Source: Ectocarpus siliculosus
Lineage: Eukaryota > Sar > Phaeophyceae > Ectocarpales > Ectocarpaceae
DNA: 64,000 bases
Direction: 5' to 3'
Assembly (NCBI GenBank): GCA_000310025.1
Contig: FN648672.1
Location: 1 to 64,000, forward strand
This document shows positions 1 to 64,000 of the stretch, piece after piece; the stretch's first letter is position 1, and each line of letters begins with the position of its first letter. A program made the position numbers and the translations under genes. The notes below the pieces were generated by a model, which did not search any database, had not been told where the DNA came from, and worked only from the letters and a program-made list of their open reading frames with translations.

Positions 1-3000
1 ACACCAAGAGCGGGATTGTTTCGACCGCAGTTTTGGGAGGTGGAAAGTCCGAACGAACGGGGATCGGATGCTTCAATGAGAAATACACCGGGTCTCGCGT
101 GGGCTATAAACGTCTTGTGCACCCCGAACTGCCAACAAAACCCTCTGGCTACTATGGTCTGATACGCTTTTTTTCAGCACAAGATTCTATCCAACGTTCG
201 AATTAACATGTACGTGTGAGTCACCTGGAGTGGGCGGCAATGTTGTAGCTGCTGTCGGCGCCGTGGTGGAGTGCCATCAAATCATTCATATTGACACACG
301 GTTGCCAGCGCACGCAAGCCCGAACATCAAACACCAAGAGCGGGATTGTTTCGACCGCAGTTTTGGGAGACGGAAAGGCCGAACGAACGGGGATCGGATG
401 CTTCAATGAGAAATACACCGGGTCTCGCGTGGGCTATAAACGTCTTGGCACCCCGAACTGCCAACAAAACCCTCTGGCTACTATGGTCTGATACGCGTTT
501 TTTCAGAACAAGATTCTATCCAACGTTCGAATTAACATGTACGTGTGAGTCACCTGGAGTGGGCGGCAATGTTGTAGCAGCTGTCGGCGCCGTGGTGGAG
601 TGCCATCAAATCAATCGTATCGACACACCGTTGCCAGCGCACGCAAGCCCGAACATCAAACACCAAGACCGGGATTGTTTCGACCGCAGTTTTGGGAGGT
701 GGAAAGGCCGAACGAACGGGGATCGGATGCTTCAATGAGAAATACACCGGGTCTCGCGTGGGCTATAAACGTCTTGGCACCCCGAACTGCCAACAAAACG
801 CTCTGGCTACTATGGTCTGATACGCTTTTTTTCAGAACAAGATTCTATCCAACGTTCGAATTAACATGTACGTGTGAGTCACCTGGAGTGGGCGGCAATG
901 TTGCAGCGGCTGTCGGCGCCGTGGTGGAGTGCCATCAAATCAATCGTATCGACACGCCGTTGCCAGCGCACGCCAGCCCGAACATCAACCACCAAGAGCG
1001 GCATTGTTTCGACCGCAGTTTTGGGAGGTGGAAAGGCCGAACGAACGGGGATCGGATGCTTCAATGAGAAATACGCCGGGTCTCGCGTGGGCTATAAATG
1101 TCTTGGCACCCCGAACTGCCAACAAAACCCTCTGGCTACTATGGTCTGATACGCGTTTTTTCAGAACAAGATTCTATCCAACGTTCGAATTAACATGTAC
1201 GTGTGAGTCACCTGGAGTGGGCGGCAACGTTGTAGCAGCTGTCGGCGCCGTGGTGGAGTGCCATCAAATCATTCATATTGACACACCGTTGCCAGCGCAC
1301 GCAAGCCCGAACATTAACCACCAAGAGCGGCATTGTTTCGACCGCAGTTTTGGGAGGTGGAAAGGCCGAACGAACGGGGACCGGATGCTTCAATGAGAAA
1401 TACACCGGGTCTCGCGTGGGCTATAAACGTCTTGGCACCCCGAACTGCCAACAAAACGCTCTGGCTACTATGGTCTGATACGCGTTTTTTCAGAACAAGA
1501 TTTTGTCCAACGTTCGAAAAAACGTGTACGTGTGAGTCACCTGGAGTGGGCGGCAATGTTGTAGCAGCTGTCGGCGCCGGGGTGGAGTGCCATCAAATCA
1601 TTCATATTGACACGCCGTTGCCAGCGCACGCCAGCCCGAACATCAACCACCAAGAGCGGCATTGTTTCGACCGCAGTTTTGGGAGATGGAAAGGCCGAAC
1701 GAACGGGGATCGGATGCTTCAATGAGAAATACACCGGGTCTCGCGGGGGCTATAAACGTCTTGGCACCCCGAACTCCCAACAAAACCCTCTGGCTACTAT
1801 GGTCTGATACGCGTTTTTTCAGCACAAGATTCTATCCAACGTTCGAATTAACATGTACGTGTGAGTCACCTGGAGTGGGCGGCAACGTTGTAGCAGCTGT
1901 CGGCGCCGTGGTGGAGTGCCATCAAATCATTCATATTGACACACGGTTGCCAGCGCACGCAAGCCCGAACATCAAACACCAAGAGCGGGATTGTTTCGAC
2001 CGCAGTTTTGGGAGACGGAAAGGCCGAACGAACGGGGATCGGATGCTTCAATGAGAAATACACCGGGTCTCGCGTGGGCTATAAACGTCTAGGCACCCCG
2101 AACTCCCAACAAAACCCGCTGGCTACTATGGTCTGATACGCGTTTTTTCAGCACAAGATTCTATCCAACGTTCGAATTAACATGTACGTGTGAGTCACCT
2201 GGAGTGGGCGGCAATGTTGTAGCAGCTGTCGGCGCCGTGGTGGAGTGCCATCAAATCAATCGTATCGACACACCGTTGCCAGCGCACGCAAGCCCGAACA
2301 TCAAACACCAAGAGCGGGATTGTTTCGACCGCAGTTTTGGGAAGTGGAAAGGCCAAACAAACGGGGATCGAATGCTTCCAAATGAAAAATACACCGGAGT
2401 CTCGCGTGGGCTATAAACGTCTTGGCACCCCAAACTGCCAACAAAACCCTCTGGCTACGATGGCCTGGATACGCTTTTTTTCAGCACAAGATTCTATCCA
2501 ACGTTCGAATTAACATGTACGTGTGAGTCACCTGGAGTGGGCGGCAATGTTGTAGCTGCTGTCGGCGCCGTGGTGGAGTGCCATCAAATCATTCATATTG
2601 ACACACGGTTGCCAGCGCACGCAAGCCCGAACATCAAACACCAAGAGCGGGATTGTTTCGACCGCAGTTTTGGGAGACGGAAAGGCCGAACGAACGGGGA
2701 TCGGATGCTTCCATGAGAAATACGCCGGGTCTCGCGTGGGCTATAAACGTCTTGGCACCCCGAACTGCCAACAAAACCCTCTCGCTACTATGGTCTGATA
2801 CGCGTTTTTTCAGAACAAGATTCTATCCAACGTTCGAATTAACATGTACGTGTGAGTCACCTGGAGTGGGCGGCAATGTTGTAGCAGCTGTCGGCGCCGT
2901 GGTGAAGTGCCACCAAATCAATCGTATCGACACACCGTTGCCAGCGCACGCAAGCCCGAACATCAACCACCAAGAGCGGGATTGTTTCGACCGCAGTTTT

Positions 3001-6000
3001 GGGAGGTGGAAAGGCCGAACGAACGGGGATCCGAGACTTCAATGAGAAATATACCGGGTCTCGCGTGGGCTATAAACGTCTAGGCACCCCGAACTCCCAA
3101 CAAAACCCGCTGGCTACTATGGTCTGATACGCGTTTTTTCAGCACAAGATTCTATCCAACGTTCGAATTAACATGTACGTGTGAGTCACCTGGAGTGGGC
3201 GGCAATGTTGTAGCAGCTGTCGGCGCCGTGGTGGAGTGCCATCAAATCAATCGTATCGACACACCGTTGCCAGCGCACGCAAGCCCGAACATCAAACACC
3301 AAGAGCGGGATTGTTTCGACCGCAGTTTTGGGAGACGGAAAGGCCGAACGAACGGGGATCGGATGCTTCAATGAGAAATACGCCGGGTCTCGCGTGGGCT
3401 ATAAACGTCTTGGAACCCCGAAACCAACAAACCCCTCTGGCTACTATGGTCTGATACGCTTTTTTTCACAACAAGATTCTATCCAACGTTCGAATTAACA
3501 TGTACGTGTGAGTCACCTGGAGTGGGCGGCAATGTTGTAGCAGCTGTCGGCGCCGTGGTGGAGTGCCATCAAATCATTCATATTGACACACCGTTGCCAG
3601 CGCACGCCAGCCCGAACATCAACCACCAAGACCGGCATTGTTTCGACCGCAGTTTTGGGAGACGGAAAGGCCGAACGAACGGGGATCGGATGCTTCAATG
3701 AGAAATACGCCGGGTCTCGCGTGGGCTATAAACGTCTTGGCACCCCGAACTGCCAACAAAACCCTCTGGCTACTATGGTCTGATACGCGTTTTTTCAGAA
3801 CAAGATTCTATCCAACGTTCGAATTAACATGTACGTGTGAGTCACCTGGAGTGGGCGGCAATGTTGTAGCAGCTGTCGGCGCCGTGGTGGAGTGCCATCA
3901 AATCATTCATATTGACACACCGTTGCCAGCGCACGCAAGCCCGAACATCAACCACCAAGAGCGGGATTGTTTCGACCGCAGTTTTGGGAGACGGAAAGGC
4001 CGAACGAACGGGGATCGGATGCTTCAATGAGAAATACACCGGGTCTCGCGTGGGCTATAAACGTCTTGGCACCCCGAACTGCCAACAAAACCCTCTGGCT
4101 ACTATGGTCTGATACGCTTTTTTTCAGCACAAGATTCTATCCAACGTTCGAATTAACATGTACGTGTGAGTCACCTGGAGTGGGCGGCAATGTTGTAGCT
4201 GCTGTCGGCGCCGTGGTGGAGTGCCATTAAATCATTCATATTGACACACGGTTGCCAGCGCACGCAAGCCCGAACATCAAACACCAAGAGCGGGATTGTT
4301 TCGACCGCAGTTTTGGGAGACGGAAAGGCCGAACGAACGGGGATCGGATGCTTCAATGAGAAATACACCGGGTCTCGCGGGGGCTATAAACGTCTTGGCA
4401 CCCCGAACTGCCAACAAAACCCTCTGGCTACTATGGTCTGATACGCGTTTTTTCAGAACAAGATTCTATCCAACGTTCGAATAAACATGTACGTGTGAGT
4501 CACCTGGAGTGGGCGGCAATGTTGTAGCAGCTGTCGGCGCCGTGGTGGAGTGCCATCAAATCAATCGTATCGACACACCGTTGCCAGCGCACGCAAGCCC
4601 GAACATCAACCACCAAGAGCGGGATTGTTTCGACCGCAGTTTTGGGAGACGGAAAGGCCGAACGAACGGGGATCGGATGCTTCAATGAGAAACACACCGG
4701 GTCTCGCGTGGGCTATAAACGTCTTGGCACCCCGAACTGCCAACAAAACGCTCTGGCTACTATGGTCTGATACGCGTTTTTTCAGCACAAGATTCTATCC
4801 AACGTTCGAATTAACATGTACGTGTGAGTCACCTGGAGTGGGCGGCAATGTTGTAGCAGCTGTCGGCGCCGTGGTGGAGTGCCATCAAATCAATCATATT
4901 GACACACCGTTGCCAGCGCACGCCAGCCCGAACATCAACCACCAAGAGCGGGATTGTTTCGACCGCAGTTTTGGGAGGTGGAAAGGCCGAACGAACGGGG
5001 ATCGGATGCTTCAATGAGAAATACGCCGGGTCTCGCGTGGGCTATAAACGTCTTGGCACCCCGAACTGCCAACAAAACCCTCTGGCTACTACTGGGGTCT
5101 GATACGCTTTTTTTCAGAACAAGATTTCTATCCAACGTTCGAATTAACATGTACGTGTGAGTCACCTGGAGTGGGCGGCAATGTTGTAGCAGCTGTCGGC
5201 GCCGTGGTGGAGTGCCATCAAATCAATCGTATCGACACACCGTTGCCAGCGCACGCAAGCCCGAACATCAAACACCAAGAGCGGGATTGTTTCGACCGCA
5301 GTTTTGGGAGGTGGAAAGTCCGAACGAACGGGGATCGGATGCTTCAATGAGAAATACACCGGGTCTCGCGTGGGCTATAAACGTCTTGGCACCCCGAACT
5401 GCCAACAAAACCCTCTGGCTACTATGGTCTGATACGCTTTTTTTCAGCACAAGATTCTATCCAACGTTCGAATTAACATGTACGTGTGAGTCACCTGGAG
5501 TGGGCGGCAATGTTGTAGCTGCTGTCGGCGCCGTGGTGGAGTGCCATCAAATCATTCATATTGACACACGGTTGCCAGCGCACGCAAGCCCGAACATCAA
5601 ACACCAAGAGCGGGATTGTTTCGACCGCAGTTTTGGGAGACGGAAAGGCCGAACGAACGGGGATCGGATGCTTCCATGAGAAATACGCCGGGTCTCGCGT
5701 GGGCTATAAACGTCTTGGCACCCCGAACTGCCAACAAAACCCTCTCGCTACTATGGTCTGATACGCGTTTTTTCAGAACAAGATTCTATCCAACGTTCGA
5801 ATTAACATGTACGTGTGAGTCACCTGGAGTGGGCGGCAATGTTGTAGCAGCTGTCGGCGCCGTGGTGGAGTGCCATCAAATCAATCATATTGACACACCG
5901 TTGCCAGCGCACGCAAGCCCGAACATTAACCACCAAGAGCGGCATTGTTTCGACCGCAGTTTTGGGAGGTGGAAAGGCCGAACGAACGGGGACCGGATGC

Positions 6001-9000
6001 TTCAATGAGAAATACACCGGGTCTCGCGTGGGCTATAAACGTCTTGGCACCCCGAACTGCCAAAAAAACGCTCTGGCTACTATGGTCTGATACTGCGTTT
6101 TTTCAGAAGAAGATTCTGTCCAACGTTCAAAAAAACATGTACGTGTGAGTCACCTGGAGTGGGCGGCAATGATGTAGCAGCTGTCGGCGCCGTGGTGGAG
6201 TGCCATCAAATCAATCGTATCGACACGCCGTTGCCAGCGCACGCAAGCCCGAACATACACCACCAAGAGCGGGATTGTTTCGACCGCAGTTTTGGGAGAC
6301 GCAAAGGCCGAACGAACGGGGATCGGATGCTTCAATGACAAATACACCGGGTCTCGCGAGGGCTATAAACGTCTTGGCACCCCGAACTGCCAACAAAACG
6401 CTCTGGCTACTATGGTCTGATAAGCGTTTTTTCAGAACAAGATTCTGTCCAACGTTCGAAAAAACATGTACATGTGAGTCACCTGGAGTGGGCGGCAATG
6501 TTGTAGCAGCTGTCGGCGCCGTGGTGGAGTGCCATCAAATCAATCGTATCGACACGCCGTTGCCAGCGCACGCCAGCCCGAACAGCAACCACCAAGAGCG
6601 GGATTGTTTCGACCGCAGTTTTGGGAGACGGAAAGGCCGAACGAACGGGGATCGGATGCTTCAATGAGAAACACACCGGGTCTCGCGTGGGCTATAAACG
6701 TCTTGGCACCCCGAACTGCCAACAAAACGCTCTGGCTACTATGGTCTGATACGCGTTTTTTCAGCACAAGATTCTATCCAACGTTCGAATTAACATGTAC
6801 GTGTGAGTCACCTGGAGTGGGCGGCAATGTTGTAGCAGCTGTCGGCGCCGTGGTGGAGTGCCATCAAATCATTCATATTGACACGCCGTTGCCAGCGCAC
6901 GCCAGCCCGAACATCAACCACGAAGAGCGGGATTGTTTCGACCGCAGTTTTGGGAGGTGGAAAGGCCGAACGAACGGGGATCGGATGCTTCAATGAGAAA
7001 TACACCGGGTCTCGCGTGGGCTATAAACGTCTAATCACACCGAACATCAACAACAATGTTTTTCGCCAACTATAGTCTGGTACCCTTTAACCAACGCAAA
7101 ATATCATTCAAGGTCGTAATAAGGATGTACGTGTGAGTCACCTGGAGTGGGCGGCAATGTTGTAGCAGCTGTCGGCGCCGTGGTGGAGTGCCATCAAATC
7201 AATCGTATCGACACACCGTTGCCAGCGCACGAAAGCCCGAACATCAACCACCAAGACCGGCATTGTTTCGACCGCAGTTTTGGGAGACGGAAAGGCCGAA
7301 CGAACGGGGATCGGATGGTTCAATGAGAAATATACCGGGTCTCGCGAGGGCTATAAACGTCTTGGCACCCCGAACTGCCAACAAAACGCTCTGGCTACTA
7401 TGGTCTGATACGTTTTTTTTCAGCACAATATTCTGTCCAACGTTCGAAAAAACATGTACGTGTGAGTCACCTGGAGTGGGCGGCAATGTTGTAGCAGCTG
7501 TCGGCGCCGTGGTGGAGTGCCATCAAATCAATCGTATCGACACGCCGTTGCCAGCGCACGCCAGCCCGAACATCAACCACCAAGAGCGGGATTGTTTCGA
7601 CCGCAGTTTTGGGAGATGGAAAGGCCGAACGAACGGGGATCGGATGCTTCAATGAGAAATACACCGGGTCTCGCGTGGGCTATAAACGTCTAGTCACACT
7701 GAACATCAACAACAATGTTTTTCGCCAACTGTGGTCTGGTACCCTTTAACCAACACAAAATATCATTGAAGGTCGTAATAAGGATGTACGTGTGAGTCAC
7801 CTGGAGTGGGCGGCAATGTTGTAGCAGCTGTCGGCGCCGGGGTGGAGTGCCATCAAATCATTCATATTGACACGCCGTTGCCAGCGCACGCAAGCCCGAA
7901 CATCAACCACCAAGAGCGGGATTGTTTCGACCGCAGTTTTGGGAGGTGGAAAGGCCGAACGAACGGGGATCGGATGCTTCAATGAGAAGTTTTCACCGGG
8001 TCTCGCGTGGGCTATAAACGTCTTGGCACCCCGAACTGCCAACAAAACGCTCTGTCTACTATGGTCTGATACGCTTTTTTTCAGGACAAGATTTTATCCA
8101 ACGTTCGAATTATCATGTACGTGTGAGTCACCTGGAGTGGGCGGCAATGTTGTAGCAGCTGTCGGCGCCGTGGTGGAGTGCCATCAAATCAATCGTATCG
8201 ACACGCCGTTGCCAGCGCACGCAAGCCCGAACATCAAACACCAAGAGCGGGATAGGTTCAACCGCAGTTTTGGGAGGTGGAAAGGCCGAACGAACGGGGA
8301 TCGGATGCTTCAATGAGAAATACACTGGGTCTCGCGTGGGCTATAAACGTCTAGTCACACCGAACATCAACAACAATGTTTTTCGCCAACTGTGGTCTGG
8401 TACCCTTTAACCAACACAAAATATCATTGAAGGTCGTAATAAGGATGTACGTGTGAGACACCTGGAGTGGGCGGCAATGTTGTAGCAGCTGTCGGCGCCG
8501 TGGTGGAGTGCCATCAAATCATTCATATTGACACGCCGTTGCCAGCGCGCGCAAGCCCGAACATCAACGATCAAGAGCGGGATTGTTTCGACCACAGTTT
8601 TGGGAGATGGAAAGGCCGAACGAACGGGGATCGGATGCTTCAATGAGACATACGCCGGGTCTCGCGTGGGCTATAAACGTCTAGGCACCCCGAACCGTCA
8701 ACAAACTGCTCTGGCTGCCATGGTCTGATACGGTTCAACCAGCACAAGATTCTATCCAACGTTTGAATATACATGTACGTGTGAGTCACCTGGAGTGGGC
8801 GGCAATGTTGTAGCAGCTGTCGGCAACGCATCAAACCATTCATATAGACACGCCGGTGCCCGCGCACGCCAGCCCGAACATCAACCAAAAAGAGCGGGAT
8901 AGGGTCAAACGCATAATTTGGAGTTGATATGTATCAACGAACGGGGATCGCAAGCTAGAATAACGAATAGAAGGTTCCCCTCTTGGTGTCTGTACGTTAA

Positions 9001-9130
9001 AGCACCCCGAACTGCCTAGAATGTGATCTGGCCAACATGGCCTGATACGTTTCCACCAATACAAGTAATCGTCAAGAGATACAAACCACCCATGGAAAAA
9101 CATGTAACCGTATGGTTCATGCACAATTTA
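1..9130. repeat. Satellite array, ~329-bp tandem monomer, about 27 copies
   Basis: Head-to-tail units recur every ~329 bp. The anchor cacctggagtgggcggcaa appears near 220, 549, 878, 1207, 1536, 1865, 2194, 2529 and onward to about 8786, giving roughly 27 anchors. The window opens inside a unit. Neighbouring units differ by scattered substitutions and a few 1-6 bp indels. Because 329 is not a multiple of three, reading frames rotate from unit to unit. The recurring 65-, 66-, 130- and 155-codon open frames are therefore by-products of repetition, and no frame is preserved along the array. Each unit carries a TATA-like gctataaacg, with nothing to show it acts as a promoter. The last unit (from ~8783) is strongly diverged, as expected at a satellite edge, and similarity fades out by about 9130. 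Confidence 0.95.
7030..8455. repeat. Dimeric higher-order zone at right edge of the 329-bp satellite
   Basis: In three units the right third is replaced by an unrelated ~105-bp block. The block starts after the TATA-like word and contains caacaatgtttttcgccaac and ggtcgtaataaggatgtacg. The copies lie at about 7033-7136, 7691-7795 and 8352-8455, roughly 660 bp (two monomers) apart, and alternate with ordinary units. This is an A-B-A-B dimer confined to the distal end of the array. Confidence 0.85.
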
Positions 9131-10974
9131 TTGTCCAATATTTTCTCAGCACCACGATGTACGTTTCTAGGGGTAGGGCTGGTTGTTCTGAAATCAGTAA
9201 ACAACAGGAAACGCCCTGTCTCGCCCTGTCTCCAGGCACAGGTTTCCGTGGTTGTGTACGTATTTCTTTGTTGATCTACATTCCGAATTGAGAAAATATT
9301 CACAATCTCACAGAAAGACTACCCGTTCGAGACAACCACAGTCGAAAAGGATGTGCAGGAAGTGTTTTCAGTACGGAGTTTGCGAGCATCGATTTCCGAT
9401 TCGATTCCGGTCTTGTTTATCACCCCGAGCGCCGAAGACCGATGGATCATTAGACACTTGATCTGTTGATTTTACGAATTGCGCCCCAAAGACCCCAAAA
9501 ATGCCCCAAAACGTTTGCTCTTTTTGGTCAACTTAGGAACAGTTTCTGCCTGGCGGAGCGCCCCGTGGGATATCCCGTGGGCGTCATGCTTACTGCAAAC
9601 GACACAAACAACCCCGTGTATGCACCAGAGGGAGCCCAACCATGTGGCAGAAACACGAGAGTGGCGGGTGGAGGGTAGAAGGAGGTTCGCTTGCACAAAT
9701 ACACAGCTGTTGCTCGTTGGACAGCACCTCACGACACACGCTCTGTGGTGATGGCGGAAAATCATTTTCAAACACGACGATAGGCGACACACACCGCTCG
9801 GCCACTCGGATAAGAAGAAGAGGTCCACGCGATACGCAGCACGCAACACCTCCTCCTAGAGTCAGTCTACCCGGCAAACAGATATCAAAGCACATTGCTC
9901 GGAATAGGGAGGCATTCGAAATGTCCCGTGGCAATCGGCGTTTGCTTCCGCGTGATCTGAGTGAGAGTGTGATGTGGGGCGCGCGCCCAGCAAAAAGTCG
10001 CAAGAACCACAAGCCAGCAATCCAGCCATGGTACACAGCAGCAGTGTATGAATGGTGCGTCTTTCGTGTTTCTTGCGCTACACGAGCCAACTATGTCCGC
10101 GTCAGTTGGACCAATACGGACATTAGAAGGTACTGAGCCTAGCCCAGAACTTTTGTCATAACGTGAAAACAACAACTACATACTGGCAAGCGTGCAATCA
10201 ATAGATATCTCCAGTTCGAAGGCTCATGGAAGAAGGCGCAGAGTAGTCTAGTGGTGCTGCATCCCGGGATTCCTCGACGCATATCTGAACGTCATGAGAA
10301 GAAAATATAGGCAAACGGCCACGTGCGTGACGTCACATGTATGACTTCTTGAAAAATATCCAATAAAAGACCAGAGAGAGGCCAATCCGCGGTCTTCGCA
10401 AGCAGTTTTGACATCTAATTCAGATTTTGATTTCGAACTTGCTCCCGACATCCAAGACCAAAACCAAAGACCCGTCCACAAACATCCTATGATATTATCC
10501 CGAAAAATGATTCGTCTCAATAATCTCAGTAGTCGGCTGAGTCTTAAGCTTTGAATATTCCATAGATATTGTTTTTTCTCTCGGTCGGGGGGGGGGGGGG
10601 GGGTTCTGCACGGAAACAATGATTCAGATCCAAGAAACCTTACGGTTCCTCGAGGCATACCATTTCTCAGGGGAAAAATAGGGCCGATTGAAGTCTTTGT
10701 GAATCACAACATGCTTCAGTTCACGGTTTTGGCTCGTGTGCGACCAACAAAACACCGAGCGCCCTGTTTTTAGGTTGCCTGCAAAGGGCATGTGTATGAT
10801 CGCACGCCAGTGGCTGCAGTTTGTGGATGTCGTCGGCAAAGGCCTATCTCTGGCATGCGTTGTGGGCTGATCACACTCGGAGGAACCACGAAAAAAAGGC
10901 AACGTCCAAACCATCAACACCGCAAAAACACTTCGGTTCACGTTGAAAAACATCATTTGCTCATAATATTTTTG
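9131..10974. other. Region without a supportable gene
   Basis: I see no recognisable domain here. Two overlapping open frames, plus 9642-10136 (164 codons) and minus 9590-10090 (166 codons), sit on opposite strands over the same DNA. Neither matches a family I know. Splice-like sites can be found on both strands, but nothing decides between them. A homopolymer of about 18 G lies near 10586-10603. The region could hold introns or 3' exons of the minus-strand LNR gene, or an unrelated short gene. Confidence 0.5.
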
Positions 10975-11270
10975 TGCAGCGAGCACCCACAATCTACGGC
11001 GAGGCATCAATGCCACGAGGCAGGTTCTCACACCCAGCGATTGAGGCGGACTGTGACGCACCGAAAGCAAGCAACTTTCTACGATGCCAACCGTCAAGCT
11101 TGTCGATGGCGGGTCTAACCAAAACTACATGGAGGTTGTGGCTAACCAAGACTCGTGTTCGGCGAATTCTCCCAACGCACTCACTCCTGACATTTCACCC
11201 AGCACGAAATACCGCGCCCCGACAAACGCTCAATGTGCTGACATTCATTCGCCATCATCGACGTCCTTCC
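10975..11270. repeat. Dispersed segment P, copy 1
   Basis: This is about 300 bp that recurs, diverged, at 20682-20890, 35450-35660 and 43842-44215. Shared words include atcaatgccacgaggcagg and acccagcgattgaggcg. Read on the minus strand, the four copies keep a similar short peptide ([10 protein letters not shown] then LPRGIDA), but copy 1 has a stop shortly after it. An exon is possible but unproven. The copies keep a consistent place relative to the satellite-2-type monomer: P lies 3' of it, on the minus strand, at both ends of the locus. Confidence 0.7.
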
Positions 11271-12399
11271 CACGGTCAAAACTAACAGGGCCACGAGGCA
11301 ATTGTCAGGCTGTAGCGCTCCGGGACAAACCGGTGTCTCAGTCATTCACGGGCCGAAGAGATGTTTCTGCAGAAGATGAAGGCAACTTCCCAACGAGATA
11401 CATGTTCAGCTGTTGCATGCCAGGGGGCTTAATACTCCTCGCGTCCCCAACAGGTCGGGTTACATCGTCAAGGTTCTATAAGCGGCCACATGTGACCGTT
11501 GGTGTCGCCGGATTGCCATTTGAAATCGCAAAGGCCATGTTCTATGACTCGCCGCGGAATATCCAAGAGAACATAGCTTGAAACTCGAATAACATACATG
11601 AAGTTGAACACGCCCAACCGGTTAACGCTTCGACAGGGGCTATCGTGATGAACGTTGGACGATGATGGAGCTCGATGGTTAGTTTGTTGTTGCTATCAAT
11701 GTTGGCGCTGTCGCTGCTGTCGTCTCAAGAGAAGCCACAGTCACATCGCTGCTTTGGCGCACCTCCAAGAGTACCGACAATAGCTTCCATAAGAAGAGAG
11801 AATAGGACGTTCCGGTTCCATGAGGAATGTTGGTTGTAAGCACTGCAAACACAAAACATGGGTTTGAAGGTAGATCCAGCGCGACTTCCTCACTTTTCAG
11901 GGACCTATCCATGAGATCCCCCCCCCATTCGCCAAATTAACCGAAATGAGAAACACAACCAGCCAATAACCACCTGTATTGATAAAGCATCGTAATCGCA
12001 CATAACGACGGTTCATGGCATACCAAGACACTCAAGCGTGGGCATGCCCATTCTTGGGACCATGGTGCAGGGATATCGAGTTCACGTTGTTCACATCGCC
12101 ACCAGCGGTGAGCAGAAAGGTGGCCGTGCAATATCGTTCGGATTTTACAACGGCAACTGGACGTTCGCGGCAATCGCGGAATTGGACAGAGAAGATCTGC
12201 ATGATTAGGCTGTGATCAGATTGCACGGTCGAATAGTTTAGCATTTGTTGCCTGGTTTCGGACATCACAAATCGGCCCCACCGGCCGAAGAGAAGCAATC
12301 TTGAGAGTCATAGCACGAGCTTGGACGGTTTTCAAGAATTCAAAAGCAGATGCAGCCGACGTCGCAGCGCACAACTCCAAATATCGGTGGGCACATGTT
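11271..12399. other. Region without a supportable gene
   Basis: No domain, RNA gene or repeat is recognised. A plus-strand open frame of 165 codons (11084-11581) starts inside segment P. It has no recognisable motif, and I judge it to be chance. A run of C lies near 11919-11926. By position this would be intronic or 3' DNA of the minus-strand LNR gene. Confidence 0.5.
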
Positions 12400-13260
12400 G
12401 TGATCAATGCGAACCCTCATCCAGTTCGCACCCGCGTTTAGTGCTCGAGTGGAGACGTTGCGTCATCTCTGTTGAATGTTTTCGTCAATGTGTTGTCTCG
12501 CCTACATAGGTCTCGGTTGTGACTCTTTGTGTCTCTAGTGCAGGGTTCATTGCTAATTGAGGATAACCATTTGAGGGCTTGGATATTGAACGTGTAAGAG
12601 CGAACCGAATGTCCATCGGGATATGGCAGGATTGACTGTGCCAGCATCAAGGCGACAAAGTAGGTACCCACAAGTACAGTCATCTCACGAACAACAATCT
12701 GCGCGACCAACAGCACCCATATGCGCGATAAGAAGACACCAACATTGTACTGGATGACCACCATACTGCAGATATCTAAAGTAATAGTGGCTTGTGGAGA
12801 TGTCTGCTCGACATACCTGGTGTGGGCGCAGGCGTGTCCCCTGGACGTGTCCGCCACAGTACCCGTTGCGAACCCGGGGTAGGGTCATCCCGATCACCGC
12901 GTGGGAGATTGGCAGGGTGAACGAACGGATACAGTTTCAGAGCAATGTAAACATGAAACATCGAAGTATCTTATCGCCGCGTGTGTCAGTAGCAACAATC
13001 GGAACATCGACGCATTATTGGTTCATAGGTGCCGGCACCTCGGCAAACAGTCGACTGCGACGGGTAGTGGCACCAACCCGCACTACTCAACTCTCGAACA
13101 ACTACAGTATCTCGGAGGGCAACGGGTGAACAATTTGCATCGGGGGGGGGGTGATCGGTTGAAGAGTTGCCGTTGGCGTTTCAAGAACGACAAAACCGTC
13201 ATTCATTGTGAAGCATACGTAATAGGGCTGCATGGAAGAGCAACCAGCTTCAAGTAACGG
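12400..13260. repeat. Solitary relative of the ~815-bp satellite monomer
   Basis: The sequence aligns by eye, in order, with a whole monomer of the array at 44230-64000. Landmarks in order are ctacataggtctcggttgtg, tttgagggcttgg, gtacccacaagtacagtcat, gacatacctggtgtgggcg, gtagggtcatcccgat, gaacggatacagtttcag, ctatatcg-like ctacagtatctcggagggca, and a diverged form of the word for SFIVKHT. It is a single copy immediately 3' (minus strand) of the last recognised LNR exon, and it is clearly more diverged than array members are from one another. Confidence 0.8.
12438..12857 (-). CDS. Possible hydrophobic exon inside the solitary monomer
   Basis: This is an open frame of 139 codons. Its middle part is strongly hydrophobic (for example RIWVLLVAQIVV and GTYFVALMLAQSIL), resembling two closely spaced membrane segments. 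An acceptor-like tatctgcag ends just above 12765 on the minus strand. A related peptide with the same frame (LSDMWILLFTYILVRG, then TVLAGT) is open in the satellite monomer at 63226-63426, but it is interrupted in most other monomers. If this is real it could supply a membrane anchor 3' of the LNR exons. It could equally be chance openness in repeat DNA. I do not recognise a family. Confidence 0.2.
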   Translation of the reverse strand: MADTSRGHACAHTRYVEQTSPQATITLDICSMVVIQYNVGVFLSRIWVLLVAQIVVREMTVLVGTYFVALMLAQSILPYPDGHSVRSYTFNIQALKWLSSISNEPCTRDTKSHNRDLCRRDNTLTKTFNRDDATSPLEH

Positions 13261-13355
13261 AGGAGAGGGGACAGCTACAAATACATTTCCCCACCGGTAG
13301 TAGGGCATCGATGAACGTGAGGCATCACACAAGTCCTCTACGGAGTGCCACCCAC

Positions 13356-16300
13356 CGTAACATGCCGAATCGACATCTTGGCAATCGTAGCCATTGATGC
13401 CGCATTCGTTGGCGCCCCCCTGGATATAGCCGAACGGGAAGCAAGAGAAGGTGCTACAAACATCATCGGGATGACACGTACTTTGCTGACATCGAGGATA
13501 CGATCAGTGGCATACTGCAGGCCACGACGTTGGGGAGACCACAACATGACCATCGACATCCACCAATCCACCACCAACCGGAAGCTCAACACCCGGTACG
13601 CCACTTTCACGAACGAAATCAACGCTTTGCGATCGTCCTCACATCCACGCAGTCGCAGGAGCAGCAATCGCCCCCATCATATCCGCATTCCGCGTTGTTG
13701 TTGTCTGCGAGCGAACCACAAACCGAACAGAGCGAACAGGGCCGTCGCAATGGGATGTGGAACACAGTGGACCTGCCTTATTGCATATCTCCATGATCCA
13801 TCGTTCCATCGCTCACGCGGTCCCACTCTCACTGCTGCACTATCTGGTGTGTGGTGGGATCGCTCCGATGACCAGACGCCAAGGCCTTTCGGCCCGATGA
13901 GCAACGAGTAAAGTGAGAGTGTGTCTGGGGAAGGGACTACTTGCTACAAGAGTAGTCTAATCTAAGGCACCCAAAGCCATGATCACACACACACCGCGCA
14001 GAACAACTGTATGCTGTGCACGACAAGTAGGCAGGCCCGCGACATGGATATGGATGCATTGGCACCTGCACATGATCAACCTGTACAGTAGGGTGCACTC
14101 TCGGAGTCTTCCCTTGGGGGCGGGGGAGGTGCCGCTACCTTGTCCAAAGTCGCAAAGAATATCCCAAGATATTGGTAGACGTCAGAGAGAAGACACGTTG
14201 GGGCCGAAATCCATGGTGATCGGGTTGCAGATACAGTTGTGTTGCTCTTGATGTTGTTGTTGTTGTTGTTTTCGTTGTCTTCACAGTCAAACCTGTCCCG
14301 TTCTCTCTGCCCAGCTTCTTCTGTCTGTACAAGTCTAACACTTGACGGGGTCGATTCCGTGGTCACAGCTAACTTACCCTACAAACGTATACGAAAACAA
14401 AATGGACCCGAGGGTCTGCAAGCCAATAAAAGTCAACGACGGCTAGTCTAGGCCACTCCGCTCGCCTCTACACGCTATGCGAGGTAACCCTAGATTGGAA
14501 AAAGATAATACAAAGAAAAAGGAAAAGAAAAAGAAAAAGAAAAAGAAGAAAAGGAAGAGAGCAGATGGAGAGAAGGGAAAGAGAAGGAGAAAGACACAGA
14601 CAGAGAAAGACACAGCGACAGACAACAAACAAACAATCAGAACAACACAAAAACAACACAAGACGAAGCCGGCCACTCGACACAGCCCATGCACGTCATC
14701 GCTCGCGGGGGATTGGTGCAATGGTGCTGTGCCGGGGGGGGGGGGAAGGGGTAAGTCCAGCAAGGGGTTCAATTCGGCACTGTGGTTTGCGCCACTCGGT
14801 CCGCCTCTTCGCGTTTCCTCCCTTTCCTCGCCGTCTCGTCCGCCTGCTGTACCCCTCCCGCCCCCGTGGTTGTTGACGTGTCCGTGTTGTTGTCGGGCTT
14901 CTTGTCTCGTTCGAGCGCTCGTTGTCGGCTAGCCTCCTCTTCCTTCTTGTGCCAGGAGGCCATGAATCTCTTAGCTCCCTGCAGTACCCCTGTATGCCAC
15001 GGTACCCCCCGGTCCACCTTCGCTGCTTCCATCCACGTTGATTCGTGGCTCCGAACAAGCATGGTTCGGCGTCCGTAGACCCGTGCTCTGCTTCGAACAT
15101 CTTCATGTCGTCCTTCAGGTACATCTGCCAGTTTTGCTCTGGTTTCCCCCTGCCTGGGCCCTCCCCACCCACCAGGTCGCCAAGCATCACCCGTCTCGGG
15201 AGTTGGCCTTGAGTCGGAACGGCGGTGCGTTCGGCCTGTCAAAGAGCTCCTGGCCATATCTCCTGATGCAAGCCCACGCTGTTCTGCTCCGGGAATTGAT
15301 CTCCCGGGTGAGGTCGCCATGTTCGTTGATGAGGCCACCTAGGTACCGGAAATCAGTCGTCTGGGCGTACCTCTGCCCTGCTGCCTCGATGATCAGCGGT
15401 GGCGGCGGGGGGGGCGGTTGTGTTGTTGTCTGCTTCTCCTTCGCGCGCATCAGGAGCATCTCCGTCTTCTTCTCCAATACCGTCCGCCCGAACTCCCCGA
15501 ACGCCTCCACGATGACGGTCATAGGTCTCGCCAGTCCTTCGGCAGACCTCGATACGACGCCGGCGTCATCGGCATACAGCATCCCCCAAACCGCCCTCCG
15601 CACTCGGTCAAGTGGCGTCCTCGCCCTCGCTGCCGTCTCCTCCTCCAGGTGCACGAGGTCCTGCAGAATAACATCATCCTCGCTGAATCGCATGGCAACG
15701 ACCTCGATGACCGCGGGGAAGAAGATATTGACCGGCAGTGGGGACAGCACACACCCCATGTGTGACCAAGAGCCAGGCCGAAAACTCGCCGTCGTCTATG
15801 CGCACCCGGGCCCGCATTCCGTCGTGGAATCGGCGGATGACGGCGATCATCTCCTCAGGGATCTCGGCCCGGCCCTGGCCAGGACCTTCAACAGCAGCCC
15901 TCGGTCCACCGAATCATACGCCTTCTTCAGGTCGACGAAGCACATGTACAGTGGTATTCTCCTTCTCCTCCCCAACTCCTGGAGTCGACGCACGACGAAC
16001 AGCATGTCGATGGTGGATCGCCCAGGTCGGAACCCGCATTGTTCCTCCGGGAGGATGTTGTTGGTTTCGCAGAAGGTGCTTAGGCGGTTGGTGATGATAT
16101 TGATGGGGACCTTGCGTACGTGAGATAGGGGCGAGATCCTCCTGAAGTTGTCGCAGTTGGACCGGTCACCCTTCTTGTACAACACCTTGATAAAGGTTGC
16201 GTCCTTCCACTCTTGGGGGATCTCTCCCCCGTTCCACACCCCAACGAGGATGTTACGGAGGTGCTCCAGGACGATGGGTTCCTCGTCGTCGTCGTCAATC

Positions 16301-18842
16301 TTGAGCAACTCTGCAGGGAGGGAGTCATTGCCGGGTCCCTTCCCGTTCTGCAGTCCTTTCGTTGACCGTTCCACTTCCTCGAGATCTGGCACCGCTCCCA
16401 ACCATCCAGCGGCACGTGTCTTCGGCCCCTCTGCACCCAGTTATTTGACGATGTCTGGGTTCAGGGTGGGGGACTTAGTGTTGAGGAGGGTGCCGAAGAA
16501 TCTCGCCCATCGCTGGAGGATGTCGTTCTTTCTCCGGAGTAGCACGCCATTCTCGTCCGCAACGGGCTGCTGTCCTCCCGCTGGTCTCCCCCTGAGCCCC
16601 ACTGATCTCTTGAGGTGTTGGTAGAGCCCTCGCATGTCGCGATCCTTGTAGATCGCTTCGAGTTCCGTCACATATCTGTCCAGGTGGGCAAATATGCCCG
16701 TTTTGACTGCTGCGGCCACTCCGTTACGTGCTGCTTTGAGGGCCCTCCACAATGTTGTGTTCAACTTGTCCTTGATCGCTCGGCGCGCTTCCCGCAGTTT
16801 GGTGAGGGCCTCCTCCAATGCTACTCTTGTCTCAGGGCTCTCGCACCATTCCTGCGTGCGTCGTCTCCGCGGTTCCTCGTGTAGTATCGCCCTCGCCGCT
16901 TCGAGGAGAGCATTGGTGAACTCGGTCGCCTCCTCCGGGGTGGTGGTCGCTCGTTCGCCCTGCTGTTGGTCGAGGTTGAGGAGGAACCGCGTAGTCACGT
17001 CCCATCGCGTTGCTGCGACCTGCAGTTCCCGTCGGTCGAACTGCTTCTGTTTCGGTTTGGTCCGGACTGCTCGGTTGTGGGCGAGCCTGCCACCGAGCTT
17101 GACGATGGCTATCACCATGTTGTGGTCTGAGTCCGCCTTGACTGGGTATACCGGCTGGGGGATGACAACCATGTTAGACACTCGGCCGCGGTGTACCTGC
17201 CGAGTTAGAATGTAGTCGAGGCGCGATCGGTCGGCCCCTGACGCACCGTTGTAGGTGTGCCATATTCCGCCCTTGCGTGTCTCGAGGAACGTGTTCGCGA
17301 GTGCTAGCTTGTTTTCTGCTGCGAAGGTCAGCAGTAGTCTGCCATTCTCATTGAGCTCATCACGCCCGTGTATTCCCATGACGCCGTCGTCCTCCCCATC
17401 CATCCTCTCTCCCGTCCGAGCATTGGCGTCCATAAGGATATACACGCACTCTTTGGAAGGAATCCTCCGCACGAGACTGTCAAGTTTTCCCCAGAACTCT
17501 GTCTTGCTGTCAGCGGCAGCGACCTTGGTTGGGGCGTACGCCGCAACGAAGTTGACAGCTCCGCGGTGGCCTGTCATCTCAAACCTCATGGCCATGAGGC
17601 GTTCATTGACATAGTTCGTGGTGAAAGTGGAGGTCTTGCATATTGACTCTTCAACGGCTATTCCCATACCATGCACATTACGCTTCTCCGTACCACAGCA
17701 CAACACTCGGAAACCCGCTGCTGCGAGCTCCGTTTGACCTGGCCTTCTGGTGTCCTGCAGCCCTACCACCGATCGCTGCCTCGTGAAGAATGCTGTAGGC
17801 TCGCCCGTACCCGTTCTTCCCGTTTACAGCCAGAGTACGCACATTCCAGGTAGTAAGAAGTCGACCGCTGTCCCTCTCGGGCGGTGCGTGTTGCTCTCTT
17901 AGCCCGCCTACGCTTCGCCTGTCCCCTCCTTTTCTTCCTTCTTGCCCTCTCTTTTTGTCGTTGCTTTATTCTTGGCGGGCTCTCTCGAGCTAACGTACTA
18001 GTTACCGCGGTGCTTGCCGTTTATCCCAGCGAGTTGTCTTGTTCCGGAGCGGTGCGGCCCTCCAGCTCTGGACCCTGTCCTTTCCCCTCTCTGGTGCATA
18101 CCCCCACGATGGACACCGTGTTCTCTGCTGCTGCATGGCCCCGGTGTCCAAGCCGGGGTCTGGATTCAGTCAAATTTGCAGCTACCCAAGTCGGCTAGGT
18201 CGCGAGCTACCCCGATCTTACGACAGCGGTAGTTCCCGGCCGCCAAACCCAAGATCCCCTTCTGATCAGTGCTAGGGACTGTGTATCCGTCTTTGTTGGG
18301 TGGTGTTTCGAGGTCTAATTCCACTTACGGACCTCGGTCCACCCCAGCAGGGAGGGGGGCAGGCCGGGGGGAGGAGTAGCAGTTACAGGTATTTGACCCC
18401 TTCCTTCAGAATCAATCAACCTTCGCGCTGTGTGGAACTCTGTTGTCCGACCACAGATGTAGGATGTTGTTGCTCTGCGTTGTTTTCTTTCTCTTGAGTA
18501 GCACTTTCCTAAGCCGACTCACACAGATCCCAAGCACACACGATCGCCGGATCGTACACACACAGAACAGAAGGGGACATGCCTCGGCATAAAGCCCAAG
18601 TCTTCCATGGCGTCGCATCATAGTACCTGACGACGCCGGTAACCATGGTCAACCACTATCGCACGTCTACCTCCAAATACAGTAGCGGTAGACATTAAAT
18701 GTGAGACAACCCGCGCCAAGGTACAGGCTACACATCAGTGTCGTTGCCACCTGCACAATGGCCAGGGGGTGCCAAACGAACAGCAGTTCATGTAGCTCAC
18801 CTTCGTCACACCAGCCGTCAGATATGAAGTCTCCGACGCATC
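13356..18842 (-). CDS. LNR module 1 (3'-most, LINE in intron)
   Basis: Exons are alpha 18801-18842, beta 13643-13704 and gamma 13356-13419. The peptide is [14 protein letters not shown], then [12 protein letters not shown] with DCCSCDCVD, then [13 protein letters not shown] with QDVDSACYG. The alpha-beta intron is 5096 bp and carries LINE copy A. The beta-gamma intron is 223 bp, slightly shorter than the 238-246 bp of the others. Gamma ends in phase 1 at a normal donor (ACG|GTGGGT), so at least one more exon should follow below 13356. I could not identify it. Confidence 0.8.
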
Positions 18843-21800
18843 CTGTAAGCGTTAGCGACGTGCGATTTGGGGGGTTGTCAGGGCTTCGCCAACTATATCG
18901 GCAACCGAGCAGCGACAGATGTCACGCAAATCATGCCAGCGTCAATCGTAAGAACGATTTCCCTCCACCCTGGTGACTATGCTGTCGTGCACGCGTGTAA
19001 GCAATCCCTTTTCTCCCTCTGAACTGCGAGCGTGAGCTTCAACAGAGTGGCACCAGCTACAGTGTTCCTATCCAACGGACACTGGGTGGTCGACAATCGC
19101 CGGACCAACTCACGTTCTATGTGAATGACAATAATGAAAACAGCGAACAAACTTGTCGTGTGGACTACGTCGACCGTTGAGGCCTCTACGGAGTGCCACC
19201 CACCGTAACATGCCGAATCGACATCTTGGCAATCGTAGCCATTGAAGCCGCATTCGTAGAAGCCCCCCTGGATACAGCCAAACGAGAAGCAAGAGAAGGT
19301 GCTACAAACATCATCGGGATGAGACACGTACTTTGCTGGCATCGAGGATACGATCATTGGCGTTCTACTGAACGCCACGACGTTGGGGGAACTGTTGTGA
19401 TGCATCGCAAAACGTAACCATGGACATCCGCCAATCCACAACCAACCGGAAGCTCAACACCCGGTAGGTAGGCAACTTCCACGAACAAAATCAACCCTAG
19501 CGATCGTCCTCACATCCACGCAGTCGCAGGAGCAGCAATCGCCCCCATCATATCCGCATGCAACGACGTTGTTCACTGCGAGCGAACCACAAACCGAACA
19601 GAGCGAACAGGGCCGTCGCAATGGGATGTGGAACACAATAGAACTGGCCAGTCGCATATCTCCACGATACATCGTTCCATCGCTCACGCGGTCCCACTCT
19701 CACTGCTGCACTATCTGGCGTGTGGTGGGGTCGCTCCGATGACCAACTGCCACGGCCTCTCGGCCCGATGAGCAACGAGTAAAGTGAGAGCGCGTCTGGG
19801 GAAGGGACTACTTCCTTTAAGTCTAGTCTAAGGCAACCAAGCCATGATCACACACACACCGCGCCCAACAAGTGCATGTTGGACACGACAAAAGGCAGGC
19901 CCGCGACATGGATATGGGTGCCTTGGCACCTGCACATGGTCAACCTGTACGATAGTGTGCACTCTCACAGCCTTCCCTTGGGGGCGGGGGAGGTGCCGCT
20001 ACCTTGTCCAAAGTCGCACAGAATATTCCAAGATGGCAGACGCCAGAGAGGAGACACGGTGGGCCCGCGATCGATGGTGGTCGGGTTGCAGATACAGTAG
20101 TGCAACGGTGTTTGACCCCTTCCTTTAGAATCAATCAACCTACGAGCTGTGTGAAACTCTCTTGTCCGACCACAGGTGCAGGGTGTTGTTGCTCTGCGTT
20201 GTTCTCTTTCTCTTGATTAACGCTTCCCAAGCCGACTCACACAGATCCCAACCACACATGATCGCTGGATCGTACGCACACTGAATAGAAGGGCACATGC
20301 CTCGGCATGAAACCCAAGTCTTGCATGACGTCACATCATAGCACCTGACGATGCCAAGTAACCATGGTCAACCACTATCACACGTCTACCTTCAAACACC
20401 ATACCAGTACACAAAACCCGCGCCAAGGTGCAGGATACACATCAGTGTCGTTGCCACCTGCACAATGGCCAGAGGTTGCCAAACGAACAGCAATTCATGT
20501 AACTCACCATCGTTACAAAAGCCGTCAGAAATGCCGTCAGGATCGCATCCTGTAAGCGTTAACGACGTGCGATGTGGGGGGTTGTCAGGGCTTCGCCAAG
20601 TATATCGGCGACCGAGCAGCGAGAGGTATCAACCAAATCACGCCAGCGCCCGCCAGCGACAATCAAATGAACCGTTCTCCCAAGAGCAAGGCTCTCCTTG
20701 TTAGGTAGTCCTGGTAGGGTTCACGAGGGTGGACCCTGGGCATCGACGGACATGGTCCGAGCAATCCAGCGAGGATGCACGATCAACAGCGGAGCATCAA
20801 GGCCACGAGGCAGGCCCCCGCACCCAGCGATTGAGGCGGACTGTGATGCACCGGAAGGAAGCAACCTCCTACCATGCCAACCGTCAAGCGTGATGTTGAG
20901 AAGCACGATGACCACTACACCACTAGTCAGCCGCTGACTAGTGGTGTAGTGGTCATCGTGCTTCTCAACCAAAGTCAAGGCCCGTGTCCGGTCTGGCTTT
21001 GCAGACACGAACACAGCCCCCCCCCCCACCAGTCAGCCCTGACTAGTGGTGTAGCGGTCATCGTGCTTCTCAACGTTAAGGACTATCGGGAGTGCCACCC
21101 ACCGTAACATGCCGAATCGACATCTTGGCAATCGTAGCCATTGCTGCCGCATTCGTTGACGTCCCCCTGGATATAGCCGAACGAGAAGCAAGAGAAGGTG
21201 CTACAAACATCATCGGGGTGAGACACGTACTTTGCTGACATCGAGGATACGATCATTGGCGTTCTACTGAACGCCACGACGTTGGGGGAATTCTTGTGAT
21301 GCATCGCAAAACGTAACCATGGACATCCACCAATCCACCACCAACGTAAAGCTCAACAAACGGTAGGTAGGCAACTTCCACGAACAAAATCAACCCTAGC
21401 GATTGTCCTCACATCGACGCAGTCGCACTCGCAACAATCGCCCCCATCATATCCGCATTCCGCGTTGTTGTTGTCTGCGAGCGAACCACAAACCGAACAG
21501 AGCGAACAGGGCCGTCGCAATGCGATGTGGAACACAATAGAACTGGCCAGTCGCATATCTCCACGATACATCGTTCAATCGCTCACGCGGTCCCACTCTC
21601 ACTGCTGCACTATCTGGTGTGTGGTGGGATCGCTCCGATGACCAGACGCCAAGGCCTTTCGGCCCGATGAGCAACGAGTAAAGTGAGAGCGCGTCTGGGG
21701 AGGGAACTATTTGCTAGAAGAGTAGTCAAATCTAAGGCAACCAAGGCCATGATCACACACACACCGCGCTCAACAAGTGCATGCTGGGCGCGACAAGTAG

Positions 21801-24800
21801 GCAGGCCCGCGACATGGATATGGATGCATTGGCACCTGCACATGGTCAACCTGTACGGTAGTGTGCACTCTCGGAGTCTTCCCTTGGGGGCGGGGGAGGT
21901 GCCGCTACCTTGTCCTAAGTCGCAAAGAATATCCCAAGATATTGGTAGACGTCAGAGAGAAGACACGTTGGGGCCGAAATCCATGGTGATCAGGTTGCAC
22001 ATACAGTGTTGTTGTTTTTGATGATGATGTTGTTGTTGTTGTTATCTCCACAGTCGAACCTGTCCCGTTTTCTCTGCCCGGTATTTCTTCTGTCTGGACC
22101 AGTCCAACACTTGACGGGGCCGATTCCCGTGGTCACAGGCTAACTTAACCTACAAAGGTATTCGAAAACAAAATGGACCCGAAGGGTCCGCAAGCCAATC
22201 AAAGTTAACGACGGCTAGTCTAGGCCACTCCGCTCGCCTCTACACGCTATGCGAGGTAACCCTAGATGGGAAAAAGATAATACAAAGAAAAAGGAAAAGA
22301 ACAAGGAAAAGAAAAAGAAGAAAAGGAAGAGAGCAGATGGAGAGAAGGGAAAGAGAAGGAGAAAGACACAGACAGAGAAAGACACAGCGACAGACAACAA
22401 TTCATCAGAACAACACAAAAACAACACAAGACAAAGCCGGCCACTCGAGCAGCCCATGCACGTCATCGCTCGCGGGGGATTGGTGCAATGGTGCTGTGCC
22501 GGGGGGGGGGGGAGGTAAGTCCAGCAAGGGGTTCAATTCGGCACTGTGGTTCGCGCCACTCGGTCCGCCTCTTCGCGTTTCCTCCCTTTCCTCGCCGTCT
22601 CGTCCGCCTGTTGTACGCCTCCCACCCCCGTGGTTGTTGACGTGTCCGTGTTGTTGTCGGGCTTCTTGTTTCGTTTGAGCGCTCGTTGTCGGCTAGCCTC
22701 CTCTTCCTTCTTGTGCCAGGAGGCCATGAATCTCTTAGCTCCCTGCAGTACCCCTGTATGCCACGGTACCCCCCGGTCCACCTTCGCTGCTCCCATCCAA
22801 GTTGTTCCGGGACTCCGAGAAAGCATGGTTCGGCGTCCGTAGATCCGTGCTCTGCTTCGAACATCTTCATGTCGTTCTTCAGGTACATCTGCCAGTTTTG
22901 CTCTGGTTCCCCCCTGCCTGGGCCCTCCCCACCCACCAGTTCGCCAAGCATCACCCATTTCGGGAGTTGGCCTTGAGTCGGAACGGCGGTGCGTTCGGCC
23001 TGTCAAAGAACTCCTGGCCATACCTCCTGATGCAAGCCCACGCTGTTCTGCTCCGGTAGTTGATCTCCCGGGTGAGGTCGCCATGTTCGTTGATGAGGCC
23101 ACCTAGGTACCGGAAATCAGTCGTCTGGGCGTACCTCTGCCTTGCTGCCTCGATGATCAGCGGCGGCGGCGGGGGGGCGCGGTTGTGATGTTGTCTGCTT
23201 CTCCTTCGCGCGCATCAGGAGCATCTCCGTCTTCTTCTCGGATACCGTCCGCCCGAACTCCCCGAACGCCTCCACGATGACGGTCATAGGTCTCGCCAGT
23301 CCTTCGGCAGACCTCGATACGACGCCGGCGTCATCGGCACACAGCATCCCCCAAACCGCCCTCCGCACTCGGTCAAGTGGTGTCCTCGCCCTCGCTGCCG
23401 TCTCCTCCTCCAGGCACACGGGGTTCTGCAGAATAACATCATCCTCGCCGAGGCGAATGGCAACGACCTCGATGACCGCGGGGAAGAAGATATTGAACGG
23501 CAGTGGGGACAGCACACATCCCATGTGTGACCAAGAGCCAGGCCGAAAACTCGCCGTCGTCCGTGCGCACCCGGGCCCGCATTCCGTCGTGGAATCGGCG
23601 GATGACGGCGATCATCTCCTCAGGGATCCCGGCCCGGCCCTGGCCAGGACCTTCAACAGCAGCCCTCGGTCCACCGAATCATAAGCCTTCTTCAGGTCGA
23701 CGAAGCACATGTAGAGTGGTACTTTCCTTCTCCTCCCCAACTCCTGGAGTCGACGCACGACGAACAGCATGTCGATGGTGGATCGCCCAGGTCGGAACCC
23801 GCATTGTTCCTCCGGGAGGATGTTGTTGGTTTCGCAGAAGGTGCTTAGGCGGTTGGTGATGATATTGATGGGGACCTTGCGTACGTGAGATAGGGGCGAG
23901 ATCCTCCTGAAGTTGTCGCAGTTGGACCGGTCACCCTTCTTGTACAACACCTTGATAAAGGTTGCGTCCTTCCACCTTGGGGGATCTCTCCCCCGTTCCA
24001 CACCCCAACGAGGATGTTACGGAGGTGCTCCAGGACGATGGGTTCCTCGTCGTCGTCGTCGATCTTGAGCAACTCTGCAGGGAGGGAGTCATTGCCGGGT
24101 GCCTTCCAGTTCTGCAGTCCTTTCGTTGCCCGTTCCACTTCCTCGAGATCTGGCACCGCTCCCAACCATCCAGCGGCACGTGTCTTCGGCCCCTCTGCAC
24201 CCAGTTATTTGATGATGTCTGGGTTCAGGGTGGGGGACTTAGTGTTGAGGAGGGTGCCGAAGAATCTCGCCCATCGCTGGAGGATGTCGTTCTTTCTCCG
24301 GAGTAGCACGCCATTCTCGTCCGCAACGGGCTGCTGTCCTCCCGCTGGTCTCCCCCTGAGCCCCACTGATCTCTTAGGGTGTTGGTAGAGCCCCCACATG
24401 TCGCGATCCTTGTAGATCGCTTCGAGTTCCGTCACATATCTGTCCAGGTGGGCAAATATGCCCGTTTTGACTGCTGCGGCCACTCCGTTACGTGCTGCTT
24501 TGAGGGCCCTCCACAATGTTGTGTTCAACTTGTCCTTGATCGCTCGGCGCGCTTCCCGCAGTTTGGTGAGGGCCTCCTCCAATGCTACTCTTGTCTCAGG
24601 GCTCTCGCACCATTCCTGCGTGCGTCGTCTCCGCGGTTCCTCGTGTAGTATCGCCCTCGCCGCTTCGAGGAGAGCATTGGTGAACTCGGTCGCCTCCTCC
24701 GGGGTGGTGGTCGCTCGTTCGCCCTGCTGTTGGTCGAGGTTGAGGAGGAACCGCGTAGTCACGTCCCATCGCGTTGCTGCGACCTGCAGTTCCCGTCGGT

Positions 24801-27800
24801 CGAACTGCTTCTGTTTCGGTTTGGTCCGGACTGCTCGGTTGTGGGCGAGCCTGCCACCGAGCTTGACGGTGGCTATCACCATGTTGTGGTCTGAGTCCGC
24901 CTTGACTGGGTATACCGGCTGGGGGATGACAACCATGTTAGACACTCGGCCGCGGTGTACCTGCCGCGTTAGAATGTAGTCGAGGCGCGATTGGTCGGCC
25001 CCTGACGCACCGTTGTAGGTGTGCCATATTCCGCCCTTGCGTGTCTCGAGCAACGTGTTCGCGAGTGCTAGCTTGTTTTCTGCTGCGAAGGTCAGCAGTA
25101 GTCTGCCATTCTCATTGAGCTCATCACGCCCGTGTATTCCCATGACGCCGTCGTCCTCCCCATCCATCCTCTCTCCCGTCCGAGCATTGGCGTCCATAAG
25201 GATATACACGCACTCTTTGGAAGGAATCCTCCGCACGAGACTGTCAAGTTTTCCCCAGAACTCTGTCTTGCTGTCAGCGGCAGCGACCTTGGTTGGGGCG
25301 TACGCCGCAACGAAGTTGACAGCTCCGCGGTGGCCTGTCATCTCAAACCTCATGGCCATGAGGCGTTCATTGACATAGTTCGTGGTGAAAGTGGAGGTCT
25401 TGCATATTGACTCTTTAACGGCTATTCCCACACCATGGACATTACGCTTCTCCGTACCACAGCACAACACTCGGAAACCCGCTGCTGCGAGCTCCGTTTG
25501 ACCTGGCCTTCTGGTGTCCTGCAGCCCTACCACCGATCGCTGCCTCGTGAAGAATGCTGTAGGCTCGCCCGTACCCATTCTTCCCGTTTACAGCCAGAGT
25601 CCGCACATGCCAGGTAGTAAGAAGTCGACCGCTGTCCCTCTCGGGCGGTGCGTGTTGCTCTCTTAGCCCGCCTACGCTTCGCCTGTCCCCTCCTTTTCTT
25701 CCTTCTTGCCCTCTCTTTTTGTCGTTGCTTTATTCTTGGCGGGCTCTCTCGGGCTAACGTACTAGTTACCGCGGTGCTTGCCGTTTATCCCAGCGAGTTG
25801 TCTTGTTCCGGAGCGGTGCGGCCCTCCAGCTCTGGACCCTCTCCTTTCCCCTCTCTGGTGCATACCCCCACGATGGACACCGTATCCTCTGCTGCTGCAT
25901 GGCCCCGGTGTCCAAGCCGGCGTCTGGATTCAGTCAAATTTGCAGCTACCCAAGTCGGCTAGGTCGCGAGCTACCCCGATCTTACGACAGCGGTAGTTCC
26001 CGGCCGCCAAACCCAAGATCCCCTTCTGATCAGTGCTAGGGACTGTGTATCCGTCTTTGTTGGGTGGTGTTTCGAGGTCTAACTCCACTTACGGACCTCG
26101 GTCCACCCCAGCAGGGAGGGGGGCAGGCCGGGGGGAGGAGTAGCAGATACAGGTATTTGACCCCTTCCTTCAGAATCAATCAACCTTCGCGCTGTGTGGA
26201 ACTCTGTTGTCCGACCACAGATGTACGATGTTGTTGCTCTGCGTTGTTGTCTTTCTCTCGAGTAGCACTTTCCCTAAGACGACTCACATAGATCCCAAGC
26301 ACACACGATCGCCGGATCGTACGCACACAGAACAGAAGGGGACATGCCTCGGCATAAAGCCCAAGTCTTCCATGGCGTCGCATCATAGTACCTGACGACG
26401 CCGGTAACCATGGTCAACCACTATCGCACGTCTACCTCCAAATACAGTAGCAGTAGACATTAAATGTGAGACAACCCGCGCCAAGGTACAGGCTACACAT
26501 CAGTGTCGTTGCCACCTGCACAATGGCCAGGGGGTGCCAAACGAACAGCAGTTCATGTAGCTCACCTTCGTCACACCAGCCGTCAGATATGAAGTCTCCG
26601 ACGCATGCTGTAAGCGTTAACGACGTGCGATTTGGGGGGTTGTCAGGGCTTCGCCAACTATATCGGCAACCGAGCAGCAACAGATGTCACGCAAATCATG
26701 CCAGCGTCAATCGTATGAACGATTTCCCTCCACACTGGTGAGTATGCTGCCGTGCACGCGTGTAAGCAATCCCTTTTCTCCCTCTGAACTGCGAGCGTGA
26801 GCTTCAACAGAGTGGCATCAGCTACAGTGTTCCTATCCAACGGACACTGCGTGGTCGACAATCGCCGGACCAACTTACGTTGTATGCGAATGACAATAAT
26901 GGAATACAGCGAAGACCAAACTTGTCGTGTGAACTACGTCGACTGTTGAGGCCCCTACGGAGTGCCACCCACCGTAACATGCCGAATCGACATCTTGGCA
27001 ATCGTAGCCATTGCTGCCGCATTCGTGGACGTCCCCCTGGATATAGCCGAACGGCAAGCGAGAGAAGGTGCTACAAACATCATCGGGGGGAGACACGTAC
27101 TTTGCTGACATCGAGGATACGATCATTGACGTTCTACTGTACGCCACGACGTTGGGGGAATTCTTGTGATGCATCGCAAAACGTAACCATGGACATCCAC
27201 CAATCCACCAACCTAAAGCTCAACAAACGGTAGGTAGGCAACTTCCACGAACAAAATCAACCCCAGCGATCGTCCTCACATCCACGCAGTCGCAGGAGCA
27301 GCAATCGCCCCCATCATATCCGCATTCCGCGTTGTTGTTGTCTGCGAGCGAACCACAAACCGAGCAGAGCGAACAGGGCCGTCGCAATGGGATGTGGAAC
27401 ATAATAGAACTGGCCAATCGCATATCTCCACGATACATCGTTCAATCGCTCACGCGGTCCCACTCTCACTGCTGCACTATCTGGTGTGTGGTGGGATCGC
27501 TCCGATGACCAGACGCCAAGGCCTTTCGGCCCGATGAGCAACGAGTAAAGTGAGAGCGCGTCTGGGGAAGGGACTACTTCCTTTAAGTCTAGTCTAAGGC
27601 AACCAAGCCATGATCACACACACACCGCGCCCAACAAGTGCATGCTGGGCGCGACAAGTAGGCAGGCCCGCGACATGGATATGGATGCATTGGCACCTGC
27701 ACATGGTCAACCTGTACGGTAGTGTGCACTCTCGGAGTCTTCCCTTGGGGGCGGGGGAGGTGCCGCTACCTTGTCCTAAGTCGCAAAGAATATCCCAAGA

Positions 27801-27888
27801 TATCAGTAGACGTCAGAGAGAAGACACGTTGGGGCCGAAATCCATGGTGATCAGGTTGCACATACAGTTGTGTTGTTTTTGATGATGA

Positions 27889-27955
<67 letters not shown>

Positions 27956-30900
27956 ATCTCCACAGTAAAACCTGTCCCGTTTTCTCTGCCCGGTATTTCT
28001 TCTGTCTGGACTAGTCCAACACTTGACGGGGCCGATTCCCGTGGTCACAGGCTAACTTAACCTACAAAGGTATTCGAAAACAAAATGGACCCGAAGGGGC
28101 CGCAAGCCAATCAAAGTTAACGACGGCTAGTCTAGGCCACTCCGCTCGCCTCTACAGGCTATGCGAGGTAACCCTAGATGGGAAAAAGATTAATACAAAG
28201 AAAAAGGAAAAGAACCAAGGAAAAGAAAAAGAAGAAAAGGAAGAGAGCAGATGGAGAGAAGGGAAAGAGAAGGAGAAAGACACAGACAGAGAAAGACACA
28301 GCGACAGAAAACAAATCATCAGAACAACACAAAACCAACACAAGACAAAGCCGGCCAATCGAGCAGCCCATGCACGTCATCGCTCGCGGGGGGTTGGTGC
28401 GATGGTGCTGTGCCGGGGGGGGGGGGGGGCGTACTCATTTGTTGCTTGCCGTAGTCATTTGACCATTGACCACGCGTCCCTTTCGAGACGGAGCCCGCTC
28501 CTACACCTACTAGAGACACCACCAACATTTGGGAGCTCTTTACGTTTCCGCCACAAACTCCATAAAAATTTCTTGCACATCTCTAGGCCTCTTGTGCCCA
28601 CCATCTATCCCGAATTATCGCGATCGTTTTTTCGCTGTTGTCTGATTTACCAAACTTGTCCATGTCACATCCTCTCTGTCTCATTTCCTCCTCGAGATCC
28701 TCTCTTTCCTTCCTGTACAACTCACACTCCCCAACTATGTGGGGTCTACTCTCCTCCGATTTGCCACATGGACATGTGTGTCTATCCTCCTCTTCCTCTC
28801 TCCTACGGCTGGTATACCTCTTCCTTCGTTCTGGCAAGTCCAGATCGCCCACTCAAAATTGCAATTTCAGCTTTTTCGCATAGTCCATGGGGCCGTCCAA
28901 GTACGTCTTCATCCCTATCCCTTCTTTCAACTTCCCGTATATCTCCAAGTGGTATTCGCTTCGTACCTTCTTCCGAAGGGTTGCCTCCTCCCTACTCTCT
29001 AGCATCTCCTTGACTTTCGTCTTGAACCCCCCGAACCCTTCCGTGTCCAACGTCTCCTCCTCGTCTCCTATCTCCTTCCAAACCTTCTCTACCACCTTGT
29101 CCCATCTGATTCCCTTCTTCCCTGGAGTCGCTTTTCCCCAAGCTGCCTTGTCAACCATGGCTGGTAGTTTATCGTCCGACATTCTACTTACCTTGTACTG
29201 CCAATTCAACTTGTGCATGTCTCTCTTTGTTTTAAGAGAGTACATTCGCAATTCTGCTCTCAATACAGTGTTGCTCGTTGTACTTGAACATCCTAATATT
29301 TTCTTGGCCGCTGCCATCTGCACCGTTTTCATCTGCTTGACGGCCTTTTCGTTACCTTCCCATACCTCTCCTGCATACTCTAGCTTAGGTACAATCACAT
29401 TCAAGAGAATACACCTCTTAATCCTAGTGTCTAGGTGTGGGTCCGTAAGGATCTCGTCCATCTTGCCTATCTGAGCTTTACCCTTCCCAATCAACTTCGC
29501 TATGTGTGCGTCCAATGCCGGGGGGGGGGAGGTATGCCCAGCAAGGGGTTCAATTCGGCATTGTGGTTCGCGCCACTCGGTCCGCCTCTTCGCGTTTCCT
29601 CCCTTTCCTCGCCGTCTCGTCCGCCTGTTGTACGCCTCCCACCCCCGTGGTTGTTGACGTGTCCGTGTTGTTGTCGGGCTTCTTGTTTCGTTTGAGCGCT
29701 CGTTGTCGGCTAGCCTCCTCTTCCTTCTTGTGCCAGGAGGCCATGAATCTCTTAGCTCCCTGCAGTACCCCTGTATGCCACGGTACCCCCCGGTCCACCT
29801 TCGCTGCTCCCATCCAAGTTGTTCCGGGACTCCGAGAAAGCATGGTTCGGCGTCCGTAGATCCGTGCTCTGCTTCGAACATCTTCATGTCGTTCTTCAGG
29901 TACATCTGCCAGTTTTGCTCTGGTCCCCCCCTGCCTGGGCCCTCCCCACCCACCAGGTCGCCAAGCATCACCCGTTTCGGGAGTTGGCCTTGAGTCGGAA
30001 CGGCGGTGCGTTCGGCCTGTCAAAGAACTCCTGGCCATACCTCCTGATACAAGCCCACGCTGTTCTGCTCCGGTAGTTGATCTCCCGGGTGAGGTCGCCA
30101 TGTTCGTTGATGAGGCCACCTAGGTACCGGAAATCAGTCGTCTGGGCGTACCTCTGCCCTGCTGCCTCGATGATCAGCGGCGGCGGCGGGGGGGGGCGGT
30201 TGTGTTGTTGTCTGCTTCTCCTTCGCGCGCATCAGGAGCATCTCCGTCTTCTTCTCGGATACCGTCCGCCCGAACTCCCCGAACGCCTCCACGATGACGG
30301 TCATAGGTCTCGCCAGTCCTTCGGCAGACCTCGATACGACGCCGGCGTCATCGGCACACAGCATCCCCCAAACCGCCCTCCGCACTCGGTCAAGTGGTGT
30401 CCTCGCCCTCGCTGCCGTCTCCTCCTCCAGGCACACGAGGTTCTGCAGAATAACATCATCCTCGCTGAGGCGAATGGCAACGACCTCGATGACCGCGGGG
30501 AAGAAGATATTGAACGGCAGTGGGGACAGCACACACCCCATGTGTGACCAAGAGCCAGGCCGAAAACTCGCCGTCGTCCGTGCGCACCCGGGCCCGCATT
30601 CCGTCGTGGAATCGGCGGATGACGGCGATCATCTCCTCAGGGATCTCGGCCCGGCCCTGGCCAGGACCTTCAACAGCAGCCCTCGGTCCACCGAATCATA
30701 CGCCTTCTTCAGGTCGACGAGGCACGTGTAGAGTGGTATTTTCCTTCTCCTCCCCAACTCCTGGAGTCGACGCACGACGAACAGCATGTCGATGGTGGAT
30801 CGCCCAGGTCGGAACCCGCATTGTTCCTCCGGGAGGATGTTGTTGGTTTCGCAGAAGGTGCTTAGGCGGTTGGTGATGATATTGATGGGGACCTTGCGTA

Positions 30901-33900
30901 CGTGAGATAGGGGCGAGATCCTCCTGAAGTTGTCGCAGTTGGACCGGTCACCCTTCTTGTACAACACCTTGATAAAGGTTGCGTCCTTCCACTCTTGGGG
31001 GATCTCTCCCCCGTTCCACACCCCAACGAGGATGTTACGGAGGTGCTCCAGGACGATGGGTCCCTCGTCGTCGTCGTCGATCTTGAGCAACTCTGCAGGG
31101 AGGGAGTCATTGCCGGGTCCCTTCCAGTTCTGCAGTCCTTTCGTTGACCGTTCCACTTCCTCGAGATCTGGCACCGCTCCCAACCATCCAGCGGCACGTG
31201 TCTTCGGCCCCTCTGCACCCAGTTATTTGATGATGTCTGGGTTCAGGGTGGGGGACTTAGTGTTGAGGAGGGTGCCGAAGAATCTCGCCCATCGCTGGAG
31301 GATGTCGTTCTTTCTCCGGAGTAGCACGCCATTCTCGTCCGCAACGGGCTGCTGTCCTCCCGCTTGTCTCCCCCTGAGCCCCACTGATCTCTTGAGGTGT
31401 TGGTAGAGCCCTCGCATGTCGCGATCCTTGTAGATCGCTTCGAGTTCCGTCACATATCTGTCCAGGTGGGCAAATATGCCCGTTTTGACTGCTGCGGCCA
31501 CTCCGTTACGTGCTGCTTTGAGGGCCCTCCACACTGTTGTGTTCAACTTGTCCTTGATCGCTCGGCGCGCTTCCCGCAGTTTGGTGAGGGCCTCCTCCAA
31601 TGCTACTCTTGTCTCAGGGCTCTCGCACCATTCCTGCGTGCGTCGTCTCCGCGATTCCTCGGGTAGTATCGCCCTCGCCGCTTCGAGGAGAGCATTGGTG
31701 AACTCGGTCGCCTCCTCCGGGGTGGTGGTCGCTCGTTCGCCCTGCTGTTGGTCGAGGTTGAGGAGGAACCGCGTAGTCACGTCCCATCGCGTTGCTGCGA
31801 CCTGCAGTTCCCGTCGGTCGAACTGCTTCTGTTTCGGTTTGGTCCGGACTGCTCGGTTGTGGGCGAGCCTGCCACCGAGCTTGACGATGGCTATCACCAT
31901 GTTGTGGTCTGAGTCCGCCTTGACTGGGTATACCGGCTGGGGGATGACAACCATGTTAGACACTCGGCCGCGGTGTACCTGCCGCGTTAGAATGTAGTCG
32001 AGGCGCGATCGGTCGGCCCCTGACGCACCGTTGTAGGTGTGCCATATTCCGCCCTTGGGTGTCTCGAGGAACGTGTTCGCGAGTGCTAGCTTGTTTTCTG
32101 CTGCGAAGGTCAGCAGTAGTCTGCCATTCTCGTTGAGCTCATCACGCTCGTGTATTCCCATGACGCCGTCGTCCTCCCCACCCATCCTCTCTCCCGTCCG
32201 AGCATTGGCGTCCATAAGGATATACACGCACTCTTTGGAAGGAATCCAACGCACGAGACTGTCAAGTTTTCCCCAGAATTCTGTCTTGCCGTCAGCGGCA
32301 GCGACCTTGGTTGGGGCATACGCCGCAACGAAGTTGACAGCTCCGCGGTGGCCTGTCATCTCAAACCTCATGGCCATGAGGCGTTCATTGACATAGTTCG
32401 TGGTGAAAGTGGAGGTCTTGCATATTGACTCTTCAACGGCTATTCCCATACCATGGACATGACGCTTCTCCGTACCACAGCACAATACTCGGAAACCCGC
32501 TGCTGCGAGCTCCGTTTGACCTGGCCTTCTGGCCTCCTGCAGCCCTACCACCGATCGCTGCCTCGTGAAGAATGCTGTAGGCTCGCCCGTACCCATTCTT
32601 CCCGTTTACAGCCAGAGTCCGCACATGCCAGGTAGTAAGAAGTCGACCGCTGTCCCTCTCGGGCGGTGCGTGTTGCTCTCTTAGCCCGCCTACGCTTCGC
32701 CTGTCCCCTCCTTTTCTTCCTTCTTGCCCTCTCTTTTTGTCGTTGTTTTATTCTTGGCGGGCTCTCTCGAGCTAACGTACTAGTTACCCTGGTGCTTGCC
32801 GTTTATCCCAGCGAGTTGTCTTGTTCCAGAGCGGTGCGGCCATCCAGCTCTGGACCCTCTCCTTTCCCCTCTCTGGTGCATACCCCCACGATGGACACCG
32901 TGTTCTCTGCTGCTGCATGGCCCCGGTGTCCAAGCCGGCGTCTGGATTCAGTCAAATTTGCAGCTACCCAAGTCGGCTAGGTCGCGAGCTACCCCGATCT
33001 TACGACAGCGGTAGTTCCCGGCCGCCAAACCCAAGATCCCCTTCTGATCAGTGCTAGGGACTGTGTATCCGTCTTTGTTGGGTGGTGTTTCGAGGTCTAA
33101 TTCCACTTACGGACCTCGGTCCACCCCAGCAGGGAGGGGGGCAGGCCGGGGGGAGGAGTAGCAGATACGGGTATTTGACCCCTTCCTTCAGAATCAATCA
33201 ACCTTCGCGCTGTGTGGAACTCTGTTGTCCGACCACAGATGTACGATGTTGTTGCTCTGCGTTGTTGTCTTTCTCTTGAGTAGCACTTTCCTAAGACGAC
33301 TCACACAGATCCCAAGCACACACGATCGCCGGATCGTACGCACACAGAACAGAAGGGGACATGCCTCGGCATAAAGCCCAAGTCTTCCATGGCGTCGCAT
33401 CATAGTACCTGACGACGCCGGTAACCATGGTCAACCACTATCGCACGTCTACCTCCAAATACAGTAGCAGTAGACATTAAATGTGAGACAACCCGCGCCA
33501 AGGTACAGGCTACACATCAGTGTCGTTGCCACCTGCACAATGGCCAGGGGGTGCCAAACGAACAGCAGTTCATGTAGCTCACCTTCGTCACACCAGCCGT
33601 CAGATATGAAGTCTCCGACGCATCCTGTAAGCGTTAGCGACGTGCGATTTGGGGGGTTGTCGGGGCTTCGCCAACTATATCGGCAACCGAGCAGCGACAG
33701 ATGTCACGCAAATCATGCCAGCGTCAATCGTATGAACGATTTCCCTCCACCCTGGTGACTATGCTGTCGTGCACGCGTGTAAGCAATATCTTTTCTCCCT
33801 CTGAACTGCGAGCGTGAGCTTCAACAGAGTGGCACCAGCTACAGTGTTCCCATCCAACGGACACTGGGTGGTCGACAATCGCCGGACCAACTCACGTTCT

Positions 33901-36798
33901 ATGTGAATGACAATAATGAAAAACAGCGAACAAACTTGTCGTGTGGACTACGTCGACCGTTGAGGCCTCTACGGAGTGCCACCCACCGTAACATGCCGAA
34001 TCGACATCTTGGCAATCGTAGCCATTGAAGCCGCATTCGTAGAAGCCCCCCTGGATACAGCCAAACGAGAAGCGAGAGAAGGTGCTACAAACATCATCGG
34101 GATGAGACACGTACTTTGCTGGCATCGAGGATACGATCATTGGCGTTCTACTGAACGCCACGACGTTGGGGGAACTCTTGTGATGCATCGCAAAACGTAA
34201 CCATGGACATCCACCAATCCACAACCAACCGGAAGCTCAACACCCGGTAGGTAGGCAACTTCCACGAACAAAATCAACCCTAGCGATCGTCCTCACATCC
34301 ACGCAGTCGCAGGAGCAGCAATCGCCCCCATCATATCCGCATGCAACGACGTTGTTCACTGCGAGCGAACCACAAACCGAACAGAGCGAACAGGGCCGTC
34401 GCAATGGGATGTGGAACATAATAGAACTGGCCAATCACATATCTCCACGATACATCGTTCCATCGCTCACGCGGTCCCACTCTCACTGCTGCACTATCTG
34501 GCGTGTGGTGGGGTCGCTCCGATGACCAACTGCCACGGCCTCTCGGCCCGATGAGCAACGAGTAAAGTGAGAGTGGGTCTGGGGAAGGGACTACTTCCTT
34601 TAAGTCTAGTCTAAGGCGACCAAGTCATGATCACACACACACCGCGCCCAACAAGTGCATGTTGGACACGACAAAAGGCAGGCCCGCGACATGGATATGG
34701 GTGCCTTGGCACCTGCACATGGTCAACCTGTACGATAGTGTGCACTCTCACAGCCTTCCCTTGCAGGCGGGGGGAGGTGCCGCTACCTTGTCCAAAGTCG
34801 CACAGAATATTCCAAGATGGCAGACGCCAGAGAGGAGACACGGTGGGCCCGCGATCGATGGTGGTCGGGTTGCAGATACAGTAGTGCAACGGTGTTTGAC
34901 CCCTTCCTTTAGAATCAATCAACCTACGAGCTGTGTGAAACTCTCTTGTCCGACCACAGGTGCAGGGTGTTGTTGCTCTGCGTTGTTCTCTTTCTCTTGA
35001 CTAACGCTTCCCAAGCCGACTCACACAGATCCCAACCACACATGATCGCCGGATCGTACGCACACTGCCTCGGCATGAAACCCAAGTCTTGCATGACGTC
35101 ACATAATAGCACCTGACGATGCCAAGTAACCATGGTCAACCACTATCACACGTCTACCTTCAAACACCATACCAGTACACAAAACCCGCGCCAAGGTGCA
35201 GGATACACATCAGTGTCGTTGCCACCTGCACAATGGCCAGAGGTTGCCAAACGAACAGCAATTCATGTAACTCACCATCGTTACAAAAGCCGTCAGACAT
35301 GCCATCAGGATCGCATCCTGTAAGCGTTAACGACGTGCGATGTGGGGGGTTGTCAGGGCTTCGCCAAGTATATCGGCGACCGAGCAGCGAGAGGTATCAA
35401 CCAAATCATGCCAGCGCCCGCCAGCGACAATCGAATGAACCGTTCTCCCAAGAGCAAGACTCTCCTTGTTAGGTAGTCCTGGTAGGGTTCACGACGGTGG
35501 ACCCTGGGCATCGACGGACATGGTCCGAGCAATCCAGCGAGGATGCACGATCAACAGCGGAGCATCAACGCCACGAGGCAGGCCCCCGCACCCAGCGATT
35601 GAGGCGGACTGTGATGCACCGAAAGGAAGCAACCTCCTACCACGCCAACCATCAAGCGTGATGTTGAGAAGCACGATGACCACTACACCACTAGTCAGCA
35701 GCTGACTACTGGTGTAGTGGTCATCGTGCTTCTCAACCAAAGTCAAGGCCCGTGTCCGGTCTGGCTTTGCAGACACGAACACAGCCACCCCCCCACCAGT
35801 CAGCCCTGACTAGTGGTGTAGCGTTCATCGTGCTTCTCAACGTTAAGGACTATCGGGAGTGCCACCCACCGTAACATGCCGAATCGACATCTTGGCAATC
35901 GTAGCCATTGCTGCCGCATTCGTTGACGTCCCCCTGGATATAGCCGAACGGCAAGCAAGAGAAGGTGCTACAAACATCATCGGGGTGAGACACGTACTTT
36001 GCTGACATCGAGGATACGATCATTGGCGTTCTACTGAACGCCACGACGTTGGGGGAATTCTTGTGATGCATCGCAAAATGTAAACATTGACATCCACCAA
36101 TCCACCACCAACCTAAAGCTCAACAAACGGTAGGTAGGCAACTTCCACGAACAAAATCAACCCCAGCGATCGTCCTCACATCGACGCAGTCGCACTCGCA
36201 ACAATCGCCCCCATCATATCCGCATTCCGCGTTGTTGTTGTCTGCGAGCGAACCACAAACCGAACAGAGCGAACAGGGCCGTCGCAATGGGATGTGGAAC
36301 ATAATAGAACTGGCCAGCCGCATATCTCCACGATACATCGTTCAATCGCTCACGCGGTCCCACTCTCACTGCTGCACTATTTGGTCTGTGGTGGGATCGC
36401 TCCGATGACCAGACGCCAAGGCCTTTCGGCCCGATGAGCAACGAGTAAAGTGAGAGTGTGTCTGGGGAAGGGACTACTTCCTTTAAGTCTAGTCTAAGGC
36501 AACCAAAGCCATGATCACACACACACCGCGCCCAACAAGTGCATGCTGGGCGCGACAAGTAGGCAGGCCCGCGACATGGATATGGATGCATTGGCACCTG
36601 CACATGGTCAACCTGTACGGTAGTGTGCACTCTCGGAGTCTTCCTTTGGGGGCGGGGGAGGTGCCGCTACCTTGTCCTAAGTCGCAAAGAATGTCCCAAG
36701 ATATTGGTAGACGTCAGAGAGAAGACACGTTGGGGCCGAAATCCATGGTGATCAGGTTGCACATACAGTTGTGTTTTTGATGATGATGATGATGATGA

Positions 36799-36829
<31 letters not shown>

Positions 36830-39800
36830 ATCTCCACAGTAAAACCTGTCCCGTTTTCTCTGCCCGGTATTTCCTGTCTGTACTAGTCCAACACTTGATG
36901 GGGCCGATTCCCGTGGTCACAGGCTAATTTTACCTACAAAGGTATTCGAAAACAAAATGGACCCGAAGGGTCCGCAAGCCAATCAAAGTTAACGACGGCT
37001 AGTCTAGGCCACTCCGCTCGCCTTTCCACGTTATGCGAGGTAACCCTAGAGGGGAAAAGGATATTCCAAAGAAAAAGGAAAAGACCAGGGAAAAGAAAAA
37101 GAAGAAAAGGAAGAGAGCAGATGGAGAGAAGGGAAAGAGAAGGAGAAAGACACAGACAGAGCAAGACACAGCGACAGAAAACAAATCATCAGAACAACAC
37201 AAAACCAACACAAGACAAAGCCGGCCAATCGAGCAGCCCATGCACGTCATCGCTCGCGGGGGGTTGGTGCAATGGTGCTGTGCCGGGGGGGGGGGGGAGG
37301 GGGTAAGTCCAGCAAGGGGTTCAATTCGGCACTGTGGTTCGCGCCACTCGGTCCGCCTCTTCGCGTTTCCTCCCTTTCCTCGCCGTCTCGTCCGCCTGCT
37401 ATACCCCTCCCGCCCCCGTGGTTGTTGCCGTGTCCGTGTTGTTGTCGGGGTCTTGTTTCGTTTGAGCGCTCGTTGTCGGCTAGCCTCCTCTTCCTTCTTG
37501 TGCCAGGAGGCCATGAATCTCTTAGCTCCCTGCAGTACCCCTGTATGCCACGGTACCCCCCGGTCCACCTTCGCTGCTTCCATCCAAGTTGATTCGTGGC
37601 TCCGAACAAGCATGGTTCGGCGTCCGTAGACCCGTGCTCTGCTTCGAACATCTTCATGTCGTCCTTCAGGTACATCTGCCAGTTTTGCTCTGGTTTCCCC
37701 CTGCCTGGGCCCTCCCCACCCACCAGGTCGCCAAGCATCACCCGTCTCGGGAGTTGGCCTTGAGTCGGAACGGCGGTGCGTTCGGCCTGTCAAAGAACTC
37801 CTGGCCATACCTCCTGATGCAAGCCCACGCTGTTCTGCTCCGGTAGTTGATATCCCGGGTGAGGTCGCCATGTTCGTTGATGAGGCCACCTAGGTACCGG
37901 AAATCAGTCGTCTGGGCGTACCTCTGCCCTGCTGCCTCGATGATCAGCGGTGGCGGCGGGGGGGGCGGTTGTGTTGTTGTCTGCTTCTCCTTCGCGCGCA
38001 TCAGGAGCATCTCCGTCTTCTTCTCGGATACCGTCCGCCCGAACTCCCCGAACGCCTCCACGATGACGGTCATAGGTCTCGCCAGTCCTTCGGCAGACCT
38101 CGATACGACGCCGGCGTCATCGGCACACAGCATCCCCCAAACCGCCCTCCGCACTCGGTCAAGTGGTGTCCTCGCCCTCGCTGCCGTCTCCTCCTCCAGG
38201 CACACGAGGTTCTGCAGAATAACATCATCCTCGCTGAATCGCATGGCAACGACCTCGATGACCGCGGCGAAGAAAATATTGACCGGCAGTGGGGGCAGCA
38301 CACACCCCATGTGTGACCAAGAGCCAGGCCGAAAACTCGCCGTCGTCCATGCGCACCCGGGCCCGCATTCCGTCGTGGAATCGGCGGATGACGGCGATCA
38401 TCTCCTCAGGGATCTCGGCCCGGCCCTGGCCAGGACCTTCAACAGCAGCCCTCGGTCCACCGAATCATAAGCCTTCTTCAGGTCGACGAGGCACGTGTAG
38501 AGTGGTATTTTCCTTCTCCTCCCCAACTCCTGGAGTCGACGCACGACGAACAGCATGTCGATGGTGGATCGCCCAGGTCGGAACCCGCATTGTTCCTCCG
38601 GGAGGATGTTGTTGGTTTCGCAGAAGGTGCTTAGGCGGTTGGTGATGATCTTGATGGGGACCTTGCGTACGTGAGATAGGGGCGAGATCCTCCTGAAGTT
38701 GTCGCAGTTGGACCGGTCACCCTTCTTGTACAACACCTTGATGGTTGCGTCCTTCCACTCTTGGGGGATCTCTCCCCCGTTCCACACCCCAACGAGGATG
38801 TTACGGAGGTGCTCCAGGACGATGGGTTCCTCGTCGTCGTCGTCGATCTTGAGCAACTCTGCAGGGAGGGAGTCATTGCCGGGTCCCTTCCCGTTCTGCA
38901 GTCCTTTCGTTGACCGTTCCACTTCCTCGAGATCTGGCACCGCTCCCAACCATCCAGCGGCACGTGTCTTCGGCCCCTCTGCACCCAGTTATTTGATGAT
39001 GTCTGGGTTCAGGGTGGGGGACTTAGTGTTCAGGAGGGTGCCGAAGAATCTCGCCCATCGCTGGAGGATGTCGTTCTTTCTCCGGAGTAGCACGCCATTC
39101 TCGTCCGCAACGGGCGGCAGTCCTCCCGCTTGTCTCCCCCTGAGCCCCACTGATCTCTTGAGGTGTTGGTAGAGCCCTCGCATGTCGCGATCCTTGTAGA
39201 TCGCTTCGAGTTCCGTCACATATCTGTCCAGGTGGGCAAATATGCCCGTTTTGACTGCTGCGGCCACTCCGTTACGTGCTGCTTTGAGGACCCTCCACAC
39301 TGTTGTGTTCAACTTGTCCTTGATCGCTCGGCGCGCTTCCCGCAGTTTGGTGAGGTCCTCCTCCAATGCTACTCTTGTCTCAGGGCTCTCGCACCATTCC
39401 TGCGTGCGTCGTCTCCGCGGTTCCTCGGGTAGTATCGCCCTCGCCGCTTCGAGGAGAGCATTGGTGAACTCGGTCGCCTCCTCCGGGGCGGTGGTCGCTC
39501 GTTCGCCCTGCTGTTGGTCGAGGTTGAGGAGGAACCGCGTAGTCACGTCCCATCGCGTTGCTGCGACCTGCAGTTCCCGTCGGTCGAACTGCTTCTGTTT
39601 TGGTTTGGTCCGGACTGCTCGGTTGTGGGCGAGCCTGCCACCGAGCTTGACGGTGGCTATCACCATGTTGTGGTCTGAGTCCGCCTTGACTGGGTATACC
39701 GGCTGGGGGATGACAACCATGTTAGACACTCGGCCGCGGTGTACCTGCCGCGTTAGAATGTAGTCGAGGCGCGATTGGTCGGCCCCTGACGCACCGTTGT

Positions 39801-42800
39801 AGGTGTGCCATATTCCGCCCTTGCGTGTCTCGAGGAACGTGTTCGCGAGTGCTAGCTTGTTTTCTGCTGCGAAGGTCAGCAGTAGTCTGCCATTCTCGTT
39901 GAGCTCATCACGCTCGTGTATTCCCATGACGCCGTCGTCCTCCCCATCCATCCTCTCTCCCGTCCGAGCATTGGCGTCCATAAGGATATACACACACTCT
40001 TTGGAAGGAATCCTCCGCACGAGACTGTCAAGTTTTCCCCAGAACTCTGTCTTGCCGTCAGCGGCAGCGACCTTGGTTGGGGCGTACGCCGCAACGAAGT
40101 TGACAGCTCCGCGGTGGCCTGTCATCTCAAACCTCATGGCCATGAGGCGTTCATTGACATAGTTCGTGGTGAAAGTGGAGGTCTTGCATATTGACTCTTC
40201 AACGGCTATTCCCATACCATGGACATGACGCTTCTCCGTACCACAGCACAATACTCGGAAACCCGCTGCTGCGAGCTCCGTTTGACCTGGCCTTCTGGCC
40301 TCCTGCAGCCCTACCACCGATCGCTGCCTCGTGAAGAATGCTGTAGGCTCGCCCGTACCCATTCCTCCCGTTGCTGTAGGCTCGCCCGTATCCATTCTTC
40401 CCGTTTACAGCCAGAGTCCGCACATTCCAGGTAGTAAGAAGTCGACCGCTGTCCCTCTCGGGCGGTGCGTGTTGCTCTCTTAGCCCGCCTACGCTTCGCC
40501 TGTCCCCTCCTTTTCTTCCTTCTTGCCCTCTCTTTTTGTCGTTGTTTTATTCTTGGCGGGCTCTCTCGGGGTAACGTACTAGTTACCCCGGTGCTTGCCG
40601 TTTATCCCAGCGAGTTGTCTTGTTCCGGAGCGGTGCGGCCCTCCAGCTCTGGACCCTCTCCTTTCCCCTCTCTGGTGCATACCCCCACGATGGACACCGT
40701 ATCCTCTGCTGCTGCATGGCCCCGGTGTCCAAGCCGGTGTCTGGATTCAGTCAAATTTGCAGCTACCCAAGTCGGCTAGGTCGCGAGCTACCCCGATCTT
40801 ACGATAGAGGTGGTTCCCGGCCGCCAAACCCAAGATCCCCTTCTGATCAGTGCTAGGGACTGTGCATCCGTCTTTGTTGGGTGGTGTTTCGAGGTCTAAT
40901 TCCACTTACGGACCTCGGTCCACCCCAGCAGGGAGGGGGGCAGGCCGGGGGGAGGAGTAGCAGATACAGGTATTTGACCCCTTCCTTCAGAATCAATCAA
41001 CCTTCGCGCTGTGTGGAACTCTGTTGTCCGACCACAGATGTACGATGTTGTTGCTCTGCGTTGTTGTCTTTCTCTTGAGTAGCACTTTTTCCTAAGACGA
41101 CTCACACAGATCCCAAGCACACACGATCGCCGGATCGTACGCACACAGAACAGAAGGGGACATGCCTCGGCATAAAGCCCAAGTCTTCCATGGCGTCGCA
41201 TCATAGTACCTGACGACGCCGGTAACCATGGTCAACCACTATCGCACGTCTACCTCCAAATACAGTAGCAGTAGACATTAAATGTGAGACAACCCGCGCC
41301 AAGGTACAGGCTACACATTCGTTGCCACCTGCACAATGGCCAGGGGGTGCCAAACGAACAGCAGTTCATGTAGCTCACCTTCGTCACACCAGCCGTCAGA
41401 TATGAAGTCTCCGACGCATGCTGTAAGCGTTAACGACGTGCGATTTGGGGGGTTGTCAGGGCTTCGCCAACTATATCGGCAACCGAGCAGCGACAGATGT
41501 CACGCAAATCATGCCAGCGTCAATCGTATGAACGATTTCCCTCCACCCTGGTGACTATGCTGTCGTGCACGCGTGTAAGCAATCCCTTTTCTCCCTCTGA
41601 ACTGCGAGCGTGAGCTTCAACAGAGTGGCACCAGCTACAGTGTTCCTATCCTCCAACGGACACTGGGTGGTCGACAATCGCCGGACCAACTTCGAATGAC
41701 AATAATGGAATACAGCGAAAACCAAACTTGTCGTGTGGACTACGTCGACTGTTGAGGCCCCTACGGAGTGCCACCCACCGTAACATGCCGAATCGACATC
41801 TTGGCAATCGTAACCACCGGCGCCACAGGTCGATTCTCCCTGGTGTTAACCAAACGGCAAGCAAGAGAAGGTGCTACAAACATCATCGGGATGAGACACG
41901 TACTTAGTGAACGTCGAGGATACTGTCATTGGCGTTCTAGTCTAGGCCACCACGTTGGGGGGATGCCTGTGATGCATCGCACAACACGACCATTGACATC
42001 AACTACTAACCGGAAGCTCAACATACGGTAGGTAGGCAACTTCCACGAACAACATCAACCCTAGCAATAGTCCTCACATCGACACAGTCGCACTCGCAAC
42101 AATCGCCCCCATCATATCCGCACTCCGCGTTGTTGTTGTCTGCGAGCGAACCACAAACAGAACAGAGCGAACAGGGCCGTCGCATTGGGATGTGGAATAC
42201 GTGCGAACCAGAATGGATCTGGCTTACTTACACTTCCACAATCCGCCAGTCACAGAGGAAACGGGACGGTCACGTAGAGATGCGCACGTCCTACGGTCAG
42301 ATGTGCCAAACACTAAGCATCCCCACGGTCTACCGTGCACAGTCACCCGTGTCCTGGGAAGCTTGGCGAGTCCACCTTTTGACGGAATGTATTTAGGTAC
42401 AACACGCCTTCATATCCCATGGTTTAGCTGTCCCACCCTCACTACACCCGGTGTGTGATGGGATCGCACTTTCGGAAGGACGAGCAACGGGACGTGCGAC
42501 AGCTTAACGCTTCTATGGCAGACCGTGCCAAGGCAATGAGAACGTGCGTGGGTGCCCATGGTTCAGCACCCTCAACGGGCAACGGATGTGCTGACACACA
42601 CCAAACATGCATGGGTACTCCCAGCGACCCTTTGAAGGCGGGACAAGGAGCCGCTACGAATACCACAGTCTCATGGAGGCCTCAGTAGATTTTTTTTCAT
42701 CAGAATATAACATTCCGGACGAAATTGTGAAATATGAGCCACGTAGCGGCCATGGTTGGTGGAGATCGGCTTGCAGATGCGCTAGACGTAATCGTGAGAC

Positions 42801-42950
42801 AACGCGCACCAAGGCACGGGCTACACATCAGCGTCGTCAACGTGTGCACCATCGACAGGGGTCACCATAAGAGCACTAATACATGTCACTCACCAGGGTC
42901 ACACAAGCCGTCCGAATTGTAGCATACAATTCCACCGCAATCGGGGTATT
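13356..42950 (-). CDS. LNR (Notch-type) repeat gene, seven tandem three-exon modules, partial
   Basis: Twenty-one short exons on the minus strand splice, by direct reading, into one continuous frame of about 395 codons. The order is (alpha-beta-gamma) x7, from 42950 down to 13356. Alpha is 42 nt (57 in module 7), beta 62 nt and gamma 64 nt (61 in module 7). Borders are AAG|GTGAGC, GAT|GTGAGG and ACG|GTGGGT for donors, and cttacag|, ctcgcag| and atccag| for acceptors. Phases run 1-1, 1-0, 0-1, so a whole module is phase 1 to 1. Each module encodes a Cys-rich repeat: [19 protein letters not shown], then DCC(E/S)CDCVD, then a tail ending [13 protein letters not shown]. The Asn/Asp-rich NNN...GYDGGDC core is the hallmark of LNR calcium-binding domains of Notch, although one of the six canonical Cys is absent. 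LNR proteins are usually extracellular or membrane-bound. The start codon, signal peptide and terminal exons were not found. Four introns of 5.1-6.2 kb hold LINEs. Confidence 0.8.
14769..16440 (-). pseudogene. Reverse transcriptase domain of LINE copy A
   Basis: Pieces in three frames carry the RT motifs in order. The first is 16401-15847 with [22 protein letters not shown] and [13 protein letters not shown] (motif A). The second is 15759-15187 with GCVLSPL (motif B), [10 protein letters not shown] (motif C) and [13 protein letters not shown]. The third is a C-terminal piece with [10 protein letters not shown] and [18 protein letters not shown]. Breaks lie after motif A (~15860), just before motif B where the usual QGLRQ is missing, and in the C-terminus. 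The step from FRLKA straight to LPRRVMLG implies loss of most of the thumb (size inferred from family layout). Copy A alone keeps the tyrosine of YADD. Confidence 0.85.
16441..17769 (-). pseudogene. EEP (APE-type) endonuclease domain of LINE copy A
   Basis: This is a 442-codon open frame that would nick target DNA in the intact element. Motifs by residue are VGLQDTRR near 2-9, YAP 78-80, DANA 114-117, RLDYIL 183-188 and SDH 214-216, in the order of exonuclease-endonuclease-phosphatase domains. The first catalytic strand (TWNVRTL, 17831-17851) lies just upstream in another frame, so the N-terminus is frameshifted. The frame ends at a TAA (16441-16443) after NPDIVK. Beyond it the same frame runs on into the reverse transcriptase, so the two were one polyprotein. 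Confidence 0.85.
19204..20549 (-). CDS. LNR module 2 (no LINE)
   Basis: Exons are alpha 20508-20549, beta 19514-19575 and gamma 19204-19267. The peptide is [14 protein letters not shown], then [12 protein letters not shown] with DCCSCDCVD, then [13 protein letters not shown] with QDVDSACYG. The alpha-beta intron is 932 bp and preserves the pre-insertion LINE site near 20088-20097. The changed codon junction (GAT G joined to TG) still gives an open frame, so substitutions at the splice junction have been compatible with coding. Confidence 0.8.
20682..20890. repeat. Dispersed segment P, copy 2
   Basis: It is related to 10975-11270 and 43842-44215 (gagcaaggctctccttg, tggaccctgggcatcga, acccagcgattgaggcg). 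It is cut off by the palindromic element. Confidence 0.75.
20895..21074. mobile_element. Palindromic mini-element (MITE/foldback-like), copy 1
   Basis: A 36-bp arm starting gttgagaagcacgatgacca (20895-20930) is followed, after only three bases, by its perfect reverse complement (20934-20969). A third arm in the same inverted sense lies at 21039-21074 with one mismatch. Between arms 2 and 3 are ~57 bp of unrelated sequence, a C-run, and a remnant caccagtcag that looks like the inner end of a lost fourth arm. There is no coding capacity and no clear target duplication. The left flank matches segment P and the right flank matches the intron before exon gamma, so the element sits on a rearrangement junction. 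Confidence 0.75.
21103..26607 (-). CDS. LNR module 3 (LINE in intron)
   Basis: Exons are alpha 26566-26607, beta 21413-21474 and gamma 21103-21166. The encoded peptide is [14 protein letters not shown], then [12 protein letters not shown] with DCCECDCVD, then [13 protein letters not shown] with QDVDSACYG. This is the clearest place to see the LNR core rebuilt across the alpha-beta junction: GAC GAA G joined to AC AAC AAC AAC. The alpha-beta intron is 5091 bp and contains LINE copy B. The 553-bp intron between gamma 3 and alpha 2 contains the palindromic element at 20895-21074 and a copy of segment P. Confidence 0.82.
22533..24204 (-). pseudogene. Reverse transcriptase domain of LINE copy B
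   Basis: The fingers are split between 24165-23845 and 24001-23612 by a private 2-bp loss near 23975 (ccaccttggg where the other copies have ccactcttggg). The palm is 23524-23117 with GCVLSPL and [10 protein letters not shown], so YADD has become CADD. The proline tract is frame-broken by a change in G-run length. The C-terminal piece runs over 23102-22533. It shares the motif A/B breaks and the thumb loss with copy A. Confidence 0.83.
24205..25578 (-). pseudogene. EEP endonuclease domain of LINE copy B
   Basis: This is a 457-codon frame ending at the same TAA after NPDIIK. The motifs YAP, DANA, RLDYIL and SDH are present. The upstream out-of-frame first strand reads TWHVRTL, so the catalytic Asn is changed to His as in copy C. 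The start shown (MGTGEPTA) is only the first Met in the shifted frame. Confidence 0.83.
26973..33624 (-). CDS. LNR module 4 (LINE plus nested LINE in intron)
   Basis: Exons are alpha 33583-33624, beta 27280-27341 and gamma 26973-27036. Alpha encodes [14 protein letters not shown], beta [12 protein letters not shown] then DCCSCDCVD, and gamma [13 protein letters not shown] then QDVDSACYG. The alpha-beta intron is 6241 bp, the longest in the locus, because LINE copy C carries a further ~1.1 kb insertion. Despite this load, all three exons are open with intact borders. Confidence 0.8.
27890..27955. repeat. (TTG)n microsatellite, expanded LINE tail
   Basis: About 22 perfect TTG units form the 3' tail of LINE copy C ((CAA)n on the element strand). 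The other copies have roughly 5 to 10 units. Confidence 0.95.
28431..29516 (-). mobile_element. Nested 5'-truncated LINE of a second family
   Basis: About 1.09 kb is inserted in the 3' UTR of LINE copy C and is absent from copies A, B and D. Both sides carry gcc followed by a G-run, so the target site was the poly-G and is duplicated. On the minus strand the insert encodes the region after the RT palm ([20 protein letters not shown], then [20 protein letters not shown]). A C-terminal zinc knuckle follows, [17 protein letters not shown] (within 28583-28852). One in-frame TGA (28853-28855) separates the two parts and looks like a CGA change. The 3' end is aatgagtac without poly-A. The clade is not resolved, but it differs from the host LINE. 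Confidence 0.85.
29550..31222 (-). pseudogene. Reverse transcriptase domain of LINE copy C
   Basis: The fingers piece is 31183-30629 with [13 protein letters not shown] and a changed motif A ([14 protein letters not shown]; copies A and B have CFVDL). The palm is 30541-30134 with GCVLSPL and [10 protein letters not shown], broken in the proline tract. The C-terminal piece is 30119-29550. It ends at the G-run into which the second LINE inserted. Confidence 0.83.
31223..32596 (-). pseudogene. EEP endonuclease domain of LINE copy C
   Basis: This is a 457-codon frame. The motif VVGLQEARR keeps the expected Glu, whereas copies A and B read QDT. YAP, DANA, RLDYIL and SDH are present. The first strand upstream is out of frame and reads TWHVRTL. 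The frame ends at the shared TAA after NPDIIK. Confidence 0.83.
33987..35317 (-). CDS. LNR module 5 (no LINE)
   Basis: Exons are alpha 35276-35317, beta 34297-34358 and gamma 33987-34050. Alpha encodes [14 protein letters not shown], beta [12 protein letters not shown] then DCCSCDCVD, and gamma [13 protein letters not shown] then QDVDSACYG. The 917-bp alpha-beta intron is the empty version of the LINE site (gcagatacag near 34872-34881). It is near-identical to module 2 and differs from it by Met for Ile in alpha. Confidence 0.8.
35450..35660. repeat. Dispersed segment P, copy 3
   Basis: It is nearly identical to copy 2, with the same truncation against the palindromic element. Confidence 0.75.
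35663..35841. mobile_element. Palindromic mini-element, copy 2
   Basis: It has the same layout and flanks as copy 1: arms at 35663-35698, 35702-35737 (one mismatch) and 35806-35841. It is a duplicate carried along with the 14.8-kb block and not an independent insertion. Confidence 0.75.
35870..41420 (-). CDS. LNR module 6 (LINE in intron)
   Basis: Exons are alpha 41379-41420, beta 36180-36241 and gamma 35870-35933. Alpha encodes [13 protein letters not shown], preceded by Ala from the split codon. Beta has the CCECDC form. Gamma encodes [13 protein letters not shown] then QDVDSACYG. The 5137-bp alpha-beta intron contains LINE copy D. Exon and intron details (the acgcatg-ctgtaag acceptor and the CCECDC beta) pair this module with module 3, 14.8 kb away. 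Confidence 0.8.
36779..36830. repeat. (GAT)n-(TTG)n compound microsatellite, LINE tail
   Basis: About seven GAT units are followed by about ten TTG units, as the 3' tail of LINE copy D. Confidence 0.95.
37300..38988 (-). pseudogene. Reverse transcriptase domain of LINE copy D
   Basis: The fingers piece is 38949-38398, where [11 protein letters not shown] has become [10 protein letters not shown] by an in-frame loss. Motif A has the CLVDL form shared with copy C. The palm is 38310-37738, open for 190 codons, with GCVLPPL and [10 protein letters not shown]. The C-terminal piece follows in another frame, with a further single-base shift near 37447. The motif A/B breaks and the thumb loss are shared with the other copies. 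Confidence 0.83.
38989..40395 (-). pseudogene. EEP endonuclease domain of LINE copy D
   Basis: This is a 468-codon frame, longer than the others because of the 33-bp duplication ([19 protein letters not shown]). QEARR, YAP, DANA, RLDYIL and SDH are present. The first strand upstream reads TWNVRTL, with the catalytic Asn kept but out of frame. It ends at the shared TAA. Confidence 0.83.
41779..42950 (-). CDS. LNR module 7 (5'-most, most divergent)
   Basis: Exons on the minus strand are alpha 42894-42950 (57 nt), beta 42078-42139 (62 nt) and gamma 41779-41839 (61 nt). Alpha is longer than in other modules and encodes [19 protein letters not shown], which adds a cysteine. Beta encodes [21 protein letters not shown], written here as [12 protein letters not shown] then DCCECDCVD. 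Gamma encodes [12 protein letters not shown] then QDVDSACYG and is three bases shorter than the others. The introns are 754 bp (no LINE) and 238 bp. All borders are GT/AG and the phases match the other modules. Its divergence makes it either the oldest module or a differently constrained N-terminal repeat. No further module was found upstream, although intron similarity continues to about 43240. Confidence 0.8.
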
Positions 42951-43841
42951 CTGTAAGCGTCAGCGACATGTGATTTGGGGGTTGTCAGGGTTTCGCAAAG
43001 TATATCAGCGACTGAGCAGCGAGAGGTATCACGCAAATAACGCCAGAGACAATCGTCTTAGCTATCCTCCATACTGGTAAGTGTTTTATCGTGCACACGG
43101 GCCAACAATCTCGTTACTCCCTTTGAAGTGCGAGTTTGAGCTTCGAAGTTCAACGGTGGCACCAGCTCTATTGTTCCTATCCAATGGACACTGGGGGGAC
43201 GACAATCGCTGCACAAACTCCAACTAACCTCAACGCATATGTTTGGTTTGCACCATACAGACCGTTCAGTCTGCCCATTTGGACGACGGCAACGATACCG
43301 TTTCGATAATTGATGCAGCCACGCCTGATATCGAGGCCACAATATTGGCCGGTCAAGAGTATTCCTTAGAGGGTGTTCGGAACGACTCGTAGTCCCCCGA
43401 AATTGAGCCAACGCCTCGCTTTGTCGAGGTTCCAGTCTTCGATGTCTTCGATTTTACACAACATCGTGGTCCTTGCATCAGCTCGGTAATCTAGAGTAGT
43501 ACATGTCCTGGCACGAGTCAATACTGGTTTTGAATGGTCAAGGTCACAATTACTCGGCATGTCACAGGGGACGACAAACCTGTAAGGAGGTCAAAGTAGA
43601 GGTCGGAGGAGAAGTCGGTATAGCAGTAGAAAACGTCGCCCGGAAAGAGACCTGGCCATGGACGAAGATCGTTGAAGGGAAAGCAGCAGACAGGGAGTTG
43701 TTGTCGGTATCGATGTTCGACAGCAAAAGCAGACGCAAAGCCCGCCAGCAAACAGGAGTGTCTTCAACATCGCCAAAGGTTTTGAATGCAAGTCCAATTC
43801 CCAACATGGTTCGGGTGCCTCGTGCCTAAGACATGGGTTGG
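42951..43841. other. Transition region upstream of LNR module 7
   Basis: As far as ~43240 the sequence resembles the intron that precedes each alpha exon in other modules (cctatccaatggacactggg). Beyond that it is unique in the window. No exon preceding alpha 7 could be fixed. Short open stretches exist on both strands at 43260-43560. I cannot assign a product. Confidence 0.5.
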
Positions 43842-44215
43842 AGACCAGGAGCAAGGCTATCCTTCGTAGATGGTTCTGGTAGTTTCCACGAGGGTGGGCC
43901 CTGGGCATCGAGGCCCGAGCGACGAAGTAAGCATACACAATCAACGGCGAAGCATCAATGCCACGAGGCAGGTCCTCACACCCAGCGATTGAGGCGAACT
44001 GTGACGCACAGAGAGGAAGCAACTTCTCCTATCGACCGTCAACGCGTGTCGATGGGGGGCCTTACCCAAAACTAAAGGGAAGTTGTGTCAAGCCAAGACT
44101 TGTATTACGCGAACTCGACCGACCCACTCACTTTTGAAATTTCACGCAACACCAAATACCGCGCCTCCACGAACGCTCTACGTGCTGACATTCATTCGAG
44201 TTGATTCTCAGGGAA
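43842..44215. repeat. Dispersed segment P, copy 4
   Basis: This is the longest match to copy 1 (10975-11270), including gctgacattcattcg at its right end. It directly abuts the right-hand satellite, mirroring the order monomer-P seen at 13260-10975. Confidence 0.75.
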
Positions 44216-44229
44216 AGGGACGTGGTTGT

Positions 44230-47200
44230 GCTATGCGTATGTTTTCACGCCTCCGTATTCGACACCTTTGGTGAAAAGTGTTGTTAAAGCATTCGTCCCT
44301 CTAAAGGGGTTTCGCCTGCAAAAATATTTCATTCTAGAGCGCAGGAGTCTTTTCCTATTGTGGGTCACTTTCTCGGGGCTAGCCTGTCTGTCCGACGGGT
44401 AGAGTGGACATAATATGCATGCGAAATATGGCGGGATTGAACGGGTGGGCATCAGGACGAGAACTTTGGTACCCCCATGTTCAGCCATCCCACCAACAAG
44501 AATCTGCGCGTAACAGCATTTTCTGACATGGGGGAACACATCAAGTCCGTACTGTATTCACAGGAGCTACAGTAGCTGCTTTGGATTTGTTCTCGTGTGG
44601 GGTCGATCATATCCCGTGGACGTGCCAATCACAGTGCCCGTTGTAACGCCAACGTAGAGTCATCCCCATAGCCACATGGGACAAGGGAAGCATGAAAGAA
44701 CGGATACAATTTGAGAGTCATGCATACTTGAAATATCGCATCGCGTGTGAGAACACACTGCCACGCGCTGTTGGTGCGTAGGTAACGGCAATTCTTAGCG
44801 AACAATAGGCTGCGACGTTTAGAGGGTCAAGGGCGCTATACTCGAATCCCTGAATGACTATCTCTGAGAGCAATGGGCGAACAACCTGTCAAAGCGGATT
44901 CTCATGGGTTCAACAGTCGGCGTCCGTGTTTTCGAGCGAGGCGAATCCTTCATCGTCAAGCATACACGGTGCTACGCGAAGGAGCAAAAGGTTACGGAAG
45001 GAGAGAATCGCCCCCAGGGCAGCTTGCTAATGGCGAGCGGCAGGCACCGAAATTCAAGGCGATGCGTGCCGAAGGCAACACGCACGGTTGTCCTACGTAG
45101 TTCTCGGCTGTGACATTTGTGACTCGAGGGCGCAGCATTCATTCCCAATGGACGGTCACTATTTGGGGGCTGGCGTGTCCAAGAGGTAGGAGTGGACCGA
45201 GTATGAATCGAGAAGGGCAGGACCAAATGGGTGAGCATCAGGCGAGAAATGTCGTACTCGCAATGATGGTAATCCCCACGAACAAGAAGGTGCGTGAGCA
45301 GCAGTATCTACATGTGAGAGAAGAAAACGTCTAGTCCATACGGAATCATCACATACTAAACAGAGCGCCTTCGGAGATCGCTGCTCGATATACCTGGTGT
45401 GGGGTCGGTCGTGTCTCCTGAAAGTGCCGGTCACAGCACCAGTTGCAACGCCGGGGTAGAGTCATTCCCACCACCACAAGGAAGAAATGCAGGGTGGAAC
45501 GAACGGATACAACTTCAGAGCCATGCAAATTTGGAGTGTGTGTGTCAACACCAACAATTGAAACTGATACGCAAGAGGATTCGGTTGCCACGGCAGCCAG
45601 AAAGTATTGGGCTGCCACGTTTGTAGCGCAAGCGCGCGTTACTCAATCCCGAACAACTTGCCAATGTGCAAAACAATTGTAAAACGGGGTAGTGATGGAA
45701 TACATCGTAGGCGTTAGCGTTTTCAAGCAAGCAAAATCCTTCATTGTCAAGCATGCACGGTGCTACGCTGAAGAAATTTGAGGTACGGAACAGGCGGCGC
45801 AAGCACACCTCGTCACCAGCGATTCCAAGCGCGCTTGACTCTCCCGTGACTCGCAGACAACAGAAACTTAATGCGATGCCTGACGCAATGCAACGAACAC
45901 GCGTATTCTACATAGTTCTCGGCTACAAGCGTTTGTCATTCTAGGGCGCAGGATTCACATGTCAATACTTGAGGGCTGGCCTGCCCAAGGGGTGAGAGAG
46001 GAACGAATAGGCACAGGGAACGACAAAATTGAACAGGTGAGCATCAGGCAAGAAATGTGTTGGTTCCCGCAAGTACAGTCATCCCATGAACAAGACTGCG
46101 AGTGAACATCAGTATCCACATGTCGGAGAAGCAGACATCAAGTCCATGCTGGAATATCGCAACACAACAAATAGCTACCGTAGCTGCCTTTCAACAAACA
46201 TACTCGCGATGTACCTGGTGTGGGCGGGATCGTGAGAACTGGAAGTGCCGGTTGCAACGCCGAGGTAGAGTCATCCAGATCCCCACATGGGACAAGGACA
46301 GGATGATCGAACGGATACAATTTCAGACCCATACAAACTCGGAATATCGTATCACCGTGTGTTAACGGGTACGCAAGGTGGCCTCGTTGCCACGGCACTC
46401 AGCACATATTCGGCTTGCGGCCGTCTAGCAGCGCAAGGGCGCTACACTCAATCACCGCGTAACTATATCGGAGGGCAATTGGCGAACGAATTGCGAAAGG
46501 GGGTTGAACAGTCGGCGTTCGTGTTTTCGAGCAAGGCGAATCCTTCATCGTCAAGGATACACGGTGCTACGCGGGAGAGCAAAGAATCAGAAAGGGGAGA
46601 ATCACCACAAAGGCAGCTCGCCACCCGTGCTTCCAAGCGCGCTTGACACTCCTACTGACTCGCAGACTACAGAAACTCAGTACGATGCGTGGTACAAGGC
46701 AACAAACACGTTCATCCTACATAGTTTTCGGCTGCAAGCGTTTGTCATTCTAGGTGGCAGGGTTCACACGTCACTGTTTGAGGGCTGGCCTGTCCAAGGG
46801 GTGAGGGAGGAAGGAATAGGGATCGGAAACGGCAGGACCAAATGGGCGAGCATCAGGCGAGAGATGTGGTGGTACCCGCAAGTACAGTCATCCCACGAAC
46901 AAGACTGTGAGTGAGGAGCAGTATCCACAAGTCGAACAGGACGGATCAAGGTCATGTTGGAAAATCACAACACAACTGAGACCTACAGTAGCTACCTTCC
47001 AACATCCCCCGATATACCTGGAATGGGCGGGATCGTGAGACCTGGAAGTGCCGGTTGCAACGCCGAGGTAGAGTCATCCACATTCCCACATGGGACAAAG
47101 TCAGCATGAACGAACGGAAAAATTTCAGCCCCATGCAAAGTCGGAATATCGCATCGCCGTGTGTGTCAACTCGTACGCAAGGTGGACTCATTGCCACGGA

Positions 47201-50200
47201 ACTCAGCACATATTCGGGTGCGACCGTCTAGCAGGTCAAGGGCGCTATGCTCAAATCCCTGAACAACTATATCGGAGGGCAATTGGCGATTGAACTGCGA
47301 AATGGGGTGATGGTGGGTTGCACAGTCGGCGTTCGTGAATTCGAGAAAGCCGAATCCTTCATCGTCAAGTATACACGGTGCTACGTGGCAGAACACAGCG
47401 GTACGGAAAGGGAGAATCAACAAAAACGTCAGCTCGCCACCCGTGCTTCCAAGCGCGTTTCACTCCCTCGGTCACAGGCAGCCTTCAGAAACTCAGTGTG
47501 ATGCGTGGCACAAGGCATTAAATACATATATCGTACGTAGTTCTCGGCTGCGAGCGTTTGTCATTCTAGGGCGCAGGATTCATTCCCTGTTGGCTATTGA
47601 GTGTCACTGTTTGAGGGCTGGCCTGTCCAAGGGGTAACGGAGGAAGGAATAGGGATCGGAAACGACAGGACCAAATGGGTGAGCATCAGGCGAGAAATGT
47701 GGTGGTACCCGCAGGTACAGTCATCCCACGAACAAGACTGTGAGTGAGCAGCAGTATCCACATGTCGGAGAGTAACGCATCAAGTTCATGCTGAAGTATC
47801 ACAACATAACAAAGAGCGACAGTAGCTACGTTTAAACATACTCCCAACATACCTGGAATGGGCGGGATCGTGAGACCTGGAAGTGCCGGTTGCAACGCCG
47901 AGGTAGAGTCATCCAGACCCCCACATGGGACAAGGGCAAGATGATCGAACGAAAAAATTTCAGACCCATGCAAAGTCGGAATATCGCATCGCCTTATGTG
48001 TTACGACATACCAATCGAAACCGGTACGAAAGTGTTTCGGTTGCCACAGCATCGAAAAATATTCGGCCGCGGCCGTCTAGCAGTGAACGGGCGCTATACT
48101 CAAATCCGTGAACAGCTACTATTTACCTGAGAGCAATGGGTGAACGAGTGGGAAAAGGGGTATATAGGTAAGTTGAACAGTCGGCGTTCGTGTTTTCGAG
48201 CAAGGCGAATCCTTCATCGTCAAGCATACACGGCGCTTCGTGGCAGTACACAGAGGTACGAAAAGGACAAATCGCCACAAAGGCAGCTCCCCACCCCTGT
48301 TTCCAAGCGCGCTTGACTGTCCTGATGACTCGCAGACTGCAGAACCTCAGTGCAATGCGTGCCGACAGGCAACGGACACATATATTCTACGTAGTTCTCG
48401 GCTGCAAGCGTTTGTCATTCTAGGGCGCAGGATTCACATGCCAATATTTGAGGGCTGGCCTGCCCAAGGGGTGAGAGAGGAATGAATAGGCACAGGGAAC
48501 GACAGAATTGAACAGGTGAGCATCAGGCAAGGAATGTGTTGGTTCCCGCAAGTACAGTCATCCCATGAACAAGACTGCGAGTGAACATCAGTATCCACAT
48601 GATGTCGGAGAAGCAAGACATCAAGTCCATGCTGGAATATCACAACACAACAAATAGCTACCGTAGCTGCCTTTCAACAAACATACTCGCGATGTACCTG
48701 GTGTGGGCGGGATCGTGAGAACTGGAAGTGCCGGTTGCAACGCCGAGGTAGAGTCATCCAGATCCCCACATGGGACAAGGACAGGATGATCGAACGGATA
48801 CAATTTCAGACCCATACAAACTCGGAATATCGTATCACCGTGTGTGTTAACTGGTACGCAAGGTGGTCTCGTTGCCACGGCACTCAGCACATATTCGGCT
48901 GCGGCCGTCTAGCAGCGCAAGGGCGCTATGCTCAATCACCGCGTAACTATATCGGAGGGCAATTGGCGAACGAATTGCGAAAGGGGGTTGAACAGTCGGG
49001 GTTCGTGTTTTCGAGCAAGGCGAATCCTTCATCGGCAAGGATACATGGTGCTACGTGGAAGTACACAAAGGTACGAGAAGGACAAATCGCCACAACGGCG
49101 GCTCCCCACCCCTGTTTCCAAGCGCGCTTGACTGTCCTGATAAATCGGTGACTACAGAACCTCAGTGCATTGCGTGCCGAAAGGCAACGGACACATTTAT
49201 TCCATGTAGTTCTCGGCTGTGACGTTGGTCATTCGAGGGCGCAGCGTTCATTCCCAATGGACGGTCACTATTTGGGGGCTGGCGTGTCCAAGAGGTAGGA
49301 GTGGACCGAGTATGAATCGAGAAGGGCAGGACCAAATGGGTGAGCATCAGGCGAGAAATGTCGAACTCGCAATGATGGTAATCCCCACGAACAAGAAGGT
49401 GCGTGAGCAGCGGTATCTACATGTGAGAGAAGAAAACGTCTAGTCCATACGGAATCATCACATACTAAACAGAGCGCCTTCGGAGATCGCTGCTCGATAT
49501 ACCTGGTGGGGGGTCGGTCGTGCCTCCTGAAAGTGCCGGTCACAGCACCAGTTGCAACGCCGGGGTAGAGTCATTCCCACCACCACAAGGAAGAAAAGCA
49601 GGGTGGAACGAACGGATACAACTTCAGCGCCATCCAAATTTGGAGTGTGTGCGTCAACACCAACAATTGAAACTGATACGCAAGAGGATTCGGTTGCCAC
49701 GGCAGCCAGAAAGTATTGGGCTGCCACGTTTGTAGCGCAAGCGCGCGTGACTCAATCCCGAACAACTTGCCAATGTGCAAAACAATTGTAAAACGGGGTA
49801 GTGATGGAATACATCGTAGGCGTTAGCGTTTTCAAGCAAGCAAAATCCTTCATTGTCAAGCATGCACGGTGCTACGCTGAACAAATTTAAGGTACGGAAC
49901 AGGCGGCGCAAGCACACCTCGTCACCAGCGATTCCAAGCGCGCTTGACTCTCCCGTGACTCGCAGACTGTATAGAGATTTAATGCGATGCCCGACGCAAT
50001 GCAACAAACAAGCGCATTCTACATAGTTCTCGGCTGCAAGCGTTTGTCATTCTAGGGCGCAGGATTCACATGCCAATATTTGAGGGCTGGCCTGCCCAAG
50101 GGGTGAGAGAGGAATGAATAGGCACAGGGAACGACAGAATTGAACAGGTGAGCATCAGGCAAGAAATGTGTTGGTTCCCGCAAGTACAGTCATCCCATGA

Positions 50201-53200
50201 ACAAGACTGCGAGTGAACATCAGTATCCACATGATGTCGGAGAAGCAGACATCAAGTCCATGCTGGAATATCACAACACAACAATTAGCTACCGTAGCTG
50301 CCTTTCAACAAACATACTCGCGATGTACCTGGTGTGGGCGGGATCGTGAGAACTGGAAGTGCCGGTTGCAACGCCGAGGTAGAGTCATCCAGATCCCCAC
50401 ATGGGACAAGGACAGGATGATGGAACGGATACAATTTCAGACCCATACAAACTCGGAATATCGTATTACCGTGTGTGTTAACTGGTACGCAAGGTGGTCT
50501 CGTTGCCACGGCACTCAGCACATATTCGGCTGCGGCCGTCTAGCAGCGCAAGGGCGCTATGCTCAATCACCGCGTAACTATATCGGAGGGCAATTGGCGA
50601 ACGAATTGCGAAAGGGGGTTGAACAGTCGGCGTTCGTGTTTTCGAGCAAGGCGAATCCTTCATCGGCAAGGATACACGGTGCTACGTGGAAGTACACAGA
50701 GGTACGAGAAGGACAAATCGCCACAACGGCGGCTCCCCACCCCTGTTTTCAAGCGCGCTTGACTGTCCTGATGAATCGGAGACTACAGAACCTCAGTGCA
50801 TTGCGTGCCGAAAGGCAACGGACACATTTATTCCATGTAGTTCTCGGCTGTGACGTTGGTCATTCGAGGGCGCAGCGTTCGTTCCCAATGGACGGTCACT
50901 ATTTGGGGGCTGGCGTGTCCAAGGGGTCGGAGTGGACCGAGTATGAATCGAGAAGGGCAGGACCAAATGGGTGAGCATCAGGCGAGAAATGTCGAAATCG
51001 CAATGATGGTAATCCCCACGAACAAGAAGGTGCGTGAGCAGCGGTATCTACATGTGAGAGAAGAAAACGTCTAGTCCATACGGAATCATCACATACTAAA
51101 CAGAGCGCCTTCGGAGATCGCTGCTCGATATACCTGGTGGGGGGTCGGTCGTGCCTCCTGAAAGTGCCGGTCACAGCACCAGTTGCAACGCCGGGGTAGA
51201 GTCATTCCCACCACCACAAGGAAGAAAAGCAGGGTGGAACGAACGGATACAACTTCAGCGCCATCCAAATTTGGAGTGTGTGCGTCAACACCAACAATTG
51301 AAACTGATACGCAAGAGGATTCGGTTGCCACGGCAGCCAGAAAGTATTGGGCTGCCACGTTTGTAGCGCAAGCGCGCGTTACTCAATCCCGAACAACTTG
51401 CCAATGTGCAAAACAATTGTAAAACGGGGTAGTGATGGAATACATCGTAGGCGTTAGCGTTTTCAAGCAAGCAAAATCCTTCATTGTCAAGCATGCACGG
51501 TGCTACGCTGAACAAATTTAAGGTACGGAACAGGCGGCGCAAGCACACCTCGTCACCAGCGATTCCAAGCGCGCTTGACTCTCCCGTGACTCGCAGACTG
51601 TATAGAGATTTAATGCGATGCCCGACGCAATGCAACAAACAAGCGCATTCTACATAGTTCTCGGCTGCAAGCGTTTGTCATTCTAGGGCGCAGGATTCAC
51701 ATGCCAATATTTGAGGGCTGGCCTGCCCAAGGGGTGAGAGAGGAATGAATAGGCACAGGGAACGACAGAATTGAACAGGTGAGCATCAGGCAAGAAATGT
51801 GTTGGTTCCCGCAAGTACAGTCATCCCATGAACAAGACTGCGAGTGAACATCAGTATCCACATGATGTCGGAGAAGCAGACATCAAGTCCATGCTGGAAT
51901 ATCACAACACAACAAATAGCTACCGTAGCTGCCTTTCAACAAACATACTCGCGATGTACCTGGTGTGGGCGGGATCGTGAGAACTGGAAGTGCCGGTTGC
52001 AACGCCGAGGTAGAGTCATCCAGATCCCCACATGGGACAAGGACAGGATGATCGAACGGATACAATTTCAGACCCATACAAACTCGGAATATCGTATCAC
52101 CGTGTGTGTTAACTGGTACGCAAGGTGGTCTCGTTGCCACGGCACTCAGCACATATTCGGCTGCGGCCGTCTAGCAGCGCGAGGGCGCTATGATCAATCA
52201 CCGCGTAACTATATCGGAGGGCAATTGGCGAACGAATTGCGAAAGGGGGTTGAACAGTCGGGGTTCGTGTTTTCGAGCAAGGCGAATCCTTCATCGTCAA
52301 GGATACACGGTGCTACGCGGGAGAGCAAAAAATCAGGAAGGGGAGAATCACCACAAAGGCAGCTCGCCACCCGTGCTTCCAAGCGCGCTCGACACTCCTA
52401 CTGACTCGCAGACTGCAGAAACTCAGTACGATGCGTGGCACAAGGCAACAAACACGTTCATCCTACATAGTTCTCGGCTTTGACGTTGGTCATTCTAGGT
52501 CGCAGGGTTTACACGCCACTGTTTGAGGGCTGGCCTGTCCAAGGGGTCAGGGAGGAAGGAATAGGGATCGGAAACGGCAGGACCAAATGGGCGAGCATCA
52601 GGCGAGAAATGTGGTGGTACCGGCAAGTACAGTCATCCCACGAACAAGACTGTGAGTGAGCAGCAGTATTCACATGTCGGAGAGTAACGCATCAAGTTCA
52701 TGCTGGAATATCACAACACAACAACGAGCGACAGTAGCTACGTTCTAACATCCCCCGATATACCTGGAATGGGCGGGATCGTGAGACCTGGAAGTGCCGG
52801 TTGCAACGCCGAGGTAGAGTCATCCAGATCCCCACATGGGACAAGGTCAGGATGATCGAACGGATTAATTTCAGACCCATGCAAAGTCGGAATATAGCAT
52901 CGCCTTGTGTGTTACGACATACCAATCGAAACCGGTACGAAAGTGTTTCGGTTGCCACAGCATCGAAAAATATTCGGCTGCGACGTCTAGCAGTGAACGG
53001 GCGCTATACTCGAATCCCTAAACAGCTACTATTTACCTCAGAGCAATGGGTGAACGATTGGGAAAAGGGGTTTAAAGGTAGGTTGAACAGTCGGCGTTCG
53101 TGTTTTCGAGCAAGGCGAATCCTTCATCGGCAAGCATACACGGTGCTACTTTGCAGTAAAAAGAGGTACGAAAAGGACAAATCGCCACCAAAGGCAGCTC

Positions 53201-56200
53201 CCCACCCCTGTTTCCAAGCGCGCTTGACTGTCCTGATGACTCCCACACTGCAGAACCTCAGTGCAATGCGTGCCGAAAGGCAACGGACACATTTATTCTA
53301 TGTAGTTCTCGGCTGTGACGTTGGTCATTCGAGGGCGCAGCGTTCATTCCCAATGGACGGTCACTATTTGGGGGCTGGCGTGTCCAAGGGGTCGGAGTGG
53401 ACCGAGTATGAATCGAGAAGGGCAGGACCAAATGGGTGAGCATCAGGCGAGAAATGTCGAACTCGCAATGATGGTAATCCCCACGAACAAGAAGGTGCGT
53501 AAGCAGCGGTATCTACATGTGAGAGAAGAAAACGTCTAGTCCATACGGAATCATCACATACTAAACAGAGCGCCTTCGGAGATCGCTGCTCGATATACCT
53601 GGTGTGGGGTCGGTCGTGTCTCCTGAAAGTGCCGGTCACAGCACCAGTTCCAACGCCGGGGTAGAGTCATTCCCACCACCACAAGGAAGAAAAGCAGGGT
53701 GGAACGAACGGATACAACTTCAGCGCCATGCAAATTTGGAGTGTGTGTGTCAACACCAACAATTGAAACTGATACGCAAGAGGATTCGGTTGCCACGGCA
53801 GCCAGAAAGTATTGGGCTGCCACGTTTGTAGCGCAAGCGCGCGTGACTCAATGCCGAACAACTTGCCAATTTGCGAAACAATTGTAAAACGGGGTAGTGA
53901 TGGAATACATCGTAGGCGTTAGCGTTTTCAAGCAAGCAAAATCCTTCATTGTCAAGCATGCACGGTGCTACGCTGAACAAATTTGAGGTACGGAACAGGC
54001 GGCGCAAGCACACCTCGTCACCAGCGATTCCAAGCGCGCTTGACTCTCCCGTGACTCGCAGACTGTATAGAGATTTAATGCGATGCCCGACGCAATGCAA
54101 CAAACAAGCGCATTCTACATAGTTCTCGGCTGCAAGCGTTTGTCATTCTAGGGCGCAGGATTCACATGCCAATATTTGAGGGCTGGCCTGCCCAAGGGGT
54201 GAGAGAGGAATGAATAGGCACAGGGAACGACAGAATTGAACAGGTGAGCATCAGGCAAGAAATGTGTTGGTTCCCGCAAGTACAGTCATCCCATGAACAA
54301 GACTGCGAGTGAACATCAGTATCCACATGATGTCGGAGAAGCAGACATCAAGTCCATGCTGGAATATCACAACACAACAAATAGCTACCGTAGCTGCCTT
54401 TCAACAAACATACTCGCGATGTACCTGGTGTGGGCGGGATCGTGAGAACTGGAAGTGCCGGTTGCAACGCCGAGGTAGAGTCATCCAGATCCCCACATGG
54501 GACAAGGACAAGATGATCGAACGGATACAATTTCAGACCCATACAAACTCGGAATATCGTATCACCGTGTGTGTTAACTGGTACGCAAGGTGGTCTCGTT
54601 GCCACGGTACTCAGCACATATTCGGCTGCGGCCGTCTAGCAGCGCAAGGGCGCTATGCTCAATCACCGCGTAACTATATCGGAGGGCAATTGGCGAACGA
54701 ATTGCGAAAGGGGGTTGAACAGTAGGCGTTCGTGTTTTCGAGCAAGGCGAATCCTTCATCGTCAAGGATACACGGTGCTACGCGGGAGAGCAAAGAATAA
54801 CGAAAGGGGAGAATCACCACAAAGGCAGCTCGCCACCCGTGCTTCCAAGCGCGCTTGACACTCCTACTGACTCGCAGACTACAGAAACTCAGTACGATGC
54901 GTGGCACAAGGCAACAAACACATCCATCCTACATAGTTCTCGGCTTTGACGTTGGTCATTCTAGGTCGCAGGGTTTACACGCCACTGTTTGAGGGCTGGC
55001 CTGTCCAAGGGGTGAGGGAGGAAGGAATAGGGATCGGGAACGGCAGGACCAAATGGGCGAGCATCAGGCGAGAAATGTGGTGGTACCGGCAAGTACAGTC
55101 ATCCCACGAACAAGACTGTGAGTGAGGAGCATTATCCACAAGTCGAACAGGACGGATCAAGGTCATGTTGGAACATCACAACACAACTGAGACCTACAGT
55201 AGCTACCTTCCAACATCCCCCGATATACCTGGAATGGGCGGGATCGTGAGACCTGGAAGTGCCGGTTGCAACGCCGAGGTAGAGTCATCCACATCCCCAC
55301 ATGGGACAAGGACAGGATGATCGAACGGATACAATTTCAGACCCATGCAAAGTCGGAATATCGCATCGCCGTGTGTGTCAACTCTTACGCAAGGTGGACT
55401 CATTGCCACGGAACTCAGCACATATTCGGGTGCGACCGTCTAGCAGCTCAAGGGCGCTATACTCAAATCCCTGAACAACTATATCGGAGGGCAATTGGCG
55501 ATTGAACTGCGAAATGGGGGTGATGGTGGGTTGCACAGTCGGCGTTCGTGAATTCGAGAACGGCGCATCCTTCATCGTCAAGTATATACGGTGCTACGTG
55601 GCAGAACACAGAGGTACGGAAAGGCAGAATCAACAAAACGTCAGCTCGCCACCCGTGCTTCCAAGCGCGCTTCACTCCCCCGGTCACAGGCAGCTTTCAG
55701 AAACTCAGTGTGATGCGTGGCACAAGGCATTAAACACATACACCGTACGTGGTTCTCGGCTGCAAGCGTTTGTCATTCTAGGGCGCAGGATTCATTCCCT
55801 GTTGACTATTGAGTGTCACTGTTTGAGGGCTAGCCTGTCCAAGGGGTCAGGGAGGAAGGAATAGGGATCGGAAATGGCAGGACCAAATGGGCGAGCATCA
55901 GGCGAGAAATGTGGTGGTACCCGCAGGTACAGTCATCCCACGAACAGGACTGTGAGTGAGCAGCAGTATTCACATGTCGGAGAGTAACGCATCAAGTTCA
56001 TGCTGGAATATCACAACACAACAAAGAGCGACAGTAGCTACGTTTAAACATACTCCCGACATACCTGGAATGGGCGGGATCGTGAGACCTGGAAGTGCCG
56101 GTTGCAACGCCGAGGTAGAGTCATCCAGATCCCCACATGGGACAAGGACAGGATGATCGAACGGATCAATTTCAGACCCATGCAAAGTCGGAATATCGCA

Positions 56201-59200
56201 TCGCCTTGTGTGTTACGACATACCAATCGAAACCGGTACGAAAGTGTTTCGGTTGCCACAGAATCGAAAAATATTCGGCTGCGACGTCTAGCAGTGCACG
56301 GGCGCTAAACTCGAATCACTGAAAAGCTACTATTTATCTGAGAGTAATGGGTGAACGATTGGGAAAAGGGGTTTAAAGGTAGGTTGAACAGTCGGCGTTC
56401 GTGTTTTCGAGCAAGGCGAATCCTTCATCGGCAAGCATACACGGTGCTACGTGGCAGTACACAGAGGTACGAAAAGGACAAATCGCCACAAAGGCAGCTC
56501 CCCACCCCTGTTTCCAAGCGCGCTTGACTGTCCTGATGACTCTCAGACCGCAGAACCTCAGGGCAATGCGTGCCGAAAGGCAACGGACACATTTATTCTA
56601 CGTAGTTCTCGGCTGTGACGTTGGTCATTCGAGGGCGCAGCGTTCATTCCCAATGGACGGTCACTATTTGGGGGGTGGCGCGTCCAAGGGGTCGGAATGA
56701 ACCGAGTATAAATCGAGAAGGGCAGGACCAAATGGGTGAGCATCAGGCGAGAAATGTCGTACTCGCAATGATGGTAATCCCCACGAACAAGAAGGTGCGT
56801 GAGCAGCAGTATCTACATGTGAGAGAAGAAAACGTCTAGTCCATACGGAATCATCACATACTGAACAGAGCGCCTTCGGAGATCGCTGCTCGATATACCT
56901 GGTGTGGGGTCGGTCGTGTCTCCTGAAAGTGCCGGTCACAGCACCAGTTGCAACGCCGGGGTAGAGTCATTCCCACCACCACAAGGAAGAATAGCAGGGT
57001 GGAACGAACGGATACAACTTCAGCGCCATGCAAATTTGGAGTGTGTGTGTCAACACCAACAATTGAAACTGATACGCAAGAGGATTCGGTTGCCACGGCA
57101 GCCAGAAAGTATTGGGCTGCCACGTTTGTAGCGCAAGCGCGCGTTACTCAATCCCGAACAACTTGCCAATGTGCAAAACAATTGTAAAACGGGGTAGTGA
57201 TGGAATACATCGTAGGCGTTAGCGTTTTCAAGCAAGCAAAATCCTTCATTGTCAAGCATGCACGGTGCTACGCTGAAGAAATTTGAGGTACGGAACAGGC
57301 GGCGCAAGCACACCTCGTCACCAGCAATTCCAAGCGCGCTTGACTCTCCCGTGACTCGCAGACTTAAGAGATTTAATGCGATGCCTGACGCAATGCAACA
57401 AACAAGCGCATTCTACATAGTTCTCGGCTGCAAGCGTTTGTCATTCTAGGGCGCAGGATTCACATGTCAATATTTGAGGGCTGGCCTGCCCAAGGGGTGA
57501 GAGAGGAATGAATAGGCACAGGGAATGGCAGAATTCAACAGGTGAGCATCAGCCGAGACTTACGGTGGTACCCACAAGTACAGTCATCCCACGAACAAGA
57601 CTGTGGGTGAACAGCAGTATCCACATGTCGGAGAAGCAAGACATCAAGTCCATGCTGGAATATCACCACACAACAAATAGCTACCGTAGCTGCCTTTCAA
57701 CAATGTACTCGCGATGTACCTGGTGTGGGCGGGATCGTGAGAACTGGAAGTGCCGGTTGGAACGCCGTGGTAGGGTCATCCAGATCCCCACATGGGATAT
57801 GGACAGGATGATCGAACGGATACAATTTCAGACCCATACAAACTCGGAATATCGTGTCACCGTGTGTTAACTGGTACGCAAGGTGGTCTCGTTGCCACGG
57901 CACTCAGCACATATTCGGCTGCGGCCGTCTAGCAGCGCAAGGGCGCTATGCTCAATCACCGCGTAACTATATCGGAGGGCAATTGGCGAACGAATTGCGA
58001 AAGGGGGTTGAACAGTCGGCGTTCGTGTTTTCGAGCAAGGCGAATCCTTCATCGGCAAGGATACATGGTGCTACGTGGAAGTACACAGAGGTACGAGAAG
58101 GACAAATCGCCACAACGGCGGCTCCCCACCCCTGTTTCCAAGCGCGCTTGACTGTCCTGATGAATCGGTGACTACAGAACCTCAGTGCATTGCGTGCCGA
58201 AAGGCAACGGACACATTTATTCCATGTAGTTCTCGGCTGTGACGTTGGTCATTCGAGGGCGCAGCGTTCATTCCCAATGGACGGTCACTATTTGGGGGCT
58301 GGCGTGTCCAAGGGGTCGGAGTGGACCGAGTATGAATCGAGAAGGGCAGGACCAAATGGGTGAGCATCAGGCGAGAAATGTCGAACTCGCAATGATGGTA
58401 ATCCCCACGAACAAGAAGGTGCGTGAGCAGCGGTATCTACATGTGAGAGAAGAAAACGTCTAGTCCATACGGAATCATCACATACTAAACAGAGCGCCTT
58501 CGGAGATCGCTGCTCGATATACCTGGTGGGGGGTCGGTCGTGCCTCCTGAAAGTGCCGGTCACAGCACCAGTTCCAACGCCGGGGTAGAGTCATTCCCAC
58601 CACCACAAGGAAGAATAGCAGGGTGGAACGAATGGATACAACTTCAGCGCCATCCAAATTTGGAGTGTGTGCGTCAACACCAACAATTGAAACTGATACG
58701 CAAGAGGATTCGGTTGCCACGGCAGCCAGAAAGTATTGGGCTGCCACGTTTGTAGCGCAAGCGCGCGTTACTCAATCCCGAACAACTTGCCAATGTGCAA
58801 AACAATTGTAAAACGGGGTAGTGATGGAATACATCGTAGGCGTTAGCGATTTCAAGCAAGCAAAATACTTCATTCTCAAGCGTGCACGGTGCTACGCTGA
58901 AGAAATTTGAGGTACGGAACAGGCGGCGCAAGCACACCTCGTCACCAGCGATTCCAAGCGCGCTTGACTCTCCCGTGACTCGCAGACTGAATAGATTTAA
59001 AATGCGATGCCAGACGCAATGCAACAAACAAGCGCATTCTACATAGTTCTCGGCTGCAAGCGTTTGTCATTCTAGGGCGCAGGATTCACATGTCAATATT
59101 TGAGGGCTGGCCTGCCCAAGGGGTGAGAGAGGAATGAATAGGCACAGGGAATGGCAGAATTCAACAGGTGAGCATCAGCCGAGACTTACGGTGGTACCCA

Positions 59201-62200
59201 CAAGTACTGTCATCCCATGAACAAGACTGTGGGTTAACAGCAGTATCCACATGTCGGAGAAGCAGACATCAAGTCCATGCTGGAATATCACCACACAACA
59301 ATTAGCTACCGTAGCTGCCTTTCAACAAACATACTCGCGATGTACCTGGTGTGGGCGGGATCGTGAGAACTGGAAGTGCCGGTTGCAACGCCGAGGTAGA
59401 GTCATCCAGATCCCCACATGGGACAAGGACAGGATGATCGAACGGATACAATTTCAGACCCATACAAACTCGGAATATCGTATCACCATGTGTTAACGGG
59501 TACGCAAGGTGGTCTCGTTGCCACGGCACTCAGCACATATTCGGCCGCGGCCGTCTAGCAGCGCAAGGGCGCTACACTCAAATCCCTTAACAACTATGTC
59601 GGAGGGCAATTGGCGAACGAATTGCGAAAGGGGGTTGAACAGTAGGCGTTCGTGTTTTCGAGAAAGGCGAATCCTTCATCGTCAAGGATACACGGTGCTA
59701 CGCGGAAGAGCAAAAAATCAGAGAAGGGAGAATCACCACAAAGGCAGCTCGCCACCCGTGCTTCCAAGCGCGCTTGACACTCCGGGTGACTTGCAGACTA
59801 CAGAAACTCGGTACGGTGCGTGGCACAAGGCAACGAACACGTTCATCCTACATAGTTCTCGGCTGCAAGCGTTTGTCATTCTAGGGCGCAGGATTCATTC
59901 CCTGTTGACTATTGAGTGTCACTGTTTGAGGGCTGGCCTGTCCAAGGGGTGAGGGAGGAAGGAATAGGGATCGGAAATGGCAGGACCAAATGGGCGAGCA
60001 TCAGGCGAGAAATAAGGTGGTACCCGCAGGTACAGTCATCCCACGAACAAGACTGTGAGTGAGCAGCAGTATTCACATGTCGGAGAGTAACGCATCAAGT
60101 TCATGCTGGAATATCACAACACAACAAAGAGCGACAGTAGCTACGTTTAAACATACTCCCGACATACCTGGAATGGGCGGGATCGTGAGACCTGGAAGTG
60201 CCGGTTGCAACGCCGAGGTAGAGTCATCCAGATCCCCACATGGGACAAGGGCAGGATGATCGAACGGATCAATTTCAGACCCATGCAAAGTCGGAATATC
60301 GCATCGCCTTGAGTGTTACGACATACCAATCGAAACCGGTACCAAAGTGTTTCGGTTGCCACAGCACTCAGCACATATTCGGCTGCGACGTCTAGCAGTG
60401 AACGGGCGCTATACTCGAATCCCTGAACAGCTACTTTTTATCTGAGAGTAATGGGTGAACGATTGGGAAAAGGGGTTTCAAGGTAGGTTGAACAGTCGGC
60501 GTTCGTGTTTTCGAGCAAGGCGAATCCTTCATTTTCAAGCATACACGGTGCTACGTGGAAGTACACAGAGGTACGAAAAGGACAAATCGCCACAAAGGCA
60601 GCTCCCCACCCCTGTTTCCAAGCGCGCGCTTGACTGTCCTGATGGATCCGAGACTACAGAACCTCAGTGCATTGCGTGCCGAAAGGCAACGGACACATTT
60701 ATTCCATGCAATTCTTGGCTGTGACGTTGGTCATTCGAGGGCGCAGCGTTCATTCCCAATGGACGGTCACTATTTGGGGGCTGGCGTGTCCAAGGGGTCG
60801 GAGTGGACCGAGTATGAATCGAGAAGGGCAGGACCAAATGGGTGAGCATCAGGCGAGAAATGTCGTACTCGCAATGATGGTAATCCCCACGAACAAGAAG
60901 GTGCGTGAGCAGCGGTATCTACATGTGAGAGAAGAAAACGTCTAGTCCATACGGAATCATCACATACTAAACAGAGCGCCTTCGGAGATCGCTGCTCGAT
61001 ATACCTGGTGTGGGGTCGGTCGTGTCTCCTGAAAGTGCCGGTCACAGCACCAGTTGCAACGCCGGGGTAGAGTCATTCCCACCACCACAAGGAAGAAAAG
61101 CAGGGTGGAACGAACGGATACAACTTCAGCGCCATGCAAATTTGGAGTGTGTGTGTCAACACCAACAATTGAAACTGATACGCAAGAGGGTTCGGTTGCC
61201 ACGGCAGCCAGAAAGTATTGGGCTGCCACGTTTGTAGCGCAAGCGCGCGTTACTCAATCCCGAACAACTTGCCAATGTGCAAAACAATTGTAAAACGGGG
61301 TAGTGATGGAATACATCGTAGGCGTTAGCGTTTTCAAGCAAGCAAAATCCTTCATTGTCAAGCATGCACGGTGCTACGCTGAAGAAATTTGAGGTACGGA
61401 ACAGGCGGCGCAAGCACACCTCGTCACCAGCGATTCCAAGCCCGCTCGACTCTCCCGCGACTCGCAGACTTAAGAGATTTAATGCGATGTCTGACACAAC
61501 GCAACAAACACGCGCATTCTACATAGTTCTCGGCTGCAAGCGTTTGTCATTCTAGGGCGTAGGATTCACATGTCAATATTTGAGGGCTGGCCTGCCCAAG
61601 GGGTGGGAGAGGAATGAATAGGCACAGGGAATGGCAGAATTGAACAGCTGAGCATCAGGCGAGACATATGGTGGTACCCACAAGTATATTCATCCCATGA
61701 ACAAGACTGCGAGTGAACAGCAGTATCCACATGTCGGAGAAGCAGACATCAAGTCCATGCTGGAATATCACAACACAACAAATAGCTACCGTAGCTGCCT
61801 TTCAACAATATACTCGCGATGTACCTGGTGTGGGCGGGATCGTGAGAACTGGAAGTGCCGGTTGCAACGCCGTGGTAGAGTCATCCAGATCCCCACATGG
61901 GACAAGGACAGGATGATCGAACGGATACAATTTCAGACCCATACAAACTCGGAATATCGTATCACCGTGTGTGTTAACTGGTACGCCAGGTGGTCTCGTT
62001 GCCACGGTACTCAGCACATATTCGGCTGCGGCCGTCTAGCAGCGCAAGGGCGCTATGCTCAATCACCGCGTAACTATATCGGAGGGCAATTGGCGAACGA
62101 ATGGCGTTCGTGTTTTCGAGAAAGGCGAATCCTTCATCGTCAAGGATACACGGCGCCACGCGGGAGAGCAAAAAATCACGAAAGGGGAGAATCACCACAA

Positions 62201-64000
62201 AGGCAACTCGCCACCCGTGCTTCCAAGCGCGCTTGACACTCCGGGTGACTTGCAGAATACAGAAACTCAGTACGATGCGTGGCAAAAGGTAACAAACACG
62301 TTCATCCTACATAGATCTCGGCTGCAAGCATTTGTCATTCTAGGGCGCAGCGTTCATTCCGAACAATCGGCCACTCTTTGAGGACTAGCCTGTCCAAGGG
62401 GTGAGAGTGGACAGAATAAGCATGGCAAGTGTGGCAGGATTGAATGGGTGAGCATCAGGCGATAAATGTCGTACTCTCATGTACGGCAATCCCCACAAAC
62501 AAGAAGGTGCGTGAACTGGCCAGTATCCACCCTATAGGAGAAGCAGACATCAAGTCCATACGGAATCATCACGAAATTCACAGCGCTACAGTAAGCCGCC
62601 TTCGGAGATCGCTGCTCGATATACCTGGTGTGGGGTCGGTCGTGTCTCCTGGAAGTGCCGGTCACAGCACCAGTTGTAACGCCGGGGTGGAGTCATCCCG
62701 ATAACCACATGCGACAAGGGCAGGATGGAACGAACGGATACAATGTCAGAGCCATGCATACTTGAAATATCTCATCGCGTGTGAGAACACACGCAATAGA
62801 AAGCGGCACGCGTTGTTGGTTCATAGGTGACGGCACCTCAGCGAACAGTCGACGGCGACATATAGTGGCGCAAGGGCGCTACACCCATTTCCTTAACAAC
62901 TTTCTCTGAGAGCAATGAATGAGCGACCTGCCAAAAGGGGGTGATGGTAGATTGAACAGTCGGGGTCGTGTTTTCGAGAAAGGCGAATCCTTCATCGTCA
63001 AGTATACACGGTGCTACGTGGCAGAACACAGAGGTAGGGAAGGGGAGAATCAACAAAAAGGCAGTTCGCCACCCGTGTTTCCAAGCGCGCTTGACTCTCC
63101 TGGTGAATCGCAGAATACAGAAACTCAGTGCGATGCGTGGCACAAGGCAACAAACACGTTTATCCTACATAGATCTCGGCTGCAAGCATTTGTCATTCTA
63201 GGGCGCAGGATCAACTTCTTGTTGACTATTGAGCGTCATTGTTTGAGGGCTGGCCTGTCCAAGGAGTGAGAGAGGAACAAATAGGCATCGGGAATTCCAG
63301 GATTGAGCGCATCATGTCAAGAAATATGGTACCCGCAAGTACAGTTATCCCACGAACAAGAATGTAAGTGAACAGCAGTATCCACATGTCGGAGAGGAAA
63401 GCATCAAGTCCACGCTGGAATATCACAACATACCAGAGAGCTAGCGTAGCTGCCTTTCAAATATAGACTCTCGGTATACCTAGTATGGGCGGCATCGTTA
63501 GAACTGGAAGTGCCGGTTGCAACGCCGAGGTAGGGTCATCCCGATAACCACATGGGACAAGGGCAGGATGGACGAACGGATACAATGTCAGAGCCATGCA
63601 TACTTGAAATATCTCATTGCGTGTGAGAACACGCACAATCGAAACTGATGCGCCTTGTTGGTTCATGGGTGACGCATATAGTGGCGCAAGGGCGCTACAC
63701 CCAATTCTTTAACAACTTTCTCTGAGAGCAATGAATGAGCGACCCGCCAAAAGGGGGTGATGGTAGATTGAACAGTCGGGGTTCGTGTTTTCGAGCAAGG
63801 CGAATCCTTCATCCTCAAGCACACGGTGCTAGGCGGAAGACCACAGAGGTACGGCTCGCCACCGTGTTTTCAAGCGCGCTTGACTCTCCTGGTGACTCGC
63901 AGAATATAGAAACTCAGTGCGATGCGTGGCACAAGGCAACAAACACATATATCCTACATAGATCTCGGCTGTGACGTTTGTTCATTCTAGGGCGCAGCGT
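44230..64000. repeat. Satellite array 2, ~800-850-bp monomers in higher-order pattern
   Basis: The landmark gtagagtcatcc or a variant recurs near 44647, 45453, 46260, 47063, 47899, 48743, 49562, 50380, 51190, 52008, 52807, 53657, 54473, 55273, 56110, 56955, 57769, 58580, 59394, 60220, 61064, 61872, 62682 and 63525. Spacing is 799-850 bp. Three classes can be told apart by the landmark: A (gaactggaag, ccagatccccac), B (cggggtagagtcattccc) and C (gacctggaag). A-B pairs repeat at ~1631 bp, and longer A-C-C-B blocks occur near 46.3-49 and 54.5-57 kb. The edge monomers (44647, 62682, 63525) are more diverged. The many 60-250-codon open frames on both strands are not conserved between monomers. The array continues past the window end. 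Confidence 0.9.

Follow-up and report, generated by a model that had tools for sequence, protein, structure and literature searches.

Seven LNR repeats encoded by micro-exons in satellite-rich DNA of Ectocarpus siliculosus: a predicted gene segment enlarged by block duplication

Do the very short open segments scattered along the minus strand of a contig of Ectocarpus siliculosus form part of a gene for an LNR protein, or are they the remains of one, or even a product of the way in which they were joined? The window, that is, the whole stretch of DNA analysed (64,000 nt, positions 1 to 64,000 of contig FN648672.1), had been proposed in a preliminary description to contain 21 micro-exons, none longer than 64 nt, which join into one open frame encoding seven LNR repeats, and this arrangement was confirmed. 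Read on the minus strand from 42950 to 13356, the array was made up of seven cassettes, each with an exon A, an exon B and an exon C of 42-64 nt. The joined exons, 1,188 nt spread over 29,595 nt, gave a single frame of 396 aa without a stop and with 71 cysteines. An AG acceptor and a GT donor bordered each exon (21/21 for both), and the donors were of the types GTGAGG (seven), GTGGGT (seven), GTGAGC (four) and GTGAGT (three); since AG/GT borders were required by the exon pattern, the tally by itself carries no independent weight. The previously suggested junctions 42894/42139 and 42078/41839 coincided with exon borders. The exons are given below, with the basis of each one in brackets.

42894..42950, minus strand: unit 1 exon A, 19 residues (BLAST and border pattern)
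42078..42139, minus strand: unit 1 exon B, half of the LNR core (BLAST and border pattern)
41779..41839, minus strand: unit 1 exon C, Cys-rich tail (BLAST and border pattern)
41379..41420, minus strand: unit 2 exon A (border pattern)
36180..36241, minus strand: unit 2 exon B (BLAST and border pattern)
35870..35933, minus strand: unit 2 exon C (BLAST and border pattern)
35276..35317, minus strand: unit 3 exon A (border pattern)
34297..34358, minus strand: unit 3 exon B (BLAST and border pattern)
33987..34050, minus strand: unit 3 exon C (BLAST and border pattern)
33583..33624, minus strand: unit 4 exon A (border pattern)
27280..27341, minus strand: unit 4 exon B (BLAST and border pattern)
26973..27036, minus strand: unit 4 exon C (BLAST and border pattern)
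26566..26607, minus strand: unit 5 exon A (border pattern)
21413..21474, minus strand: unit 5 exon B (BLAST and border pattern)
21103..21166, minus strand: unit 5 exon C (BLAST and border pattern)
20508..20549, minus strand: unit 6 exon A (border pattern)
19514..19575, minus strand: unit 6 exon B (BLAST and border pattern)
19204..19267, minus strand: unit 6 exon C (BLAST and border pattern)
18801..18842, minus strand: unit 7 exon A (border pattern)
13643..13704, minus strand: unit 7 exon B (BLAST and border pattern)
13356..13419, minus strand: unit 7 exon C (BLAST and border pattern)

Exon B measured 62 nt in all seven units, exon A 57 nt in unit 1 and 42 nt in units 2-7, and exon C 61 nt in unit 1 and 64 nt in units 2-7, so that the cassettes were of 180 nt (unit 1) and 168 nt (units 2-7). 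Introns ranged from 223 to 6,241 nt and interrupted the frame in phase 1 between A and B, in phase 0 between B and C and in phase 1 between C and the next A. All seven units were divisible by three with phase 1 at both ends, as in phase-symmetric modules of class 1-1, and such ends would permit copying by exchange within introns with the frame unbroken.

When the splice sites were ignored, exon B of unit 1 found seven strong minus-strand matches in the window by BLAST (E about 1e-10 or better) and exon C of the same unit another seven (E about 4e-11 or better). Exon A of unit 1 found itself and six weak minus-strand matches (18-25 nt, E 0.1 to 2) at the right places, and the case for the six short A exons consequently comes chiefly from the border pattern and the alignment of the units. 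The remaining matches of the unit-1 exons were short or weak, some of them on the plus strand. In the six-frame translation of the window, the motifs CGYDGGDC and CGxxGYDCxD were each present seven times, always on the minus strand.

The proposed LNR identity was borne out by the Pfam Notch/LNR profile (PF00066), which scored 24.8 bits on the joined protein (cut-off 21.2) with seven stretches, the best of them covering profile positions 9-35 of 36 and including the SDGxC...CGYDGGDC core. Among three repeats scanned singly, that of unit 7 passed (22.5 bits) and those of units 1 and 3 fell below the cut-off (17.5 and 14.5 bits), and seven shuffles of the unit 7 repeat gave zero Notch matches with Pfam. 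Two further Pfam families matched the joined protein under their own cut-offs, and a NCBIfam scan of two joined repeats gave nothing above cut-off. The DGxDC core following a cysteine appeared as CGYDGGDC in all seven units; it is the A/B intron that interrupts the LNR core, and exon C contributes the Cys-rich tail. The repeats differed from the profile in that the fourth LNR cysteine was absent, with Asn in its place (CDEDNNNAEC), and in that a conserved tail starting with CxCVD followed outside the profile match. The canonical LNR of Notch receptors has six cysteines in three disulphides, whereas four of the six places were occupied in units 2-7, as compared by eye with Notch1 chains. Neither the joined protein nor 10 flanking ORFs contained the EGF, heterodimerisation or ankyrin domains of Notch receptors by Pfam. 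With four cysteine places occupied, the repeats depart from the canonical six-cysteine LNR.

Among solved structures, the unit 7 repeat was best matched by an LNR of pappalysin-2 (8sl1, E 4.8e-5), and Notch1 and GlcNAc-1-phosphotransferase were further structural relatives. The C-terminal LNR of pappalysin (PAPP-A2) lacks the same fourth cysteine as the repeats of the window. Pappalysin-2 is a metalloprotease, whereas no protease domain was found with the array. Two scans of a collection of genome contigs were made: the whole repeat gave no confirmed match, and its A+B part gave two loci (L002 and L003). The second of these, 14 residues within another frame, looked like a chance match and was rejected. 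The first, on JABHHG010000071.1, a MAG contig named Candidatus Neomarinimicrobiota whose bacterial assignment rests on the deposited binning, encodes an LNR with its Cys-rich tail in an uninterrupted, intron-free frame, 57% identical to the unit 7 repeat. A profile built only from the repeats of the window scored 57.9 bits on it over positions 2-56 (E 2.4e-15 for that genome alone), and a profile that included the L002 sequence itself matched one of 149 genomes of the phylum, namely the L002 genome. The open frame (2292-5591, 1,100 aa, with its 3' end beyond the contig) carries an LDL-receptor class A domain (26.1 bits) and two LNR stretches, and differs from the array in having no introns, one such full module and other domains. 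That the whole module recurs without introns in the same order and spacing speaks for the way in which exons A, B and C were joined, and this match on a bacterially binned contig suggests that LNR and tail may form one old unit. No relatives were found in phages. One viral contig (L001) carried a single LNR (48%), situated among other Cys-rich sequence in a frame open at both ends (2-1138).

These results bear on whether the 21 exons are chance open frames, an artefact of joining by eye. The free choice among AG/GT borders and the non-independence of the copies would favour such an artefact, but a curated LNR profile was passed above its cut-off, the seven B and seven C cores were recovered without splice sites, and the whole module recurs in an independent protein outside the window, which makes this explanation hardly credible.

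How the array grew could be read from the similarity between its parts. The segment 41786-29520 matched 26980-14736 with 96.9% identity over 12,314 columns (12.3 kb), introns and LINE included, so that unit 2 pairs with unit 5, unit 3 with unit 6, and the first part of unit 4 with that of unit 7. Toward its end the array departed from this pairing, the B-C DNA of unit 4 being 92.8% identical to unit 5 and 87.2% to unit 7, and unit 1 was the most diverged unit across most of its length. The presence of LINE sequence at the locus, as already described, was corroborated by a reverse transcriptase match in the one intronic copy scanned (RVT_1, 41.7 bits against a cut-off of 29.6); for the endonuclease, that copy remained under the cut-off (17.4 against 24.5). 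The LINE occupied the A-B intron in units 2, 4, 5 and 7 and was missing at the matching place in units 3 and 6. The copied blocks and the inserts were localised as follows.

29520..41786, minus strand: block copy 1, which covers unit 2, unit 3 and, from unit 4, exon A with most of the LINE-bearing intron (96.9%)
14736..26980, minus strand: block copy 2, which covers unit 5, unit 6 and, from unit 7, exon A with part of the intron (96.9%)
36774..40968, minus strand: LINE-bearing insert in the A-B intron of unit 2
27873..33169, minus strand: the same LINE-bearing insert in unit 4, plus an extra insert of about 1.1 kb
22007..26155, minus strand: the same LINE-bearing insert in unit 5 (borders approximate)
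14242..18387, minus strand: the same LINE-bearing insert in unit 7 (borders approximate)

The extra insert of about 1.1 kb lay within the unit 4 LINE at 28426-29519 and was missing from units 2 and 7; a frame in it, part of a minus-strand ORF at 28853-30019, may represent the terminal part of a different retroelement. Two LINE pieces had no relatives among viral contigs.

This mode of growth changes the weight of two earlier arguments. The intron inside the LNR core does lie at the same point in all seven copies, as had been noted, but because the copies arose by segmental duplication together with their introns, identical positions are to be expected and add little as evidence. Likewise, the statement that 21 open, correctly phased exons would have a negligible probability of arising by accident supposed 21 independent exons and does not hold, since segmental copying leaves far fewer independent observations. 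It was replaced here by the whole-module match, by a neutral simulation and a permutation, and by contrasts between exons and introns. The matching phase-1 ends of the cassettes also speak for coding.

Units 2-7 contained no stop, no frameshift and no lost cysteine. In a neutral simulation along a tree derived from the near introns of units 2-7, which took the place of a version including unit 1 given the poorly matching flank of its exon B, the probability that no copy would suffer a stop, a frameshift or a splice loss was 0.0048, and none of 20,000 runs kept the ten cysteines as well. Permutation of the 32 variable columns gave 0.0005 for the joint lack of stops and retention of cysteines, a value to be read with the clustering of these columns in mind, as the test treats linked changes as independent. 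Within the 96.9% block, exons differed at 2/378 positions and near introns at 20/1249 (p=0.13), whereas in the B-C part of units 4 and 7 the differences were 4/126 and 39/315 (p=0.002). The pooled pairs 2-5, 3-6 and 4-7 gave 6/504 in exons and 59/1564 in near introns (p=0.003), mostly from units 4 and 7; this contrast was then divided, as the 96.9% block does not extend to the B-C part of unit 7. Five of the six exon differences in these pairs change an amino acid, about the neutral ratio. An apparent conservation of exon B between units 1 and 2 (2/62 vs 62/347, p=0.002) was withdrawn; the upstream flank of that exon does not match beyond about 58 nt, and in a position-by-position alignment exon B of unit 1 was no more conserved than its immediate flanks. 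The contrasts are mixed, and together these data are moderate evidence that the protein was under selection at least until recently.

The surroundings of the array must be weighed against this. Satellite DNA lay on both sides. Past exon C7 the array stopped after about 58 nt, near 13,298, giving way to DNA with 61-66% identity to an 816-bp satellite. On the upstream side, pieces resembling intron sequence lay at about 43.85-44.2 kb, and from about 44.3 kb onwards the 816-bp satellite took up the rest of the window. A single degenerate 816-bp unit (61-66%) occupied 12461-13298, tandem units of about 816 bp, 60-100% alike and with higher-order spacings of 1.6, 2.5, 3.3 and 4.1 kb, extended over 44260-64000, and a 329-bp satellite (26.8 copies, 93% matches) covered 2-8824. 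One type of C-to-A intron (78-84% alike) was found in both flanks (10977-11251 and 43845-44198) as well as at 20680-20892 and 35448-35660. The intron pieces in the flanks suggest that the array may once have been longer or may share a duplicated flank. No first or last exon was recognised around the array. Pfam scans of two of 26 upstream ORFs (at least 45 aa, around 42890-44400) and eight of 50 downstream ORFs (at least 55 aa, around 8830-13500) gave no family above cut-off, and the window contained no tRNA and no Rfam family at the gathering threshold. A frame at 43591-44028, unjoined to exon A, has by eye a hydrophobic stretch after its ATG.

Such an environment makes a relic in satellite DNA a serious rival. 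According to it, a fragment of an LNR gene became trapped in satellite-rich DNA, was amplified with its introns and LINE, would no longer be expressed, and would keep intact exons because the copying is recent. The flanking 816-bp and 329-bp satellites, the abrupt end of the array together with the lack of a recognised terminal exon, the high similarity of the copies, the LNR-unit intron pieces on both sides and the non-significant contrast within the block are all consistent with it. It is opposed by the simulation, which rarely left all copies intact and never with all their cysteines, and by the greater conservation of the B-C part in units 4 and 7, yet both of these could reflect a constraint that ended recently. 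We regard a dead array as unlikely on balance, though well worth keeping in mind.

The long introns raise a different alternative, namely that two or more separate short LNR genes have unrecognised terminal exons inside them. Introns of up to 6.2 kb are compatible with this, and the block duplication would also be expected from the copying of a whole small gene. However, phase-1 borders were kept on both outer sides in all units, and the long LINE-bearing introns lie within cassettes, from A to B, and not between blocks, so that separate genes appear improbable.

Our preferred reading, to which we assign a probability of roughly two in three, takes the 21 exons to be the repeat-encoding portion of a eukaryotic gene whose Cys-rich product is probably secreted or displayed at the cell surface. 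The array would be best read as a segment of a predicted, putatively transcribed multi-LNR gene of a known kind. Each three-exon cassette would encode one four-cysteine LNR and a conserved Cys-rich tail; the copying of a block of units, introns and LINE included, left frame, splice borders and cysteines intact. The message would be spliced across the long introns, and the first and last exons would lie in sequence that was not recognised or beyond the window. The protein may enter the secretory path, fold around disulphides and calcium and bind a partner, and the loops between cysteines may diversify among repeat types.

As for the divergence between repeat types, exons differed more than near introns between units 2 and 3 (31/168 vs 40/527, p=2e-4) and between units 5 and 6 (30/168 vs 37/532, p=1e-4), and an excess was also seen for units 3 vs 4 (p=0.006) and 4 vs 6 (p=0.04). 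There was no excess between units 2 and 4 (7/168 vs 12/524, p=0.27), nor in the variable columns of exons B and C against introns in units 2-6 (17/126 vs 31/353, p=0.17), where exon B taken singly gave p=0.02 and exon C p=1. Between repeat types, adjacent codons had changed in runs, for example DNNNAEC to VNNVVAC, and the ten cysteines were invariant across units 2-7. Diversifying selection is not claimed, since synonymous differences were raised too and the changes were clustered; one or two ancestral events, or short gene conversion from another LNR exon, are alternatives. We mention as a speculative extension a cassette-built recognition protein, in which the duplication of blocks, by way of long LINE-bearing introns, adds modules of LNR and tail and residues between cysteines diversify faster than neighbouring introns, so that copy number and repeat type might vary between individuals or by alternative splicing.

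LNR genes are already known from stramenopiles. Published work reports 16 Notch-domain genes and no Notch receptor among gamete transcripts of Ectocarpus (PMC3879662), 15 Notch-domain genes in Saprolegnia (PMC3681718), and a table row 'Notch protein' with values of 0 to 18 (PMC5795050). The Ectocarpus and Saprolegnia genes are likened to the array by description, as LNR families in stramenopiles. In brown-algal ROCO genes (PMC11378527), each LRR is encoded by one 72-bp phase-2 exon, with shuffling and alternative splicing. These LRR arrays resemble that of the window in having tandem in-phase exons that enable repeat gain (PMC11378527), and differ from it in that here three exons, with phases 1, 0 and 1, make up each repeat. 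Within the collection of papers searched, none linked brown algae with Notch and LNR, or with the LNR domain.

The array would thus represent, as far as its sequence indicates, LNR repeats of an already known family with a clear mode of growth, and it does not overturn existing knowledge of LNR proteins. It illustrates how repeats can grow when cassettes are copied as a block with their introns. Annotation based on long frames readily overlooks or fragments genes with very short exons and retrotransposon-filled introns, and LNR families may for this reason be under-counted.
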